Part shown: in pieces, positions 1 to 45,150 of the stretch
How the letters are laid out: each line of letters begins with the position of its first letter
How positions within the stretch are numbered: the first letter of the stretch is position 1
DNA from: an uncultured Acidimicrobiales bacterium
GTDB lineage: Bacteria > Actinomycetota > Acidimicrobiia > Acidimicrobiales > SHLQ01
Direction of reading: 5' to 3'
DNA length: 45,150 nt
Assembly: GCA_905479685.1 (NCBI GenBank)
Contig: CAJQNJ010000037.1
Span: forward strand, 1 to 45,150
Made by a program: the position numbers and the translations under genes
The notes under the pieces: generated by a model
Database searches by the model: none
Seen by the model: only the letters and a program-made list of their open reading frames with translations
What the model was told of the DNA's origin: nothing

Positions 1-2009
1 CCGTTACCGCCAGCGATCCGGTCGAGACCATCCTGGCCCCAGAGCTCGTCGCCACCGTCGCCACCTTGGATGCGGTCGTTACCTTTCCCGCCCTGAATGA
101 GGTCGTTGCCCGGACCACCGACAAGCTTGTCGTTGCCCTTACCACCGACGATCGTGTCCGACCCAAGGCCGGCGAAGACCTTGTCGAAGCCATCACCAGC
201 GTTGATCGTGTCGTTGCCTTGGAGGCTGCAGATCGTGTCGTTGCCACCGAGGGCATTGATCGTGTCTGCACCCGACGTTCCACGGATGACATCGTCACCG
301 GCAGTCGGCTTCTCACCCTTGGACAGGTCGACCGTCACCGGAAGACCGTTGCAGAGCGCAACAGGAGTCTTGTCTGGAGCTGTACTCACAGCGGCCACTA
401 GCCCGCTCTTCGTCTGCGTCGAACAGCTCGAGCTTCCCTGCGTGACCGTGACACGCTTGTCGACACCGCCGCTGACCGTACAGGTCTCGAACGTGCCATC
501 AGGCCACATGATCTGAAGCGGCGCAATGGCCGTCTGAGATCCAAGGCCGAAGTGCAGGGTCTTCATGTCCTGTCCACGGTGTACGCGGTGGCCGGTCTCT
601 CGTACCTGCCACTTGTCGGTACCGACGAACACCTGGGCGCCGATGACGTCTGGGTTCGAGCCGACGAGATCGATCTCGAGCCAGTGGTTACTCGTGCCAC
701 CCTTGTTCATGAAGATGTAGTCTTCGCCGTCCTGGTCGTCGTAGCCACCTCCAACGTAGGTGTCGATCCAACCGTCCTGGTTGAAGTCGGCGTTCACTGC
801 AACCGTTGCAGTGTTCGCACCCGTTGCAGGCACCAGACTGGCGGCACCGAGGGTGAAGACCCCCTTGCCGTTGTTGAGCAGAATGATGTTCATGGTCTGA
901 CCGCTCTCCAACATTGCGCAACCACCGAAGATGTCGAGGTCGGCGTCGTTGTCGTAATCGGCGAGCGCCACCGAACGACAGTTGTCGGCCTTTTCGCTTC
1001 CGCTCACGGCGTTGATCATTCTCGAGTCGAACGAGCTCGTCGAAACCTGACCAATTCCGATCGGCAGCAAGCCCACCTGAGAATTCTCATCCGCAAGACG
1101 GTCATCTTGACGAGCCACGATGAACTCAGGCTTGAGGTCGCCATCCATGTCGCCGAGGGCGATATCACGCATCCTCGTTGCGTTGTTCGCAAGGAACTCC
1201 GATCGATTGACCGGGTTGACCGCCGAAATGAGCGTTGCCGAATCGGTCTGGACCGTATCGACAGCGAACTGTGCTGAGTTCGACGTGATGATCACGGGCT
1301 CCATGCCAGGACCGGTTGTGGTCACGTGCGCATACCGGAGGTTTCCGTTGTCGATCACCGTGTTCGGGTCGGCGACTTTGGTCCACTTCGTGCCAGAGCC
1401 ATTGTTCAGGTAGAGCTCACTCGGCTCTGCCGGATCAGCAGCAGGTGGGTTTTTCTCGGAAAGGAGGGTTCGGTCGAGGTTGACGATGAGCACATCCATG
1501 GCACCGTCATTGTTGATGTCAACCATCAGTACCGTTCGTCCACGACCGTCGACATCCTCGAGACCATGATTGTTGATTTCGGTCAGTAGACCACCGGTGT
1601 TCTTGAAGACCCGGGTGATGTGGGTTCGACCAGACGACTCGATGAGATCATCATCGCCATCGCCATCAATATCGGTGAATGCTGCACCGTGGCTGTCAAC
1701 TTGGCCAGGAGCCCGAACTCCATCTTTGAATACCTTGGCCGAGCCATCCCAATCGGTCAGCCACTCCGATGACTTGGCGTGATTGCTGACAAAGAGGTCA
1801 ACTCCCGATCCACCAAGGTCGTCCGTGATTGCGGCAGTGAACGCAGGGCTCGCGTTTGGCCCCCCAGCTTCGAGAGTCGAGGGAACGGAGGTGGCTGTGA
1901 ATCCGCCCCATCCCTGCGCACCTGCAGTTGTCGTGGTTTGTGGTGCGGCGATGACCGCCCCAACCAATGCCATTCCCAGAAGAGAATGCCGAATCTTGCC
2001 TCGCATGAA
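1..2009 (-). CDS. Secreted FG-GAP/UnbV-ASPIC protein with C-terminal RTX repeats (partial)
   Basis: The frame is open from an ATG at 2009 to the window edge, so the C-terminus is missing. An N-terminal hydrophobic stretch (residues about 7-28) looks like a Sec signal peptide. Next come several FG-GAP/VCBS-like calcium loops of the type DIDGDGDDD, DINNDGAMD, DMDGDLKPE and DYDNDADLD. A UnbV/ASPIC-like module follows (FGLGSQTAIAPLQIMWPDG), then, after a short linker, nonapeptide-like repeats such as GGNDTI, GGKGNDKL and GGPGNDLI, the RTX calcium-binding pattern. I infer an extracellular or surface protein with a beta-propeller and a calcium beta-roll, perhaps adhesive. Cargo, substrate and secretion route are unknown. 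It is divergent from the polysaccharide genes, and only a weak GGGG element precedes the ATG. Confidence 0.85.
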
Positions 2010-2123
2010 TTACCCCAATCAGTTACGTAGAGAGAAAACATAGGTTCCAGCCCCACCGCCTCGCATGAGCATGTTGGCCCAACTTCGCGACATATTGGTG
2101 GCACCCGTGCAGGTTTATTCGGT

Positions 2124-2173
2124 CGTTGGGTCACCAGAGTTGACCGTGATGACACTGACATGTGTCACCAACG
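2124..2173. promoter_or_regulatory. Nested inverted repeats between divergent genes
   Basis: The 267-bp gap between the RTX protein and the first flippase holds no gene that I can support. It contains a perfect inverted repeat, TGACAC-TGACAT-GTGTCA (2150-2167), nested inside a second pair, CGTTGG (2124-2129) and CCAACG (2168-2173). A TTGACC at 2140-2145 could be a -35 element, but no good -10 follows at the usual distance. An operator controlling one or both divergent genes is possible; this is inference. Confidence 0.3.
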
Positions 2174-2276
2174 TGGGAAGGTTTGATTTGGCGGCCGATT
2201 TGCCGATGACGAACACAGCGGCCAACGGGCCAGGGAACTCGTTGCCGCTGTGCCCCAGGGAGAACGTCTCAGACCC

Positions 2277-3584
2277 ATGAACAAGCTGCGCACCCGAGTC
2301 CGCACGATGGACCGTCAACAGCTCGAGTCGATCTTCACCAGCTCGGCGTTCCTGGTGACGAACGGCCTTTTGTTCATCAATTTGTTCATCCTGGCCAGGG
2401 CGCTCGGCGACGACGGACGCGGAGCGGTGGCCGCTGCGTACGGAAACACCGTGGTCATCGGGTGGGCGTTTCAGATCGGCGTTCCGAACGCTGCTGCGTA
2501 CTTCGCAAAAGACATCGACAACCGTCGGGTGATGATGTCCTCGTGGGTGATGATGCTCACGGCTGCCATTCCCATGGCCGTGCTGATGATTCCCTTCTAC
2601 CTCTGGCAGATGAGCGGCGAGTCATTCACCGAAGGTGGCGCAGATCTGAAGTACTGGTATCTGGCCTTCATCGCCCTACAACTCTTCAACGGGCCCTTCC
2701 TGTCGTGCGTGTTCTGGCTGAGAGGCATCGGAAACCTCGTCCGCTTCAACGCATTGCTCGCCTTACCCCAGGTGCTGATCAGCGCCGGGTACGTCATCCT
2801 GTTCGCCACAGACACCATGACTGTGAACCGGGCATTGGCTTCGACGTTCATCATGACGTCCATCGGGTGGGTCGCTGCTCTGTCGCTCACTCGATCTTGG
2901 CCTGGGTCAGGCTACTCACAAGAGGTGTTCAAGAAGGTCCGTCACTTCGGCGTCAGAGCGTGGGTGGGGAATCTCTCCTTCTTCGTCAGCCTGCGAATCG
3001 ATCAACTTCTTCTCGTCAACTTCGTACCGCTCGGCGAACTCGGCGTATACGCAGCAGCGGCAGCGATCTCGACGGTCTCGAGTCCGATTGCCCGTGGGAT
3101 TGCGCAGGCGATGCTTCCATTCATCCGAAACGCCGAGTCGGATGAAGAACGCCTCGGTCGTATCAACCGGTCGCTCGTGCAGATCGCCAGCCTGTCGCTG
3201 GCGATCGTGCTGGCGATCGCGGCCACAGCCTGGGCGATCATTCCATTCGTCCTCGGCGACCGTTTCGAAGGAGCGGTGCTCCCCCTGATGATCTTGCTAC
3301 CCGGCGCGTGGGCGACCGATGTGAGCCAGGTGCTCATTACCGCATTGTCGGCGTTCAACCGCCCCGAGGATGGCTCGAAGGCGCAGATCGCCTCAGCGAT
3401 TGCGACCGCGATCGGCCTCATCATCTTGTTGTCGCCATACGGGGTCGTCGGCGCAGCGATCACAACGAGTGTCTCCTACTGGGTCGGGCTCATTGCGCTC
3501 TACTACTTCTGGCGCCGCCTGGCCGGGAGGGTGCGTCGCGGGGAGGCGACCGGGCACACTGAACGCGTGGAAGAATCTGTCTGA
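2277..3584 (+). CDS. Polysaccharide flippase, Wzx/MurJ-like (copy 1)
   Basis: This 435-residue protein is almost entirely hydrophobic helices, in the pattern of the MATE-like/Wzx polysaccharide transporter family, which flips lipid-linked glycans across the membrane. The early motif GDDGRGAVAAAYG is typical of the family's first helices. The ATG at 2277 is chosen because it matches the length and N-terminus of the paralogue at 6897-8207; a GTG at 2250 in the same frame is also possible. AGGGAG lies about 14 nt upstream, a loose Shine-Dalgarno. The stop codon overlaps the next start (TGATG), so it is probably co-translated with the Wzz-like protein. It is collinear with the second flippase over its whole length, indicating an old duplication. 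Confidence 0.88.
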   Translation: MNKLRTRVRTMDRQQLESIFTSSAFLVTNGLLFINLFILARALGDDGRGAVAAAYGNTVVIGWAFQIGVPNAAAYFAKDIDNRRVMMSSWVMMLTAAIPMAVLMIPFYLWQMSGESFTEGGADLKYWYLAFIALQLFNGPFLSCVFWLRGIGNLVRFNALLALPQVLISAGYVILFATDTMTVNRALASTFIMTSIGWVAALSLTRSWPGSGYSQEVFKKVRHFGVRAWVGNLSFFVSLRIDQLLLVNFVPLGELGVYAAAAAISTVSSPIARGIAQAMLPFIRNAESDEERLGRINRSLVQIASLSLAIVLAIAATAWAIIPFVLGDRFEGAVLPLMILLPGAWATDVSQVLITALSAFNRPEDGSKAQIASAIATAIGLIILLSPYGVVGAAITTSVSYWVGLIALYYFWRRLAGRVRRGEATGHTERVEESV

Positions 3585-4513
3585 TGCACGCCGATGTACC
3601 TCGACAGATGTTTCGCTCGGCATGGCTCGGACTGATCGTTCTGTCGATCGTCTGCGCAGCCGGTGGCGCGCTCTGGCTCGGGCTGCAGCAAGATGCTGGA
3701 GAGACCTCCACTACCTACGTGTTCGGTCGTCGGGTGGGTTATCAGAACAGGCCGCTTCCGGTGCTCGATGATCACCTCAGCGACATCGTCAACTCCGTCG
3801 AGTTCCCGGTTGTGTTCGAACGCATCGAGGAACGTCTGCTCTTGCAGGCTGAAAAGGACTACACACTGACGATCGGTGTCGTCGAAGACACACAGTCCGT
3901 CGTCGAGATCGTCGTGCGAACGAACCGATCCGGTGACGCCGATCGAATCGCTCGAATTGTCGCAGAGGAGATGGTCGATTTCGTTCTCGAGAATCAGGAC
4001 CTGTCGATCAGCACAGAGATCGATGATCTGACAGACGAGATCAACCGATTGGAGAACGAACAGGAGCGCCTCACCGCTCTGGCAGGAGGGGTCCCACCCA
4101 CGACTGCGAAAGTTAATCTCGAGACTCTGCTCGTTGGGTTGTTGAGCGATCCGGAGAGAACCACCGTCGGACCATTGGAAGGGGCAGTGCAGGAGCAGCT
4201 GAGCACGCTGGCTCCACTGGCAGATTCGTACGACCGGAACGCCTTCGAGATCCGCCAGCTCCAGAGGGATCGGGCGCAGGCCATCGTCGAACGATCCGAT
4301 ATCGCAGCGTCACAGGCTTCGATCAACGAGGAGTGGTATCGCTCGATCACCCCAGTCGAACCAACCTCGAATGTCCCGGTGGCCATTGCAATGGCATTCG
4401 CGGCCGCCGTGCCTGCAGCCTTGGCTTCAATCGTGCTCGTGTCACTGAACCTGAATCGCCGCCTGACCCGCGACGAGGAGTTGGAGAGAGCCGTGCTCGC
4501 CAATGCGGCCTGA
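3584..4513 (+). CDS. Wzz-like chain-length determinant protein (copy 1)
   Basis: The 309-residue product has the Wzz topology: one membrane helix near the N-terminus (about 11-33), a long extracytoplasmic part with a coiled-coil-prone segment (LTDEINRLENEQERL, about 147-161), and a second membrane helix near the C-terminus (about 263-290). Such proteins set the polymer length made by Wzy systems. No Walker motifs and no tyrosine-rich tail are visible, so it is not fused to a BY-kinase. The start overlaps the flippase stop by one base. The region around residues 40-65 resembles the second Wzz-like protein (13491-14765), supporting distant paralogy. ATG 3608 is an alternative start. Confidence 0.75.
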   Translation: MHADVPRQMFRSAWLGLIVLSIVCAAGGALWLGLQQDAGETSTTYVFGRRVGYQNRPLPVLDDHLSDIVNSVEFPVVFERIEERLLLQAEKDYTLTIGVVEDTQSVVEIVVRTNRSGDADRIARIVAEEMVDFVLENQDLSISTEIDDLTDEINRLENEQERLTALAGGVPPTTAKVNLETLLVGLLSDPERTTVGPLEGAVQEQLSTLAPLADSYDRNAFEIRQLQRDRAQAIVERSDIAASQASINEEWYRSITPVEPTSNVPVAIAMAFAAAVPAALASIVLVSLNLNRRLTRDEELERAVLANAA

Positions 4514-4590
4514 CCAGACGAATACGACAGGCTGAAGTGTCGGGGGAGAGACACCTGCCTCGACGACACACCTGTCGATACGACCACGGG

Positions 4591-4596
4591 TATCAT
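4591..4596 (+). promoter_or_regulatory. -10 box TATCAT, leaderless-type
   Basis: TATCAT ends 8 nt before the ATG at 4605, with no Shine-Dalgarno in between. Transcription would start close to the start codon. It belongs to a recurrent pattern in the window. Confidence 0.5.
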
Positions 4597-4604
4597 CGCC
4601 AACC

Positions 4605-6917
4605 ATGCCACCGCCGACCCTGATGCCAGTACGTACCCGAGCGGGTTTGGCGCGCAGTTGCATGTTTGCCTTCGTATTGTTCGCATCGTCATGTGGTGGA
4701 AGCACTTCTGGAAGTGACGACGCAAACCCCGAATCGACCGACACCCAAGACGCAGCGGACGTGACCGGGACCTCTGGACCAGGGCAGACACTCGGCGAAC
4801 CCGAGCAGCCAGACGATCCCGAAACATTGACATCGTCATTCACCAAACTCAGCGAACCCGGTGTCGGGGGACGTATCACCTCACTCGCTTTCGACCCAAG
4901 CAACCCTGATCGCCTCTATGTCGGCGGTGACATGCTCGGCATCGCCATCACCGACAATTTCGGAGAAACCTGGCAGTCGACGAGCGGCCTGGTGTCATGG
5001 GAGATCGGCGACATCACCGCGACGACATCAGCGGACGGGCGTCTCTGGACCGGGAGCCTGTCCGGTCCACAGGCGTCGGCTGATGGCGGAAGCACCTGGG
5101 AACTGAGCCGTGCCGGTATGCCTGCGGTGTCGGAGTCCACGTACACCCTCGCGATCGAGACGGTACTGATCGATCCGGCTGATTCGAATCGACTCATGGC
5201 GTTCAATGGCAACCAGCGCAACTGGTCTGCGCCGGGGGTTTACGTCAATGGTGAGTGGACTGGCGACGGGTCGGTCTGGGAGTCGACCGATAGCGGCGCC
5301 AGCTGGAACCAGCTGTCGACGATTGGTTCGGGTGGGAACATCAGGGCTGCCACATTCACCTCGGGTGGAGCCCTTCTCGCCGCGGTTGCGAATCGTGGGG
5401 TCTGGATCTCGACCGACAACGGAACGACCTGGACCGAGTCATCCCAGGGCCTTCCCCACTTCAATGCCTACGACATCACCGCGCACCCCACAAACCCCGA
5501 TGTTGCTTGGGTGGCGATGGGCGAGGGACCCGACAGCGGCGGAACATTCATCACTGGAGGGATCTGGAAAACGAACGATGGTGGCGCGAGTTGGGACGAA
5601 TCGAACTCAGGTCTTTCCATCGTTTCGAACCCGACGGCTGGAAACACCGGCTCCTTCCACCAGATCGTCGTTGCGCCATCTGAACCGAGTCGGTTGTACA
5701 CGTCCAATGTTGCACCCGGGCAGGCAGCGATTTACCGCAGCGACGACGGAGGCGAGTCGTGGCGCGTCATCGCTGACGGCAGCACGAGCCGTCCCGATGC
5801 ATATGAGGGCGCACTGCGGGCGTACGACATCGCAGTACACCCAGCCGATCCCGACCGGATCGCAATCGGAAGCGACGACACGCTGCTCGGTTCGAAGACA
5901 GGCGGCGATACCTGGACCGATCTCACGACGATCGAAGACGCCGCCGGCTATTTTCACGGACGCGGGTACAGCGGACTTGTGAGCACCGACATCGTGTTCA
6001 ACCCAGAAGATCCCGCCGAGCTGATCCTTCTCGGCTTCGATGGGGGCAACTTCATCCAGACCCAAGACGCTGGCCTCACCTGGCGGCGGACTGCACAAGA
6101 GATCTCGGCATGGGGCGGAGGTGTCGAAGCCGCATATTCGCCGAACGGCAGCGACCGCATCTATGTGCTCCTCGGTCAATTCAGCAACTTCCGCGGGATC
6201 GGAGTCTCGATCGACGGAGGAACAACCTTCTCGTTGCTCGCAGGTTCGGCGAACGGCCTCCCAGAAGTGGGAAACGTCAAACGAGGCGCAGCGGGGCTGG
6301 CCGTCTTGGCTGATGGAACCACCGACATCGTATTCGCCGTGGTCGACACACAACTGTTCCGGAGCGCAGATGGCGGCCAGGATTTCGTCGCCGTGCCGGG
6401 TATCAGCGGGGCGAGAGATGTTGCTGTGACCCCATCGGGTTCGGTGTTCGTGACGACTGACTCGGGCACACTCGTCTCGATCGATCAGGGGCAAGGTTTC
6501 AACGACGCCGGTCGACCTCCAGCGGGCATCACCACGCTTTACACCTCGGCCACCGAACCCGACTCCGTGTATGGCATCGCATTCCGCGAAGGCCAAGGCG
6601 GCCTCCATCGTTTCGATGGTCAAAGCTGGACGCAGCTGTTCGACGACGAATTCTCTCACGGCGTAGCCATCGATCCATCAAACGCCGACAATCTCGCAGT
6701 CGTCACCACCGAGCCCGCATTCAATGACATCAGCGCGGCAACCGGTGTGCACCTGTCGTCAGATGGTGGCAAGACGTGGACTGCCGTGGTCGACGGCCTA
6801 CCCATGACGCGACTTCGTACGGCCGAATTCGATCCGGCAAACCCCGACCGGCTCGTCGTGGGCACGACCGGTCGCGGATTCTACGAGATCTCTTTTTCAG
6901 CCGCCCTCGGCGAGTGA
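4605..6917 (+). CDS. Asp-box (BNR/sortilin-like) beta-propeller lipoprotein
   Basis: The 770-residue protein begins with a lipoprotein signal (hydrophobic stretch, then ASSC with Cys30 as the likely lipidated residue) and a Ser/Asp/Glu-rich linker to about residue 85. The remainder carries about ten Asp-box motifs, for example SADGGSTW, STDSGASW, STDNGTTW, TNDGGASW, TQDAGLTW and SSDGGKTW, the hallmark of sialidase, sortilin/VPS10 and GH74 propellers. I infer a surface-anchored one- or two-propeller protein. The GH74 resemblance suggests glycan binding or cleavage, but I cannot assign catalytic residues. It sits between two flippase genes and its 3' end overlaps the convergent flippase gene by 21 bp. 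Confidence 0.82.
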   Translation: MPPPTLMPVRTRAGLARSCMFAFVLFASSCGGSTSGSDDANPESTDTQDAADVTGTSGPGQTLGEPEQPDDPETLTSSFTKLSEPGVGGRITSLAFDPSNPDRLYVGGDMLGIAITDNFGETWQSTSGLVSWEIGDITATTSADGRLWTGSLSGPQASADGGSTWELSRAGMPAVSESTYTLAIETVLIDPADSNRLMAFNGNQRNWSAPGVYVNGEWTGDGSVWESTDSGASWNQLSTIGSGGNIRAATFTSGGALLAAVANRGVWISTDNGTTWTESSQGLPHFNAYDITAHPTNPDVAWVAMGEGPDSGGTFITGGIWKTNDGGASWDESNSGLSIVSNPTAGNTGSFHQIVVAPSEPSRLYTSNVAPGQAAIYRSDDGGESWRVIADGSTSRPDAYEGALRAYDIAVHPADPDRIAIGSDDTLLGSKTGGDTWTDLTTIEDAAGYFHGRGYSGLVSTDIVFNPEDPAELILLGFDGGNFIQTQDAGLTWRRTAQEISAWGGGVEAAYSPNGSDRIYVLLGQFSNFRGIGVSIDGGTTFSLLAGSANGLPEVGNVKRGAAGLAVLADGTTDIVFAVVDTQLFRSADGGQDFVAVPGISGARDVAVTPSGSVFVTTDSGTLVSIDQGQGFNDAGRPPAGITTLYTSATEPDSVYGIAFREGQGGLHRFDGQSWTQLFDDEFSHGVAIDPSNADNLAVVTTEPAFNDISAATGVHLSSDGGKTWTAVVDGLPMTRLRTAEFDPANPDRLVVGTTGRGFYEISFSAALGE

Positions 6918-8207
6918 ATCGATAGTTGCGCCAGTTGCGCGCCCAGCCAGGACATCACGTTTCAGCGCGCGCCAGAACCAAAGCGCGACCAGCAAGGCGA
7001 CCGTGTACGAAACAGAGCTGGTGATGGCCGCACCCTCGATCCCGTACGGTCGAAGCAGGAGCGCGAGGCCGATCACCGTCGTCGCTGCTGACGCAACTTG
7101 GGCCTTCGATGCATTCTCCGGACGGTCGAAGTTCGCGAGCGCAGTCGAAACCACCTGATTCAGATCGGACGCAAACGCGCCTGGAAGCAGCAACAGAAGC
7201 GGACGCACGGACTCGCCGAACTCGTCTCCGAACACCCAAGGCACAGCAGTACCAGCCACGAGTGCGAGAGGGACCAGGACTGCCAGAGACGACATCGCCA
7301 CCCAGCGCATCGACCGACCGATGCGGGCCATTCGTTCGGCATCGTTGGACGCATGACGAATAAAGGGTTGGAGCGACTGTCCGATGCCACGAGACACGGG
7401 GCCCGAGAGCGTTGCCAATGCCGCCGCGACGGCGTACACACCGAGATCTTCGAGCGACACCAAGCCCACAAGGATCATTTGGTCGACGCGCAAGCTCACG
7501 ATGAACGACAGACTCCCCACCCAAGAGCGCAAGCCGTAGTTGCGCAGTTGGGTGAATCGGCTCGGAGCGCTGCTCCGCCCGGGCCAGGCGCGGTTGTACG
7601 TGAGGGTGACGGCCCACCCGATCGCAAGCGCGGCCATCGTCGACGTGAGAGCAGTGGTCACCGTCAGTTGATCAGCGATGAGCAACGTGAGATATCCACT
7701 CGTGACCAGCACCTGCGGGAGCGCAAGAAAGAGATTGAATCGCAGTGTGCTACCCGAGCCGCGAAGAAAGTACACCGCGCTCTGAAAGGGGCTCTGCAAG
7801 ATGTGCAGCGCAATGAATGCGAGGTACCACAACTTGAGCGATGACCCGCCCTGCTCGAACGCAGTCCCGTTGAGCTGCCACAGGTAGAGGGGCGTGAGAA
7901 GGAGCGCGAAAGGTACGGCCCCGAAGAGACACATCCGCCATACGGCGTTCATGACGACCTGTCGATCGACATCTTTGGCGAAGTAGCCCGCAGCGCTCGG
8001 CATGCCGAACTGAAAGGCCCATCCGAGCACAACCGTCGCTCCGTAGGCCGTCGCAACCGCCCCCCGCCCCTCAGCTCCGAGGGCGTTCGTGAGAATGACG
8101 GCGTTCACGAACGTGAGCGCGGCTATGAAGACGAAAGCTGCCGTCGTGACCGTGGTCGAAGCGCGCTGCCCCTGCACCCGCGTGCCGAGAGATCGGAACA
8201 GCGTCAC
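6897..8207 (-). CDS. Polysaccharide flippase, Wzx/MurJ-like (copy 2)
   Basis: The 436-residue polytopic membrane protein is collinear with the flippase at 2277-3584. Shared blocks include GRGAVATAYG, YFAKDVD, LKLWYLAFIALH, LRFNLFLALPQVL, SWVGSLSFIVSLRVDQ, DRPENASKAQ and YGIEGAAITSSVSY. It should flip a lipid-linked glycan. The ATG at 8207 overlaps the stop of the upstream FAD oxidoreductase gene (ATGA), so the two are probably co-translated. The 3' end overlaps the convergent propeller lipoprotein gene by 21 bp. Being in the opposite orientation to copy 1, it may serve a different glycan or a modified repeat unit. Confidence 0.88.
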   Translation of the reverse strand: MTLFRSLGTRVQGQRASTTVTTAAFVFIAALTFVNAVILTNALGAEGRGAVATAYGATVVLGWAFQFGMPSAAGYFAKDVDRQVVMNAVWRMCLFGAVPFALLLTPLYLWQLNGTAFEQGGSSLKLWYLAFIALHILQSPFQSAVYFLRGSGSTLRFNLFLALPQVLVTSGYLTLLIADQLTVTTALTSTMAALAIGWAVTLTYNRAWPGRSSAPSRFTQLRNYGLRSWVGSLSFIVSLRVDQMILVGLVSLEDLGVYAVAAALATLSGPVSRGIGQSLQPFIRHASNDAERMARIGRSMRWVAMSSLAVLVPLALVAGTAVPWVFGDEFGESVRPLLLLLPGAFASDLNQVVSTALANFDRPENASKAQVASAATTVIGLALLLRPYGIEGAAITSSVSYTVALLVALWFWRALKRDVLAGRATGATIDSLAEGG

Positions 8208-9808
8208 GTTGATGCTGCCAGGTTCGCCTTTCCTGCAATGTGTTCAGCGGTTCGAAGGGCCAAAAGCACGGCGGTGTAGGTCACCATTGCCACCCCCGCG
8301 GTCGGGAAGACGCTCCCCCCGGCGATGAACAAGTTGTCGAGCCCATGCACCTGCCCGAAGGCATCGACGACACCGTCCTCGGGGTGTTCACTCATTCGTG
8401 TTCCACCCATGAAGTGCGACGTGTTGATCGATCCCGCAGGCCACTCCTCGCCTTTGGGAAAGTCGGAGAACCATTTTCCGTAGCCGAACGCCTCGAATTC
8501 GGCCGCGAATGTTTCGAAGCTCCGCTGCAGATTCGACCGATCCTCGGGTTGGAGGTTCGACGTGATCTTCATCCGGGGAGTTCCGAGCGCGTCAACCTGG
8601 TCGGTGAGCTCGACTCGATTGTCTGGATGAGGAAATTGCTCAGCCCAGTTCCGTATCATCACACGAGACTCCTGGCCTCGTCCCCTCCGAAAGGCTTCAT
8701 TCACATACCGACCTGCCACACGGGCCACGTCCGCGGAGATTCCACCTGCGAGCCGGGGTGTGAACGGCGGAGGATCGAGAGGAGTCGTCGGCCTGTTGAG
8801 TGCCGACTTCACCGTGGAGACGGCACTGGAGCGATAGTTGAACGACGCGTGCGGTCGGAACCGCTCGAAGTTCGCCGCCGAATTGAGCAACTTCTCGTTG
8901 CGTTGGAGCTCCTCGGAGATCTGCAAGAAGGCAAATATTCGCTGCTCACCCGTTGGCTTCGGGACGAGGTGGTAGAACTCCCAGTCGAGCTCTGGATCGG
9001 GCTCCATCCAGCCTCGAAGCGCGCTGTGATGGGCGATCCAATAACGGCCCACCTGGTCGTAAGAATTGCCAACGCCTGCGGGAGATCGATCGCGACTCGC
9101 GAGGAGAAGTCGAGCATTCTCGGGTCCGGTTGCGAGCACATAGCTGTCCGCCGACACCGTCGTCGTGAGTGCCCCATCGACCGATCGGGCATCGAGACCG
9201 GTGACCGTGGAACCATCGGGCGAAGTCTGAATGTTCACGATCTGAGCGTTGAGGTACACCGTGAGCGCATCCGAACGATTGATCGGCCGCTCGAGGACCT
9301 GCCCGAGATGCCCGACCTCGGTCTTCTGCACGATCTTGGTCGTGACACGGTCGGAGCCTTCGAAGAGCACAGCATCTCGAACCCGCTCCAAACGATGCTT
9401 CCAATAATCGACGGAGAAATCCACCTCACCCAAACGAAAGAGCTCATGGATTCTCTCTGCATGGGGTGCGAGGTCTTCTGGACCGATCGGCCACTGCGCT
9501 TGCGGAACCCAGTCTCGGTTGAAGTCGACTGGGTCGAGCGGACTGTTGTTTCCCCCCCAGCAATTCGTCGAGCCTCCGAGGAATCGACTTCGCGATCGAA
9601 TCCAGATGGGGAGCGATCCCTTGACCTGTGCGTCGCTGAGCGCCTCGGCGCGATCGGATCGCTCGAAGTGCCCGGTCTCGAACATCGCAACGGTGGCTCC
9701 GTGCTCGATGAGACTCATCGCCATACTGAGTCCTGTGGCTCCGGTTCCTACGATCGCCACGTCGGCTCGGATCGACGCTGGAACACTCTCCGTCAGATCG
9801 ACAAACAC
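8204..9808 (-). CDS. GMC-type FAD-dependent oxidoreductase
   Basis: The 534-residue protein begins with an FAD-binding Rossmann motif (VAIVGTGATGLSMA, residues about 17-30, ending with Glu44 for the ribose). It ends with the GMC C-terminal signature: SHFMGGTRM (about 464-472), VHGLDNLFIAGGSVFPT (about 487-503) and a final helix. His465 would be the usual active-site histidine; the canonical NP(x)nT segment after SVFPT reads GVAMVT, a departure from choline/glucose oxidase types. GMC enzymes oxidise alcohols or sugars. Coupling to a flippase by ATGA suggests oxidation of a sugar or lipid-linked sugar, which is inference. The GTG at 9808 is supported by GAGGAG with a 7-nt spacer. Confidence 0.85.
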   Translation of the reverse strand: MFVDLTESVPASIRADVAIVGTGATGLSMAMSLIEHGATVAMFETGHFERSDRAEALSDAQVKGSLPIWIRSRSRFLGGSTNCWGGNNSPLDPVDFNRDWVPQAQWPIGPEDLAPHAERIHELFRLGEVDFSVDYWKHRLERVRDAVLFEGSDRVTTKIVQKTEVGHLGQVLERPINRSDALTVYLNAQIVNIQTSPDGSTVTGLDARSVDGALTTTVSADSYVLATGPENARLLLASRDRSPAGVGNSYDQVGRYWIAHHSALRGWMEPDPELDWEFYHLVPKPTGEQRIFAFLQISEELQRNEKLLNSAANFERFRPHASFNYRSSAVSTVKSALNRPTTPLDPPPFTPRLAGGISADVARVAGRYVNEAFRRGRGQESRVMIRNWAEQFPHPDNRVELTDQVDALGTPRMKITSNLQPEDRSNLQRSFETFAAEFEAFGYGKWFSDFPKGEEWPAGSINTSHFMGGTRMSEHPEDGVVDAFGQVHGLDNLFIAGGSVFPTAGVAMVTYTAVLLALRTAEHIAGKANLAAST

Positions 9809-9955
9809 AACGGTCTCCTCTTCGCGGCTGGCGGCCTACGGTGAATGGTACGGGCGCCAGCGGAACGCGACTCCACCGGCGATACCTCAACATCGGACAG
9901 AATCACAATCCCATGAGTACATCAAGCAGACCCATCTCCTCCCGATAGATCAATT

Positions 9956-11188
9956 GTGCCAACGCAGATCTCCGTCACCAGCTACTACTACCGCCGCGGC
10001 GGGGCCGAAGCAGTCATGCTCGACCAGAACGAACTGTTGGTCGATCGCGGGTGGGAAATCGTTCCGTTTGCGATGGAATACGAGCAAAACTTCGACACCG
10101 AGTACTCAGATTACTTCGTCGAGGAAATCGACTTCGCGAGCCAATACGCGCCGATCGAGAAGGTACGCAAGGTTGTCAAGTCGGTGTACTCCCTCGAGGC
10201 GCGACGTGAGATCGGGAGACTGATCGACGATGTCAGACCCGACATCGTCCATGCGCACAACGTGTATCACCACCTGACTCCATCGATATTCGGAGCGATT
10301 CACAAAAAGGGAGTGCCATCGGTGATGACCGTGCACGACCTCAAGATCGGTTGCCCCTCCAAGCTCATGCTTGCCCCCGATGGTGTGTGCGAACGATGCA
10401 AGGGTGGCAAGACATGGAACGCCATCGGACAGCGATGTCTCAAAGACTCGCTCGCCCTGTCGACCATCGCTGCGTTCGAGACCTCGCTCCATCAGATGTT
10501 GGGCAGCTACAAGAAGAATGTCGACCTGTTCATCCTCCCGAGCCATTTCCACATGAACAAACTCATCGACTGGGGACTTCCGGAGGAGAAGGCTCGATAC
10601 CTCCCCAACGCCGTGGATGTGTCAGACCTTTCACCAACGTACGGACCAGGCGAACGATTCGTCTTCGTAGGGCGACTCTCCGAAGAGAAAGGTTTGCTGA
10701 CATTCGTGAACGCCGTCGCAGCGAGCGGTGTCGCTGCAACCATCGTCGGCACCGGGCCCCAAGAACACGAACTCCGAGCCCTCGTGGAACGCACCGGCGC
10801 TGACGTCGACTTCGCTGGATATCAGACCGGCGACGCACTGTTCGACATCATCGGAGATGCTCGAGCGCTGGTATTACCCTCGGAGTGCTACGAGAACGCG
10901 CCCGTCGTGCTCCTCGAAGCCTTTGGCGTTGGCACGCCGGTAATCGGCTCAGACCTCGGTGGGATTCCCGAGCTCATCGTCCCTGGCGAAACCGGCCTCC
11001 TCGCCACAGCCGGCGATGTCGATTCGTTTGCCACCCAGCTGCGCAAGATGAACCTCAAGAGCCGCTCGGAGTTGTCCGAAATGGGTCATGCGGGACGCGA
11101 GTTCGTTGAAACTCGGTTCACGCGAAATCACTACCTCGAAGGGTTGTTCGACATCTATCGAGAACTTGACGTGACTATTGATCGCTGA
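9956..11188 (+). CDS. Glycosyltransferase family 4 (GT-B)
   Basis: The 410-residue product has a GT-B layout. The N-terminal half begins SYYYRRGGAEAVMLDQ, as in many GT4 enzymes, and contains a cysteine cluster (C-x11-C-x2-C and one more Cys, about residues 129-159) seen in some of these transferases. The C-terminal half has FVFVGRLSEEKGL and the EX7E pair Glu313/Glu321 in PSECYENAPVVLLEAF. It should transfer a sugar from a nucleotide donor to the growing lipid-linked repeat unit. The start is GTG at 9956; no ATG lies in frame nearby and no clear Shine-Dalgarno is present, so the start is less certain. Confidence 0.9.
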   Translation: MPTQISVTSYYYRRGGAEAVMLDQNELLVDRGWEIVPFAMEYEQNFDTEYSDYFVEEIDFASQYAPIEKVRKVVKSVYSLEARREIGRLIDDVRPDIVHAHNVYHHLTPSIFGAIHKKGVPSVMTVHDLKIGCPSKLMLAPDGVCERCKGGKTWNAIGQRCLKDSLALSTIAAFETSLHQMLGSYKKNVDLFILPSHFHMNKLIDWGLPEEKARYLPNAVDVSDLSPTYGPGERFVFVGRLSEEKGLLTFVNAVAASGVAATIVGTGPQEHELRALVERTGADVDFAGYQTGDALFDIIGDARALVLPSECYENAPVVLLEAFGVGTPVIGSDLGGIPELIVPGETGLLATAGDVDSFATQLRKMNLKSRSELSEMGHAGREFVETRFTRNHYLEGLFDIYRELDVTIDR

Positions 11189-11314
11189 TTGACCCTTTTT
11201 GTGGCAATACGCCCCTTGACGCCGCACAGCGTGCCGCGATAGCTGTAGACAAGGACGAAGCGTGGCCGTTTCTCATCGGGAGGAACGACTGCTTCGGGGC
11301 GAGGTCTGAGTTAC

Positions 11315-13282
11315 ATGCGACGCATTGAGTCGTTCGACATTTTCGACACGGTACTGACACGGCGGGTCGGTGATCCTCGTGCGGCGTTTCTACAGCTCGG
11401 GCAACGTCTGGCGTCAAAACAGCTCATCGCATGTTCGGGCGAGTCCTTTGCGCGGCAGCGGACCGCAGCTGAGATTCGTGCATTCAAGAATGCCGGCGGT
11501 CTTGATTCGTCGGTGAACATCGGCACGATCTACGACGAGATGCGAGTCTCCCTCGGTATCGATCGCAGTACACAGGGCAAACTCATCGCCGAGGAGCTCG
11601 ACCTCGAGAGCGATCTCCTCGTGCCGATGTCCGACGGCGTCCAGCGCATCGCAGCGGCGCGCATGCGCGGTCATGAAGTTGTATTCGTTTCGGACATGTA
11701 CCTCCCGAGCTGGTTCATCCGGGAGCAACTTGTATTGCACAAGCTGATCGAGGATGAGGATCGACTGTTCGTGTCCAACGAGTACAGCGCGTCGAAGGCA
11801 ACAGGCGCCCTTTGGCCACATGTCCTACGCGAACTCGGCGTCTCGGCGAAGCACGTTCACCACACCGGCAATGACAAGAGGAGCGACTTCCTCACGCCGC
11901 AACGGGCAGGAATGCGCGCGACTCACGTGGACGCTGGCAATCTCAACCGCTTCGAGAAGCAACTCGAGATGTGGGCGTACGAGACCGATGGCATGACCTC
12001 GCTCCTCGCTGGTGCTTCACGCCGGGTCAGAACTGAGCTCCACGGTCAGACCGAACACGAACGACACATCCGCGATGTCACAGCTGGCGTTGTCACACCG
12101 TTCCTCATCGGCAACGTCTTGTGGATTCTTCGACAAGCCATGGAGAGCCATATAGAAAAGGTCTTCTTCATCGCTCGCGACGGGCAGATCATGCTCGACA
12201 TCGCCGAGGAGCTCGCGCCAAAGGTCGGCTACACCGGCGAGCTCTCGTACCTGCTCGGCAGTCGAACAGCATGGCTGCTTCCGAGTCTGACCAGCATCGA
12301 CGACGACAAGATCTCGGCTGTTGTCCCACCGACGGGCGATGTCGACGGCGTGACACTCGAGCTCGTCGCACACCGGTTCGGTGTCGAGCCCGAACAGCTC
12401 GAACCACACCTGAGCAAGGCCGGGCTCGTGCCCAGCATGTGGCGTGAGCCGCTTTCGGACGAACACCGACTGAGACTTTGCCAACTGCTCGGACACGACG
12501 ACGTGTCCGCGACGATCCTCGATCTCGCATCCGAACAGCGCTCGCTCATGCTGCGGTATCTCGAGCGGGAGGGTGTCATCACGAATGCCCCGATCGCCGT
12601 CGTCGACCAAGGAACGGGTTCGACGCTCTTCAATGCACTCAGCTCAGTGCTCGAGACCGTCGGACAACGACCTCCACTTGCGTTCTACTTCGGCCAGCGC
12701 CCCGACGCAGCAGATCTGGGATTTGGTTCCCCCGAGGCATACATCCGAAACGAGCGTTCGGGCACCGGCTTCTTGAAGACCCCAGGGCTGCTCACCCTCG
12801 TCGAGATGGCGTGTAACGCAGACCATGGGTCGGTCACCGGGTACAGCGAAGTAAATGGAGAAGTGGTTGCCGATCTCGTCGAACCGAAAAACGTCGCAGT
12901 CATCAACTGGGGCTTCGAAATGCTTCGTTCGACGATCCGTGCGACGGTGTTGCAGCTTGCAACATCTCCTCTTCAGCTACCCAGCGATATCGATCTGCGA
13001 CCCTCGACAATCGATGTGTTCGAGCTGTTCTGGACTCGCCCGACGCGAGCCGAAGCCACGGCGTGGGGCAGTTACCCGTTCGAAGACGGCTGGAGCGGGG
13101 ACACGGTCAGCCTGCCAATCGCGCAACGCCAAGGGATCCGGGCAGCGATGCAAAGCCAACCGCACCGTCACTGGTGGAACGGCGGCGCCGAAGCACTCAG
13201 CGCGCCGATCCCCCGAACGATGCTTCGAGTACGCGCCGAGCTTGTTTCGTTCGTTCGCAAAGTGAACCGGCGACTCAGGTAG
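11315..13282 (+). CDS. HAD-superfamily protein of polysaccharide loci (COG5610-like)
   Basis: The 655-residue protein opens with a HAD motif I, SFDIFDTVLTRR, with nucleophile Asp8; the +2 residue is Phe10 instead of Asp, as in haloacid dehalogenase-type members. VFVSDMYLP (about 126-134) fits motif II, and GNDKRSDF resembles motif IV. The second half contains VFFIARDGQIMLDIAEEL (about 285-302), a HAD-like repeat typical of the COG5610 proteins found in surface glycan clusters. The substrate is unknown; phosphatase or phosphotransferase action on a sugar is plausible. GAGG about 10 nt before the ATG is a usable ribosome site. A 126-bp gap with no clear gene precedes it. Confidence 0.75.
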   Translation: MRRIESFDIFDTVLTRRVGDPRAAFLQLGQRLASKQLIACSGESFARQRTAAEIRAFKNAGGLDSSVNIGTIYDEMRVSLGIDRSTQGKLIAEELDLESDLLVPMSDGVQRIAAARMRGHEVVFVSDMYLPSWFIREQLVLHKLIEDEDRLFVSNEYSASKATGALWPHVLRELGVSAKHVHHTGNDKRSDFLTPQRAGMRATHVDAGNLNRFEKQLEMWAYETDGMTSLLAGASRRVRTELHGQTEHERHIRDVTAGVVTPFLIGNVLWILRQAMESHIEKVFFIARDGQIMLDIAEELAPKVGYTGELSYLLGSRTAWLLPSLTSIDDDKISAVVPPTGDVDGVTLELVAHRFGVEPEQLEPHLSKAGLVPSMWREPLSDEHRLRLCQLLGHDDVSATILDLASEQRSLMLRYLEREGVITNAPIAVVDQGTGSTLFNALSSVLETVGQRPPLAFYFGQRPDAADLGFGSPEAYIRNERSGTGFLKTPGLLTLVEMACNADHGSVTGYSEVNGEVVADLVEPKNVAVINWGFEMLRSTIRATVLQLATSPLQLPSDIDLRPSTIDVFELFWTRPTRAEATAWGSYPFEDGWSGDTVSLPIAQRQGIRAAMQSQPHRHWWNGGAEALSAPIPRTMLRVRAELVSFVRKVNRRLR

Positions 13283-13490
13283 ACGCCTCCCCGTGTCAAT
13301 CGGGTTACAGGCGGGCCAAGAACCGCTGCGCGCCCTGCAAAACAACATGGTTTTGGCTTATGGTTGCCCTCACAGCGACCGAAGGATTCCTCACAGGCGT
13401 GCATCCGCAGGAATCATTGTGGGCGTAATTACCGCAGCACGTGGTTGCGGGAATAGTCTGTCTTGACTGCGTGTGAGGGAAGAATTCTGA

Positions 13491-14765
13491 ATGACCGATA
13501 TCGAGAGCGATAACTCGGGAGAACTTTCCTCCTTCCTGCACCTCACCGGTTGGCGGCCGCTCGTCTTGGCGCTCGTTGCAGGCCTTGCGGGTGCAGCGGG
13601 CTTGTTCGGCGCGCTCGATGCGCCTACGGAATGGCAGGCGCGATACGTGCTCAATGCGAATCGTGTGGCCCAAGACGACTTCCAGCCGGCCGAACTCGAC
13701 ATTTTCGTCGAAGAGATTGCACAAACAGCGAAGTTTCCCGCTGTCGTGAACGCAGTCGAGGCACGCACGGGACTCGTCCACGAAGAGAGCTACGTGATCA
13801 CGGTGAACCAATCCGGTGCCAGTGTGGCCACCGTCGACATCAACGTGGTGTCAGAGAACCCTGCCGATGCCCAGAGCGTTGCCATCGAAACCGGGATCGA
13901 GGCCCTGACGATCACCCTCGAGAAGACCCTCGCTGGGGACAAAGCTGGCGCCCGCCAGAACGAAGCAGAGTTGGCAGAACTCGACGCGCAGGTCACCGTA
14001 CTGACGCGGGAAGCAGGCGGGCTCAACCCGACGACGGCATACGACCTTGCGACGACAGCGGTCGTGGTGCGAAGAGAGTTCCAAATCAATCGGCCCACTG
14101 AAGTGGTTTTCGACGAAGACGGTGTTCCGAGCACACAGCTCGTGCCTGAGCCCGAACCATCACTCGAGGTCCTCGAGGCCGAAGCCAACCGACTCGAACC
14201 CATCGACCGTCAGTACCGCCAATTGGTCACACAGATCGACGCCATCAACGTGCGACTCGCCGATCAGCGGAATGCGATTCGCGACGGCGAAGCCGCGCTT
14301 GCTTCCATCGAGACCGAGCGCGAACAACCGTTGATCATCTCCGAAGTCGTCACTGAAGAAACCTCACGCATCGCCAGCCTCCTCACGGGTCTGCTCCTAT
14401 TTGCTGTTCCAGTAGCCCTGCTGACCATCTTGGTGTTCACGATCTGGGACCTCGTCCGAAAGAGGCCAAAAGCCTCCCTGCGTCATGCCGATGACTTCGA
14501 AGCGGCCGGAATCCTCGAAGCACAAGGATCGCGAGCGCTGCCCGAAGCGAACTTCACGCCCCTCGTTGTAGTGGATGAGGACGACGAGGCCGAGGCCGAC
14601 GTGCTCGAAGAACTCGACGAGTTCGACGAGTTCGACGAGTTCGACGAAGAAGAGACCGATGATGAGCCTGACGAGAGGTTCATTGATGAGACAGAGGACA
14701 CCTCGACCGAGAAGCGATCGAAGGATGGTCGCTGGGGCCGGGACGCAAGTAGCAAAGCAGGCTGA
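13491..14765 (+). CDS. Wzz-like chain-length protein with acidic cytoplasmic tail (copy 2)
   Basis: The 424-residue protein has a membrane helix at about 21-42, an extracytoplasmic region with heptad-like segments (about 155-175 and 225-275), a second helix at about 300-319 and a long C-terminal tail. The tail (about 355-405) is extremely acidic and includes a repeated Asp-Glu-Phe unit encoded by a 9-bp tandem repeat. No Walker A/B is visible, so it is not a BY-kinase fusion; the tail could dock a partner. GAGGGAAG about 8 nt before the ATG is a good ribosome site. It leads a run of tightly spaced genes (sulfotransferase, ligase, GT2), pointing to one operon. Confidence 0.75.
   Translation: MTDIESDNSGELSSFLHLTGWRPLVLALVAGLAGAAGLFGALDAPTEWQARYVLNANRVAQDDFQPAELDIFVEEIAQTAKFPAVVNAVEARTGLVHEESYVITVNQSGASVATVDINVVSENPADAQSVAIETGIEALTITLEKTLAGDKAGARQNEAELAELDAQVTVLTREAGGLNPTTAYDLATTAVVVRREFQINRPTEVVFDEDGVPSTQLVPEPEPSLEVLEAEANRLEPIDRQYRQLVTQIDAINVRLADQRNAIRDGEAALASIETEREQPLIISEVVTEETSRIASLLTGLLLFAVPVALLTILVFTIWDLVRKRPKASLRHADDFEAAGILEAQGSRALPEANFTPLVVVDEDDEAEADVLEELDEFDEFDEFDEEETDDEPDERFIDETEDTSTEKRSKDGRWGRDASSKAG
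14613..14648 (+). repeat. 9-bp tandem repeat, four copies
   Basis: Four in-frame copies of YTCGACGAR (CTCGACGAG, TTCGACGAG twice, TTCGACGAA) encode (Leu/Phe)-Asp-Glu in the acidic tail of the second Wzz-like protein. Copy-number slippage would lengthen or shorten the tail by three residues without a frameshift. Confidence 0.85.
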
Positions 14766-14767
14766 AC

Positions 14768-15679
14768 ATGGCCACCAACCCTCCGGTATTCATTGTCGGC
14801 GCGGGGCGGAGCGGCTCGACAGCCTTTCACCACGCGTTCGCCCGACACCCACACGTCTCTTGGGTCTCGAAGATTCTCGATGTCTTGCCCTCGGGTGAGC
14901 GTCTCAATTCAGCGCTTCTCCGAGGTCTCGACACACCTCTCATCGGTGCAGCTATCTCGCGAGGGCTCATCGAACCCGGGCACCTCAAGCCGAGCGAGGC
15001 ATACGCTTACTGGGAACGAATCGCCCCTGGATTCAGCGAGCCTTTTCGTGACCTGCTCGCCACGGATCTGACCGAACGAACGAAGTCGAACCTTCAGTCC
15101 GCAGTCAGCCGCTTGACCGTCGATGGTCGACCAACGCCACTGATCAAGATCACCGGGTGGCCTCGAATTGGCTACCTCCAAGCAGCCTTCCCCGATGCCA
15201 AGTTCATCCACATCGTTCGCGACGGTCGGGCCGTGGTGAATTCGATCATGCAGATCGACTTTTGGGAAGGCTGGCGAGGAACCAAGGGCTGGCGCGGTCA
15301 AGACATGACACCTGAGCAGTCCGCTCGCTGGGAGGCATCGGGTCAATCCTTCGTGACACTCGGTGCCATGGAGCTATCGGACATGTTCGACGCCATGGTT
15401 ACAGCGACGACGTTGGTCCCCAGTACCCGTTTCTTGGAGCTCCGATACGAAGATCTCTGCGATGACCCCGCCGGCACATTCGAGACCGTGTGTGAATTCT
15501 CCGATGTTGAACTCACGACCGGCTTCAAACAGGCCGTGATCGACTTCGGCTTCCGAAACACGAACGACAAGTGGCGACGCGACCTGACCAGCCTCCAGCA
15601 GCGCCAGCTCGAGGCCGAGCTGGCCCCACATCTCACGCGCTGGGGATACGAACTCGCATTCGGAGATGCTGCAACGTGA
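14768..15679 (+). CDS. PAPS-dependent sulfotransferase
   Basis: The 303-residue protein carries the 5'-phosphosulfate loop near the N-terminus (FIVGAGRSGSTAFHHAF, residues 8-24) and the 3'-phosphate motif FIHIVRDGRAVVNSI (146-160, with Arg151 and Ser159). Sulfotransferases of this type move sulfate from PAPS to hydroxyl groups of carbohydrates or small molecules. It lies two bases after the Wzz-like gene, and its stop overlaps the next start (GTGA), within a polysaccharide operon, so a sulfated surface glycan is likely (inference). No PAPS synthesis genes are in the window. Confidence 0.88.
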   Translation: MATNPPVFIVGAGRSGSTAFHHAFARHPHVSWVSKILDVLPSGERLNSALLRGLDTPLIGAAISRGLIEPGHLKPSEAYAYWERIAPGFSEPFRDLLATDLTERTKSNLQSAVSRLTVDGRPTPLIKITGWPRIGYLQAAFPDAKFIHIVRDGRAVVNSIMQIDFWEGWRGTKGWRGQDMTPEQSARWEASGQSFVTLGAMELSDMFDAMVTATTLVPSTRFLELRYEDLCDDPAGTFETVCEFSDVELTTGFKQAVIDFGFRNTNDKWRRDLTSLQQRQLEAELAPHLTRWGYELAFGDAAT

Positions 15680-17196
15680 CCACCTACTCGACGACTCCGC
15701 CGAGCGACCGAGTGTCGGTCCGGGTCGAGCCCGAGAAGCCCCAGCAACGCAACCCAGGGCCGCTTCCGGGGCCCATGTCCATCTTCGTCGTCCTCGGGGC
15801 AATCATCGTGGGCTTGGCTGCCGCCCTTGCGTTTCAATCCACCTCTCCGGACACGCCGTTCGTCATTCTCGGTGGGACAGTTCTGTCTGCGGTGATTCTG
15901 GCGATCATCGGGCTCTACCGGTACTCCTGGTTCTTGTTGATCACCCTTGCGGTACGCCCCGCTCTCGATGACCTGATCGCTGACGAGTTCGGCACGTTCC
16001 AGCCATCGGCGATTCTCGGGATCCTGGCCATTCTCGTCACGTTGCTCCATCTCATCAGTCGGAAACGAAGCGGCAACTGGAATCCGATCACACCACTGGG
16101 CTGGGCATTCATTGGCTTCTTCATCCTCTTCGTCCCAAGTTTCGTTACTTCCATTGATCGAGGAGTCTCCCAAGGAGCGATGTTCGGCCTCGCCTCCGTT
16201 GTTCTCCTGTATCTCGCCATAGAACAGATGCTTCTCGAAGACGGCCGGAACCTCTGGAAGCTCCTTGCCGCATCGGGCATCGGGATGATCGTGCCGTTCA
16301 TCACTGGACTCGTGCAGTTCTTCTTCACCGGCACCCTCGACCCCGGTGGGTCAGGCCTGGTGAGGATCGATGGTTCGTTCGCCCACCCGAACTCCTATGC
16401 CACATATCTGAGTTTTGTCGTGCTCCTCACGATCAGTGTCATTCCGACCGTCGATGTCAAGCAGAAGCTCGTCGTCTTGTCAGCGGCCTGCCTCGGAGGC
16501 TTCCTTCTGATCGCCACGTTCGCACGAGGGGCGTGGGCGAGTTTCCTGATCGGCGCGCTCGTCATGGCGGCTCGTATCAACAAGAAACTGGTGATCGTGA
16601 TCCTTGTAGGTGCGATGGCCGTCGCGGCGGCCGTACCGGGCGTTGGCGATCGACTCTCGAACCTGACTGCCACCACCGGGGCAAACGGTGGTGTCAAGAC
16701 CGATGACTCTCTCGGCTGGCGAATCGGCTATTGGGAGAAGGTTGCACCATTCTTTTGGGAGAACCCGGTGTCGGGCGTGGGTCTCGATGCGACCAAGACT
16801 CGGACGATCGAGGAAAAAGATCCGCACAACAGCTTCCTACAGGCATTCATCGAGGGGGGCCTCCTCGGCGGCATGGGCTTCCTCCTGGTGCTCGGCTTCG
16901 CCACATACGCAGGGTGGAAGACGTGGAAGAAGGCACGCGACAACGTCCTCGATCGGCAGATGAGACTGGTCAGCGTCGGAGCAATCGCCGCGCTGCTGTC
17001 CGTGGCCGCGCAGCTGATCACCGAGAACGTTCTCCTCAATACGATCGTCTGGTGGTACCTCAACATCGCATTCGCTCACCTGGCCGTGCTCACATGGGGC
17101 GCAAAGAGGATCACTCCACCTGTCGAACCCGACTACAGCCTTCCGCAGCTCCCGAGCGGCGATCCACCCGCACGACGAATTGAAAGCCCAATATGA
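15676..17196 (+). CDS. O-antigen ligase/polymerase (Wzy/WaaL-like)
   Basis: The product is a polytopic membrane protein of 506 residues with about 10-12 hydrophobic helices. A soluble loop before the last helices contains NPVSGVGLDATKT and DPHNSFLQAFIEGGLLGG, matching the Wzy_C/O-antigen ligase signature (HNxFL followed by a glycine-rich helix). It should polymerise or ligate flipped repeat units outside the membrane. I choose the GTG at 15676 because it overlaps the sulfotransferase stop as GTGA; an upstream in-frame start at 15571 would give an improbable Arg-rich N-terminus. The stop overlaps the next gene as ATGA. Confidence 0.87.
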   Translation: MTTYSTTPPSDRVSVRVEPEKPQQRNPGPLPGPMSIFVVLGAIIVGLAAALAFQSTSPDTPFVILGGTVLSAVILAIIGLYRYSWFLLITLAVRPALDDLIADEFGTFQPSAILGILAILVTLLHLISRKRSGNWNPITPLGWAFIGFFILFVPSFVTSIDRGVSQGAMFGLASVVLLYLAIEQMLLEDGRNLWKLLAASGIGMIVPFITGLVQFFFTGTLDPGGSGLVRIDGSFAHPNSYATYLSFVVLLTISVIPTVDVKQKLVVLSAACLGGFLLIATFARGAWASFLIGALVMAARINKKLVIVILVGAMAVAAAVPGVGDRLSNLTATTGANGGVKTDDSLGWRIGYWEKVAPFFWENPVSGVGLDATKTRTIEEKDPHNSFLQAFIEGGLLGGMGFLLVLGFATYAGWKTWKKARDNVLDRQMRLVSVGAIAALLSVAAQLITENVLLNTIVWWYLNIAFAHLAVLTWGAKRITPPVEPDYSLPQLPSGDPPARRIESPI

Positions 17197-18092
17197 CCAG
17201 CTCGAAGCCGCGCCTCTCGATCGGAGTCCCCGTCTACAACGGCGCGGACTACATCGCCGAAGCGCTGACCAGTCACCTCGAGCAGGACTTCGGAGACTTC
17301 GAGATCGTCGTGTCAGACAACTGTTCTGACGATGGCACCGCCGACATCGTGAACGAGTTCGTCGCCTCAGACGCGCGGGTGCAGTACTCGCGCAACGATG
17401 AGAACATCGGGGGTCCGGCAAACTTCAATCGACTCTTCCGCCTCACCAGCGGTGAGCTGTTCCGTTGGGCTGCCGCTGATGATCGCATCGAACCTGGCTA
17501 TCTGTCGAACGTCATTGCGATGATGGATGCCGATCCCGCGATCGTGATCGGGCACAGCCAGAGCCTTCTGATCGACCCGCAGAGTCAACCGATGCTCGAG
17601 ATGGATCAGGGCTGGCTCGGCGGCGATGGCTACATGGAGGCCATCCGCCTGTCCCCTCCCTCGGGCGACGAACGATTCCATTCCGAGCATCCACATGACC
17701 GAATCGACGCGGTCATCAACAACAACCACCGCAACTTCTACATCTTCGGAATCATGCGCAGAGCGATGATGATGCAGACGAAACTCCACGGACCGTTCTA
17801 TGGCGGCGATCGGACCTTGCTCGTCGAGATGGCGATGCGCGGCACCTTCAAGAAGTACGACGCTCCGCTCTTCGCATCCCGTAGCCACGCGAAGAACTCT
17901 GGTCGAAACGGACTGAACTTCGAAGAACTGAAACAACATGGCGCCTCGGACCTCTCGTTCGCGAGCATGGTGATGAAGGGATATGTGAACGGAGTTCGCC
18001 GAGCTGACGTGGGTCGCATCGAAGAACTGAAGTGCTTTTTCGCGATCGCGAAGAAGATCAAACAACCAACACGCATGCTTCGCGGTTGGTGA
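17193..18092 (+). CDS. Glycosyltransferase family 2 (GT-A)
   Basis: The 299-residue protein shows GT2 motifs: SIGVPVYNGADYIAEAL at the N-terminus, EIVVSDNCSDDGT (37-49) for nucleotide binding, and AADD (94-97) as the metal-binding DxD equivalent. It lacks membrane helices, so it should act on a lipid-linked acceptor at the cytoplasmic face. The ATG overlaps the ligase stop (ATGA). The last codons lie in an inverted repeat (ACCAAC...GTTGGT, 18066-18091) that might attenuate transcription, but no T tract follows. Confidence 0.88.
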   Translation: MTSSKPRLSIGVPVYNGADYIAEALTSHLEQDFGDFEIVVSDNCSDDGTADIVNEFVASDARVQYSRNDENIGGPANFNRLFRLTSGELFRWAAADDRIEPGYLSNVIAMMDADPAIVIGHSQSLLIDPQSQPMLEMDQGWLGGDGYMEAIRLSPPSGDERFHSEHPHDRIDAVINNNHRNFYIFGIMRRAMMMQTKLHGPFYGGDRTLLVEMAMRGTFKKYDAPLFASRSHAKNSGRNGLNFEELKQHGASDLSFASMVMKGYVNGVRRADVGRIEELKCFFAIAKKIKQPTRMLRGW

Positions 18093-18111
18093 TGCTGTGA
18101 CTCACCTGCTC

Positions 18112-18121
18112 GCGCTAGCGC
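18112..18121. repeat. GCGCTAGCGC palindrome in intergenic gap
   Basis: A perfect 10-bp GC-rich palindrome lies in the 49-bp gap between the GT2 gene and the beta-helix gene. It could be a small hairpin or a protein-binding site; no T tract marks it as a terminator. Confidence 0.25.
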
Positions 18122-18141
18122 TCTCGAAGGACGACTGACAG

Positions 18142-18663
18142 ATGCCGATATACGCACTCGAGCAAGGGTGGGAACCAGACATCCATCCCGACGCATTTGT
18201 TCATCCAGAAGCCGTGATCATCGGTCGAGTGATTCTTGGTGCCAACTCATCTGTCTGGCCCGGTGCGGTCATCCGAGCAGATGACAACACGATCCGGATC
18301 GGCGCTCGCACGTCGGTACAAGATGGCGCTGTTCTGCACTGCACCTCGGAGTTCACGACGACGATCGGCGATGACTGCACGATCGGGCACAACGCCCACC
18401 TCGAAGGCTGCACGCTCGAAGACGGATCGCTCGCCGGGTCGGGATCGGTGATCTTGCACGGCGCGATCGTGTCGTCAGGAGCGCTCGTCGGCGCCAATGC
18501 TTTGGTGCCGGGCGGAAAGGTGATCCCTCCCAATGCCATGGCACTCGGGGTTCCCGCGACCATCCGCGAGGGCGCGAATTCGGTCGAAACGAACCTCATG
18601 AGTTCAGCGAACTACGTCGAGCGATCTGCTCGCTACATCGCACACATGCGGCGGATCCAATGA
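18142..18663 (+). CDS. Gamma carbonic anhydrase-like left-handed beta-helix protein
   Basis: The 173-residue sequence is built of hexapeptide repeats (IIGRVI, LGANSS, IRIGAR, TIGDDC) followed by a C-terminal helix, as in the YrdA/PaaY/CaiE gamma-carbonic anhydrase-like family. Of the three expected zinc histidines, His66 (AVLHC) and His83 (TIGHN) are present. The third, normally five residues after the second, is Glu88, with an extra His at 86. Activity as a hydrase is therefore doubtful; an acyltransferase or altered metal role is possible. The position between glycosyltransferase genes hints at acyl decoration of the glycan (inference). GAAGGA about 10 nt upstream supports the ATG. Confidence 0.85.
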   Translation: MPIYALEQGWEPDIHPDAFVHPEAVIIGRVILGANSSVWPGAVIRADDNTIRIGARTSVQDGAVLHCTSEFTTTIGDDCTIGHNAHLEGCTLEDGSLAGSGSVILHGAIVSSGALVGANALVPGGKVIPPNAMALGVPATIREGANSVETNLMSSANYVERSARYIAHMRRIQ

Positions 18664-18784
18664 ACGGACGTCGCACGTTCTCTCGGCAGTTTGGACCGCG
18701 TGCAGCGGGCCGCGTATCCCCTCGGAGCGTGACGTCTTGTGCCGAAGGTTCAACGGCGAGGTCCATTCGACCGACTGAGATCAA

Positions 18785-19948
18785 ATGATGAGACGCCGCA
18801 CACACGAGCACCTACGCATCGCCATGGTGGGAACCCGGGGCATGCCGGCCAACTATGGCGGCGTAGAAACCGTCGTGGACGTATTGTCCCGACAGCTCGT
18901 GGCCCGGGGCCACGAAGTCACCGTCTTTTGCCGCTCGGAGGATTACGAACACCACCCGCCAATGATCGACGGTGTGAAACTTGTGTATCTTCCGGCATCC
19001 CAGTCGCCGGGAATCGGAGCGATGATCCACGCGTTTCGAGCGGCCGTGTACTGCATCGGTCGAGACTTCGATGTCATCCATTTCCACGCGCTCGGACCAG
19101 GCATGATGTCGATCATCTCCCGGCTCCTGACGAGGTCGACCGTCGTGGTAACCGTGCACGGACGCGATGACAAACGTGACAAATGGGGGCGAGGCGCCCG
19201 ACTCGTGCTTCGTTTCGCTGCCAGCGTGAGCGCCCGGGTACCGCACTCGACTCTGGTGGTTTCCGAGACGCTCGCTCATGAATACGCCGATGAGTTCCAG
19301 CGCAGCACGACGGTCGTCCCGAACTCGACGCATGCGATCCCCAACGTCGCACCGGGGTCGACATTGACGCGTTACGGACTTTCCCCCCAGAAGTACTTCA
19401 TCTCGGTTGGCAGACTCGTTCCCGAAAAAGCACCACACGAGATGATCGCCGGGTACCTTTCGGCCATGACCGACATGTCGCTGGTGGTCGTGGGCGGAGC
19501 CGCCGGGACCGAAGAATATGTCGATCATCTCAAAGAAATGGCCGCAGGATGTTCTGCAGTGATCTTCACAGGTCCGCTGTACGGCGAGGAACTGGCCGAG
19601 ATCCTCACGAATGCTGGAGCATTTGTCACCTCGTCGCACCTCGAGGGCCTGCCGACGGCACTGATCGAAGCTGGACGAGCGGCACTCCCGATCATCGCCA
19701 GCGACATCGATCCGCACTGCGAGATTCTCGACACCACTACTGGTACGGACGGACGACGCGTGTACCCGACTGGTGACACGGAAGCGCTCAGCGAGCTCTT
19801 TGGTCTCGTGGAAAGCGGGTATGACGACGAGTCATTCGGCGCAAAACTTCTCGCCTCCGAACTCGACGATCGTTACGCCCCAGCCCGCACCGGAGAGGTG
19901 CACGAGCAGGCATACCTGGCTGCGATCGGAAGTCGTCACCGCCGATGA
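18785..19948 (+). CDS. Glycosyltransferase family 4 with DUF1972-type N-terminus
   Basis: The 387-residue GT-B protein starts with IAMVGTRGMPANYGGVE (about 12-28), the typical opening of the DUF1972 group of rhamnosyl-type transferases. FISVGRLVPEKAPHEM begins the C-terminal domain, and SSHLEGLPTALIEAG holds the EX7E pair. It probably adds a sugar to the lipid-linked unit. It is the last recognisable glycan gene in the forward run, 121 bp after the beta-helix gene, and converges on the MBL-fold hydrolase gene with a 30-bp gap. Two adjacent ATGs (18785, 18788) are possible starts; no strong Shine-Dalgarno is seen. Confidence 0.9.
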   Translation: MMRRRTHEHLRIAMVGTRGMPANYGGVETVVDVLSRQLVARGHEVTVFCRSEDYEHHPPMIDGVKLVYLPASQSPGIGAMIHAFRAAVYCIGRDFDVIHFHALGPGMMSIISRLLTRSTVVVTVHGRDDKRDKWGRGARLVLRFAASVSARVPHSTLVVSETLAHEYADEFQRSTTVVPNSTHAIPNVAPGSTLTRYGLSPQKYFISVGRLVPEKAPHEMIAGYLSAMTDMSLVVVGGAAGTEEYVDHLKEMAAGCSAVIFTGPLYGEELAEILTNAGAFVTSSHLEGLPTALIEAGRAALPIIASDIDPHCEILDTTTGTDGRRVYPTGDTEALSELFGLVESGYDDESFGAKLLASELDDRYAPARTGEVHEQAYLAAIGSRHRR

Positions 19949-19978
19949 ACCCCGACGGGCTCCAGCTGGCTCCCACCC

Positions 19979-20809
19979 CTACAAACTGATCTTGAGACCT
20001 TCTGAGGCTGCGAAGATCTCACACGACGTGTTCCACCCCTGCGCCTCGGCCACAAGACCATCGATCGCATCGTCATCGTGTAGTGGATCGTGGTGGAACA
20101 TTGCGAGCCGCTTTGCGCCAGCTGTCTCGGCCACCGTTGCCGCATATCGAGTGGTGCAGTGGCCCCACTCGCGTCGAACGGAGAAAAGTTCAGGAGTGAA
20201 CTGCGCGTCATGGATCAACAGGTCGACACCGTCAGCCAGTTCGAGCACACCAGGATCGACATGGGTCTCATCGTTTGGTTGTTGATGATCGGGGACGTAT
20301 GCGATCGAGAGATCGTCCCACTCGATGCGATACCCACTCGTACGACCGTTGTGGGGAACTGACCGAGCGGTGACCATCGCGGATCCAACTTGCATGGAGT
20401 CCTCCCACAGATCCTGGAAGCGCATACTCCCAGCGAGCACATCGAGCCGCACAGGAAAGTACGGAGGTCGCACGAAGTCGGACAAGGCTTCTCTGAAGGA
20501 GATCGTTGGCTGAGGCGGACCGACGAGAAGCGGGTCTGATTCTTCGTTGAGGATCTGAGGAAAGAACGGAAGCCCCTGAACGTGATCCCAATGCAAATGA
20601 CTGATCAACATCGTGCCGTGGAACTGATCCTCGCCAAGGCCGAGTCCGTAGAATCGAAGGCCGGTACCAGCGTCACAGATGATGGGATCTTCGCCATCGC
20701 GTTCGATGACCACACACGATGTGTTTCCACCGATCCGAGACATGGAGGTGCACGCGCAAGGCGTCGATCCGCGAACACCGAAGAACGAAACCGTGACGCC
20801 AGCCTGCAC
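19979..20809 (-). CDS. MBL-fold metallo-hydrolase (class-II PDE/PhnP-like)
   Basis: The 276-residue protein has the metallo-beta-lactamase fold signature HLHWDH (71-76), a preceding FFGVRGSTP and GGNTSC, and later metal ligands in VPHNGRTSGY, LLIHDAQFTPE and FHHDPLHDDD. The opening FFGVRGSTPC is typical of the cAMP-phosphodiesterase class II/PhnP-like group, which hydrolyses phosphodiesters. The exact substrate cannot be read. The GTG at 20809 is backed by GAAGAAGGG about 8 nt upstream; TAACGT at 20857-20852 (complement) could be its -10 box with a normal leader. Confidence 0.85.
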   Translation of the reverse strand: MQAGVTVSFFGVRGSTPCACTSMSRIGGNTSCVVIERDGEDPIICDAGTGLRFYGLGLGEDQFHGTMLISHLHWDHVQGLPFFPQILNEESDPLLVGPPQPTISFREALSDFVRPPYFPVRLDVLAGSMRFQDLWEDSMQVGSAMVTARSVPHNGRTSGYRIEWDDLSIAYVPDHQQPNDETHVDPGVLELADGVDLLIHDAQFTPELFSVRREWGHCTTRYAATVAETAGAKRLAMFHHDPLHDDDAIDGLVAEAQGWNTSCEIFAASEGLKISL

Positions 20810-20916
20810 TCGACAACCCTTCTTCGAAATTTCCTCTGTCCCCCAACGTTACGGGCTAGGGACCCGCGGGAAAAACGTTGTGACACAAATGACGCGCACA
20901 GCGACGAGGCTCGACC

Positions 20917-21807
20917 TCATGGCAACACAAGGCTGGCGCCAATTCGCACCACCAGGCCATCGGAGATGAGCGTCTCGACCACCCGTTGAGTCCGGGCCTG
21001 ATCGTCTTCCCAACCCATGACCCGGGCCGCATCTCGTTCGTGAACGTCACCGCTGCGCAGCGCAGAGACGAGACGGCCTCTACCCTGACGATCGGATCCA
21101 AAGAATGCGGACTGACTCGTGCTCACCGACGCCGAACCCACTGCCGGGTCATCACCGACACCAACCCAACCACACACCTCGCGCACCGGGCAGATCTCAC
21201 AACCTGGAGCCTTCTTCGAGCAGATCATCGCGCCGAAGTCGAGTATCGCTTGATTCCACTCCCACCCACGTCCGGGCGGCACGAGAGAATCCGCCAAGAG
21301 TTGGACGGTCTGCCCGCTCAGCGTCGCCCCTTGCACCCTGGCAAGGACCCGACCGACGTTCGTATCCACCACGGCGACATCGCGCTCGAACGCGAAGGCC
21401 AGGACGGCACGGGCGGTGTACGGGCCGACGCCAGGCAGTTCGAGCAGCTCCGCAAGTTCTCGAGGCACCAGACCCCGATGCCGCTCGGTGATCTCGACAG
21501 CGCAGCGATGAAGAAGAATTGCACGGCGGTTGTATCCGAGTCCGCTCCACATGGCGACGAGATCGCCAGATGGAGCTTCAGCCGCATCGGCGGGCGTGGG
21601 GAAGCGTTCGAGGAACTGTCGCCAACTCGGAACGACCCTCCCGACCTGGGTCTGCTGCGCCATGATCTCGCTCACGAGAATCGCCCAGGGGTCACGCGTG
21701 TGTCTCCAGGGAAGATCTCGCGCATTCGATGGCCACCACTGCCTCACCGCTTGGACAAACTCGTCGTCGGGAAACGCGCCGTCGGGAAACTCGTCGTCGC
21801 ATTGCAC
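20917..21807 (-). CDS. mutY: A/G-specific adenine DNA glycosylase MutY
   Basis: MutY removes adenine mispaired with 8-oxoguanine. Visible features are catalytic Glu47 in SEIMAQQTQ, the helix-hairpin-helix LPGVGPYTARAVL (124-136), catalytic Asp148 in VVDTN and the [4Fe-4S] ligands Cys196, 203, 206 and 212 (C-x6-C-x2-C-x5-C). About 84 residues follow the cluster, ending in a short winged-helix-like segment instead of a full NUDIX-like 8-oxoG-recognition domain; this short form is usual in actinobacteria as far as I recall. I choose GTG 21807 because GGGGAGG lies 7 nt before it; ATG 21831 and TTG 21855 in the same frame have no such site. It is 296 residues long. Confidence 0.92.
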   Translation of the reverse strand: MQCDDEFPDGAFPDDEFVQAVRQWWPSNARDLPWRHTRDPWAILVSEIMAQQTQVGRVVPSWRQFLERFPTPADAAEAPSGDLVAMWSGLGYNRRAILLHRCAVEITERHRGLVPRELAELLELPGVGPYTARAVLAFAFERDVAVVDTNVGRVLARVQGATLSGQTVQLLADSLVPPGRGWEWNQAILDFGAMICSKKAPGCEICPVREVCGWVGVGDDPAVGSASVSTSQSAFFGSDRQGRGRLVSALRSGDVHERDAARVMGWEDDQARTQRVVETLISDGLVVRIGASLVLP

Positions 21808-21941
21808 GCCCCATCCTCCCCAAAACCACATGAACGAACGAACTGAGCGCTGCAAATCCTCACCGGAAACCAGAGAAGATCATGTGGAGGTGGTTGCTGC
21901 CGACAGGAAGTGGGTCAATTGGCCTACCCGAGGAGTGCCAC

Positions 21942-23150
21942 ATGGCCCACGCTCCCATCCACCTCTCCCCTCCCGACATGTCCGCTCGCGAACGCCGAGC
22001 ATTACTCGACGCGTTCGACAGCAACTGGATTGCTCCTGCTGGTCCGGCTCTGAACGAATTCGAAGCAAGACTGCGATCGGTGTCGGGGACCGAGGCAGCA
22101 GTCGCTGTCACGAGCGGGACCGCGGCCTTGCACCTGGCGCTTCGGGTACTTGGAATCGGGCCTGGTGACATCGTCCTCGTTCCGACTGTGACGTTCGTGG
22201 CGTCGGCAAACGTGGTGCGATACGTCGGGGCGGTACCACACTTCGTCGACTGCGACCCCCGAACGGGCAACGTCGATCCGGCTCAACTCGAACGAGCCAT
22301 ACTCAACCTCGACGCAGTGGGCTATCGCCCAGCAGCCGTCATGACCGTCGATCTGTACGGGGCATGCGCCAACTATTCAGAAATCGAGCGAACCTGCCGT
22401 CGGTTCGACATTCCGATCATCGAGGATGCGGCTGAAGCGATCGGCGCCACACACCTCGGTCGGCCGGCCGGATCGTTCGGGAAACTTGCGGCGTTCAGTT
22501 TCAACGGCAACAAATTGGTCACCACGGGTGGGGGCGGTGCACTCGTGGGTCAAGCCGACCTGATCGAACGTGCCAGGTATCTCTCCTCTCAAGCCCGCGA
22601 CTCGGCGCTCCACTTCGAACACAGCGAACTCGGATACGCGTATCGGCTGTCGAACATCTCCGCAGCAATTGGTTGTTCTCAGCTCGAACGACTCGACCGA
22701 CTCGTTGCCAGAACCCGAGCCATTCACAGGCGCTACGTTGACGAACTCAGCCACATTGAGGGACTCGACGTGATCAGCCAGGATCGCGACGGCCGCGGCA
22801 ATGGGTGGCTGACGGTCGTTCAGATCGACCGCGACCGATTCGCGGCACCTGCGTCCATCTGCGGGCGTCTTTCCGATGAAGGAATCGAGGCTCGCCCATC
22901 GTGGAAGCCCATGCATCAACAGCCGCTGTATCTCGGCAGCCCGGTCACGGGTGGACATGCCGCAAATACCCACTTCGATCAAGGTCTCTGTCTGCCCAGC
23001 GGTTCGGCACTGACCGAAGCAGAACAAACCAGAGTCATCGAAACATTCACTCGCGCGCTCGGCGTTCAGCCAACGATCGAACTGTCTTCACTCGATCTCA
23101 GAGTCGCGCAACTTCTGCCACGTCAGGACAATCGGGTACCCATGAGCTGA
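21942..23150 (+). CDS. DegT/DnrJ/EryC1/StrS-family PLP aminotransferase
   Basis: The 402-residue protein is a sugar aminotransferase-type enzyme: TSGTAALHLALRVLG (58-72), VDLYGACAN (136-144), the pyridine-contacting Asp162 in EDAAEAIGA and the PLP lysine Lys191 in SFNGNKLVTTGGGGA. These enzymes convert keto-sugar nucleotides to amino sugars for glycans. It lies 2 kb after the last glycosyltransferase, separated by the minus-strand MBL and mutY genes, so a link to the surface glycan is likely but unproven. The start is ATG 21942, preceded by CGAGGAG with a 6-nt spacer; an in-frame ATG at 21882 lacks a site. Its end overlaps the convergent gene by 53 bp. Confidence 0.9.
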   Translation: MAHAPIHLSPPDMSARERRALLDAFDSNWIAPAGPALNEFEARLRSVSGTEAAVAVTSGTAALHLALRVLGIGPGDIVLVPTVTFVASANVVRYVGAVPHFVDCDPRTGNVDPAQLERAILNLDAVGYRPAAVMTVDLYGACANYSEIERTCRRFDIPIIEDAAEAIGATHLGRPAGSFGKLAAFSFNGNKLVTTGGGGALVGQADLIERARYLSSQARDSALHFEHSELGYAYRLSNISAAIGCSQLERLDRLVARTRAIHRRYVDELSHIEGLDVISQDRDGRGNGWLTVVQIDRDRFAAPASICGRLSDEGIEARPSWKPMHQQPLYLGSPVTGGHAANTHFDQGLCLPSGSALTEAEQTRVIETFTRALGVQPTIELSSLDLRVAQLLPRQDNRVPMS

Positions 23151-23700
23151 CGGGCAATACGCCGTCGGGCCCAATGAGGTCATCGAATCGACTGAGGGGA
23201 ATACGTTCCACCACGTCATCGGAGCTGGAACACCCATTCCTCTCGAGATAACTGCCGTACAACAAGCAAGGCAGTCGCGTTCCCATTGGTGTAACGAGCA
23301 CGACCGATCGGCCGGCTGCGCTTGCATGGTCGATCCAGGCTCTGGTCCCAAGAGGGCACAGAGCTTCCCCGGGGCCTGTGATGATCGAATCGATCACATC
23401 GGTCCCCCCGGACTCAGAGATCGCAACTTCCTCCGCCTGCTCAGATGTTCGATCGGTATCGAGAGCATCGGCAAACGCCCAGCCGGCCTCGAGCGGGTCG
23501 AGCGCCTGGAGCATGTGCGCTGCGAGGGCCAGCAACCCGGGGGATTCGGGCTGTCTGCTGATGAGTTGGCGCAGCGCCACCAACATCGCTCCTGGCTGGC
23601 TGCTGAAGGCACCCAAGGCGGGGACGGCCTCGCCCACCAGGATCCGATCGGGTGCCGAACCGGCGCGAGCCACATATCGAAGCCGTTCCATGGGGTGCAC
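23098..23700 (-). CDS. Conserved hypothetical protein, 200 aa
   Basis: I do not recognise the family. The protein is soluble, without signal or membrane helix, and moderately hydrophobic. GAVLPVSSW-like and VVLVTPMGTRLP strands alternate with helices, suggesting an alpha/beta fold. GTG 23700 is chosen because TATCGT lies exactly 7 nt upstream (leaderless pattern); ATG 23691 is the alternative. A much longer open frame upstream (to 24114) runs antisense to the thioredoxin-like gene and is rejected. It is divergent from that gene with 54 bp between start codons, and its 3' end overlaps the aminotransferase gene by 53 bp. Confidence 0.65.
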   Translation of the reverse strand: MHPMERLRYVARAGSAPDRILVGEAVPALGAFSSQPGAMLVALRQLISRQPESPGLLALAAHMLQALDPLEAGWAFADALDTDRTSEQAEEVAISESGGTDVIDSIITGPGEALCPLGTRAWIDHASAAGRSVVLVTPMGTRLPCLLYGSYLERNGCSSSDDVVERIPLSRFDDLIGPDGVLPVSSWVPDCPDVAEVARL

Positions 23701-23707
23701 AAAGCAG

Positions 23708-23713
23708 ACGATA
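23708..23713 (-). promoter_or_regulatory. -10 box TATCGT, leaderless-type
   Basis: On the minus strand TATCGT is followed by 7 nt and then GTG 23700, without a Shine-Dalgarno. It is half of a compact divergent promoter with the box at 23742-23747. Confidence 0.5.
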
Positions 23714-23741
23714 CATGGGTGCGTCGCGTTCGCACATCCGC

Positions 23742-23747
23742 TACCGT
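23742..23747 (+). promoter_or_regulatory. -10 box TACCGT, leaderless-type
   Basis: TACCGT is followed by 7 nt (TTCGCCC) and the GTG at 23755; no Shine-Dalgarno is present. Confidence 0.5.
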
Positions 23748-23754
23748 TTCGCCC

Positions 23755-24234
23755 GTGGCAGCACTCGACGGAGATCCAGAACTCAACCCGATCAATGGTG
23801 ACGGACGGCCATTCTCGGATTGGCTCACGACGTTCCCGATGTTGGTCGGTGTGATCGACCCATACACCCATGAGAGTTCCTGGTTGCTCGACACGATCAA
23901 GCGTGTGTTCCATCACTACCGGGGAGCAGACGTGCGCGTCGCGTGGCTTGCGACTGGCCCAGTCGACGGAGTGAAAGCGTTCCTTGGGCCCTACGCGGAT
24001 GAGTTCCTCACGTTTGCCGACCCCGAACGTGCTGCGGCCAAGGCTCTCGGGCTCACTACGCTGCCCGCCCTCGCCCTTGTCAAACAAGATGGGTCCATAG
24101 CCGCGACGGCCCAAGGATGGGATCCATCAGGCTGGAGGGAGGTCTCCGATGCGATCGAGAACCTCACCGACTGGACGCCACTGATGATCCCTGGACCAAA
24201 GGACCCGGCTCCCTACGCCGGTACATCTCTCTGA
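23755..24234 (+). CDS. Thioredoxin-fold protein without a CxxC motif
   Basis: The 159-residue product resembles the thioredoxin-like fold: FPMLVGVID strand, a helix, VRVAWLATGP strand, then the cis-proline region LGLTTLPALALVKQDGS and a final helix. The usual CxxC is absent; the expected place reads DPYTHESSW, so it is unlikely to be a disulfide oxidoreductase. Role unknown. The GTG at 23755 is supported by the TACCGT box 7 nt upstream; the same frame is open further upstream (to 23326), but that part is antisense to the neighbouring gene. It ends one base before the convergent protease gene. Confidence 0.7.
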   Translation: MAALDGDPELNPINGDGRPFSDWLTTFPMLVGVIDPYTHESSWLLDTIKRVFHHYRGADVRVAWLATGPVDGVKAFLGPYADEFLTFADPERAAAKALGLTTLPALALVKQDGSIAATAQGWDPSGWREVSDAIENLTDWTPLMIPGPKDPAPYAGTSL

Positions 24235-24235
24235 C

Positions 24236-25579
24236 TCAAGCGCATGCCGTGACGCGTACAACGTCGGCCGTCGGATAGAACACGTCCCGACGCTGGGCGT
24301 CTCGAGACCATTCCTCGAGGGCGGTCGCATACTTGTCGAGCGCGTCTGCGGTGTCTGCCTCGATGTGGGCACGCACGCAGGTCGTTGCACCCGACTGCCA
24401 CGCCACGTATCGATCACCGCCCCAGCCGTCAGCGAGTGTCTGTCCTTGACTCGGGCCGAACACGTCGGCAAAAACAGCCGCCCACGCAGCCTCGCCCCAG
24501 ACGCCGGATCGGAAGACTTGACCGTCAGCGGGTGGTGATTCGATGGCGCCGTCGGGAAGCTCTGCAGAGAAGTGAGCCTCGGGATCGATGACGTGCTCCG
24601 ACGTGTCCGGCGGATTCTCGAATGTCTCATCAATTTCTGATTGTCCGCGATTCCAAAGCGCCGCGGCGAACGCTTCTCCATAGCGATAGCGCCCGAACTG
24701 CAGCTCGAGGAAGGACGCGTTGAACTCCGAGAGCGAGACGGTTCTCGGGAGAGCTCGTTGCGTAGCACGTTCTTCATCCCGCTCGGCTCGAGTGAGCGTA
24801 TTTCGATATCGCTCTTCGATGACTCCTGCAGAACCCTCGACCAGAGCCGAGAACGTCCAACCAATTTCATCGTCGCGATCGTCGTATTCCTCGCGTTGGA
24901 TTCCGAAGATCTGATCGTCAAGAGCGTGAACGAGTTCGTGGACCAGGATGGTCTCGGTCAACGGGGTGATCGCTCCGGCGCGAAGCACAATTCCTTGTCG
25001 GCCCGGCTCGTAGTACCCGACGACGCCAGCGTCGCCGAAACGTTGCCAGATCTCCTCGAGCGTCAGCGATCCGTCGATCACTCCCATCGCCCGGTAGATG
25101 TCAGTGAACTCGGCATAGTCCGCCGCATACCGATCAGCGTCGTCGCGTATCAGCTGATTCCATGCTGTGGTGAAGGCATCGCCTTCGAGTTGAACCACTT
25201 CTGGGCGGGAGGAGAATCGGTGACCTCGCTCCTGCTCGACAAACAGGATGAGCTCGTCGACAAGACGGGAGAGCTCGGTCGTCTCGACAGCGGGTTCGTT
25301 CGTGGGCGTCATGGCGGGGGGTGGCTCATCTGAATCGAAGCCTGATGATTCTGGAATCGACTCGATTTCGGGTTCTTTTGACGCCTCGAATGCAAGGGCG
25401 TCTGCATCGAGGCTGGCGATCGTGGTCGACGGTGAGCCGATTCCGTTCGATTGTTCACTGTCTTGCGCCGCAGGCTCATCGACCGCGCGTGCGTCGGGGG
25501 TAGCGTCCACGGGGTCCGAGCTGGATGAGCACGCCGAGCTCAGCACCGCCACGAAGGCCATCATCCACACGGCTCGCAT
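24236..25579 (-). CDS. Zincin-type metalloprotease lipoprotein
   Basis: The 447-residue protein begins with a short lipoprotein signal (lipobox LSSAC, Cys17), then a Ser/Asp/Glu-rich linker to about residue 100. The zinc site is HELVHALDDQ (214-223), with Glu248 in LVEGSAG as the likely third ligand, as in gluzincin-like enzymes. It would act outside the membrane as a protease or as a protease-like protein. ATG 25579 is chosen because it gives a perfect lipoprotein signal; the frame is open for 270 further codons upstream, but those lie antisense to bpa. It is divergent from the proteasome activator gene. Confidence 0.82.
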   Translation of the reverse strand: MRAVWMMAFVAVLSSACSSSSDPVDATPDARAVDEPAAQDSEQSNGIGSPSTTIASLDADALAFEASKEPEIESIPESSGFDSDEPPPAMTPTNEPAVETTELSRLVDELILFVEQERGHRFSSRPEVVQLEGDAFTTAWNQLIRDDADRYAADYAEFTDIYRAMGVIDGSLTLEEIWQRFGDAGVVGYYEPGRQGIVLRAGAITPLTETILVHELVHALDDQIFGIQREEYDDRDDEIGWTFSALVEGSAGVIEERYRNTLTRAERDEERATQRALPRTVSLSEFNASFLELQFGRYRYGEAFAAALWNRGQSEIDETFENPPDTSEHVIDPEAHFSAELPDGAIESPPADGQVFRSGVWGEAAWAAVFADVFGPSQGQTLADGWGGDRYVAWQSGATTCVRAHIEADTADALDKYATALEEWSRDAQRRDVFYPTADVVRVTACA

Positions 25580-25610
25580 GTCCAAGTATCGGTCATTGCG
25601 GCAAAAACCT

Positions 25611-25639
25611 TTGGTCGCGGTTTGGTCGAGGCTTGGTCG
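25611..25639. promoter_or_regulatory. Three TTGGTCG repeats at 11-bp spacing
   Basis: TTGGTCG occurs at 25611-25617, 25622-25628 and 25633-25639, each start exactly 11 bp after the previous one. This is one helical turn, the arrangement expected for side-by-side binding of a regulator. The third copy overlaps the possible -35 of the bpa promoter. Confidence 0.5.
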
Positions 25640-25654
25640 ACGAGTCGAGCCCCG

Positions 25655-25660
25655 TAGACT
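25655..25660 (+). promoter_or_regulatory. Possible -10 box TAGACT of bpa
   Basis: TAGACT lies 16 bp after TTGGTC (25633-25638), a plausible but weak -35. It is embedded in the inverted repeat GCCCCG-TAGACTC-CGGGGC. The start codon is 30 nt further on with a Shine-Dalgarno, so this promoter would give a normal leader. Confidence 0.4.
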
Positions 25661-25690
25661 CCGGGGCAGGACAGGGAGGATGCACCAACG

Positions 25691-26221
25691 ATGAGCGAAC
25701 GTACGGGCCAGAGCATGGAAGAAGCGAGCGAAGGCGCAGCACCCGACGAGAACGTCAAAGCCGACGATGTTGTCGAAGTCTCCGCGATCACCGACGCTGC
25801 GAAGCTCATCCGACTCGGCACGATGACCCAATCCCTCATGACAGAGGCTCGAGAGGCTCCGCTCGATGAAGCAGGCCGCGCTCTGCTGGCCAAGATCCAT
25901 GGTGAAACAGTCGAAGCGCTCCACGACACGATGAGCGACGACTTGCTCGATGAGCTGCGCGAATTCCAGCTGTGTATCGACTGCGAAGATCACCCGCCGT
26001 CCGAGAGCGAGCTCCGTATTGCACAAGCTCAGCTCGTTGGCTGGCTCCAGGGACTGCACCAAGGATTCCAGGCAATGGCAATGGCCCAGCAGGCCGCAGC
26101 AATGCAGCAACTGCAACAGCTGCAATCTCGAGGTGGGGCCCCTGGCGGTCCGCAACAACTGCCAGCGCCGGTCGGCCAAGAAGCAATCGATGCATCCAGC
26201 CGACCAGGCACCTACCTCTGA
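25691..26221 (+). CDS. bpa: Bacterial proteasome activator Bpa/PafE
   Basis: The 176-residue protein matches Bpa (PafE, Rv3780 family), the ATP-independent ring that opens the 20S proteasome gate and feeds it unfolded proteins. Recognised blocks are AAKLIRLGTMTQSLMTEARE (36-55), APLDEAGRALLAKIH (56-70) and SELRIAQAQLVGWLQGLHQG (106-125), followed by a Gln/Met-rich helix. The C-terminus ends GTYL, fitting the GQYL-type proteasome-docking tail (HbYX-like, Tyr at the penultimate position). A two-cysteine insert (LCIDCEDHPP, 94-103) replaces the usual short loop. GGGAGGA about 10 nt upstream supports the ATG. Proteasome subunits are not in the window. Confidence 0.95.
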   Translation: MSERTGQSMEEASEGAAPDENVKADDVVEVSAITDAAKLIRLGTMTQSLMTEAREAPLDEAGRALLAKIHGETVEALHDTMSDDLLDELREFQLCIDCEDHPPSESELRIAQAQLVGWLQGLHQGFQAMAMAQQAAAMQQLQQLQSRGGAPGGPQQLPAPVGQEAIDASSRPGTYL

Positions 26222-26231
26222 TCTCGACCGG

Positions 26232-27527
26232 TCAGAGCTCGCGAAGTGACTCTGGACCGAAGAAGGCCTGCCAGGCAAACCAGAATTCGTTGCGGTGCTC
26301 GAGTGACCCGAGTTGCTTGCCTGCCAGAGGTCCATCGACGGCGAGGCCAACGATCGTCCAGGTCGATCTGGTCTGATCGTCGACGAACGTTCCGTCATCA
26401 GTCGCCGTGAAGGTCAAGGTCTGTCCGTCGACGACCGGGTCATGGGCCACTGCTGACCCGATTGCATCTGCAGTCGCGATGGCCTGAGCGTCGAGAGCAT
26501 CGGCGGTGTCGCCTGCAAGGAACACGGCAATCGGCCGGCCGTTGATCTCATCGTTGATCACGATCTCAGCGTTGAGTCGCTCGAATGAGTACGAGGCGAC
26601 GATGTCGCCATCGGTGATTCCCACAACTCGCGACAACGCAAGGAGCCGCTCATCGGTCTCGCCAGCAAACAAGAATGGTTGCGCCAATGAGGAGTAGTTG
26701 GTGTACGGATTCACGCCATAGTTCCGACGCCCGAAGCCGCTGTCGCCCGAGAGCGACCTGCCATCGGGGAAACTTTCGGCGAACTGAGCAAACGAGACGA
26801 TCGAAGTAGGCACGCTGTCCAACCGAGCACCAGCGAAATCTCCCACCACACCCTCACCTGTGATCTGCTGCCAAAGTGAGGTGGTCGAATCATCCCACAT
26901 GACGAGATCACTGTTTCTGAGCAAGCCCGACACGCCGAATCGCAGGACCTCGCCGTTCACGCGACGGTCGTAGGCGATTGCGGTGTTGCACAGCGGGCAG
27001 AACGTCACAGCGACGGGCACATCACCAAAAGCATCGTTGACGATCTCATGACGGGTAAGGATGGACAACGGGTAGAACCGAGCCTCGCCACCGAGCTGCA
27101 CCAGAGCGCCCGGTTCTCGGGGACCGAGCCATTGCGACGCCACGCTCACCGTCTCGAAGATCGGGGCGTCGATCGGTGCAATGACGTCGCGCGGATCGGG
27201 CTGCCCAAGCCCACGAAGAAATTCGTTCCAATCCTCGACGGTCCGCCGGGACCAATTCGTCTCGAACGGCAACTCCGCCAGCGTCTGCGGGAGCTCGGGG
27301 TCGTCATCGATGATCACATCAACGGCAGCGGGGTCGAATTCGATGCCGCCTGACGTCGCAAATGGTCCGTTGACGTCTGGCACGAAGGTTGTCGTCGGGC
27401 CGCTCGAAATCGTGGTGGAGGGTGCTGGTTGCTCAGTCGCTGCACCAACAGCAGTGTTCGTTTCCGAAGCGCACGCGGCGGCAAAGACAACAACGCCAAC
27501 GAGCACAGATGTGAGACGGAGTACCAT
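26232..27527 (-). CDS. DUF3179-domain lipoprotein
   Basis: The 431-residue protein has a lipoprotein signal (FAAAC, Cys19) and a Thr/Ser-rich linker. A DUF3179 domain follows, marked by VTFCPLCNTAIAYDR (a CxxC pair) and FGVSGLLRNSDLVMWDDST. The function of DUF3179 proteins is not established; the paired cysteines suggest metal binding or redox chemistry at the cell surface. ATG 27527 is preferred over the in-frame GTG at 27542 because it starts directly before the signal peptide. It converges on bpa with a 10-bp gap and is divergent from the small SH3-like gene. Confidence 0.88.
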   Translation of the reverse strand: MVLRLTSVLVGVVVFAAACASETNTAVGAATEQPAPSTTISSGPTTTFVPDVNGPFATSGGIEFDPAAVDVIIDDDPELPQTLAELPFETNWSRRTVEDWNEFLRGLGQPDPRDVIAPIDAPIFETVSVASQWLGPREPGALVQLGGEARFYPLSILTRHEIVNDAFGDVPVAVTFCPLCNTAIAYDRRVNGEVLRFGVSGLLRNSDLVMWDDSTTSLWQQITGEGVVGDFAGARLDSVPTSIVSFAQFAESFPDGRSLSGDSGFGRRNYGVNPYTNYSSLAQPFLFAGETDERLLALSRVVGITDGDIVASYSFERLNAEIVINDEINGRPIAVFLAGDTADALDAQAIATADAIGSAVAHDPVVDGQTLTFTATDDGTFVDDQTRSTWTIVGLAVDGPLAGKQLGSLEHRNEFWFAWQAFFGPESLREL

Positions 27528-27598
27528 GATCTGCCAACCCACGTTCTCGATTGGCGCATTCCCGTTGGCCGAAGACGACCTTGGCGATCGCCGCCAGT

Positions 27599-27604
27599 TA
27601 CCCT
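27599..27604 (+). promoter_or_regulatory. -10 box TACCCT, leaderless-type
   Basis: TACCCT is followed by 6 nt (GTCGGA) and the ATG at 27611. No Shine-Dalgarno is seen. Confidence 0.5.
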
Positions 27605-27610
27605 GTCGGA

Positions 27611-27988
27611 ATGGCTAAGACGGTCGATCTCTCCACTCGGATTCGCGCTGGCGCCAAAGTTCGCGCCACGACCGACCTTCCCGGCGTCCCACAGGGGACG
27701 AACGGCAAGGTTGCGATGTCGAACGGGATCACATGGAAGCGCTATTGGGTACGTTTCGAGAACGGCGAACTCCTCAGCTACGTCGACCACGACAAGATCG
27801 TGTTGCGTCGAGCATGGGATCAGTTCTTCCTCGAACAAGAGGCTGCAGCGGCCGCAGTCGAAGGAACCAGTGCCGCCGGTCCAGGTACATCCGGGGCTGG
27901 AGAAGCCGCAGACAATGCGTTCGGAGTGCCGCAGTACCTCCTCGATCGCACGAAATCGGCACTCGAGCGCCTCGGCGTCACGCGCTAG
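27611..27988 (+). CDS. Small SH3-like protein upstream of helicase
   Basis: The 125-residue protein has an N-terminal beta-rich half (GAKVRATTDLPGVPQGT, then WKRYWVRFENGELLSYV) that looks like an SH3-like barrel, an Ala/Gly-rich linker and a C-terminal helix. No function can be assigned; nucleic-acid binding would fit its neighbour. It ends in a TAG at 27986-27988, and the helicase coding sequence continues in exactly the same frame. A readthrough or former fusion is therefore possible (see findings). ATG 27611 is fixed by the leaderless box; an upstream in-frame start at 27551 lacks support. Confidence 0.75.
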   Translation: MAKTVDLSTRIRAGAKVRATTDLPGVPQGTNGKVAMSNGITWKRYWVRFENGELLSYVDHDKIVLRRAWDQFFLEQEAAAAAVEGTSAAGPGTSGAGEAADNAFGVPQYLLDRTKSALERLGVTR

Positions 27989-27997
27989 GCCTCGCAC

Positions 27998-30595
27998 ATC
28001 TCGCTACTCGACCACCTCCCCGCGTCTGGCGCTGAGCCCGACGAACTCATCGACGCATTCGTCGACTACAGCACCTCAGCGGGACTCGAGCTCTACTCGG
28101 CCCAAGAAGAAGCCATCCTCGAACTCCTGTCGGGAAACCACGTGATCCTGGCAACGCCCACAGGGTCCGGAAAATCTCTCGTCGGAATGGCCGGGCACTT
28201 CGCGTCGATGGCGCGCGGGCAGCGCAGTTACTACACCGCTCCGATCAAGGCCCTCGTCTCGGAGAAGTTCTTCGCGCTGAGTCGCGAGCTCGGATCGGAG
28301 AACGTCGGCATGGTGACCGGCGACGCGTCTGTCAACTCCAAGGCACCAATCATCTGCTGTACCCAAGAGATCCTTGCCAACATCGCATTGCGACAGGGTG
28401 CAAGCGCCAACATCGGCCTCGCAGTGGTCGACGAATTCCACTACTACGCAGACCCGCAACGTGGCTGGGCATGGCAGGTCCCGCTCCTCGAGATGCCCCA
28501 GGTCCAGTTCCTGTTGATGTCTGCGACGCTCGGGCCTACTGATCGCTTCGAAACAGACCTCGAGGCCCGCACCGGCCGCGAGGTGTCAACCGTCTCCAGC
28601 AGCGAACGACCGGTCCCCCTCGACTTTGCCTGGCAGACGACCGCCATCCACGAAACGGTCGAGTCGTTGCTCGAAACGGGTCGGGCTCCCGTCTATGTCG
28701 TCTACTTCACACAGAAGTCAGCGCTCGAGGCAGCCCAATCGTTCACGAGCTTGTCGATCTGCACCAAGGAAGAAAAGGCGGCGATTCGCGATGAGGTCGG
28801 CAGCTTCCGATTCGACTCCCCGATCGGCAAAGACCTCAAGCGGTTTCTTTCCCATGGCGTAGGAATTCATCACGCTGGACTTCTCCCGAAGTATCGCCTG
28901 CTGATGGAGAAGCTCGCGCAGAAGGGCTTGCTCAAGGTCATCGTCGGGACCGACACGCTTGGCGTCGGTGTCAACGTACCGATTCGTTCTGTACTCCTCA
29001 CCCAGTTGTTCAAGTACGACGGCCAGAAGGTGCGAATTCTGACCGTCAGGGAATTCCAGCAGATCGCTGGCCGAGCGGGGCGCAAGGGGTTCGACGATCA
29101 GGGCACGGTTTGGGTGCAGGCTCCTGCACATGTGGTCGACAATCTCGCTGCGGATCGTAAAGCGGCCGCGGATCCGAAAAAGAAGAAGAAGGCTCAGAAG
29201 AAGAAACCACCCGATCGCGGCTATGCGCACTGGACCGAGGACACGTTCACGAAGTTGGTCAACGGATCGCCCGAGCCCATGATCTCGAGTTTCACCGTGA
29301 CACATCAGATGCTGCTCAACCTTCTCGATCGACCACCCATATCGGGAAGTCGCGCGCAACCTGGTGGTTGTGATGCCGTCAAGCGTCTTCTGCAGGACAA
29401 CCACGAGACCCGAAAGGCACAGCGAAATCACGTGCGCCGGACGATCTCGATGTACCGCTCCCTTCTCGACGCTGGTGTCGTCGAACACCTCGAGAACGCA
29501 GACGACGAGGGCCGACTCGTTCGTGTCACCCTCGACCTCCAAGACGACTTCGCATTGAATCAGCCCCTCTCCCTGTTCGCTCTCGAGGTGATCGAGAGTC
29601 TTGATCGAGAAGCCCCAGACCACGCGCTCGACGTGTTGTCGGTCATCGAGTCCGTGCTCGAGAACCCAGGCGCCGTGTTGGCGGCACAGCTCGACAAGGC
29701 AAAGACCGACCTCGTCGGCGAGATGAAGCGCAACGGCGTCGAATACGAGGAACGCATGGAGCGCCTCGAGACCGTCGAGTACCCGAAACCGTTGCGCGAT
29801 GACCTCTACGAGGCGTTCAACGGCTTCCGTACCCGGCATCCGTGGGTTGGTCAGGAGAACGTCAAGCCGAAGTCGATCGTTCGAGAGTTGTACGAGCGGG
29901 TGATGACCTTTAGTGAGTACGTCGCCGACTACGGGATGAAACGCAGCGAAGGCGTGGTGCTCAGATATTTGACCGATGCGTACCGAGCCATGATGCAGAC
30001 AGTGCCCGACAGTGAAAAAACCGACGATGTCATCGACATCATCGAGTGGCTGGGCGAATTGGTCCGACAGGTCGACTCGAGCCTCATCGACGAGTGGGAA
30101 CGCCTCACCAACCCTGAACCCGATGACCTCGCCCTCGCTGGCGCGGAATCAGATTCTCGATTCTCGGTGATCGAGGCTGCACCCCGCGATGTCACATCCA
30201 ATGCACGAGCCTTCCGAGTGATGGCGCGCAACGAAGCATTCCGCTGGGTTCAGCTGCTCGAACGCCGAAACATCGCCGAGTTGTCTCGGCGCTCCGACCC
30301 GGACCACGCGTCTGATGATGAACGTCCGTCGACGCCCCTTCGACCCTTCGATCAGGTCGAGCGTATGGTCGATGCGTACTATGCCGAGCACGACAGTGTC
30401 CTCACCGGCCCCGACGCGCGAGGCGCCGAATTCTTTCAACTTGGCGAGCCCGAGGACGAGATGATCCCCGTTCGTCAGGTCGTACGTGATCCAGCGGGCC
30501 ACGACGAGTGGGGCCTCACTGGATGGGTCGACCTCGATCGTTCACGAGCCCTCGGCCAAGCCGTCGTCGTCTTCGACGAAGCGCGCCGGCTGTAA
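27998..30595 (+). CDS. Ski2-like DExH-box RNA/DNA helicase
   Basis: This large superfamily 2 helicase shows a Q-motif-like LYSAQEEAI, Walker A ATPTGSGKS, motif II DEFH, motif III SAT, GVGVNVP and motif VI QIAGRAGRKG. A lysine-rich insert (KKKKKAQKKK) and a long helical C-terminal region complete it. The gene is certain, the start is not: between the TAG at 27986 and GTG 28142 the frame has no ATG, GTG or TTG, yet it encodes the expected N-terminus (SLLDHLP...). I place the start provisionally at ATC 27998, where relatives (from memory) have a Met; this gives 865 residues. Starting at GTG 28142 would delete the Q motif. Confidence 0.85.
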   Translation: MSLLDHLPASGAEPDELIDAFVDYSTSAGLELYSAQEEAILELLSGNHVILATPTGSGKSLVGMAGHFASMARGQRSYYTAPIKALVSEKFFALSRELGSENVGMVTGDASVNSKAPIICCTQEILANIALRQGASANIGLAVVDEFHYYADPQRGWAWQVPLLEMPQVQFLLMSATLGPTDRFETDLEARTGREVSTVSSSERPVPLDFAWQTTAIHETVESLLETGRAPVYVVYFTQKSALEAAQSFTSLSICTKEEKAAIRDEVGSFRFDSPIGKDLKRFLSHGVGIHHAGLLPKYRLLMEKLAQKGLLKVIVGTDTLGVGVNVPIRSVLLTQLFKYDGQKVRILTVREFQQIAGRAGRKGFDDQGTVWVQAPAHVVDNLAADRKAAADPKKKKKAQKKKPPDRGYAHWTEDTFTKLVNGSPEPMISSFTVTHQMLLNLLDRPPISGSRAQPGGCDAVKRLLQDNHETRKAQRNHVRRTISMYRSLLDAGVVEHLENADDEGRLVRVTLDLQDDFALNQPLSLFALEVIESLDREAPDHALDVLSVIESVLENPGAVLAAQLDKAKTDLVGEMKRNGVEYEERMERLETVEYPKPLRDDLYEAFNGFRTRHPWVGQENVKPKSIVRELYERVMTFSEYVADYGMKRSEGVVLRYLTDAYRAMMQTVPDSEKTDDVIDIIEWLGELVRQVDSSLIDEWERLTNPEPDDLALAGAESDSRFSVIEAAPRDVTSNARAFRVMARNEAFRWVQLLERRNIAELSRRSDPDHASDDERPSTPLRPFDQVERMVDAYYAEHDSVLTGPDARGAEFFQLGEPEDEMIPVRQVVRDPAGHDEWGLTGWVDLDRSRALGQAVVVFDEARRL

Positions 30596-30598
30596 CGT
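30593..30598 (+). promoter_or_regulatory. -10 box TAACGT, leaderless-type
   Basis: TAACGT is followed by 6 nt (TTCCCC) and the ATG at 30605. Its first three bases are the stop codon of the helicase. No Shine-Dalgarno is seen. Confidence 0.5.
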
Positions 30599-30604
30599 TT
30601 CCCC

Positions 30605-31480
30605 ATGCGGGTGCACGTGCTGCGAAGTCCAAGAGCGGGGGGCCGCCGTTCCCGTGCGAGCGCACGTCAGGTGCTCGAGACACTCGGCCACGCTGGACAT
30701 GAGCTCATCGATCTCACCGGTGACTCTCCTCGGTCATCGCGGGAAAATCTTCGGTTGGCGATCGAGGGAGGAAAGACAGACCTCGTGCTTGTCGCAGGAG
30801 GGGACGGACTTGTTCATCTCGCGATTCAAGAGCTCGCTCGCTCGACCGTGCCACTTGCGCTCGCCCCGTCGGGAACTGGCAACGACTTTGCGTCTGCGCT
30901 CGGAATCACCGCAATCGACCTCGACACAATCACCGCCACAGCACAGTCCGTCGATCTGATGCGGATCCACGGCGAGGATGGATTCGAACACTGGGTCGGT
31001 TCGATCGCGATCGCAGGATTCCCGGCTGCCATCAACGCCCGAGCAAATCGCCTCCACCTCCCTCTCGGCGCCCAGATCTACACCGTCGCGGCTGCCTTGG
31101 AGCTGCCGCGATTTCGGCGAACCCTCATCTCGTTGCGAATCGACGGACATCGCATCGAGACGGACTCGGCAATGCTGGCTATCGGCAATACGAGCCTGTT
31201 CGGCGGGGGCATGCTCGCCTGTCCAGACGCACTGCCGACAGACGGACTGCTACATCTCACTTCGATCCAAAGCGTGGGACGCGTCGGGATCTTGCGCCAC
31301 CTCCTCGGTCGCGCCGGCGGTACAGCCGATCGTCCTGAGGTTCTGCGCCGTACGGCGACGCAGATCGACCTGGACTCCGTTGGCATTGACGTCTGGGGAG
31401 ACGGCGAACCAATCGGAACGGGACCACTGTCGTTCACCATCGAACCAGGAGCCCTACAGGTTGTCGGATCAACGGTGTGA
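30605..31480 (+). CDS. Diacylglycerol kinase-family lipid kinase
   Basis: The 291-residue protein has the DAGK catalytic signatures: LVAGGDGLVHLAI (62-74, the GGDG nucleotide loop) and LAPSGTGNDFASALG (86-100). It should phosphorylate a lipid such as diacylglycerol using ATP, like YegS/DagK. An N-terminal Arg/Ser-rich stretch precedes the domain, and no membrane helix is seen. The gene begins 10 nt after the helicase stop and has its own leaderless-type -10 box, so it may be transcribed both with the helicase and separately. Confidence 0.88.
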   Translation: MRVHVLRSPRAGGRRSRASARQVLETLGHAGHELIDLTGDSPRSSRENLRLAIEGGKTDLVLVAGGDGLVHLAIQELARSTVPLALAPSGTGNDFASALGITAIDLDTITATAQSVDLMRIHGEDGFEHWVGSIAIAGFPAAINARANRLHLPLGAQIYTVAAALELPRFRRTLISLRIDGHRIETDSAMLAIGNTSLFGGGMLACPDALPTDGLLHLTSIQSVGRVGILRHLLGRAGGTADRPEVLRRTATQIDLDSVGIDVWGDGEPIGTGPLSFTIEPGALQVVGSTV

Positions 31481-31546
31481 TCTCGACGCTGCATGCCGTC
31501 GGTCGACAACGCCAATCCGCCGACTCAGAACACCAGAGGACACAAC

Positions 31547-31660
31547 ATGTCAGAGTCACTTCCCAACGGCCTCGTACAACACTCCGGCGGCGACAAGGAT
31601 CACGATCGGGCAGCTCGACCGGAACGGCGATTCTCGGAACGTCGTGCGGGCGCGCAATGA
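31547..31660 (+). CDS. Small ORF (37 aa) translationally coupled to ybaK
   Basis: A short ORF starts at ATG 31547 with AGAGGA placed 6 nt upstream, one of the better Shine-Dalgarno sites in the window. Its TGA overlaps the ATG of the YbaK-type gene (ATGA). The peptide is hydrophilic and Arg-rich in its second half (RRFSERRAGAQ). I recognise no family. It could be a real small protein or a leader ORF that loads ribosomes for the downstream gene, which has no site of its own. Confidence 0.5.
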   Translation: MSESLPNGLVQHSGGDKDHDRAARPERRFSERRAGAQ

Positions 31661-32121
31661 CGCCGGCATGTCGGGCACTCGATGCGGCGGGCATCGAGTA
31701 CACGCTGCATCCATACGAACATGACCCTTCCTCGACGTCGTACGGCGACGAGGCTGTGGCGGCGATCGGTGTCGAACCCGATCGGGTGTTCAAGACTCTG
31801 ATGGCGCTTCTCGACACCGACGAATTGGTCGTTGCGATCGTACCGGTGAGCAGCATGCTCGATCTGAAGGCGCTCGCATCGGCGCTGGGAACGAAACGAG
31901 CCACCATGGCCCCGGTTGCGCTGGCCGAGGGCAGTTCAGGCTACGTGGCTGGGGGAATCAGCCCATTCGGTCAGCGGACGCCACGACGAACGGCCATCGA
32001 CGAGATCGCGTTGGCGTGCGACACCATCTTCGTGAGTGGCGGTCGGCGAGGCCTAGACCTCGAACTGCCCCCCAGCCAGCTCATCTCGCTCCTGCAGGCG
32101 ACCGTGGCGACCCTGGTGTAG
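31657..32121 (+). CDS. ybaK: YbaK/EbsC-type Cys-tRNA(Pro) deacylase
   Basis: The 154-residue protein matches the YbaK/EbsC family, which clears mischarged Cys-tRNA(Pro). It starts MTPACRALDAAGI, followed by VFKTLMALLD with the conserved Lys, a central strand region VVAIVPVSSMLDLKALA, and GGISPFGQRT, the family glycine-rich loop. The ATG at 31657 overlaps the stop of the 37-codon ORF; the same frame is open further upstream to 31477 but has no family similarity there. A second, more distant family member is at 44401-44889. Confidence 0.88.
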   Translation: MTPACRALDAAGIEYTLHPYEHDPSSTSYGDEAVAAIGVEPDRVFKTLMALLDTDELVVAIVPVSSMLDLKALASALGTKRATMAPVALAEGSSGYVAGGISPFGQRTPRRTAIDEIALACDTIFVSGGRRGLDLELPPSQLISLLQATVATLV

Positions 32122-32175
32122 CCCATCCCAAGGTCTCGAAGACGTTGCATGTGATCGTCATTGAACACGTGTGTA

Positions 32176-32187
32176 CGGACCGGTCCG
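32176..32187. repeat. CGGACCGGTCCG perfect palindrome
   Basis: A 12-bp perfect palindrome lies in the 270-bp non-coding gap between ybaK and the LAxTG protein. The same gap also holds TGATCGATCA (32283-32292) and the hairpin TCACGA-CTCG-TCGTGA (32297-32312). They may be operators of the surface-protein gene; no convincing promoter hexamers could be placed. Confidence 0.3.
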
Positions 32188-32391
32188 AAGGCGTGCGGTC
32201 GATTCGGTCATACTCTCCGCGTCCACGGGACGTGGCGCGAGCAAACGGTGCTGATCCGTATCGTTCTGGCACGGGGGGTGACTGATCGATCACCGATCAC
32301 GACTCGTCGTGACCCGCCGGCGTATTGCTTTTCCGCGAAGATGAGTAGCCTTCGACGTGACGAGGTGCGGCCTTGGACCGGAGGACAGTCA

Positions 32392-33135
32392 ATGATTTGC
32401 AGGACGACGCTGCCGAAGATCGGCGCAGCCATGTTGACCGCAATCACTCTGGCTGCTGTCGGGCTTCCCGCGCTCACGAGTCCACTCGGAGCGTCAGAGG
32501 GATGTGGCACGTACAGCTTTGGGTTTCCTGGTACCCGCTTGCTCAACGATGGGATCTCGGATTCAGCTGGCCCATATCCGATCGACATCCCAGGTGGGAT
32601 CTACACCGTCACCCTCGTTGCGCACGATCATCACGACACCCAAGTCGGCGTGCCGACGCAGCCCGGGGAGCAGTACTACGTCACGCTCGACTCAGGTTAT
32701 GCGTCACCGCTCTCGACCGACATCGCAGACGACGAGAACCGGACAACGTCGGTCTTCACTTCTCAGCGAGTCGAGGCGAGCACCGCTATCACGGTCATGC
32801 ATGGTGGAACACCGGGCATCAACTCCGTCGATGTGATCTGTGTCGGGTTCACCCCCCACGCAATCACCGATCCGCCCAAGGAACCGCCAGCTCAGGACAT
32901 CGGTGATCCCGCAACGGTCGTACGTCCGCCCAACGTCGTCGGTCCAGCATCGGTCGTTCCAACATCGGTCGTTCCAGAGGTCAAGGGCACCGTCGAAGTC
33001 CCTCAGGTCACCCCGCAACTCGCAGTGACCGGTCCGGGCGCACATGCGCGGACCCTGGTTGGTTTCGGCACCCTCATGATCGCCCTCGGGGCCCTCCTGA
33101 TCCGTCGAGAACGTCGCTTCGACATACGTTCCTGA
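32392..33135 (+). CDS. Surface protein with LAxTG sorting signal
   Basis: The 247-residue protein has an N-terminal signal peptide (hydrophobic about 9-30) and a beta-rich domain with cysteines at 38 and 150 that may form a disulfide. A Pro/Val-rich stalk (about 160-205) leads to a C-terminal cell-wall sorting signal: LAVTG (210-214), a hydrophobic helix and RRERR. LAxTG motifs are the substrates of class E sortases in actinobacteria, so it is probably anchored to peptidoglycan. The sortase is not in the window. GGAGGA about 6 nt before ATG 32392 fixes the start. The function of the exposed domain is unknown. Confidence 0.8.
   Translation: MICRTTLPKIGAAMLTAITLAAVGLPALTSPLGASEGCGTYSFGFPGTRLLNDGISDSAGPYPIDIPGGIYTVTLVAHDHHDTQVGVPTQPGEQYYVTLDSGYASPLSTDIADDENRTTSVFTSQRVEASTAITVMHGGTPGINSVDVICVGFTPHAITDPPKEPPAQDIGDPATVVRPPNVVGPASVVPTSVVPEVKGTVEVPQVTPQLAVTGPGAHARTLVGFGTLMIALGALLIRRERRFDIRS
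32948..32976 (+). repeat. Tandem repeat, two copies of CATCGGTCGTTCCA
   Basis: Two identical 14-bp units separated by one base (15-bp period) encode the SVVPTSVVP stalk of the LAxTG protein. Slippage here would change stalk length in five-residue steps. Confidence 0.75.
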
Positions 33136-33153
33136 GTCTCTTGTTTCCAAGGC

Positions 33154-34179
33154 CTACACGAACGCGTTTGCGGCCTCGCCGACGTAGGCGACCGAGACCG
33201 GGTCACCCCGGGTCCACTGGCGCCGTGCCGATGTCCGGACCTGGACCTCGGTTTCATTGCCAAGATCAACGCTGATCATCATGTCGTGCCCGTAGTACTC
33301 CGTGAGCGTGACGATCGCGGCTCCATCGGGTCGAACTTCGAGGTCCTCGGGTCGAACCAGGACCTGCAACGTTCCGTGTGTCGACGACGCCAATGGAATG
33401 GGTCCGACGAGCGTGTCTGCGAACTCGCCGTGCCCGGTCCCACTCAAAAGGTTCACATCACCGACGAACGACGCGATCCATGATGATGATGGCGTCCGAT
33501 AGATGTCCTGAGGACTACCGACCTGCTCGATCCGCCCATCCTGCATGACCGCTACTTCATCGCCAAGAACGAAGGCTTCCTCCTGATCATGGGTGACGAA
33601 GATCGAGGTGATCTCGAGATCGACCAAGAGCCGATGCACGTCTGAGCGAACGCCGGCCCGAAGTGCGGAGTCGAGATTGGAGAACGGTTCGTCGAGCAAG
33701 AGGACCGTTGGTCTGGGCGCTATCGCACGGGCGAGCGCCACTCGCTGCTGTTGGCCCCCCGAGAGGGTCTCGGGCATTCGATCGACGAGATCGGCAAGCC
33801 CGACCATGTCGAGAGCCTCGAGCACTCGTGCGCCTCCTCGTTCGGCTCGGGGTAGTCCATACCCCACGTTTCGGCCCACCGTGAGATGAGGAAAGAGCGC
33901 CCAGTCCTGGAACACCATTCCGACGTTTCTCTTTTCAGGCGCCACCCATGCTCCACCACCTGCCATGAGCTCGCCACCGACTCGAACCTCGCCACCGTCA
34001 GGACGCTCCAAGCCAGCGATGAGTCGAAGAAGTGTTGTCTTGCCACACCCACTCGGCCCCAATAGCGCCAGACTCTGCCCCGGCGCAACGGACAGATCGA
34101 TGCCGCGAAGTACCGACGTATCGCCAAAGGACTTGTCTATCCCTTCGACAACCACACCCCGAGCATCGACGCGTTCCAT
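33154..34179 (-). CDS. ABC transporter ATPase, FbpC/PotA type (orphan)
   Basis: The 341-residue ATPase has Walker A GPSGCGKTT (41-49), Q-loop Gln91, signature LSGGQQQ (139-145), Walker B VLLLDEP (159-165) and H-loop His197. A C-terminal TOBE-like part (about 240-341) is typical of importers of iron, polyamine, sulfate or molybdate type. No permease or binding protein is adjacent, so the substrate is unknown. ATG 34179 is chosen because CATACT lies 7 nt upstream and the family N-terminus fits; the frame continues upstream but overlaps the metallopeptidase gene. It converges on the LAxTG gene. Confidence 0.9.
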   Translation of the reverse strand: MERVDARGVVVEGIDKSFGDTSVLRGIDLSVAPGQSLALLGPSGCGKTTLLRLIAGLERPDGGEVRVGGELMAGGGAWVAPEKRNVGMVFQDWALFPHLTVGRNVGYGLPRAERGGARVLEALDMVGLADLVDRMPETLSGGQQQRVALARAIAPRPTVLLLDEPFSNLDSALRAGVRSDVHRLLVDLEITSIFVTHDQEEAFVLGDEVAVMQDGRIEQVGSPQDIYRTPSSSWIASFVGDVNLLSGTGHGEFADTLVGPIPLASSTHGTLQVLVRPEDLEVRPDGAAIVTLTEYYGHDMMISVDLGNETEVQVRTSARRQWTRGDPVSVAYVGEAANAFV

Positions 34180-34216
34180 GGCGCTCAGTATGGACGCAGA
34201 ATCGGTCGATCGCGTT

Positions 34217-35173
34217 CTAGAACGCGTCGCATTTGTCGTACGCTTGCTGCTCGAAACCGCGCTGGAACCACTCGACACGTTGTGCCGACGATCCATGGGT
34301 GAAGTTCTCCTGATTGTTGCTTCCCGTGATCGCGTCGTCACCAACAGCGCTGGCCGCACGTACTCCCTCTTGAAGGTCCCCCACCTCGAGCAAACCTGAG
34401 TCCTGGGCGCTGCGAGCCCACATGCCAGCAAGGCAGTCTGCCTGCAGTTCCATACTCACCTGAAGCGCGTTCGATTCGGTTCGACTTGCTCCGCTCTGGG
34501 CACGACGTACCGCATCGTTGGTACCGAGCACGTTCTGGACGTGATGTCCGATCTCATGGGCAAGAATGTAGGCCTGGCTGAAGTCTCCTTCAGCCCCGAG
34601 TTGGTCCTGCAGCCGAATCATGTACTGGATATCGATGTAGGCGTTGTTGTCGGCTGGACAATAAAAGGGACCTACAGCACTCGTTGCGTTGCCACATCCG
34701 CCCGTGCTCACGTTGTCGTTGAAGATGGTCAGTTGCGCCTCGGGATACTGCTGCCCACTTGCGGCAAATTCAGCCGCCCAGAAGTCCTGAACATCGTCGA
34801 GGACGAAGTTCACGAGATCCTCGGACTGTGCGTACGCCGGATCATCCGGAGCGACGAAACCACCTCCGTTGCTGGCACCCAAGTCTCCGCTCGAGCTCGA
34901 GGTACTGGATCCACCCCCGCCCGACAAATAGCTGAAGACCACGAGCGCAAGAACTACGAGAAGGATGATTCCCATGCCGCCGCCACAGCCACGTCGAGCA
35001 CCGGCTGGTGTCGTTGCCCCGTCGAGGGAACCACCGCCCATCGAGCCGCCGAGTCCGCCGCCGCTGCTGCTTCGTCGTCGCGGGAGGCCAAAGCCTCGGC
35101 CGGCGCCCCCGCCACCTGAGGTGCGGCGGTCGCGCACATTCTTGCTCCGATATCCCTTGGGAACCTTGACCAT
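34217..35173 (-). CDS. YpfJ-type neutral zinc metallopeptidase
   Basis: The 318-residue protein begins with a positively charged, Gly/Ser-rich region (about 1-65), has one membrane helix (IILLVVLALVVFSYL, about 69-83) and then the YpfJ-family domain with the zinc motif AHEIGHHVQN (about 210-219). Other family blocks are FYCPADNNAYID, LQADCLAGMWA and EWFQRGFE. It probably faces outward as a membrane-anchored peptidase; its substrate is unknown. GAGAGG just before ATG 35173 supports the start. The ABC ATPase gene follows 37 bp downstream. Confidence 0.92.
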   Translation of the reverse strand: MVKVPKGYRSKNVRDRRTSGGGGAGRGFGLPRRRSSSGGGLGGSMGGGSLDGATTPAGARRGCGGGMGIILLVVLALVVFSYLSGGGGSSTSSSSGDLGASNGGGFVAPDDPAYAQSEDLVNFVLDDVQDFWAAEFAASGQQYPEAQLTIFNDNVSTGGCGNATSAVGPFYCPADNNAYIDIQYMIRLQDQLGAEGDFSQAYILAHEIGHHVQNVLGTNDAVRRAQSGASRTESNALQVSMELQADCLAGMWARSAQDSGLLEVGDLQEGVRAASAVGDDAITGSNNQENFTHGSSAQRVEWFQRGFEQQAYDKCDAF

Positions 35174-35268
35174 CTCAGCCTCTCGCTCGACGCTTCGCCC
35201 GCACCGAACTGCCGCCTATGCGCCTCGGTAGATCGAGACTGCGCCCGGCATGTCCCGCCGCGTGCGGG

Positions 35269-35679
35269 TCATTGCCGCTGCGCAGGCCAGCGAAGCTCGG
35301 CGGTCGGCTGACGTTCTCCGGGCTTGCGTCCGCGAGCGCTTCGCGCCGTCGGGATGGCGCGAACATGTACTCGGGAACCTGGCGGTGATCCTGCAGGTCG
35401 ATTGCCGATCACGAGAACCGGACGCTCGTCGACCTTCGGGCTCAACTCATCTGGAACCGGCGGACGAGTTGCCCGAACACTCGGGTGAGCCGAGGACACT
35501 GACGACCGGCGTGGCCAAACGAGAAACGTGAGGAGATACGACATTCCGCCGATGACGACCAACTGTGCGCCCACCAAACCGGCAGTACGTTGCTCGCTGT
35601 TGCTGGCGAGAAGCACCACGACAATCACCGCGGCAACAGTTGCGACAAACAACCCGACTCGTCTCCACCCGCGGCGCAT
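35269..35679 (-). CDS. Hypothetical two-helix membrane protein
   Basis: The 136-residue product starts with basic residues (MRRGWRR), has two membrane helices (about 8-25 and 33-54), and a Pro/Arg/Ser-rich cytoplasmic tail. No family is recognised. ATG 35679 is preferred because TACGTT lies 8 nt upstream on the minus strand and the protein then begins directly with a positive-inside first helix; a TTG at 35766 in frame would add a 29-residue Arg-rich extension. The tail is low complexity, so the gene is only moderately certain. Confidence 0.5.
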   Translation of the reverse strand: MRRGWRRVGLFVATVAAVIVVVLLASNSEQRTAGLVGAQLVVIGGMSYLLTFLVWPRRSSVSSAHPSVRATRPPVPDELSPKVDERPVLVIGNRPAGSPPGSRVHVRAIPTARSARGRKPGERQPTAELRWPAQRQ

Positions 35680-35687
35680 GGACCGCG

Positions 35688-35693
35688 AACGTA
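35688..35693 (-). promoter_or_regulatory. -10 box TACGTT, leaderless-type
   Basis: On the minus strand TACGTT is followed by 8 nt (CGCGGTCC) and ATG 35679. No Shine-Dalgarno is present. Confidence 0.4.
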
Positions 35694-35770
35694 GGCGCGA
35701 CAGCAAACGGCGCGCAATTCGGCGATGGACATCTGCACGGACCTGACGCCACGCCAACCACGACAAACCG

Positions 35771-35776
35771 TAAGAT
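35771..35776 (+). promoter_or_regulatory. -10 box TAAGAT, leaderless-type
   Basis: TAAGAT is followed by 6 nt (TGCAGT) and GTG 35783. It would start the operon that runs to gluQ. Confidence 0.5.
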
Positions 35777-35782
35777 TGCAGT

Positions 35783-36685
35783 GTGCATCGGTCTCACATC
35801 CTCGCTCGTGAGCTTCGGGGAACGCTTGTCGTTCTGCTTGTTGCGCTCATGATCGTGTGGCTGTTCGCCAAGTTGAATGACGATCGGGCGTCGGCACAAG
35901 AGCGGATCGGACAGGCGAACACGACAACCACTGTTCGTCAGACCACAACGTCGAGTACCACGATCGTGGTCGATGACAGTCAACGGCTCTGCTCACTCGC
36001 CTCGGCATTTCGGGCTGACCTTCAGGCGGTCGACGTTCAACTGGTGAACCTCGCCGGCACTCCGATTTCGGCAACAGACGGTCCGATGATCGATGTTGGC
36101 CTCCACAAAGATGGCGACATACCGCTGTCTGCGCAGGGGGATCGGATCATCGGAGCAACCGATGAGATCGAGGACTCCGAACTCGCCACCGCGACATCGA
36201 TCGACGAATCAGCGATCCAGCGAGTCCCACCTCCCGAAATCATCGACGTCGAACGTATCGACCCGCTTGCCTCAGGTCTTCTCGGTGAACCACAAGAGGT
36301 CGCCTTGAACTTCTATAGCGCCGCTGCGGCGCTCCGGCTCGGGCTGATCACCGCTGACTTCGAAGCCACCTCGGATTACTTCTCGGACTTTGTCCAGATC
36401 GGCGAGCCTGCATCGTGGAATCTCGATGAACTCGCCGAATCTGACTTCAGCGATCGCTGGACTGCGCTGACAACCCAACCGGTCGTTGGCGTCGATGCAA
36501 CGCTGGCCTATATCGAGGAAGCTTGCAGTATTCGAATCGGCACCGGCTTCGTGTACCGGGAGGAACCGCCGGAGCTGCCGGTTCTCGAACAGGTACTGGT
36601 GCCTGCGCTCATCGACCCGTCCGTCGACCCCTCCTTCGACCCCTCTGCACCGGGAACCACGCAACCTCCGGCGAACAACGGGTGA
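35783..36685 (+). CDS. Membrane-anchored extracytoplasmic hypothetical protein
   Basis: The 300-residue protein has one N-terminal membrane helix (about 13-28) and a Thr-rich linker (TTTTVRQTTTSSTT). An acidic helical domain follows with cysteines at about 70 and 247, and the C-terminus is a Pro/Asp-rich tail of DPSxDPS repeats. No family is recognised; the layout fits a surface-exposed protein tethered to the membrane. GTG 35783 follows the TAAGAT box by 6 nt. Its stop overlaps the next start as GTGA, so it is co-translated with the glutaminyl cyclase. Confidence 0.72.
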   Translation: MHRSHILARELRGTLVVLLVALMIVWLFAKLNDDRASAQERIGQANTTTTVRQTTTSSTTIVVDDSQRLCSLASAFRADLQAVDVQLVNLAGTPISATDGPMIDVGLHKDGDIPLSAQGDRIIGATDEIEDSELATATSIDESAIQRVPPPEIIDVERIDPLASGLLGEPQEVALNFYSAAAALRLGLITADFEATSDYFSDFVQIGEPASWNLDELAESDFSDRWTALTTQPVVGVDATLAYIEEACSIRIGTGFVYREEPPELPVLEQVLVPALIDPSVDPSFDPSAPGTTQPPANNG

Positions 36686-37602
36686 TCTCGCCACGGCTCG
36701 TCGGAAGCCTCGGACTTGCGGCCACACTTGTCGGCGCAGGCATCCTCATCGGGACCTTGCTCGAAGATGACGACGGCGCACAGTCGAAGGTGTTGACAGA
36801 CCTGAGTGAGTTGGCTGCCATCGAGCCCCCGTCGCCGGACGCACCCGACGACTTTCCAGCCATCACCGACTCGGCTGTGCGCGAACCGGCCAGCCGAAAC
36901 ACACCACGAGGGGCGACCTTCGAGATCATCGAGACGATTCCCCACGACACTGGTGCATACACCCAAGGCTTGGAGATCGCGAATGATCGCCTGTTCGAAA
37001 GCACAGGGCTGAGAGGGGCTTCATCGATCCGCGAGGTCGACATCGAAACCGGCGAGGTGGTCCGAATTGTCGCAGTGGACGAGGTGTTCGCCGAAGGTCT
37101 CACGATCGTCGACGACACCGCGATTCAGCTCACGTGGAAGGCCGGTGTCGCCTACCGATACGACCTCGAGACCTTCGAACGAATCGACACATACACCTAT
37201 GAAGGCGAGGGTTGGGGCCTCTGCGACGACGGTGAACGACTCGTCATGTCGAACGGCACACCGACGCTGCAGTTTCGCGACCGCGATGACTTCAGTCTTC
37301 TCGGGACGGTCGAGGTGCGTTACGACAACGTTCCCGTTGATGAGCTGAACGAACTCGAGTGTGTCGACGGTCGCGTGTGGTCGAACATTTGGCGCTCGTC
37401 ACTCATCATCGAGATCGACCCCACTTCGGGAGGCGTCACCACAGTTCTGAACGCCCGGTCGCTCACGCCACCGTCGGTCGAAGGGAGTTCGTCCAGCGTC
37501 CTCAACGGCATCGCATTCGATCCAGCCAACGATACGTTTCTCCTGACCGGAAAACAATGGCCGACGATGTACCGGGTTCGGATCGACCCGTGGCCTCAAT
37601 AG
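36682..37602 (+). CDS. Glutaminyl-peptide cyclotransferase (bacterial five-bladed propeller type)
   Basis: The 306-residue protein has an N-terminal signal/anchor (about 5-25) and the glutamine cyclotransferase family blocks: IPHDTGAYTQGLEI, WKAGVAYRYD, GEGWGLCDDGERLVMSNGT, ELNELECVDGRVWSNIW and VLNGIAFDPANDTFLLTGKQ. These enzymes convert N-terminal Gln to pyroglutamate on secreted proteins. The GTG at 36682 overlaps the upstream stop (GTGA); the frame is open further upstream but reads Arg/Gly-rich noise there. Neighbours are secreted or membrane proteins, fitting an extracytoplasmic role. Confidence 0.9.
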   Translation: MISPRLVGSLGLAATLVGAGILIGTLLEDDDGAQSKVLTDLSELAAIEPPSPDAPDDFPAITDSAVREPASRNTPRGATFEIIETIPHDTGAYTQGLEIANDRLFESTGLRGASSIREVDIETGEVVRIVAVDEVFAEGLTIVDDTAIQLTWKAGVAYRYDLETFERIDTYTYEGEGWGLCDDGERLVMSNGTPTLQFRDRDDFSLLGTVEVRYDNVPVDELNELECVDGRVWSNIWRSSLIIEIDPTSGGVTTVLNARSLTPPSVEGSSSSVLNGIAFDPANDTFLLTGKQWPTMYRVRIDPWPQ

Positions 37603-37613
37603 AGTTGCCCTCG

Positions 37614-37784
37614 ATGCCCTCTCGACCACCACAACGTCAGGCCCCCGGTCCGTTGCTCGCCGCCATGGGCACCCTGATCGCGGTCTTTCTGATTGCTGCG
37701 TGGTTGACCGGTGAATGGGTCTTCTTGGTCCTTGGCGTCTTCGGATTCGCAGCGGGTCTGGTTCCGTTCATCTCGAAGAAATGA
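37614..37784 (+). CDS. Small two-helix membrane protein (56 aa)
   Basis: After a Pro/Arg-rich start, two short hydrophobic helices (LLAAMGTLIAVFLIAAWL and VFLVLGVFGFAAGLV) fill the protein, which ends FISKK. No family is assigned. It lies 11 bp after the glutaminyl cyclase and its stop overlaps the DUF429 start (ATGA), so it is clearly part of the operon. A GTG at 37590, overlapping the cyclase gene, is an alternative start. Confidence 0.68.
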   Translation: MPSRPPQRQAPGPLLAAMGTLIAVFLIAAWLTGEWVFLVLGVFGFAAGLVPFISKK

Positions 37785-38467
37785 GCAGTCGCGTCGCTGG
37801 TATCGACGGAGCAAAAGGCGGCTGGGTTGTCGCCGAGGTCATCCCAGGGAGTCCTACGTGCTCGATTCGGTTCGAGCCGACGATCGCTCCAGTTGTTGCT
37901 GAATTGGGAACACGTTTGAGCTCCATCGTTGTCGACATGCCAATCGGTTTGTCCGACGATGGGGTGCGACCGGTGGACGCAGTGGTGAGAGCTCGCCTCG
38001 GCGCTCGCCACTCGACCTTCTTTCCCACCCCCCTTCGCGACGTCCTCGGACATGCCACCTGGGAGACCGCGAATGCCTCATCTCGCGAGCTCCGCGGGAA
38101 AGGACTCTCGAAACAGGCATGGAACCTCGTGCCGAAGATCGCCGAGGTCGATCGCGCATGGTCACCATCGCTCTCAGAATCCCTCGTCGAGGGCCACCCG
38201 GAAGTCTCGTTCAGCGAGATGGCGGGTGCGCCGGTGCTCACTCGTAAGTCATCGACCGAAGGACGAACGCAGCGTGTCGACCTGCTCCGAGCGCACCTCG
38301 ACGTCGACGTCGAGGCTGCACTCGCCGACACACCGAAGGCGTGGAGGATCGATGCGATCGACGCACTAGCGCTCGCCTGGTCTGCGACGCGAGTAGCCAT
38401 GGGCAATGCCACATGGCTCGGAGGCGACGTTGATGGTTGCGGACGTCCCATGCAACTCGTTCTCTAG
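37781..38467 (+). CDS. DUF429-family protein
   Basis: The 228-residue protein begins RVAGIDGAKGGWVVAEV, the DUF429 opening, followed by VVDMPIGLSDDGVRPVD with an acidic cluster, FFPTPLRDVL, EGHPEVSFSEM and a late IDAIDALALAW. The pattern of conserved acids resembles an RNase H-like fold and a nuclease has been suspected for the family, but no function is established. The ATG overlaps the preceding stop (ATGA). The spacing of 23 bp to gluQ indicates the same transcript. Confidence 0.85.
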   Translation: MSSRVAGIDGAKGGWVVAEVIPGSPTCSIRFEPTIAPVVAELGTRLSSIVVDMPIGLSDDGVRPVDAVVRARLGARHSTFFPTPLRDVLGHATWETANASSRELRGKGLSKQAWNLVPKIAEVDRAWSPSLSESLVEGHPEVSFSEMAGAPVLTRKSSTEGRTQRVDLLRAHLDVDVEAALADTPKAWRIDAIDALALAWSATRVAMGNATWLGGDVDGCGRPMQLVL

Positions 38468-38490
38468 CCGAGGTCTGCCAGGATGGACAT

Positions 38491-39411
38491 GTGACGACTG
38501 AGAGCTCCATGGTTGTGGGTCGATACGCGCCCTCACCTACCGGCGACCTGCATGTGGGCAACCTGCGAACGGCACTTCTTGCATGGCTGTCGGCTCACCA
38601 CCAAGGGGGAATCCTCCGTCTTCGGATCGACGATCTCGATCCGCGGACATCATCGATGGGAGACGAACAGCGTCAGCGAAGCGATCTCGGGCAGCTCGGC
38701 GTCACATTCGATCGTGGTGAGATTCGCCAATCGGAGAGGTCCGAGCACTATGACGCAGCGATAGCGAACTTGGTCGACCGTGGCATGGTCTATCCCTGTT
38801 ACTGCTCTCGACGAGAGATCCGTGAGGCGGCTTCAGCGCCGCATCAACATCTGCCAGACGGCGCATATCCAGGCACCTGCGCCGGACTTGGAGAGCAGGA
38901 ACGTCGGGCCCGGGAGCTGGATCGACCCGCCGCGCTTCGAGTACGGGCCTCGAACATCGAGATCGAGGTACATGACCGTCGATACGGGTCACGCACCGAA
39001 CTCGTCGACGATTTCGTCATTCGGAGGAACGATGGAGTTCCCTCCTACAACCTGGCGACCGTGATCGACGACCACGCCCAAGGAGTCACCGAAGTCGTAC
39101 GTGGCGCCGACCTCCTTGCGGGAACAGCACGGCACATCTGGTTGCGCGACGTGCTGGGGTTGCCTCAGGTGCAACATGAGCACGTTCCACTGGTGGTCAA
39201 CAGCAACGGCGAACGACTCGCCAAACGCGACGGCGCTGTCACCCTGGAAGATCTTGCGGCGCAGGGCTTTTCAGCCGACGCTGTCCGAGGACTGATCGCC
39301 GAGACACTCGATCTGGCATCTCGAGGGGAGCAGCCCACGATGCTCGAACTTCTCGAACGATACGACCCCGATGCCATTCCAACCGCCGAGAGCGTGTGGG
39401 ACGTGCACTGA
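38491..39411 (+). CDS. gluQ: Glutamyl-Q tRNA(Asp) synthetase (GluRS-like paralogue)
   Basis: The 306-residue protein is a GluRS catalytic domain without the anticodon-binding half. It has RYAPSPTGDLHVGNLRTAL (HVGN as the HIGH equivalent, 21-24), RIDDLDP, a zinc site (PCYCSRREI with YPGTC downstream), SYNLATVIDDHAQGVTEVVRG and RLAKRDGA in place of KMSKS. GluQ enzymes attach glutamate to the queuosine of tRNA(Asp). GTG 38491 is chosen because AGGA lies 7 nt upstream; ATG 38509 is the alternative. It ends 8 bp before the convergent DUF445 gene. Confidence 0.9.
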   Translation: MTTESSMVVGRYAPSPTGDLHVGNLRTALLAWLSAHHQGGILRLRIDDLDPRTSSMGDEQRQRSDLGQLGVTFDRGEIRQSERSEHYDAAIANLVDRGMVYPCYCSRREIREAASAPHQHLPDGAYPGTCAGLGEQERRARELDRPAALRVRASNIEIEVHDRRYGSRTELVDDFVIRRNDGVPSYNLATVIDDHAQGVTEVVRGADLLAGTARHIWLRDVLGLPQVQHEHVPLVVNSNGERLAKRDGAVTLEDLAAQGFSADAVRGLIAETLDLASRGEQPTMLELLERYDPDAIPTAESVWDVH

Positions 39412-39419
39412 CCGCAGAT

Positions 39420-40691
39420 CTAGAAGACCGCATGAGAGAGCGTGTGGATGGTGAGCCCAACCAAACCTCCGACGAGGGTGCCGTTGATCCGGATGAACTG
39501 AAGATCGCGTCCCACCTGAAGTTCGATTCGGTCGGCGGTCTCATTGGGGTCCCAGCCTTCGACGGTGTTCGCAATCAGACCACCGATCTCGGTTCGCCCC
39601 TGCTCGGCCAAGTACACGACGATCGATTCGATCCAAGCATCGACTTTGCGTTGAAGATCCACGTCCACGACGAGTCGGTTGGCCAACGAAACAATCGCGT
39701 CCTCGATCCGATGTCGGACGTCGGAATCCGCGTGACGAGTCGCATCGCCGAACCCGCGCTGGAGCGAAGACCACAGGTCCTTGGTCCATGCCTGAAAATC
39801 GTCGTGATCGAGCAGTTCCTGTTTCAGCTGCTCGCCCTGCTCGATCAGCCGGTCGTCGGTGCGGAGGCGGTCAGCCAAGATACGTGCCCGATCGTCGATG
39901 TCTACGCGAATGTGATGGTCAGGGTTCTGACCGACCTCGCGAAGAAATGCCATGACGGCGCCGAAGATCTTTTCGAAGATGCGGTCATCGATCGGCTCGG
40001 GGACCCACCACGGCGACTCCTGGGTCAGTCGCCGCCGGAAGGTCTCTCGGTTGTCCTCCAGAAAACTCGCCGCACCACTCAGCGCTGCGTTGTAGATCTC
40101 TCGGTGATTTCCGTCATCCATTCCCGCGTCGATCACCCGACCGAGGATCGGAGCCACGGGAACTCGTGCGAGCCGATCGCGGACCAGTGTGTCCACCATC
40201 ATCCGAACATCTTCGTCCTCGGCGAGAACCTCAGACACAGCGCTTACGACGACGGCTACTTCGGACACCATCGATCGCGCATTGTTCGGATCTTGGAGCC
40301 ACTCGCCCAACCGTCGCGACATCTCGATGCTGGCGAGTTTTTCCGAGACCACCTCACCCGTGAGGAAGTTGCTCTGCACGAAGTTGCCGAGTCCTTCACC
40401 GATCTCGTCTTTGCGGTTCGGAATGATCGCCGTATGAGGAATCGGTATGCCCAATGGGTGCCGGAACAGGGCCGTGACCGCGAACCAATCGGCGATCGCG
40501 CCCACCATTGCAGCCTCTGCTGTGGCTCGAACATACCCAGCCCAGCCCTGATCCGCCTCGAGGCCGCGAGCGATGATGAAGATGACCGCAGCCACGACGA
40601 GCATCGCCGTCGCAACCACCTTCATCCGACGGAGCTGTCGACGTTGCGTCTGCTCGCCGTCGGCAATTGGCGGTGAGGTCTGGGTTGCCAC
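39420..40691 (-). CDS. DUF445-family membrane protein
   Basis: The 423-residue protein has a first membrane helix (about 24-42), then the DUF445 signature MVGAIADWFAVTALFRHPLG and IPHTAIIPNRKDEIG (about 62-97). A long helical amphipathic middle region and a final hydrophobic helix (GTLVGGLVGLTIHTL) follow. The family (YjiN-like) has no settled function; membrane or envelope organisation is suspected. The GTG at 40691 is preceded by TAATAC 9 nt upstream, which may be a near-leaderless -10. It is divergent from the ABC-F gene, with 57 bp between starts. Confidence 0.88.
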   Translation of the reverse strand: MATQTSPPIADGEQTQRRQLRRMKVVATAMLVVAAVIFIIARGLEADQGWAGYVRATAEAAMVGAIADWFAVTALFRHPLGIPIPHTAIIPNRKDEIGEGLGNFVQSNFLTGEVVSEKLASIEMSRRLGEWLQDPNNARSMVSEVAVVVSAVSEVLAEDEDVRMMVDTLVRDRLARVPVAPILGRVIDAGMDDGNHREIYNAALSGAASFLEDNRETFRRRLTQESPWWVPEPIDDRIFEKIFGAVMAFLREVGQNPDHHIRVDIDDRARILADRLRTDDRLIEQGEQLKQELLDHDDFQAWTKDLWSSLQRGFGDATRHADSDVRHRIEDAIVSLANRLVVDVDLQRKVDAWIESIVVYLAEQGRTEIGGLIANTVEGWDPNETADRIELQVGRDLQFIRINGTLVGGLVGLTIHTLSHAVF

Positions 40692-40736
40692 GCACCGAGC
40701 GTATTACCTCGAGGTCGAGCCGAGCGGTTGCGGCCC

Positions 40737-40742
40737 TATCCT
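40737..40742 (+). promoter_or_regulatory. -10 box TATCCT, leaderless-type
   Basis: TATCCT is followed by 6 nt (TGACGA) and GTG 40749; no Shine-Dalgarno is present. Confidence 0.55.
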
Positions 40743-40748
40743 TGACGA

Positions 40749-42740
40749 GTGCTCACCGTCTCCGGTCTAGAAAAATCACACGGGTCGCGGCGTCTCTTCG
40801 GTGACGTCACCCTCCAACTCAGCGATGGTCGACGCATCGCGCTCATCGGAGGAAACGGCGTGGGGAAGACCACGTTGCTCGAATCGATCATGGGTGTGCA
40901 AGACCCCGATGCCGGAGTGATCCACAAACCGAAGGGACTTCGGATCGGCTACCTCGCTCAAGAACTACCAGAAGCAAGTGAACGAACCGTCCTGGCTGAG
41001 ACCCTCGACGGTGCTGAGCACATCCGCGACATCGCCACCCGGCTACGTCTACTCGAGGCAGAACTCGAACACGATGACGGATCGGATCTCGAACGGATCA
41101 TCGAGCAGTACGGACAAGCACAATCCGAATTCGAAACGCTCGGTGGGTACGCCATCGAATCGGAGGCCCACCGCGTCCTAGCAGGGCTCGGCTTCCCACC
41201 TGCCTGGAATAACCGACCGATCAACGAACTGTCGGGCGGATGGCGCATGCGAGTTGCACTTGCGCGGCTCCTCCTGTCCGAACCCGATGTCCTGATCCTC
41301 GACGAACCAACCAACCACCTCGACGTCGACTCGGTTGCATGGCTCGAGAATCACCTGGCCAACTGGGGTGGAGCTCTACTGTTCGTTTCACACGACCGAG
41401 ATTTCATCGATGCGGTTGCGAACCGGATTCTCGAGATCTCCGCTGGCTCGGCGCAGGAATACGTCGGCACGTTCCTCGAGTATGTGGCAGCGAGGGAGGA
41501 ACGAATCGCGCAACTCGAGGCCCAGGCTGCGCAGCAACGCAAACAGATCGCCTCCACCGAGGCCTTCGTCGATCGTTTCCGATACAAAGCGACAAAGGCC
41601 AGACAGGTACAGAGTCGCATCAAAGCAATGGAGAAGCTCGAACTGATCGTGGTTCCCACGGAGAAAGAAATCGCCGCGAAGTTCGACTTTCCCGAGCCAC
41701 AGCGTTCGTCGCGCATTGTTGCAGAGATCGAGGGCGCAACCGTTGGCTACGACGACGAGGTCATCCTCGAGGGAGTCGATGTCGTGGTCGAGCGCGGCCG
41801 AAAGATCGGGCTCGTTGGTCCCAACGGAGCTGGAAAGACCACGCTCATCCGGCTGTTGACCGGCCGGCTCGAACCCACCAAAGGGTCGGTCTCGATCGGA
41901 ACCAATGTCGATCTTGCCTCCTTTGCCCAGGATCAGGCAGAAGACATGGATCCGCAGCACACGGTGTACCAGGAGCTGATGACGGTCACCCCGAAGCAGT
42001 CGAATCGAAACTGGCGAACGGTCCTCGGATCATTCGGTTTTTCCGGTGAAGCCGCCGACCGTCGGATATCTGAACTGTCGGGTGGTGAACGGACTCGCCT
42101 TGCCCTCGCCAAGACCATGATCATACCTGTCAACCTCTTGGTGCTCGACGAGCCGACCAACCACCTCGATCTGCCGAGCTGTGATGTGCTCGAAGATGCG
42201 CTCGGGGCGTATCCGGGGACCGTCTTGCTCGTCACGCACGATCGCCACCTCATCCGCGGCGTGTGCGACGCGCTGATAGAAGTGCGAGGCGGGCGGGCGG
42301 TTTGGCACGAAGGTGTGAATGAGAAGGTCCTCAATCCCCTCGGTACGATCGCAGCTGACGTTGGCGCTGAGCGGACCACGTCCAACGAGCAGGACGCCCC
42401 GAAGAAGGCCAAGAAGGCTGCGGGAAACCCGTCGCACGCATCGTCGACCAAGTCTGGCGAGAAGAAGGCGAAGAAGCGCGCCGAAGCCGAGGCACGAAAT
42501 ACCGCGCATGCGAACACGCGCGATCTTCGAAAGCTGCAGCAATCTGCCGAACGCAAGTGGGAGAAAGCCGAGGTCGAAGTGGCTGCGCTGCAAGGTCAGC
42601 TCGGTGATCCCGAGATCTACGGCGATGCAGAACGGGTGAAAGAACTCGTTCTCGCGCACGATGTGGCAAAAAGCCGCGCCGCAGCGCTCATGGCCGAATG
42701 GGAAGCCGCCACCGTCGCCCTTGACTCAGCGTCGCGATGA
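40749..42740 (+). CDS. ABC-F family ATPase
   Basis: The 663-residue protein carries two ABC domains without membrane helices: Walker A GGNGVGKTT (34-42) with LSGGWRMRVALARLLL and LILDEPTNHLD, then GPNGAGKTT (about 358-366) with LSGGERTRLALAK and LVLDEPTNHLD. A charged linker (about 245-305) joins them, as in ABC-F proteins that bind the ribosome near the E site. The C-terminus has a Lys/Ala-rich stretch (about 545-590) and a coiled coil (about 595-660), like the Uup/EttA-related groups. It likely acts in translation; antibiotic resistance cannot be judged. GTG 40749 follows the TATCCT box. Confidence 0.93.
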   Translation: MLTVSGLEKSHGSRRLFGDVTLQLSDGRRIALIGGNGVGKTTLLESIMGVQDPDAGVIHKPKGLRIGYLAQELPEASERTVLAETLDGAEHIRDIATRLRLLEAELEHDDGSDLERIIEQYGQAQSEFETLGGYAIESEAHRVLAGLGFPPAWNNRPINELSGGWRMRVALARLLLSEPDVLILDEPTNHLDVDSVAWLENHLANWGGALLFVSHDRDFIDAVANRILEISAGSAQEYVGTFLEYVAAREERIAQLEAQAAQQRKQIASTEAFVDRFRYKATKARQVQSRIKAMEKLELIVVPTEKEIAAKFDFPEPQRSSRIVAEIEGATVGYDDEVILEGVDVVVERGRKIGLVGPNGAGKTTLIRLLTGRLEPTKGSVSIGTNVDLASFAQDQAEDMDPQHTVYQELMTVTPKQSNRNWRTVLGSFGFSGEAADRRISELSGGERTRLALAKTMIIPVNLLVLDEPTNHLDLPSCDVLEDALGAYPGTVLLVTHDRHLIRGVCDALIEVRGGRAVWHEGVNEKVLNPLGTIAADVGAERTTSNEQDAPKKAKKAAGNPSHASSTKSGEKKAKKRAEAEARNTAHANTRDLRKLQQSAERKWEKAEVEVAALQGQLGDPEIYGDAERVKELVLAHDVAKSRAAALMAEWEAATVALDSASR

Positions 42741-42769
42741 TTGTGACAACTCCGACAATACGAGTGCCT

Positions 42770-42775
42770 TAGGAT
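42770..42775 (+). promoter_or_regulatory. -10 box TAGGAT, leaderless-type
   Basis: TAGGAT is followed by 6 nt (CGACTC) and GTG 42782; no Shine-Dalgarno precedes the start. Confidence 0.5.
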
Positions 42776-42781
42776 CGACTC

Positions 42782-43459
42782 GTGGCAGAAAACGAACTAG
42801 CCGACTGGGCAGCAGAGATTGCGGCCAAGCCGTATGGGGAGCGCATCTACTCGGTCACCCGGATCGTGACCCAACAGACCCTCTTTCGACTGCTCGACAT
42901 TCGGGCCGAGGGTCTCGAACACCTCCGCACCGACCCACCGGTGATCGTTGCGCCAGTACACCGCTCGAATCTGGACAGCCTCATCGTTGGTGTCCTCGGT
43001 AGGCGACGACTCCCCACACTCGCCAAGGAGTCGTTGTTCAAGATCAAGCCGGTGGGTTGGTGGATAGCGGGTCTCGGTGCGATTCCTTTGGATCGTGATG
43101 CGGCTGACCGCGAGGCAACAGCTGCCGCGAGAAAGATCCTCGACTCGGGCAAACCGCTGATGATCTTTCCCGAAGGAACCCGTCAGTCCGGCCAGGCGAT
43201 TACCGAGCTGTTCGATGGTACGACGTGGATCGCAGCCAAGACCGGGGCCTCGATCGTGCCCGTGGGAATCGCCGGCACCGAAGCAGCGATGCCGCCAGGA
43301 GTGAAGTTCCCGCGACGAGCGACGGTCGGAGTGTCCGTCGGTGCGCCGATCGTCATGCCAGAAGGCCGTATCCCGCGTGCCAAACTCACCGAGCTGACCG
43401 CGGTCGTGCGCGAGCACCTCCAAGAGGCCAACGACCGCGCACACCGGCTGATCGCGTGA
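42782..43459 (+). CDS. PlsC-type 1-acylglycerol-3-phosphate acyltransferase
   Basis: The 225-residue protein has the acyltransferase motif I HRSNLD (60-65, HX4D), motif II-like GAIPLDRD, motif III FPEGTRQSG (about 137-145) and motif IV IVPVGIAGTE. These enzymes acylate lysophosphatidic acid to phosphatidic acid at the membrane; a different acyl acceptor cannot be excluded. GTG 42782 follows the TAGGAT box by 6 nt. SurE starts 26 bp downstream with its own box, so the two may be separately transcribed. Confidence 0.9.
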   Translation: MAENELADWAAEIAAKPYGERIYSVTRIVTQQTLFRLLDIRAEGLEHLRTDPPVIVAPVHRSNLDSLIVGVLGRRRLPTLAKESLFKIKPVGWWIAGLGAIPLDRDAADREATAAARKILDSGKPLMIFPEGTRQSGQAITELFDGTTWIAAKTGASIVPVGIAGTEAAMPPGVKFPRRATVGVSVGAPIVMPEGRIPRAKLTELTAVVREHLQEANDRAHRLIA

Positions 43460-43473
43460 TACGTCTGCACCGC

Positions 43474-43479
43474 TAACGT
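43474..43479 (+). promoter_or_regulatory. -10 box TAACGT, leaderless-type
   Basis: TAACGT is followed by 6 nt (GATCGA) and ATG 43486, the same hexamer and spacing as in front of the lipid kinase at 30605. Confidence 0.55.
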
Positions 43480-43485
43480 GATCGA

Positions 43486-44328
43486 ATGCGCATTCTGGTC
43501 ACGAACGATGACGGCATCGACTCTGTAGGCCTCCACGCTCTCGCCAACGCCATGCGACCATTCGGAGAGGTGATGGTCGTTGCGCCAGCCACCGAGTACT
43601 CGGGCGCCGGCGCTTCGCTCGGAACGCTGACGTTCGACGAACCGATTGCACGGCCCGAGCAGATCGAGGCCCTCGATGGACTCACGACCTGGTCGATCAC
43701 CGGTCCTCCGGCGTTGTGCGTGATGTATGCACAGCTCGGCTCGTTTGGCGAGCCCTTCGACCTCATCGTTTCAGGGATCAACCCCGGCCAAAACGTCGGG
43801 TGGTCGGTCTATCACTCCGGGACAATCGGGGCGGCACTCACGGGACGGAATCGCGGGGCCAGTGGCATTGCTGTCAGCATGGGCTTCAACGGCAAGGACG
43901 TCGAAGGGCAGACCTGGGACCAAATCGTCGACGGAATGATCTGGGAGACCGGAGCAACCGTTGCGAGCCAGATCGTTCAGGCGATGATCGAGAACCCAAC
44001 CGCTGCACCCGTCGTGATCAACTGCAACGTGCCGAACAGGAAACTCGAAGACCTCGCGGGATGGGAACACGCACGAGTCGGCAGCGAACCGCCACGGAAG
44101 CTCGTCACTGGCACGCTCGTCGAGGCCGACCCCGATGAGCTTGGTGAGGTTTTTCATCTCTCGATGGACTGGGGAGCCGCAGGCCAAGTCGTACCCGGTA
44201 CGGACGCATGGCTCGTACGGAACAACACCGTTTCGGTCACCTGGCTCGGTCATCTCTCCGAGACAACACCCGATCTCGCACAACACGACGGTGTCCAATC
44301 ACGCCTCGACACGTTGTTCGCCCCCTGA
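43486..44328 (+). CDS. surE: 5'/3'-nucleotidase SurE
   Basis: The 280-residue protein starts MRILVTNDDGIDSVGL with the metal ligands Asp8 and Asp9, continues APATEYSGAGASL with Ser39, and has SGINPGQNVGWSVYHSGTIGAA with the ligand Asn. SurE removes phosphate from nucleoside monophosphates and is linked to stress survival. It is slightly longer than the common 250-residue form. ATG 43486 follows a TAACGT box by 6 nt. It converges on the second YbaK-like gene; the 72-bp gap holds nothing recognisable. Confidence 0.95.
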   Translation: MRILVTNDDGIDSVGLHALANAMRPFGEVMVVAPATEYSGAGASLGTLTFDEPIARPEQIEALDGLTTWSITGPPALCVMYAQLGSFGEPFDLIVSGINPGQNVGWSVYHSGTIGAALTGRNRGASGIAVSMGFNGKDVEGQTWDQIVDGMIWETGATVASQIVQAMIENPTAAPVVINCNVPNRKLEDLAGWEHARVGSEPPRKLVTGTLVEADPDELGEVFHLSMDWGAAGQVVPGTDAWLVRNNTVSVTWLGHLSETTPDLAQHDGVQSRLDTLFAP

Positions 44329-44400
44329 GGGAGTGAAGAGATCCGTTTCAGCTCGCGAGTACACCGCTGTTGCGACCGCGTGCACCTACACCGCCTCAGC

Positions 44401-44889
44401 TCAGGGATCTGCGCGTTCGGTGAACGCTGTCACTGTCGCCCCGGTGACACACAACAAGGTATGCGGGTCGATGGAAAAGACATGCCGCGGGGTGCCAGCG
44501 GCTGCCCAGACCGCTTCATAGGTCAACAGCGCGGGGTCGAAGAAGGCACGGACCTGTTCGATGTGGCCGAACGGCGGTACGCCGCCAATGGCGAACCCTG
44601 TGGTCGCCCGAACCGCATCGACGTCTGCCCGGTCGCACCGTTCACCATCGGCTGCGAGCGTGAGCCTCGCCGGGTCGACACGATTCGCCCCACTCGTGAG
44701 CGCAAGGACCAGATCTCCGTCGACCGAGAAGATCAAGGACTTCACGATCTGTCCCACTTCACAGCCAACGGCTTCTGCGGCATCGACAGCAGTTCTGGTT
44801 CCATCGGGATACTCGATCACGTCGATCGACACTCCGTGTGATGCCGCTGCATCAACCACGGTGCGGACACTCTGTGGCAGGTCGCTCAC
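44401..44889 (-). CDS. YbaK/ProX-type aminoacyl-tRNA deacylase (second copy)
   Basis: The 162-residue protein belongs to the YbaK/ProX-like editing family: GQIVKSLIFSVDGDLVLAL with the conserved Lys, TSGANRVDPARL and TGFAIGGVPPFGH, the glycine-rich loop. It is clearly different from the YbaK at 31657-32121 and likely clears another mischarged tRNA. GTG 44889 overlaps the stop of the upstream gene (GTGA) and has GGAAGGA about 7 nt before it. The frame is open further upstream but is then antisense-like noise over the preceding gene. Confidence 0.87.
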   Translation of the reverse strand: MSDLPQSVRTVVDAAASHGVSIDVIEYPDGTRTAVDAAEAVGCEVGQIVKSLIFSVDGDLVLALTSGANRVDPARLTLAADGERCDRADVDAVRATTGFAIGGVPPFGHIEQVRAFFDPALLTYEAVWAAAGTPRHVFSIDPHTLLCVTGATVTAFTERADP

Positions 44890-45150
44890 GATTCGTCCTT
44901 CCAGATGCCCACCGAACGAGATGGCATCACGAGAACGATCGCCTCGCCAGAGTCCACGGCTATGACGGGCTGCTCCTCGGTCTCTGCCGTGCTCGTCGTC
45001 CCCTCGCCTCCCGCGAATGACCACAACAGAGCTGACGCCGGACTGATCATGCCGGGTTTGAGTACAACACGATCTGGCTCGTCTGCATGATTGACCGCCA
45101 CCAAGATTCGGGCCGACCCGTCGCCGCGTGAAAACAGGTAGGTCCGACCG
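44886..45150 (-). CDS. C-terminal fragment of a probable GH13-type glycosidase (partial)
   Basis: Only the last 87 residues are in the window. The segment TYLFSRGDGSARILVAVNHA followed by DRVVL and, near the end, a VDSGEAIVLVM strand resembles the C-terminal beta-sandwich of alpha-amylase/alpha-glucosidase-family enzymes (pattern R...vlvvvNfs.ep..v.L). No catalytic part can be seen, so the family call is tentative. The stop overlaps the start of the YbaK-like gene (GTGA). Confidence 0.5.
   Translation of the reverse strand, partial: GRTYLFSRGDGSARILVAVNHADEPDRVVLKPGMISPASALLWSFAGGEGTTSTAETEEQPVIAVDSGEAIVLVMPSRSVGIWKDES

Follow-up and report, generated by a model that had tools for sequence, protein, structure and literature searches.

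Conserved TANNNT hexamers at a fixed short distance before start codons point to leaderless gene expression in an uncultured Acidimicrobiales lineage

Leaderless (TA-led) genes are reported in 86 of 89 actinobacterial genomes, where they make up approximately 20% of genes (PMC3160421, Zheng et al. 2011); the first T of their TANNNT lies around 12 bp upstream of the start codon, and they coexist with genes led by a Shine-Dalgarno (SD) sequence. In Mycobacterium tuberculosis, TANNNT is reported 7–12 bp upstream of 73% of primary transcription start sites (TSSs), with no -35 motif and with closely juxtaposed divergent promoters, and leaderless transcripts account for 26% of the genes with a primary TSS (PMC3898074, Cortes et al. 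2013); in mycobacteria, a 5′-terminal ATG or GTG is described as necessary and sufficient (PMC4633059). In Deinococcus, an ORF-adjacent -10 motif was shown to act as a promoter, and across Deinococcus-Thermus TANNNT is described as adjoining ORFs, a bare -10 element being sufficient there (PMC12340547).

The arrangement described here, in an uncultured Acidimicrobiales bacterium, has TANNNT close to the start codon in common with all of these systems, the coexistence with SD-led genes in common with the actinobacterial survey, and the lack of a -35 motif and closely facing divergent genes in common with M. tuberculosis. It differs from M. tuberculosis in that transcript starts were measured there by TSS mapping, whereas those considered here are inferred from sequence, and from Deinococcus-Thermus, which is another phylum and in which promoter function was tested experimentally. 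The main text of the actinobacterial survey (PMC3160421) does not name Acidimicrobium, and relative to it the gene-by-gene footprint in one uncultured genus amounts to no more than added detail. No dedicated report on leaderless genes in Acidimicrobiales or Ilumatobacter was found in open-licence full texts. The kind of system is already known; the present case is a well-supported new instance, extending, in sequence, a known actinobacterial expression mode to this lineage.

The window is the whole stretch of DNA analysed (G000:C37:1-45150; 45,150 nt), from a genome of 3.2 Mb in 246 contigs that is 85.3% complete and has a G+C content of 0.59–0.62. Membership in the Actinobacteria was judged from relatives of the ABC-F protein, which fall in Acidimicrobiales at 11 of 13 loci, the others being one in Actinomycetes and one distant match in Oscillospiraceae (26% identity). 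Scanning the window for Rfam families and for tRNAs gave no matches, and no 16S rRNA match was obtained in the genome with a search that was positive in 9 of 14 control genomes. Genes were called by codon score only, upstream DNA never being consulted; 36 were called in the window.

The earlier note on this DNA had listed ten starts preceded at 6–8 nt by TANNNT, six of them at exactly 6 nt. All ten hexamers are present, and the count of six is correct (Table 1); the start codons are five ATG and five GTG. An eleventh hexamer, absent from that list, precedes the DUF445 gene that is divergent to the ABC-F gene. The accompanying statement that these ten starts lack an SD sequence has one blemish: at 42782 an AGGA, 7 nt from the GTG, lies within the hexamer (TAGGAT). 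The product of 23755 scores 25.9 bits against PF08534, slightly below the cut-off, and the gene at 27611 has a third-position share of differences of 0.60; this share is 0.52 for the gene at 35679 (minus strand), which the codon-score gene caller missed. The site at 4605 is the weakest of the ten, and those at 30605 and 42782 carry caveats.

Table 1. TANNNT hexamers of the window and the start codons that they precede
Hexamer	Positions	Strand	Gap (nt)	Start codon	Product	Start differs from longest ORF
TATCAT	4591..4596	+	8	ATG 4605	sortilin/BNR-repeat protein, Pfam PF15902	
TATCGT	23708..23713	-	7	GTG 23700	no Pfam match	yes
TACCGT	23742..23747	+	7	GTG 23755	redoxin-like	yes
TACCCT	27599..27604	+	6	ATG 27611	125 aa, no Pfam family at 0.001	yes
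TAACGT	30593..30598	+	6	ATG 30605	YegS/DAGK-type lipid kinase	
TACGTT	35688..35693	-	8	ATG 35679	136 aa, no Pfam match	yes
TAAGAT	35771..35776	+	6	GTG 35783	300 aa, no Pfam match at 0.001	
TACGCT	40698..40703	-	6	GTG 40691	DUF445 (PF04286 3e-109)	
TATCCT	40737..40742	+	6	GTG 40749	ABC-F ATPase	
TAGGAT	42770..42775	+	6	GTG 42782	plsC-like acyltransferase	
TAACGT	43474..43479	+	6	ATG 43486	surE	

We consider it highly likely that these hexamers are -10 promoter elements from which transcripts start on the start codon, yielding leaderless mRNA. Each hexamer would constitute the -10 element of a housekeeping-type (sigma-A) promoter, at which RNA polymerase is expected to bind and open the DNA; the transcript would then start 6–8 nt past the last T, which places its first nucleotide at the A or G of the ATG/GTG or no more than approximately two bases away. 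Such an mRNA would have neither a 5′ leader nor an SD sequence, and ribosomes would presumably engage its 5′-terminal start codon directly. The observations to be accommodated are the hexamer itself, its fixed spacing to starts genome-wide, its conservation among orthologues, and the lack of a -35 consensus.

The earlier note had named the lack of a genome-wide TANNNT peak at 6–8 nt as a refutation of its reading; the peak is present in a sample of 20 stretches on eight other contigs (372.8 kb; 11.7% of the genome). The hexamer ends 6, 7 and 8 nt before the codon-chosen start in 24, 8 and 8 of 305 genes, respectively, and in 24, 9 and 6 of 307 genes in a second run, for which the gene caller was retrained without the window. 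The background at offsets 12–59 averages 1.10 genes per position (n = 307), and internal in-frame ATG/GTG codons (n = 5303) give a flat profile, with 2, 1 and 3 matches at 6, 7 and 8 nt. What had been noticed by eye within 45 kb proves to be a genome-wide signal. When any plausible start is allowed (on average 4.3 per gene in the sample and 4.56 in the window), 65 of 307 genes have TANNNT at 6–8 nt, compared with a mean of 13.0 and a maximum of 20 in shifted three-wide windows. Leaderless-type genes would make up about 17% of this sample above background (n = 307), and approximately one gene in six may be expressed in this mode, alongside SD-led genes. The epithet 'widespread', applied to the pattern earlier, is apt in that sense but not in the sense of most genes; SD-led genes coexist with them. 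A whole-genome count of TANNNT-N6-ATG showed no excess (131+129, against 147+157 in a reversed control) and was judged uninformative; the reversed control is a poor null, since, of the 32 ATG matches within the 372.8 kb sampled, 24 coincide with a plausible start of a called gene.

Matches of this kind might also be coincidences, picked by a reader free to shift start codons among the several open to each gene. With one codon-chosen start per gene, chance accounts for 1.1% of genes at 6–8 nt (3 x 1.10 of 307), and with any plausible start for around 1.5 of the 36 window genes; the rate of one gene in forty estimated by hand in the earlier note was of the right order of magnitude. Against these values, 10 of the 36 called genes match when any plausible start is allowed (binomial P 1.7e-6), a set that counts 40691 (minus) and omits the uncalled gene at 35679 (minus), and 5 of 36 match with codon-only starts.

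The orthologous starts bear further on this question. Orthologues of the ten genes in ten congeneric genomes gave 100 gene-genome cases, of which 13 (7 of them at 4605) were excluded because the match began after query residue 6, had <40% identity or lay <60 nt from the locus end, or because there was no in-frame start codon within 8 codons. TANNNT lies 6–8 nt before 80 of the 87 located starts, seven being without it, in genomes that are not mutually independent (upstream sequences are near-identical in G006/G008 and in G007/G010); shifted windows (offsets 12–51) gave a mean of 0.23 and a maximum of 1, and base-shuffled upstream sequences a mean of 1.66 and a maximum of 7 of 87. The hexamer is kept in 10/10 orthologues each at 23700 (minus), 23755, 27611 and 40749 (ABC-F; one locus, L035, was assigned to G008 by elimination), in 8/8 located orthologues at 35679 (minus) and in 9/9 at 35783. 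The corresponding figures are 7/9 for the lipid kinase, 8/9 for surE, and 7/9 for the plsC-like gene, in which G001 and G006 are without it and G001 has an SD-like word, AGGTGA, near the start. At 4605, the start was located in 3/10 relatives, with the hexamer at 6–8 nt in one and at 9 nt in two. For the DUF445 gene, an in-frame GTG with TANNNT at 6, 7 or 8 nt is found in all 10 loci whose match extends to the start region, the start being displaced by some codons. Together, the window count, the sample peak and the 80/87 conservation already refute the coincidence reading for the set as a whole, and we assign it almost no probability; single sites may be chance matches, 4605 and, through a stop-codon overlap, 30605 being the candidates.

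The same conservation backs the start-codon corrections made earlier, including the four starts that do not correspond to the longest ORF. In this way, footprinting across related MAGs can settle start codons and locate internal promoters in an order with no cultured source of RNA to draw on.

No -35 consensus was found in 73 aligned upstream sequences (63 from the sample and 10 from the window), the information content upstream, outside the hexamer, being at most 0.14 bit; TTGACA-like words were likewise not enriched at spacers of 16–18 in these 73. Among orthologues, positions N3–N5 of the hexamer vary (mean identity 0.61; that of its T, A and T is 1.0 by construction), and the DNA further upstream is near-random. 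A conserved -35 element was rejected as a candidate, identity in the -35 zone being 0.41 compared with 0.37 in the spacer. The 63 hexamer genes of the sample start with ATG (45) or GTG (18) and never with TTG, a weak contrast given that only about 3 TTG starts would be expected from 16/305 overall.

The hexamer might instead be a -10 element of leadered transcripts, with the true start codon lying further downstream behind an SD sequence. The start codons were picked by computation, and SD-led genes do occur in the genome, as SD-like words peak 4–10 nt before starts in the sample. Such transcripts are, however, very unlikely at these genes: the hexamer is held at 6–8 nt relative to the start codon, orthologue homology begins at residue 1 for most of these starts, and SurE begins with MRILVTNDDG, which we take to be the typical N-terminus of its family. 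An apparent exclusion between the two signals (SD-like words in 0/40 hexamer genes and in 80/265 others) follows almost inevitably from geometry, the place of an SD sequence being taken up by the hexamer, and was dropped as evidence.

Gene context bears on whether the hexamer acts in DNA, as a leaderless -10 promoter would, or in RNA. In the sample it precedes 32/102 divergent genes and, among co-directional genes, 12/79 with a gap of >60 nt, 11/51 with a gap of 11–60 nt and 6/68 with a gap of <=10 nt. The divergent class differs from the tight co-directional class (31/102 and 5/64 in an earlier count; Fisher P 0.0005), and the 11–60 nt class less clearly so (P 0.054), in a test that is confounded, as closely packed genes have coding sequence in front of them, which is poor in TANNNT and by itself lowers the tight-class figure. 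Position by itself cannot separate a DNA from an RNA signal, and non-SD ribosome binding sites are reported in other bacteria (PMC9581028), so that an AT-rich ribosome binding signal on leadered mRNAs has to be weighed. A hexamer rarer before tight co-directional than before divergent genes is the opposite of what ribosome binding would need, subject to the same confounding by coding composition, and T-A-N-N-N-T is the form of the actinobacterial -10 element; we regard an RNA signal as extremely improbable. The form of the hexamer, its constant spacing, its greater frequency before divergent genes and the missing -35 element fit a leaderless -10 promoter, as judged from sequence.

Divergent pairs are matched on both sides in 4 of 51 cases in the sample, as independence predicts (Fisher P 1.0). 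The facing hexamers of two divergent pairs lie 41–82 and 32–90 bp apart in relatives; a conserved bidirectional promoter was rejected, as this spacing is not kept and doubly matched pairs are not in excess. A third divergent pair with hexamers on both sides is formed by the DUF445 and ABC-F genes, whose start codons are separated by 57 nt. Tight divergent pairs with TANNNT at 6–8 nt on both sides also occur on contigs C8, C61 and C50 of the same genome, G000 (L051, L059 and L063), and in the congeneric genome G002 (L147 and L150); their starts are 37–49 nt apart and the facing hexamers 11–23 bp apart, so that the two promoters must overlap.

The earlier note had also proposed internal operon promoters for surE, the plsC-like gene and the lipid kinase gene. 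These lie close behind their upstream genes (plsC-like 41 nt after ABC-F, surE 26 nt after plsC-like, lipid kinase 9 nt), and the proposal is supported by the retention of the hexamers in most relatives. At 30605, the DUF3516 helicase gene (28142-30595) ends on the TAA with which the hexamer begins. In five other relatives the lipid kinase hexamer lies 13, 22, 30, 30 and 1097 nt beyond the helicase stop, a comparison that leaves out L069 and L071 (unusable coordinates) and L068 (no match); the helicase stop codon alone does not, therefore, explain this hexamer. A stop codon serving as the first bases of the hexamer of the next gene is also seen in G002 (TAG).

Four further genomes of the order were sampled at 100 kb each. 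TANNNT ends 6, 7 and 8 nt before the start in 3, 4 and 3 of 85 genes in G002, 4, 0 and 0 of 58 in G020, 0, 4 and 1 of 63 in G024, and 6, 5 and 2 of 83 in G029, over backgrounds of 0.02–0.23 per position. The signal is present in 5/5 genomes sampled, these being small samples from one order that include two congeneric genomes (G000 and G002). Outside the genus, the surE hexamer is kept at 5 of 20 loci (L011-L030); the initiation mode of this gene, as read from sequence, turns over with distance, in the manner described for Actinobacteria (PMC3160421). It is conceivable, if unlikely, that the mode is a selected, gene-specific trait within the genus, a bare -10 element without a -35 being kept at 6–8 nt amid rewritten DNA, including operon interiors and freely spaced divergent pairs. 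If so, it could allow a fixed set of genes to be expressed selectively under conditions that impair SD-dependent initiation.

The window also contains a polysaccharide cluster at 2250-18663, which encodes two Polysacc_synt flippases, glycosyltransferases, a sulfotransferase, a Wzy_C ligase and a hexapeptide transferase, and genes for two proteins with an aminoacyl-tRNA editing domain (PF04073), at 31477-32121 and 44401-45024.
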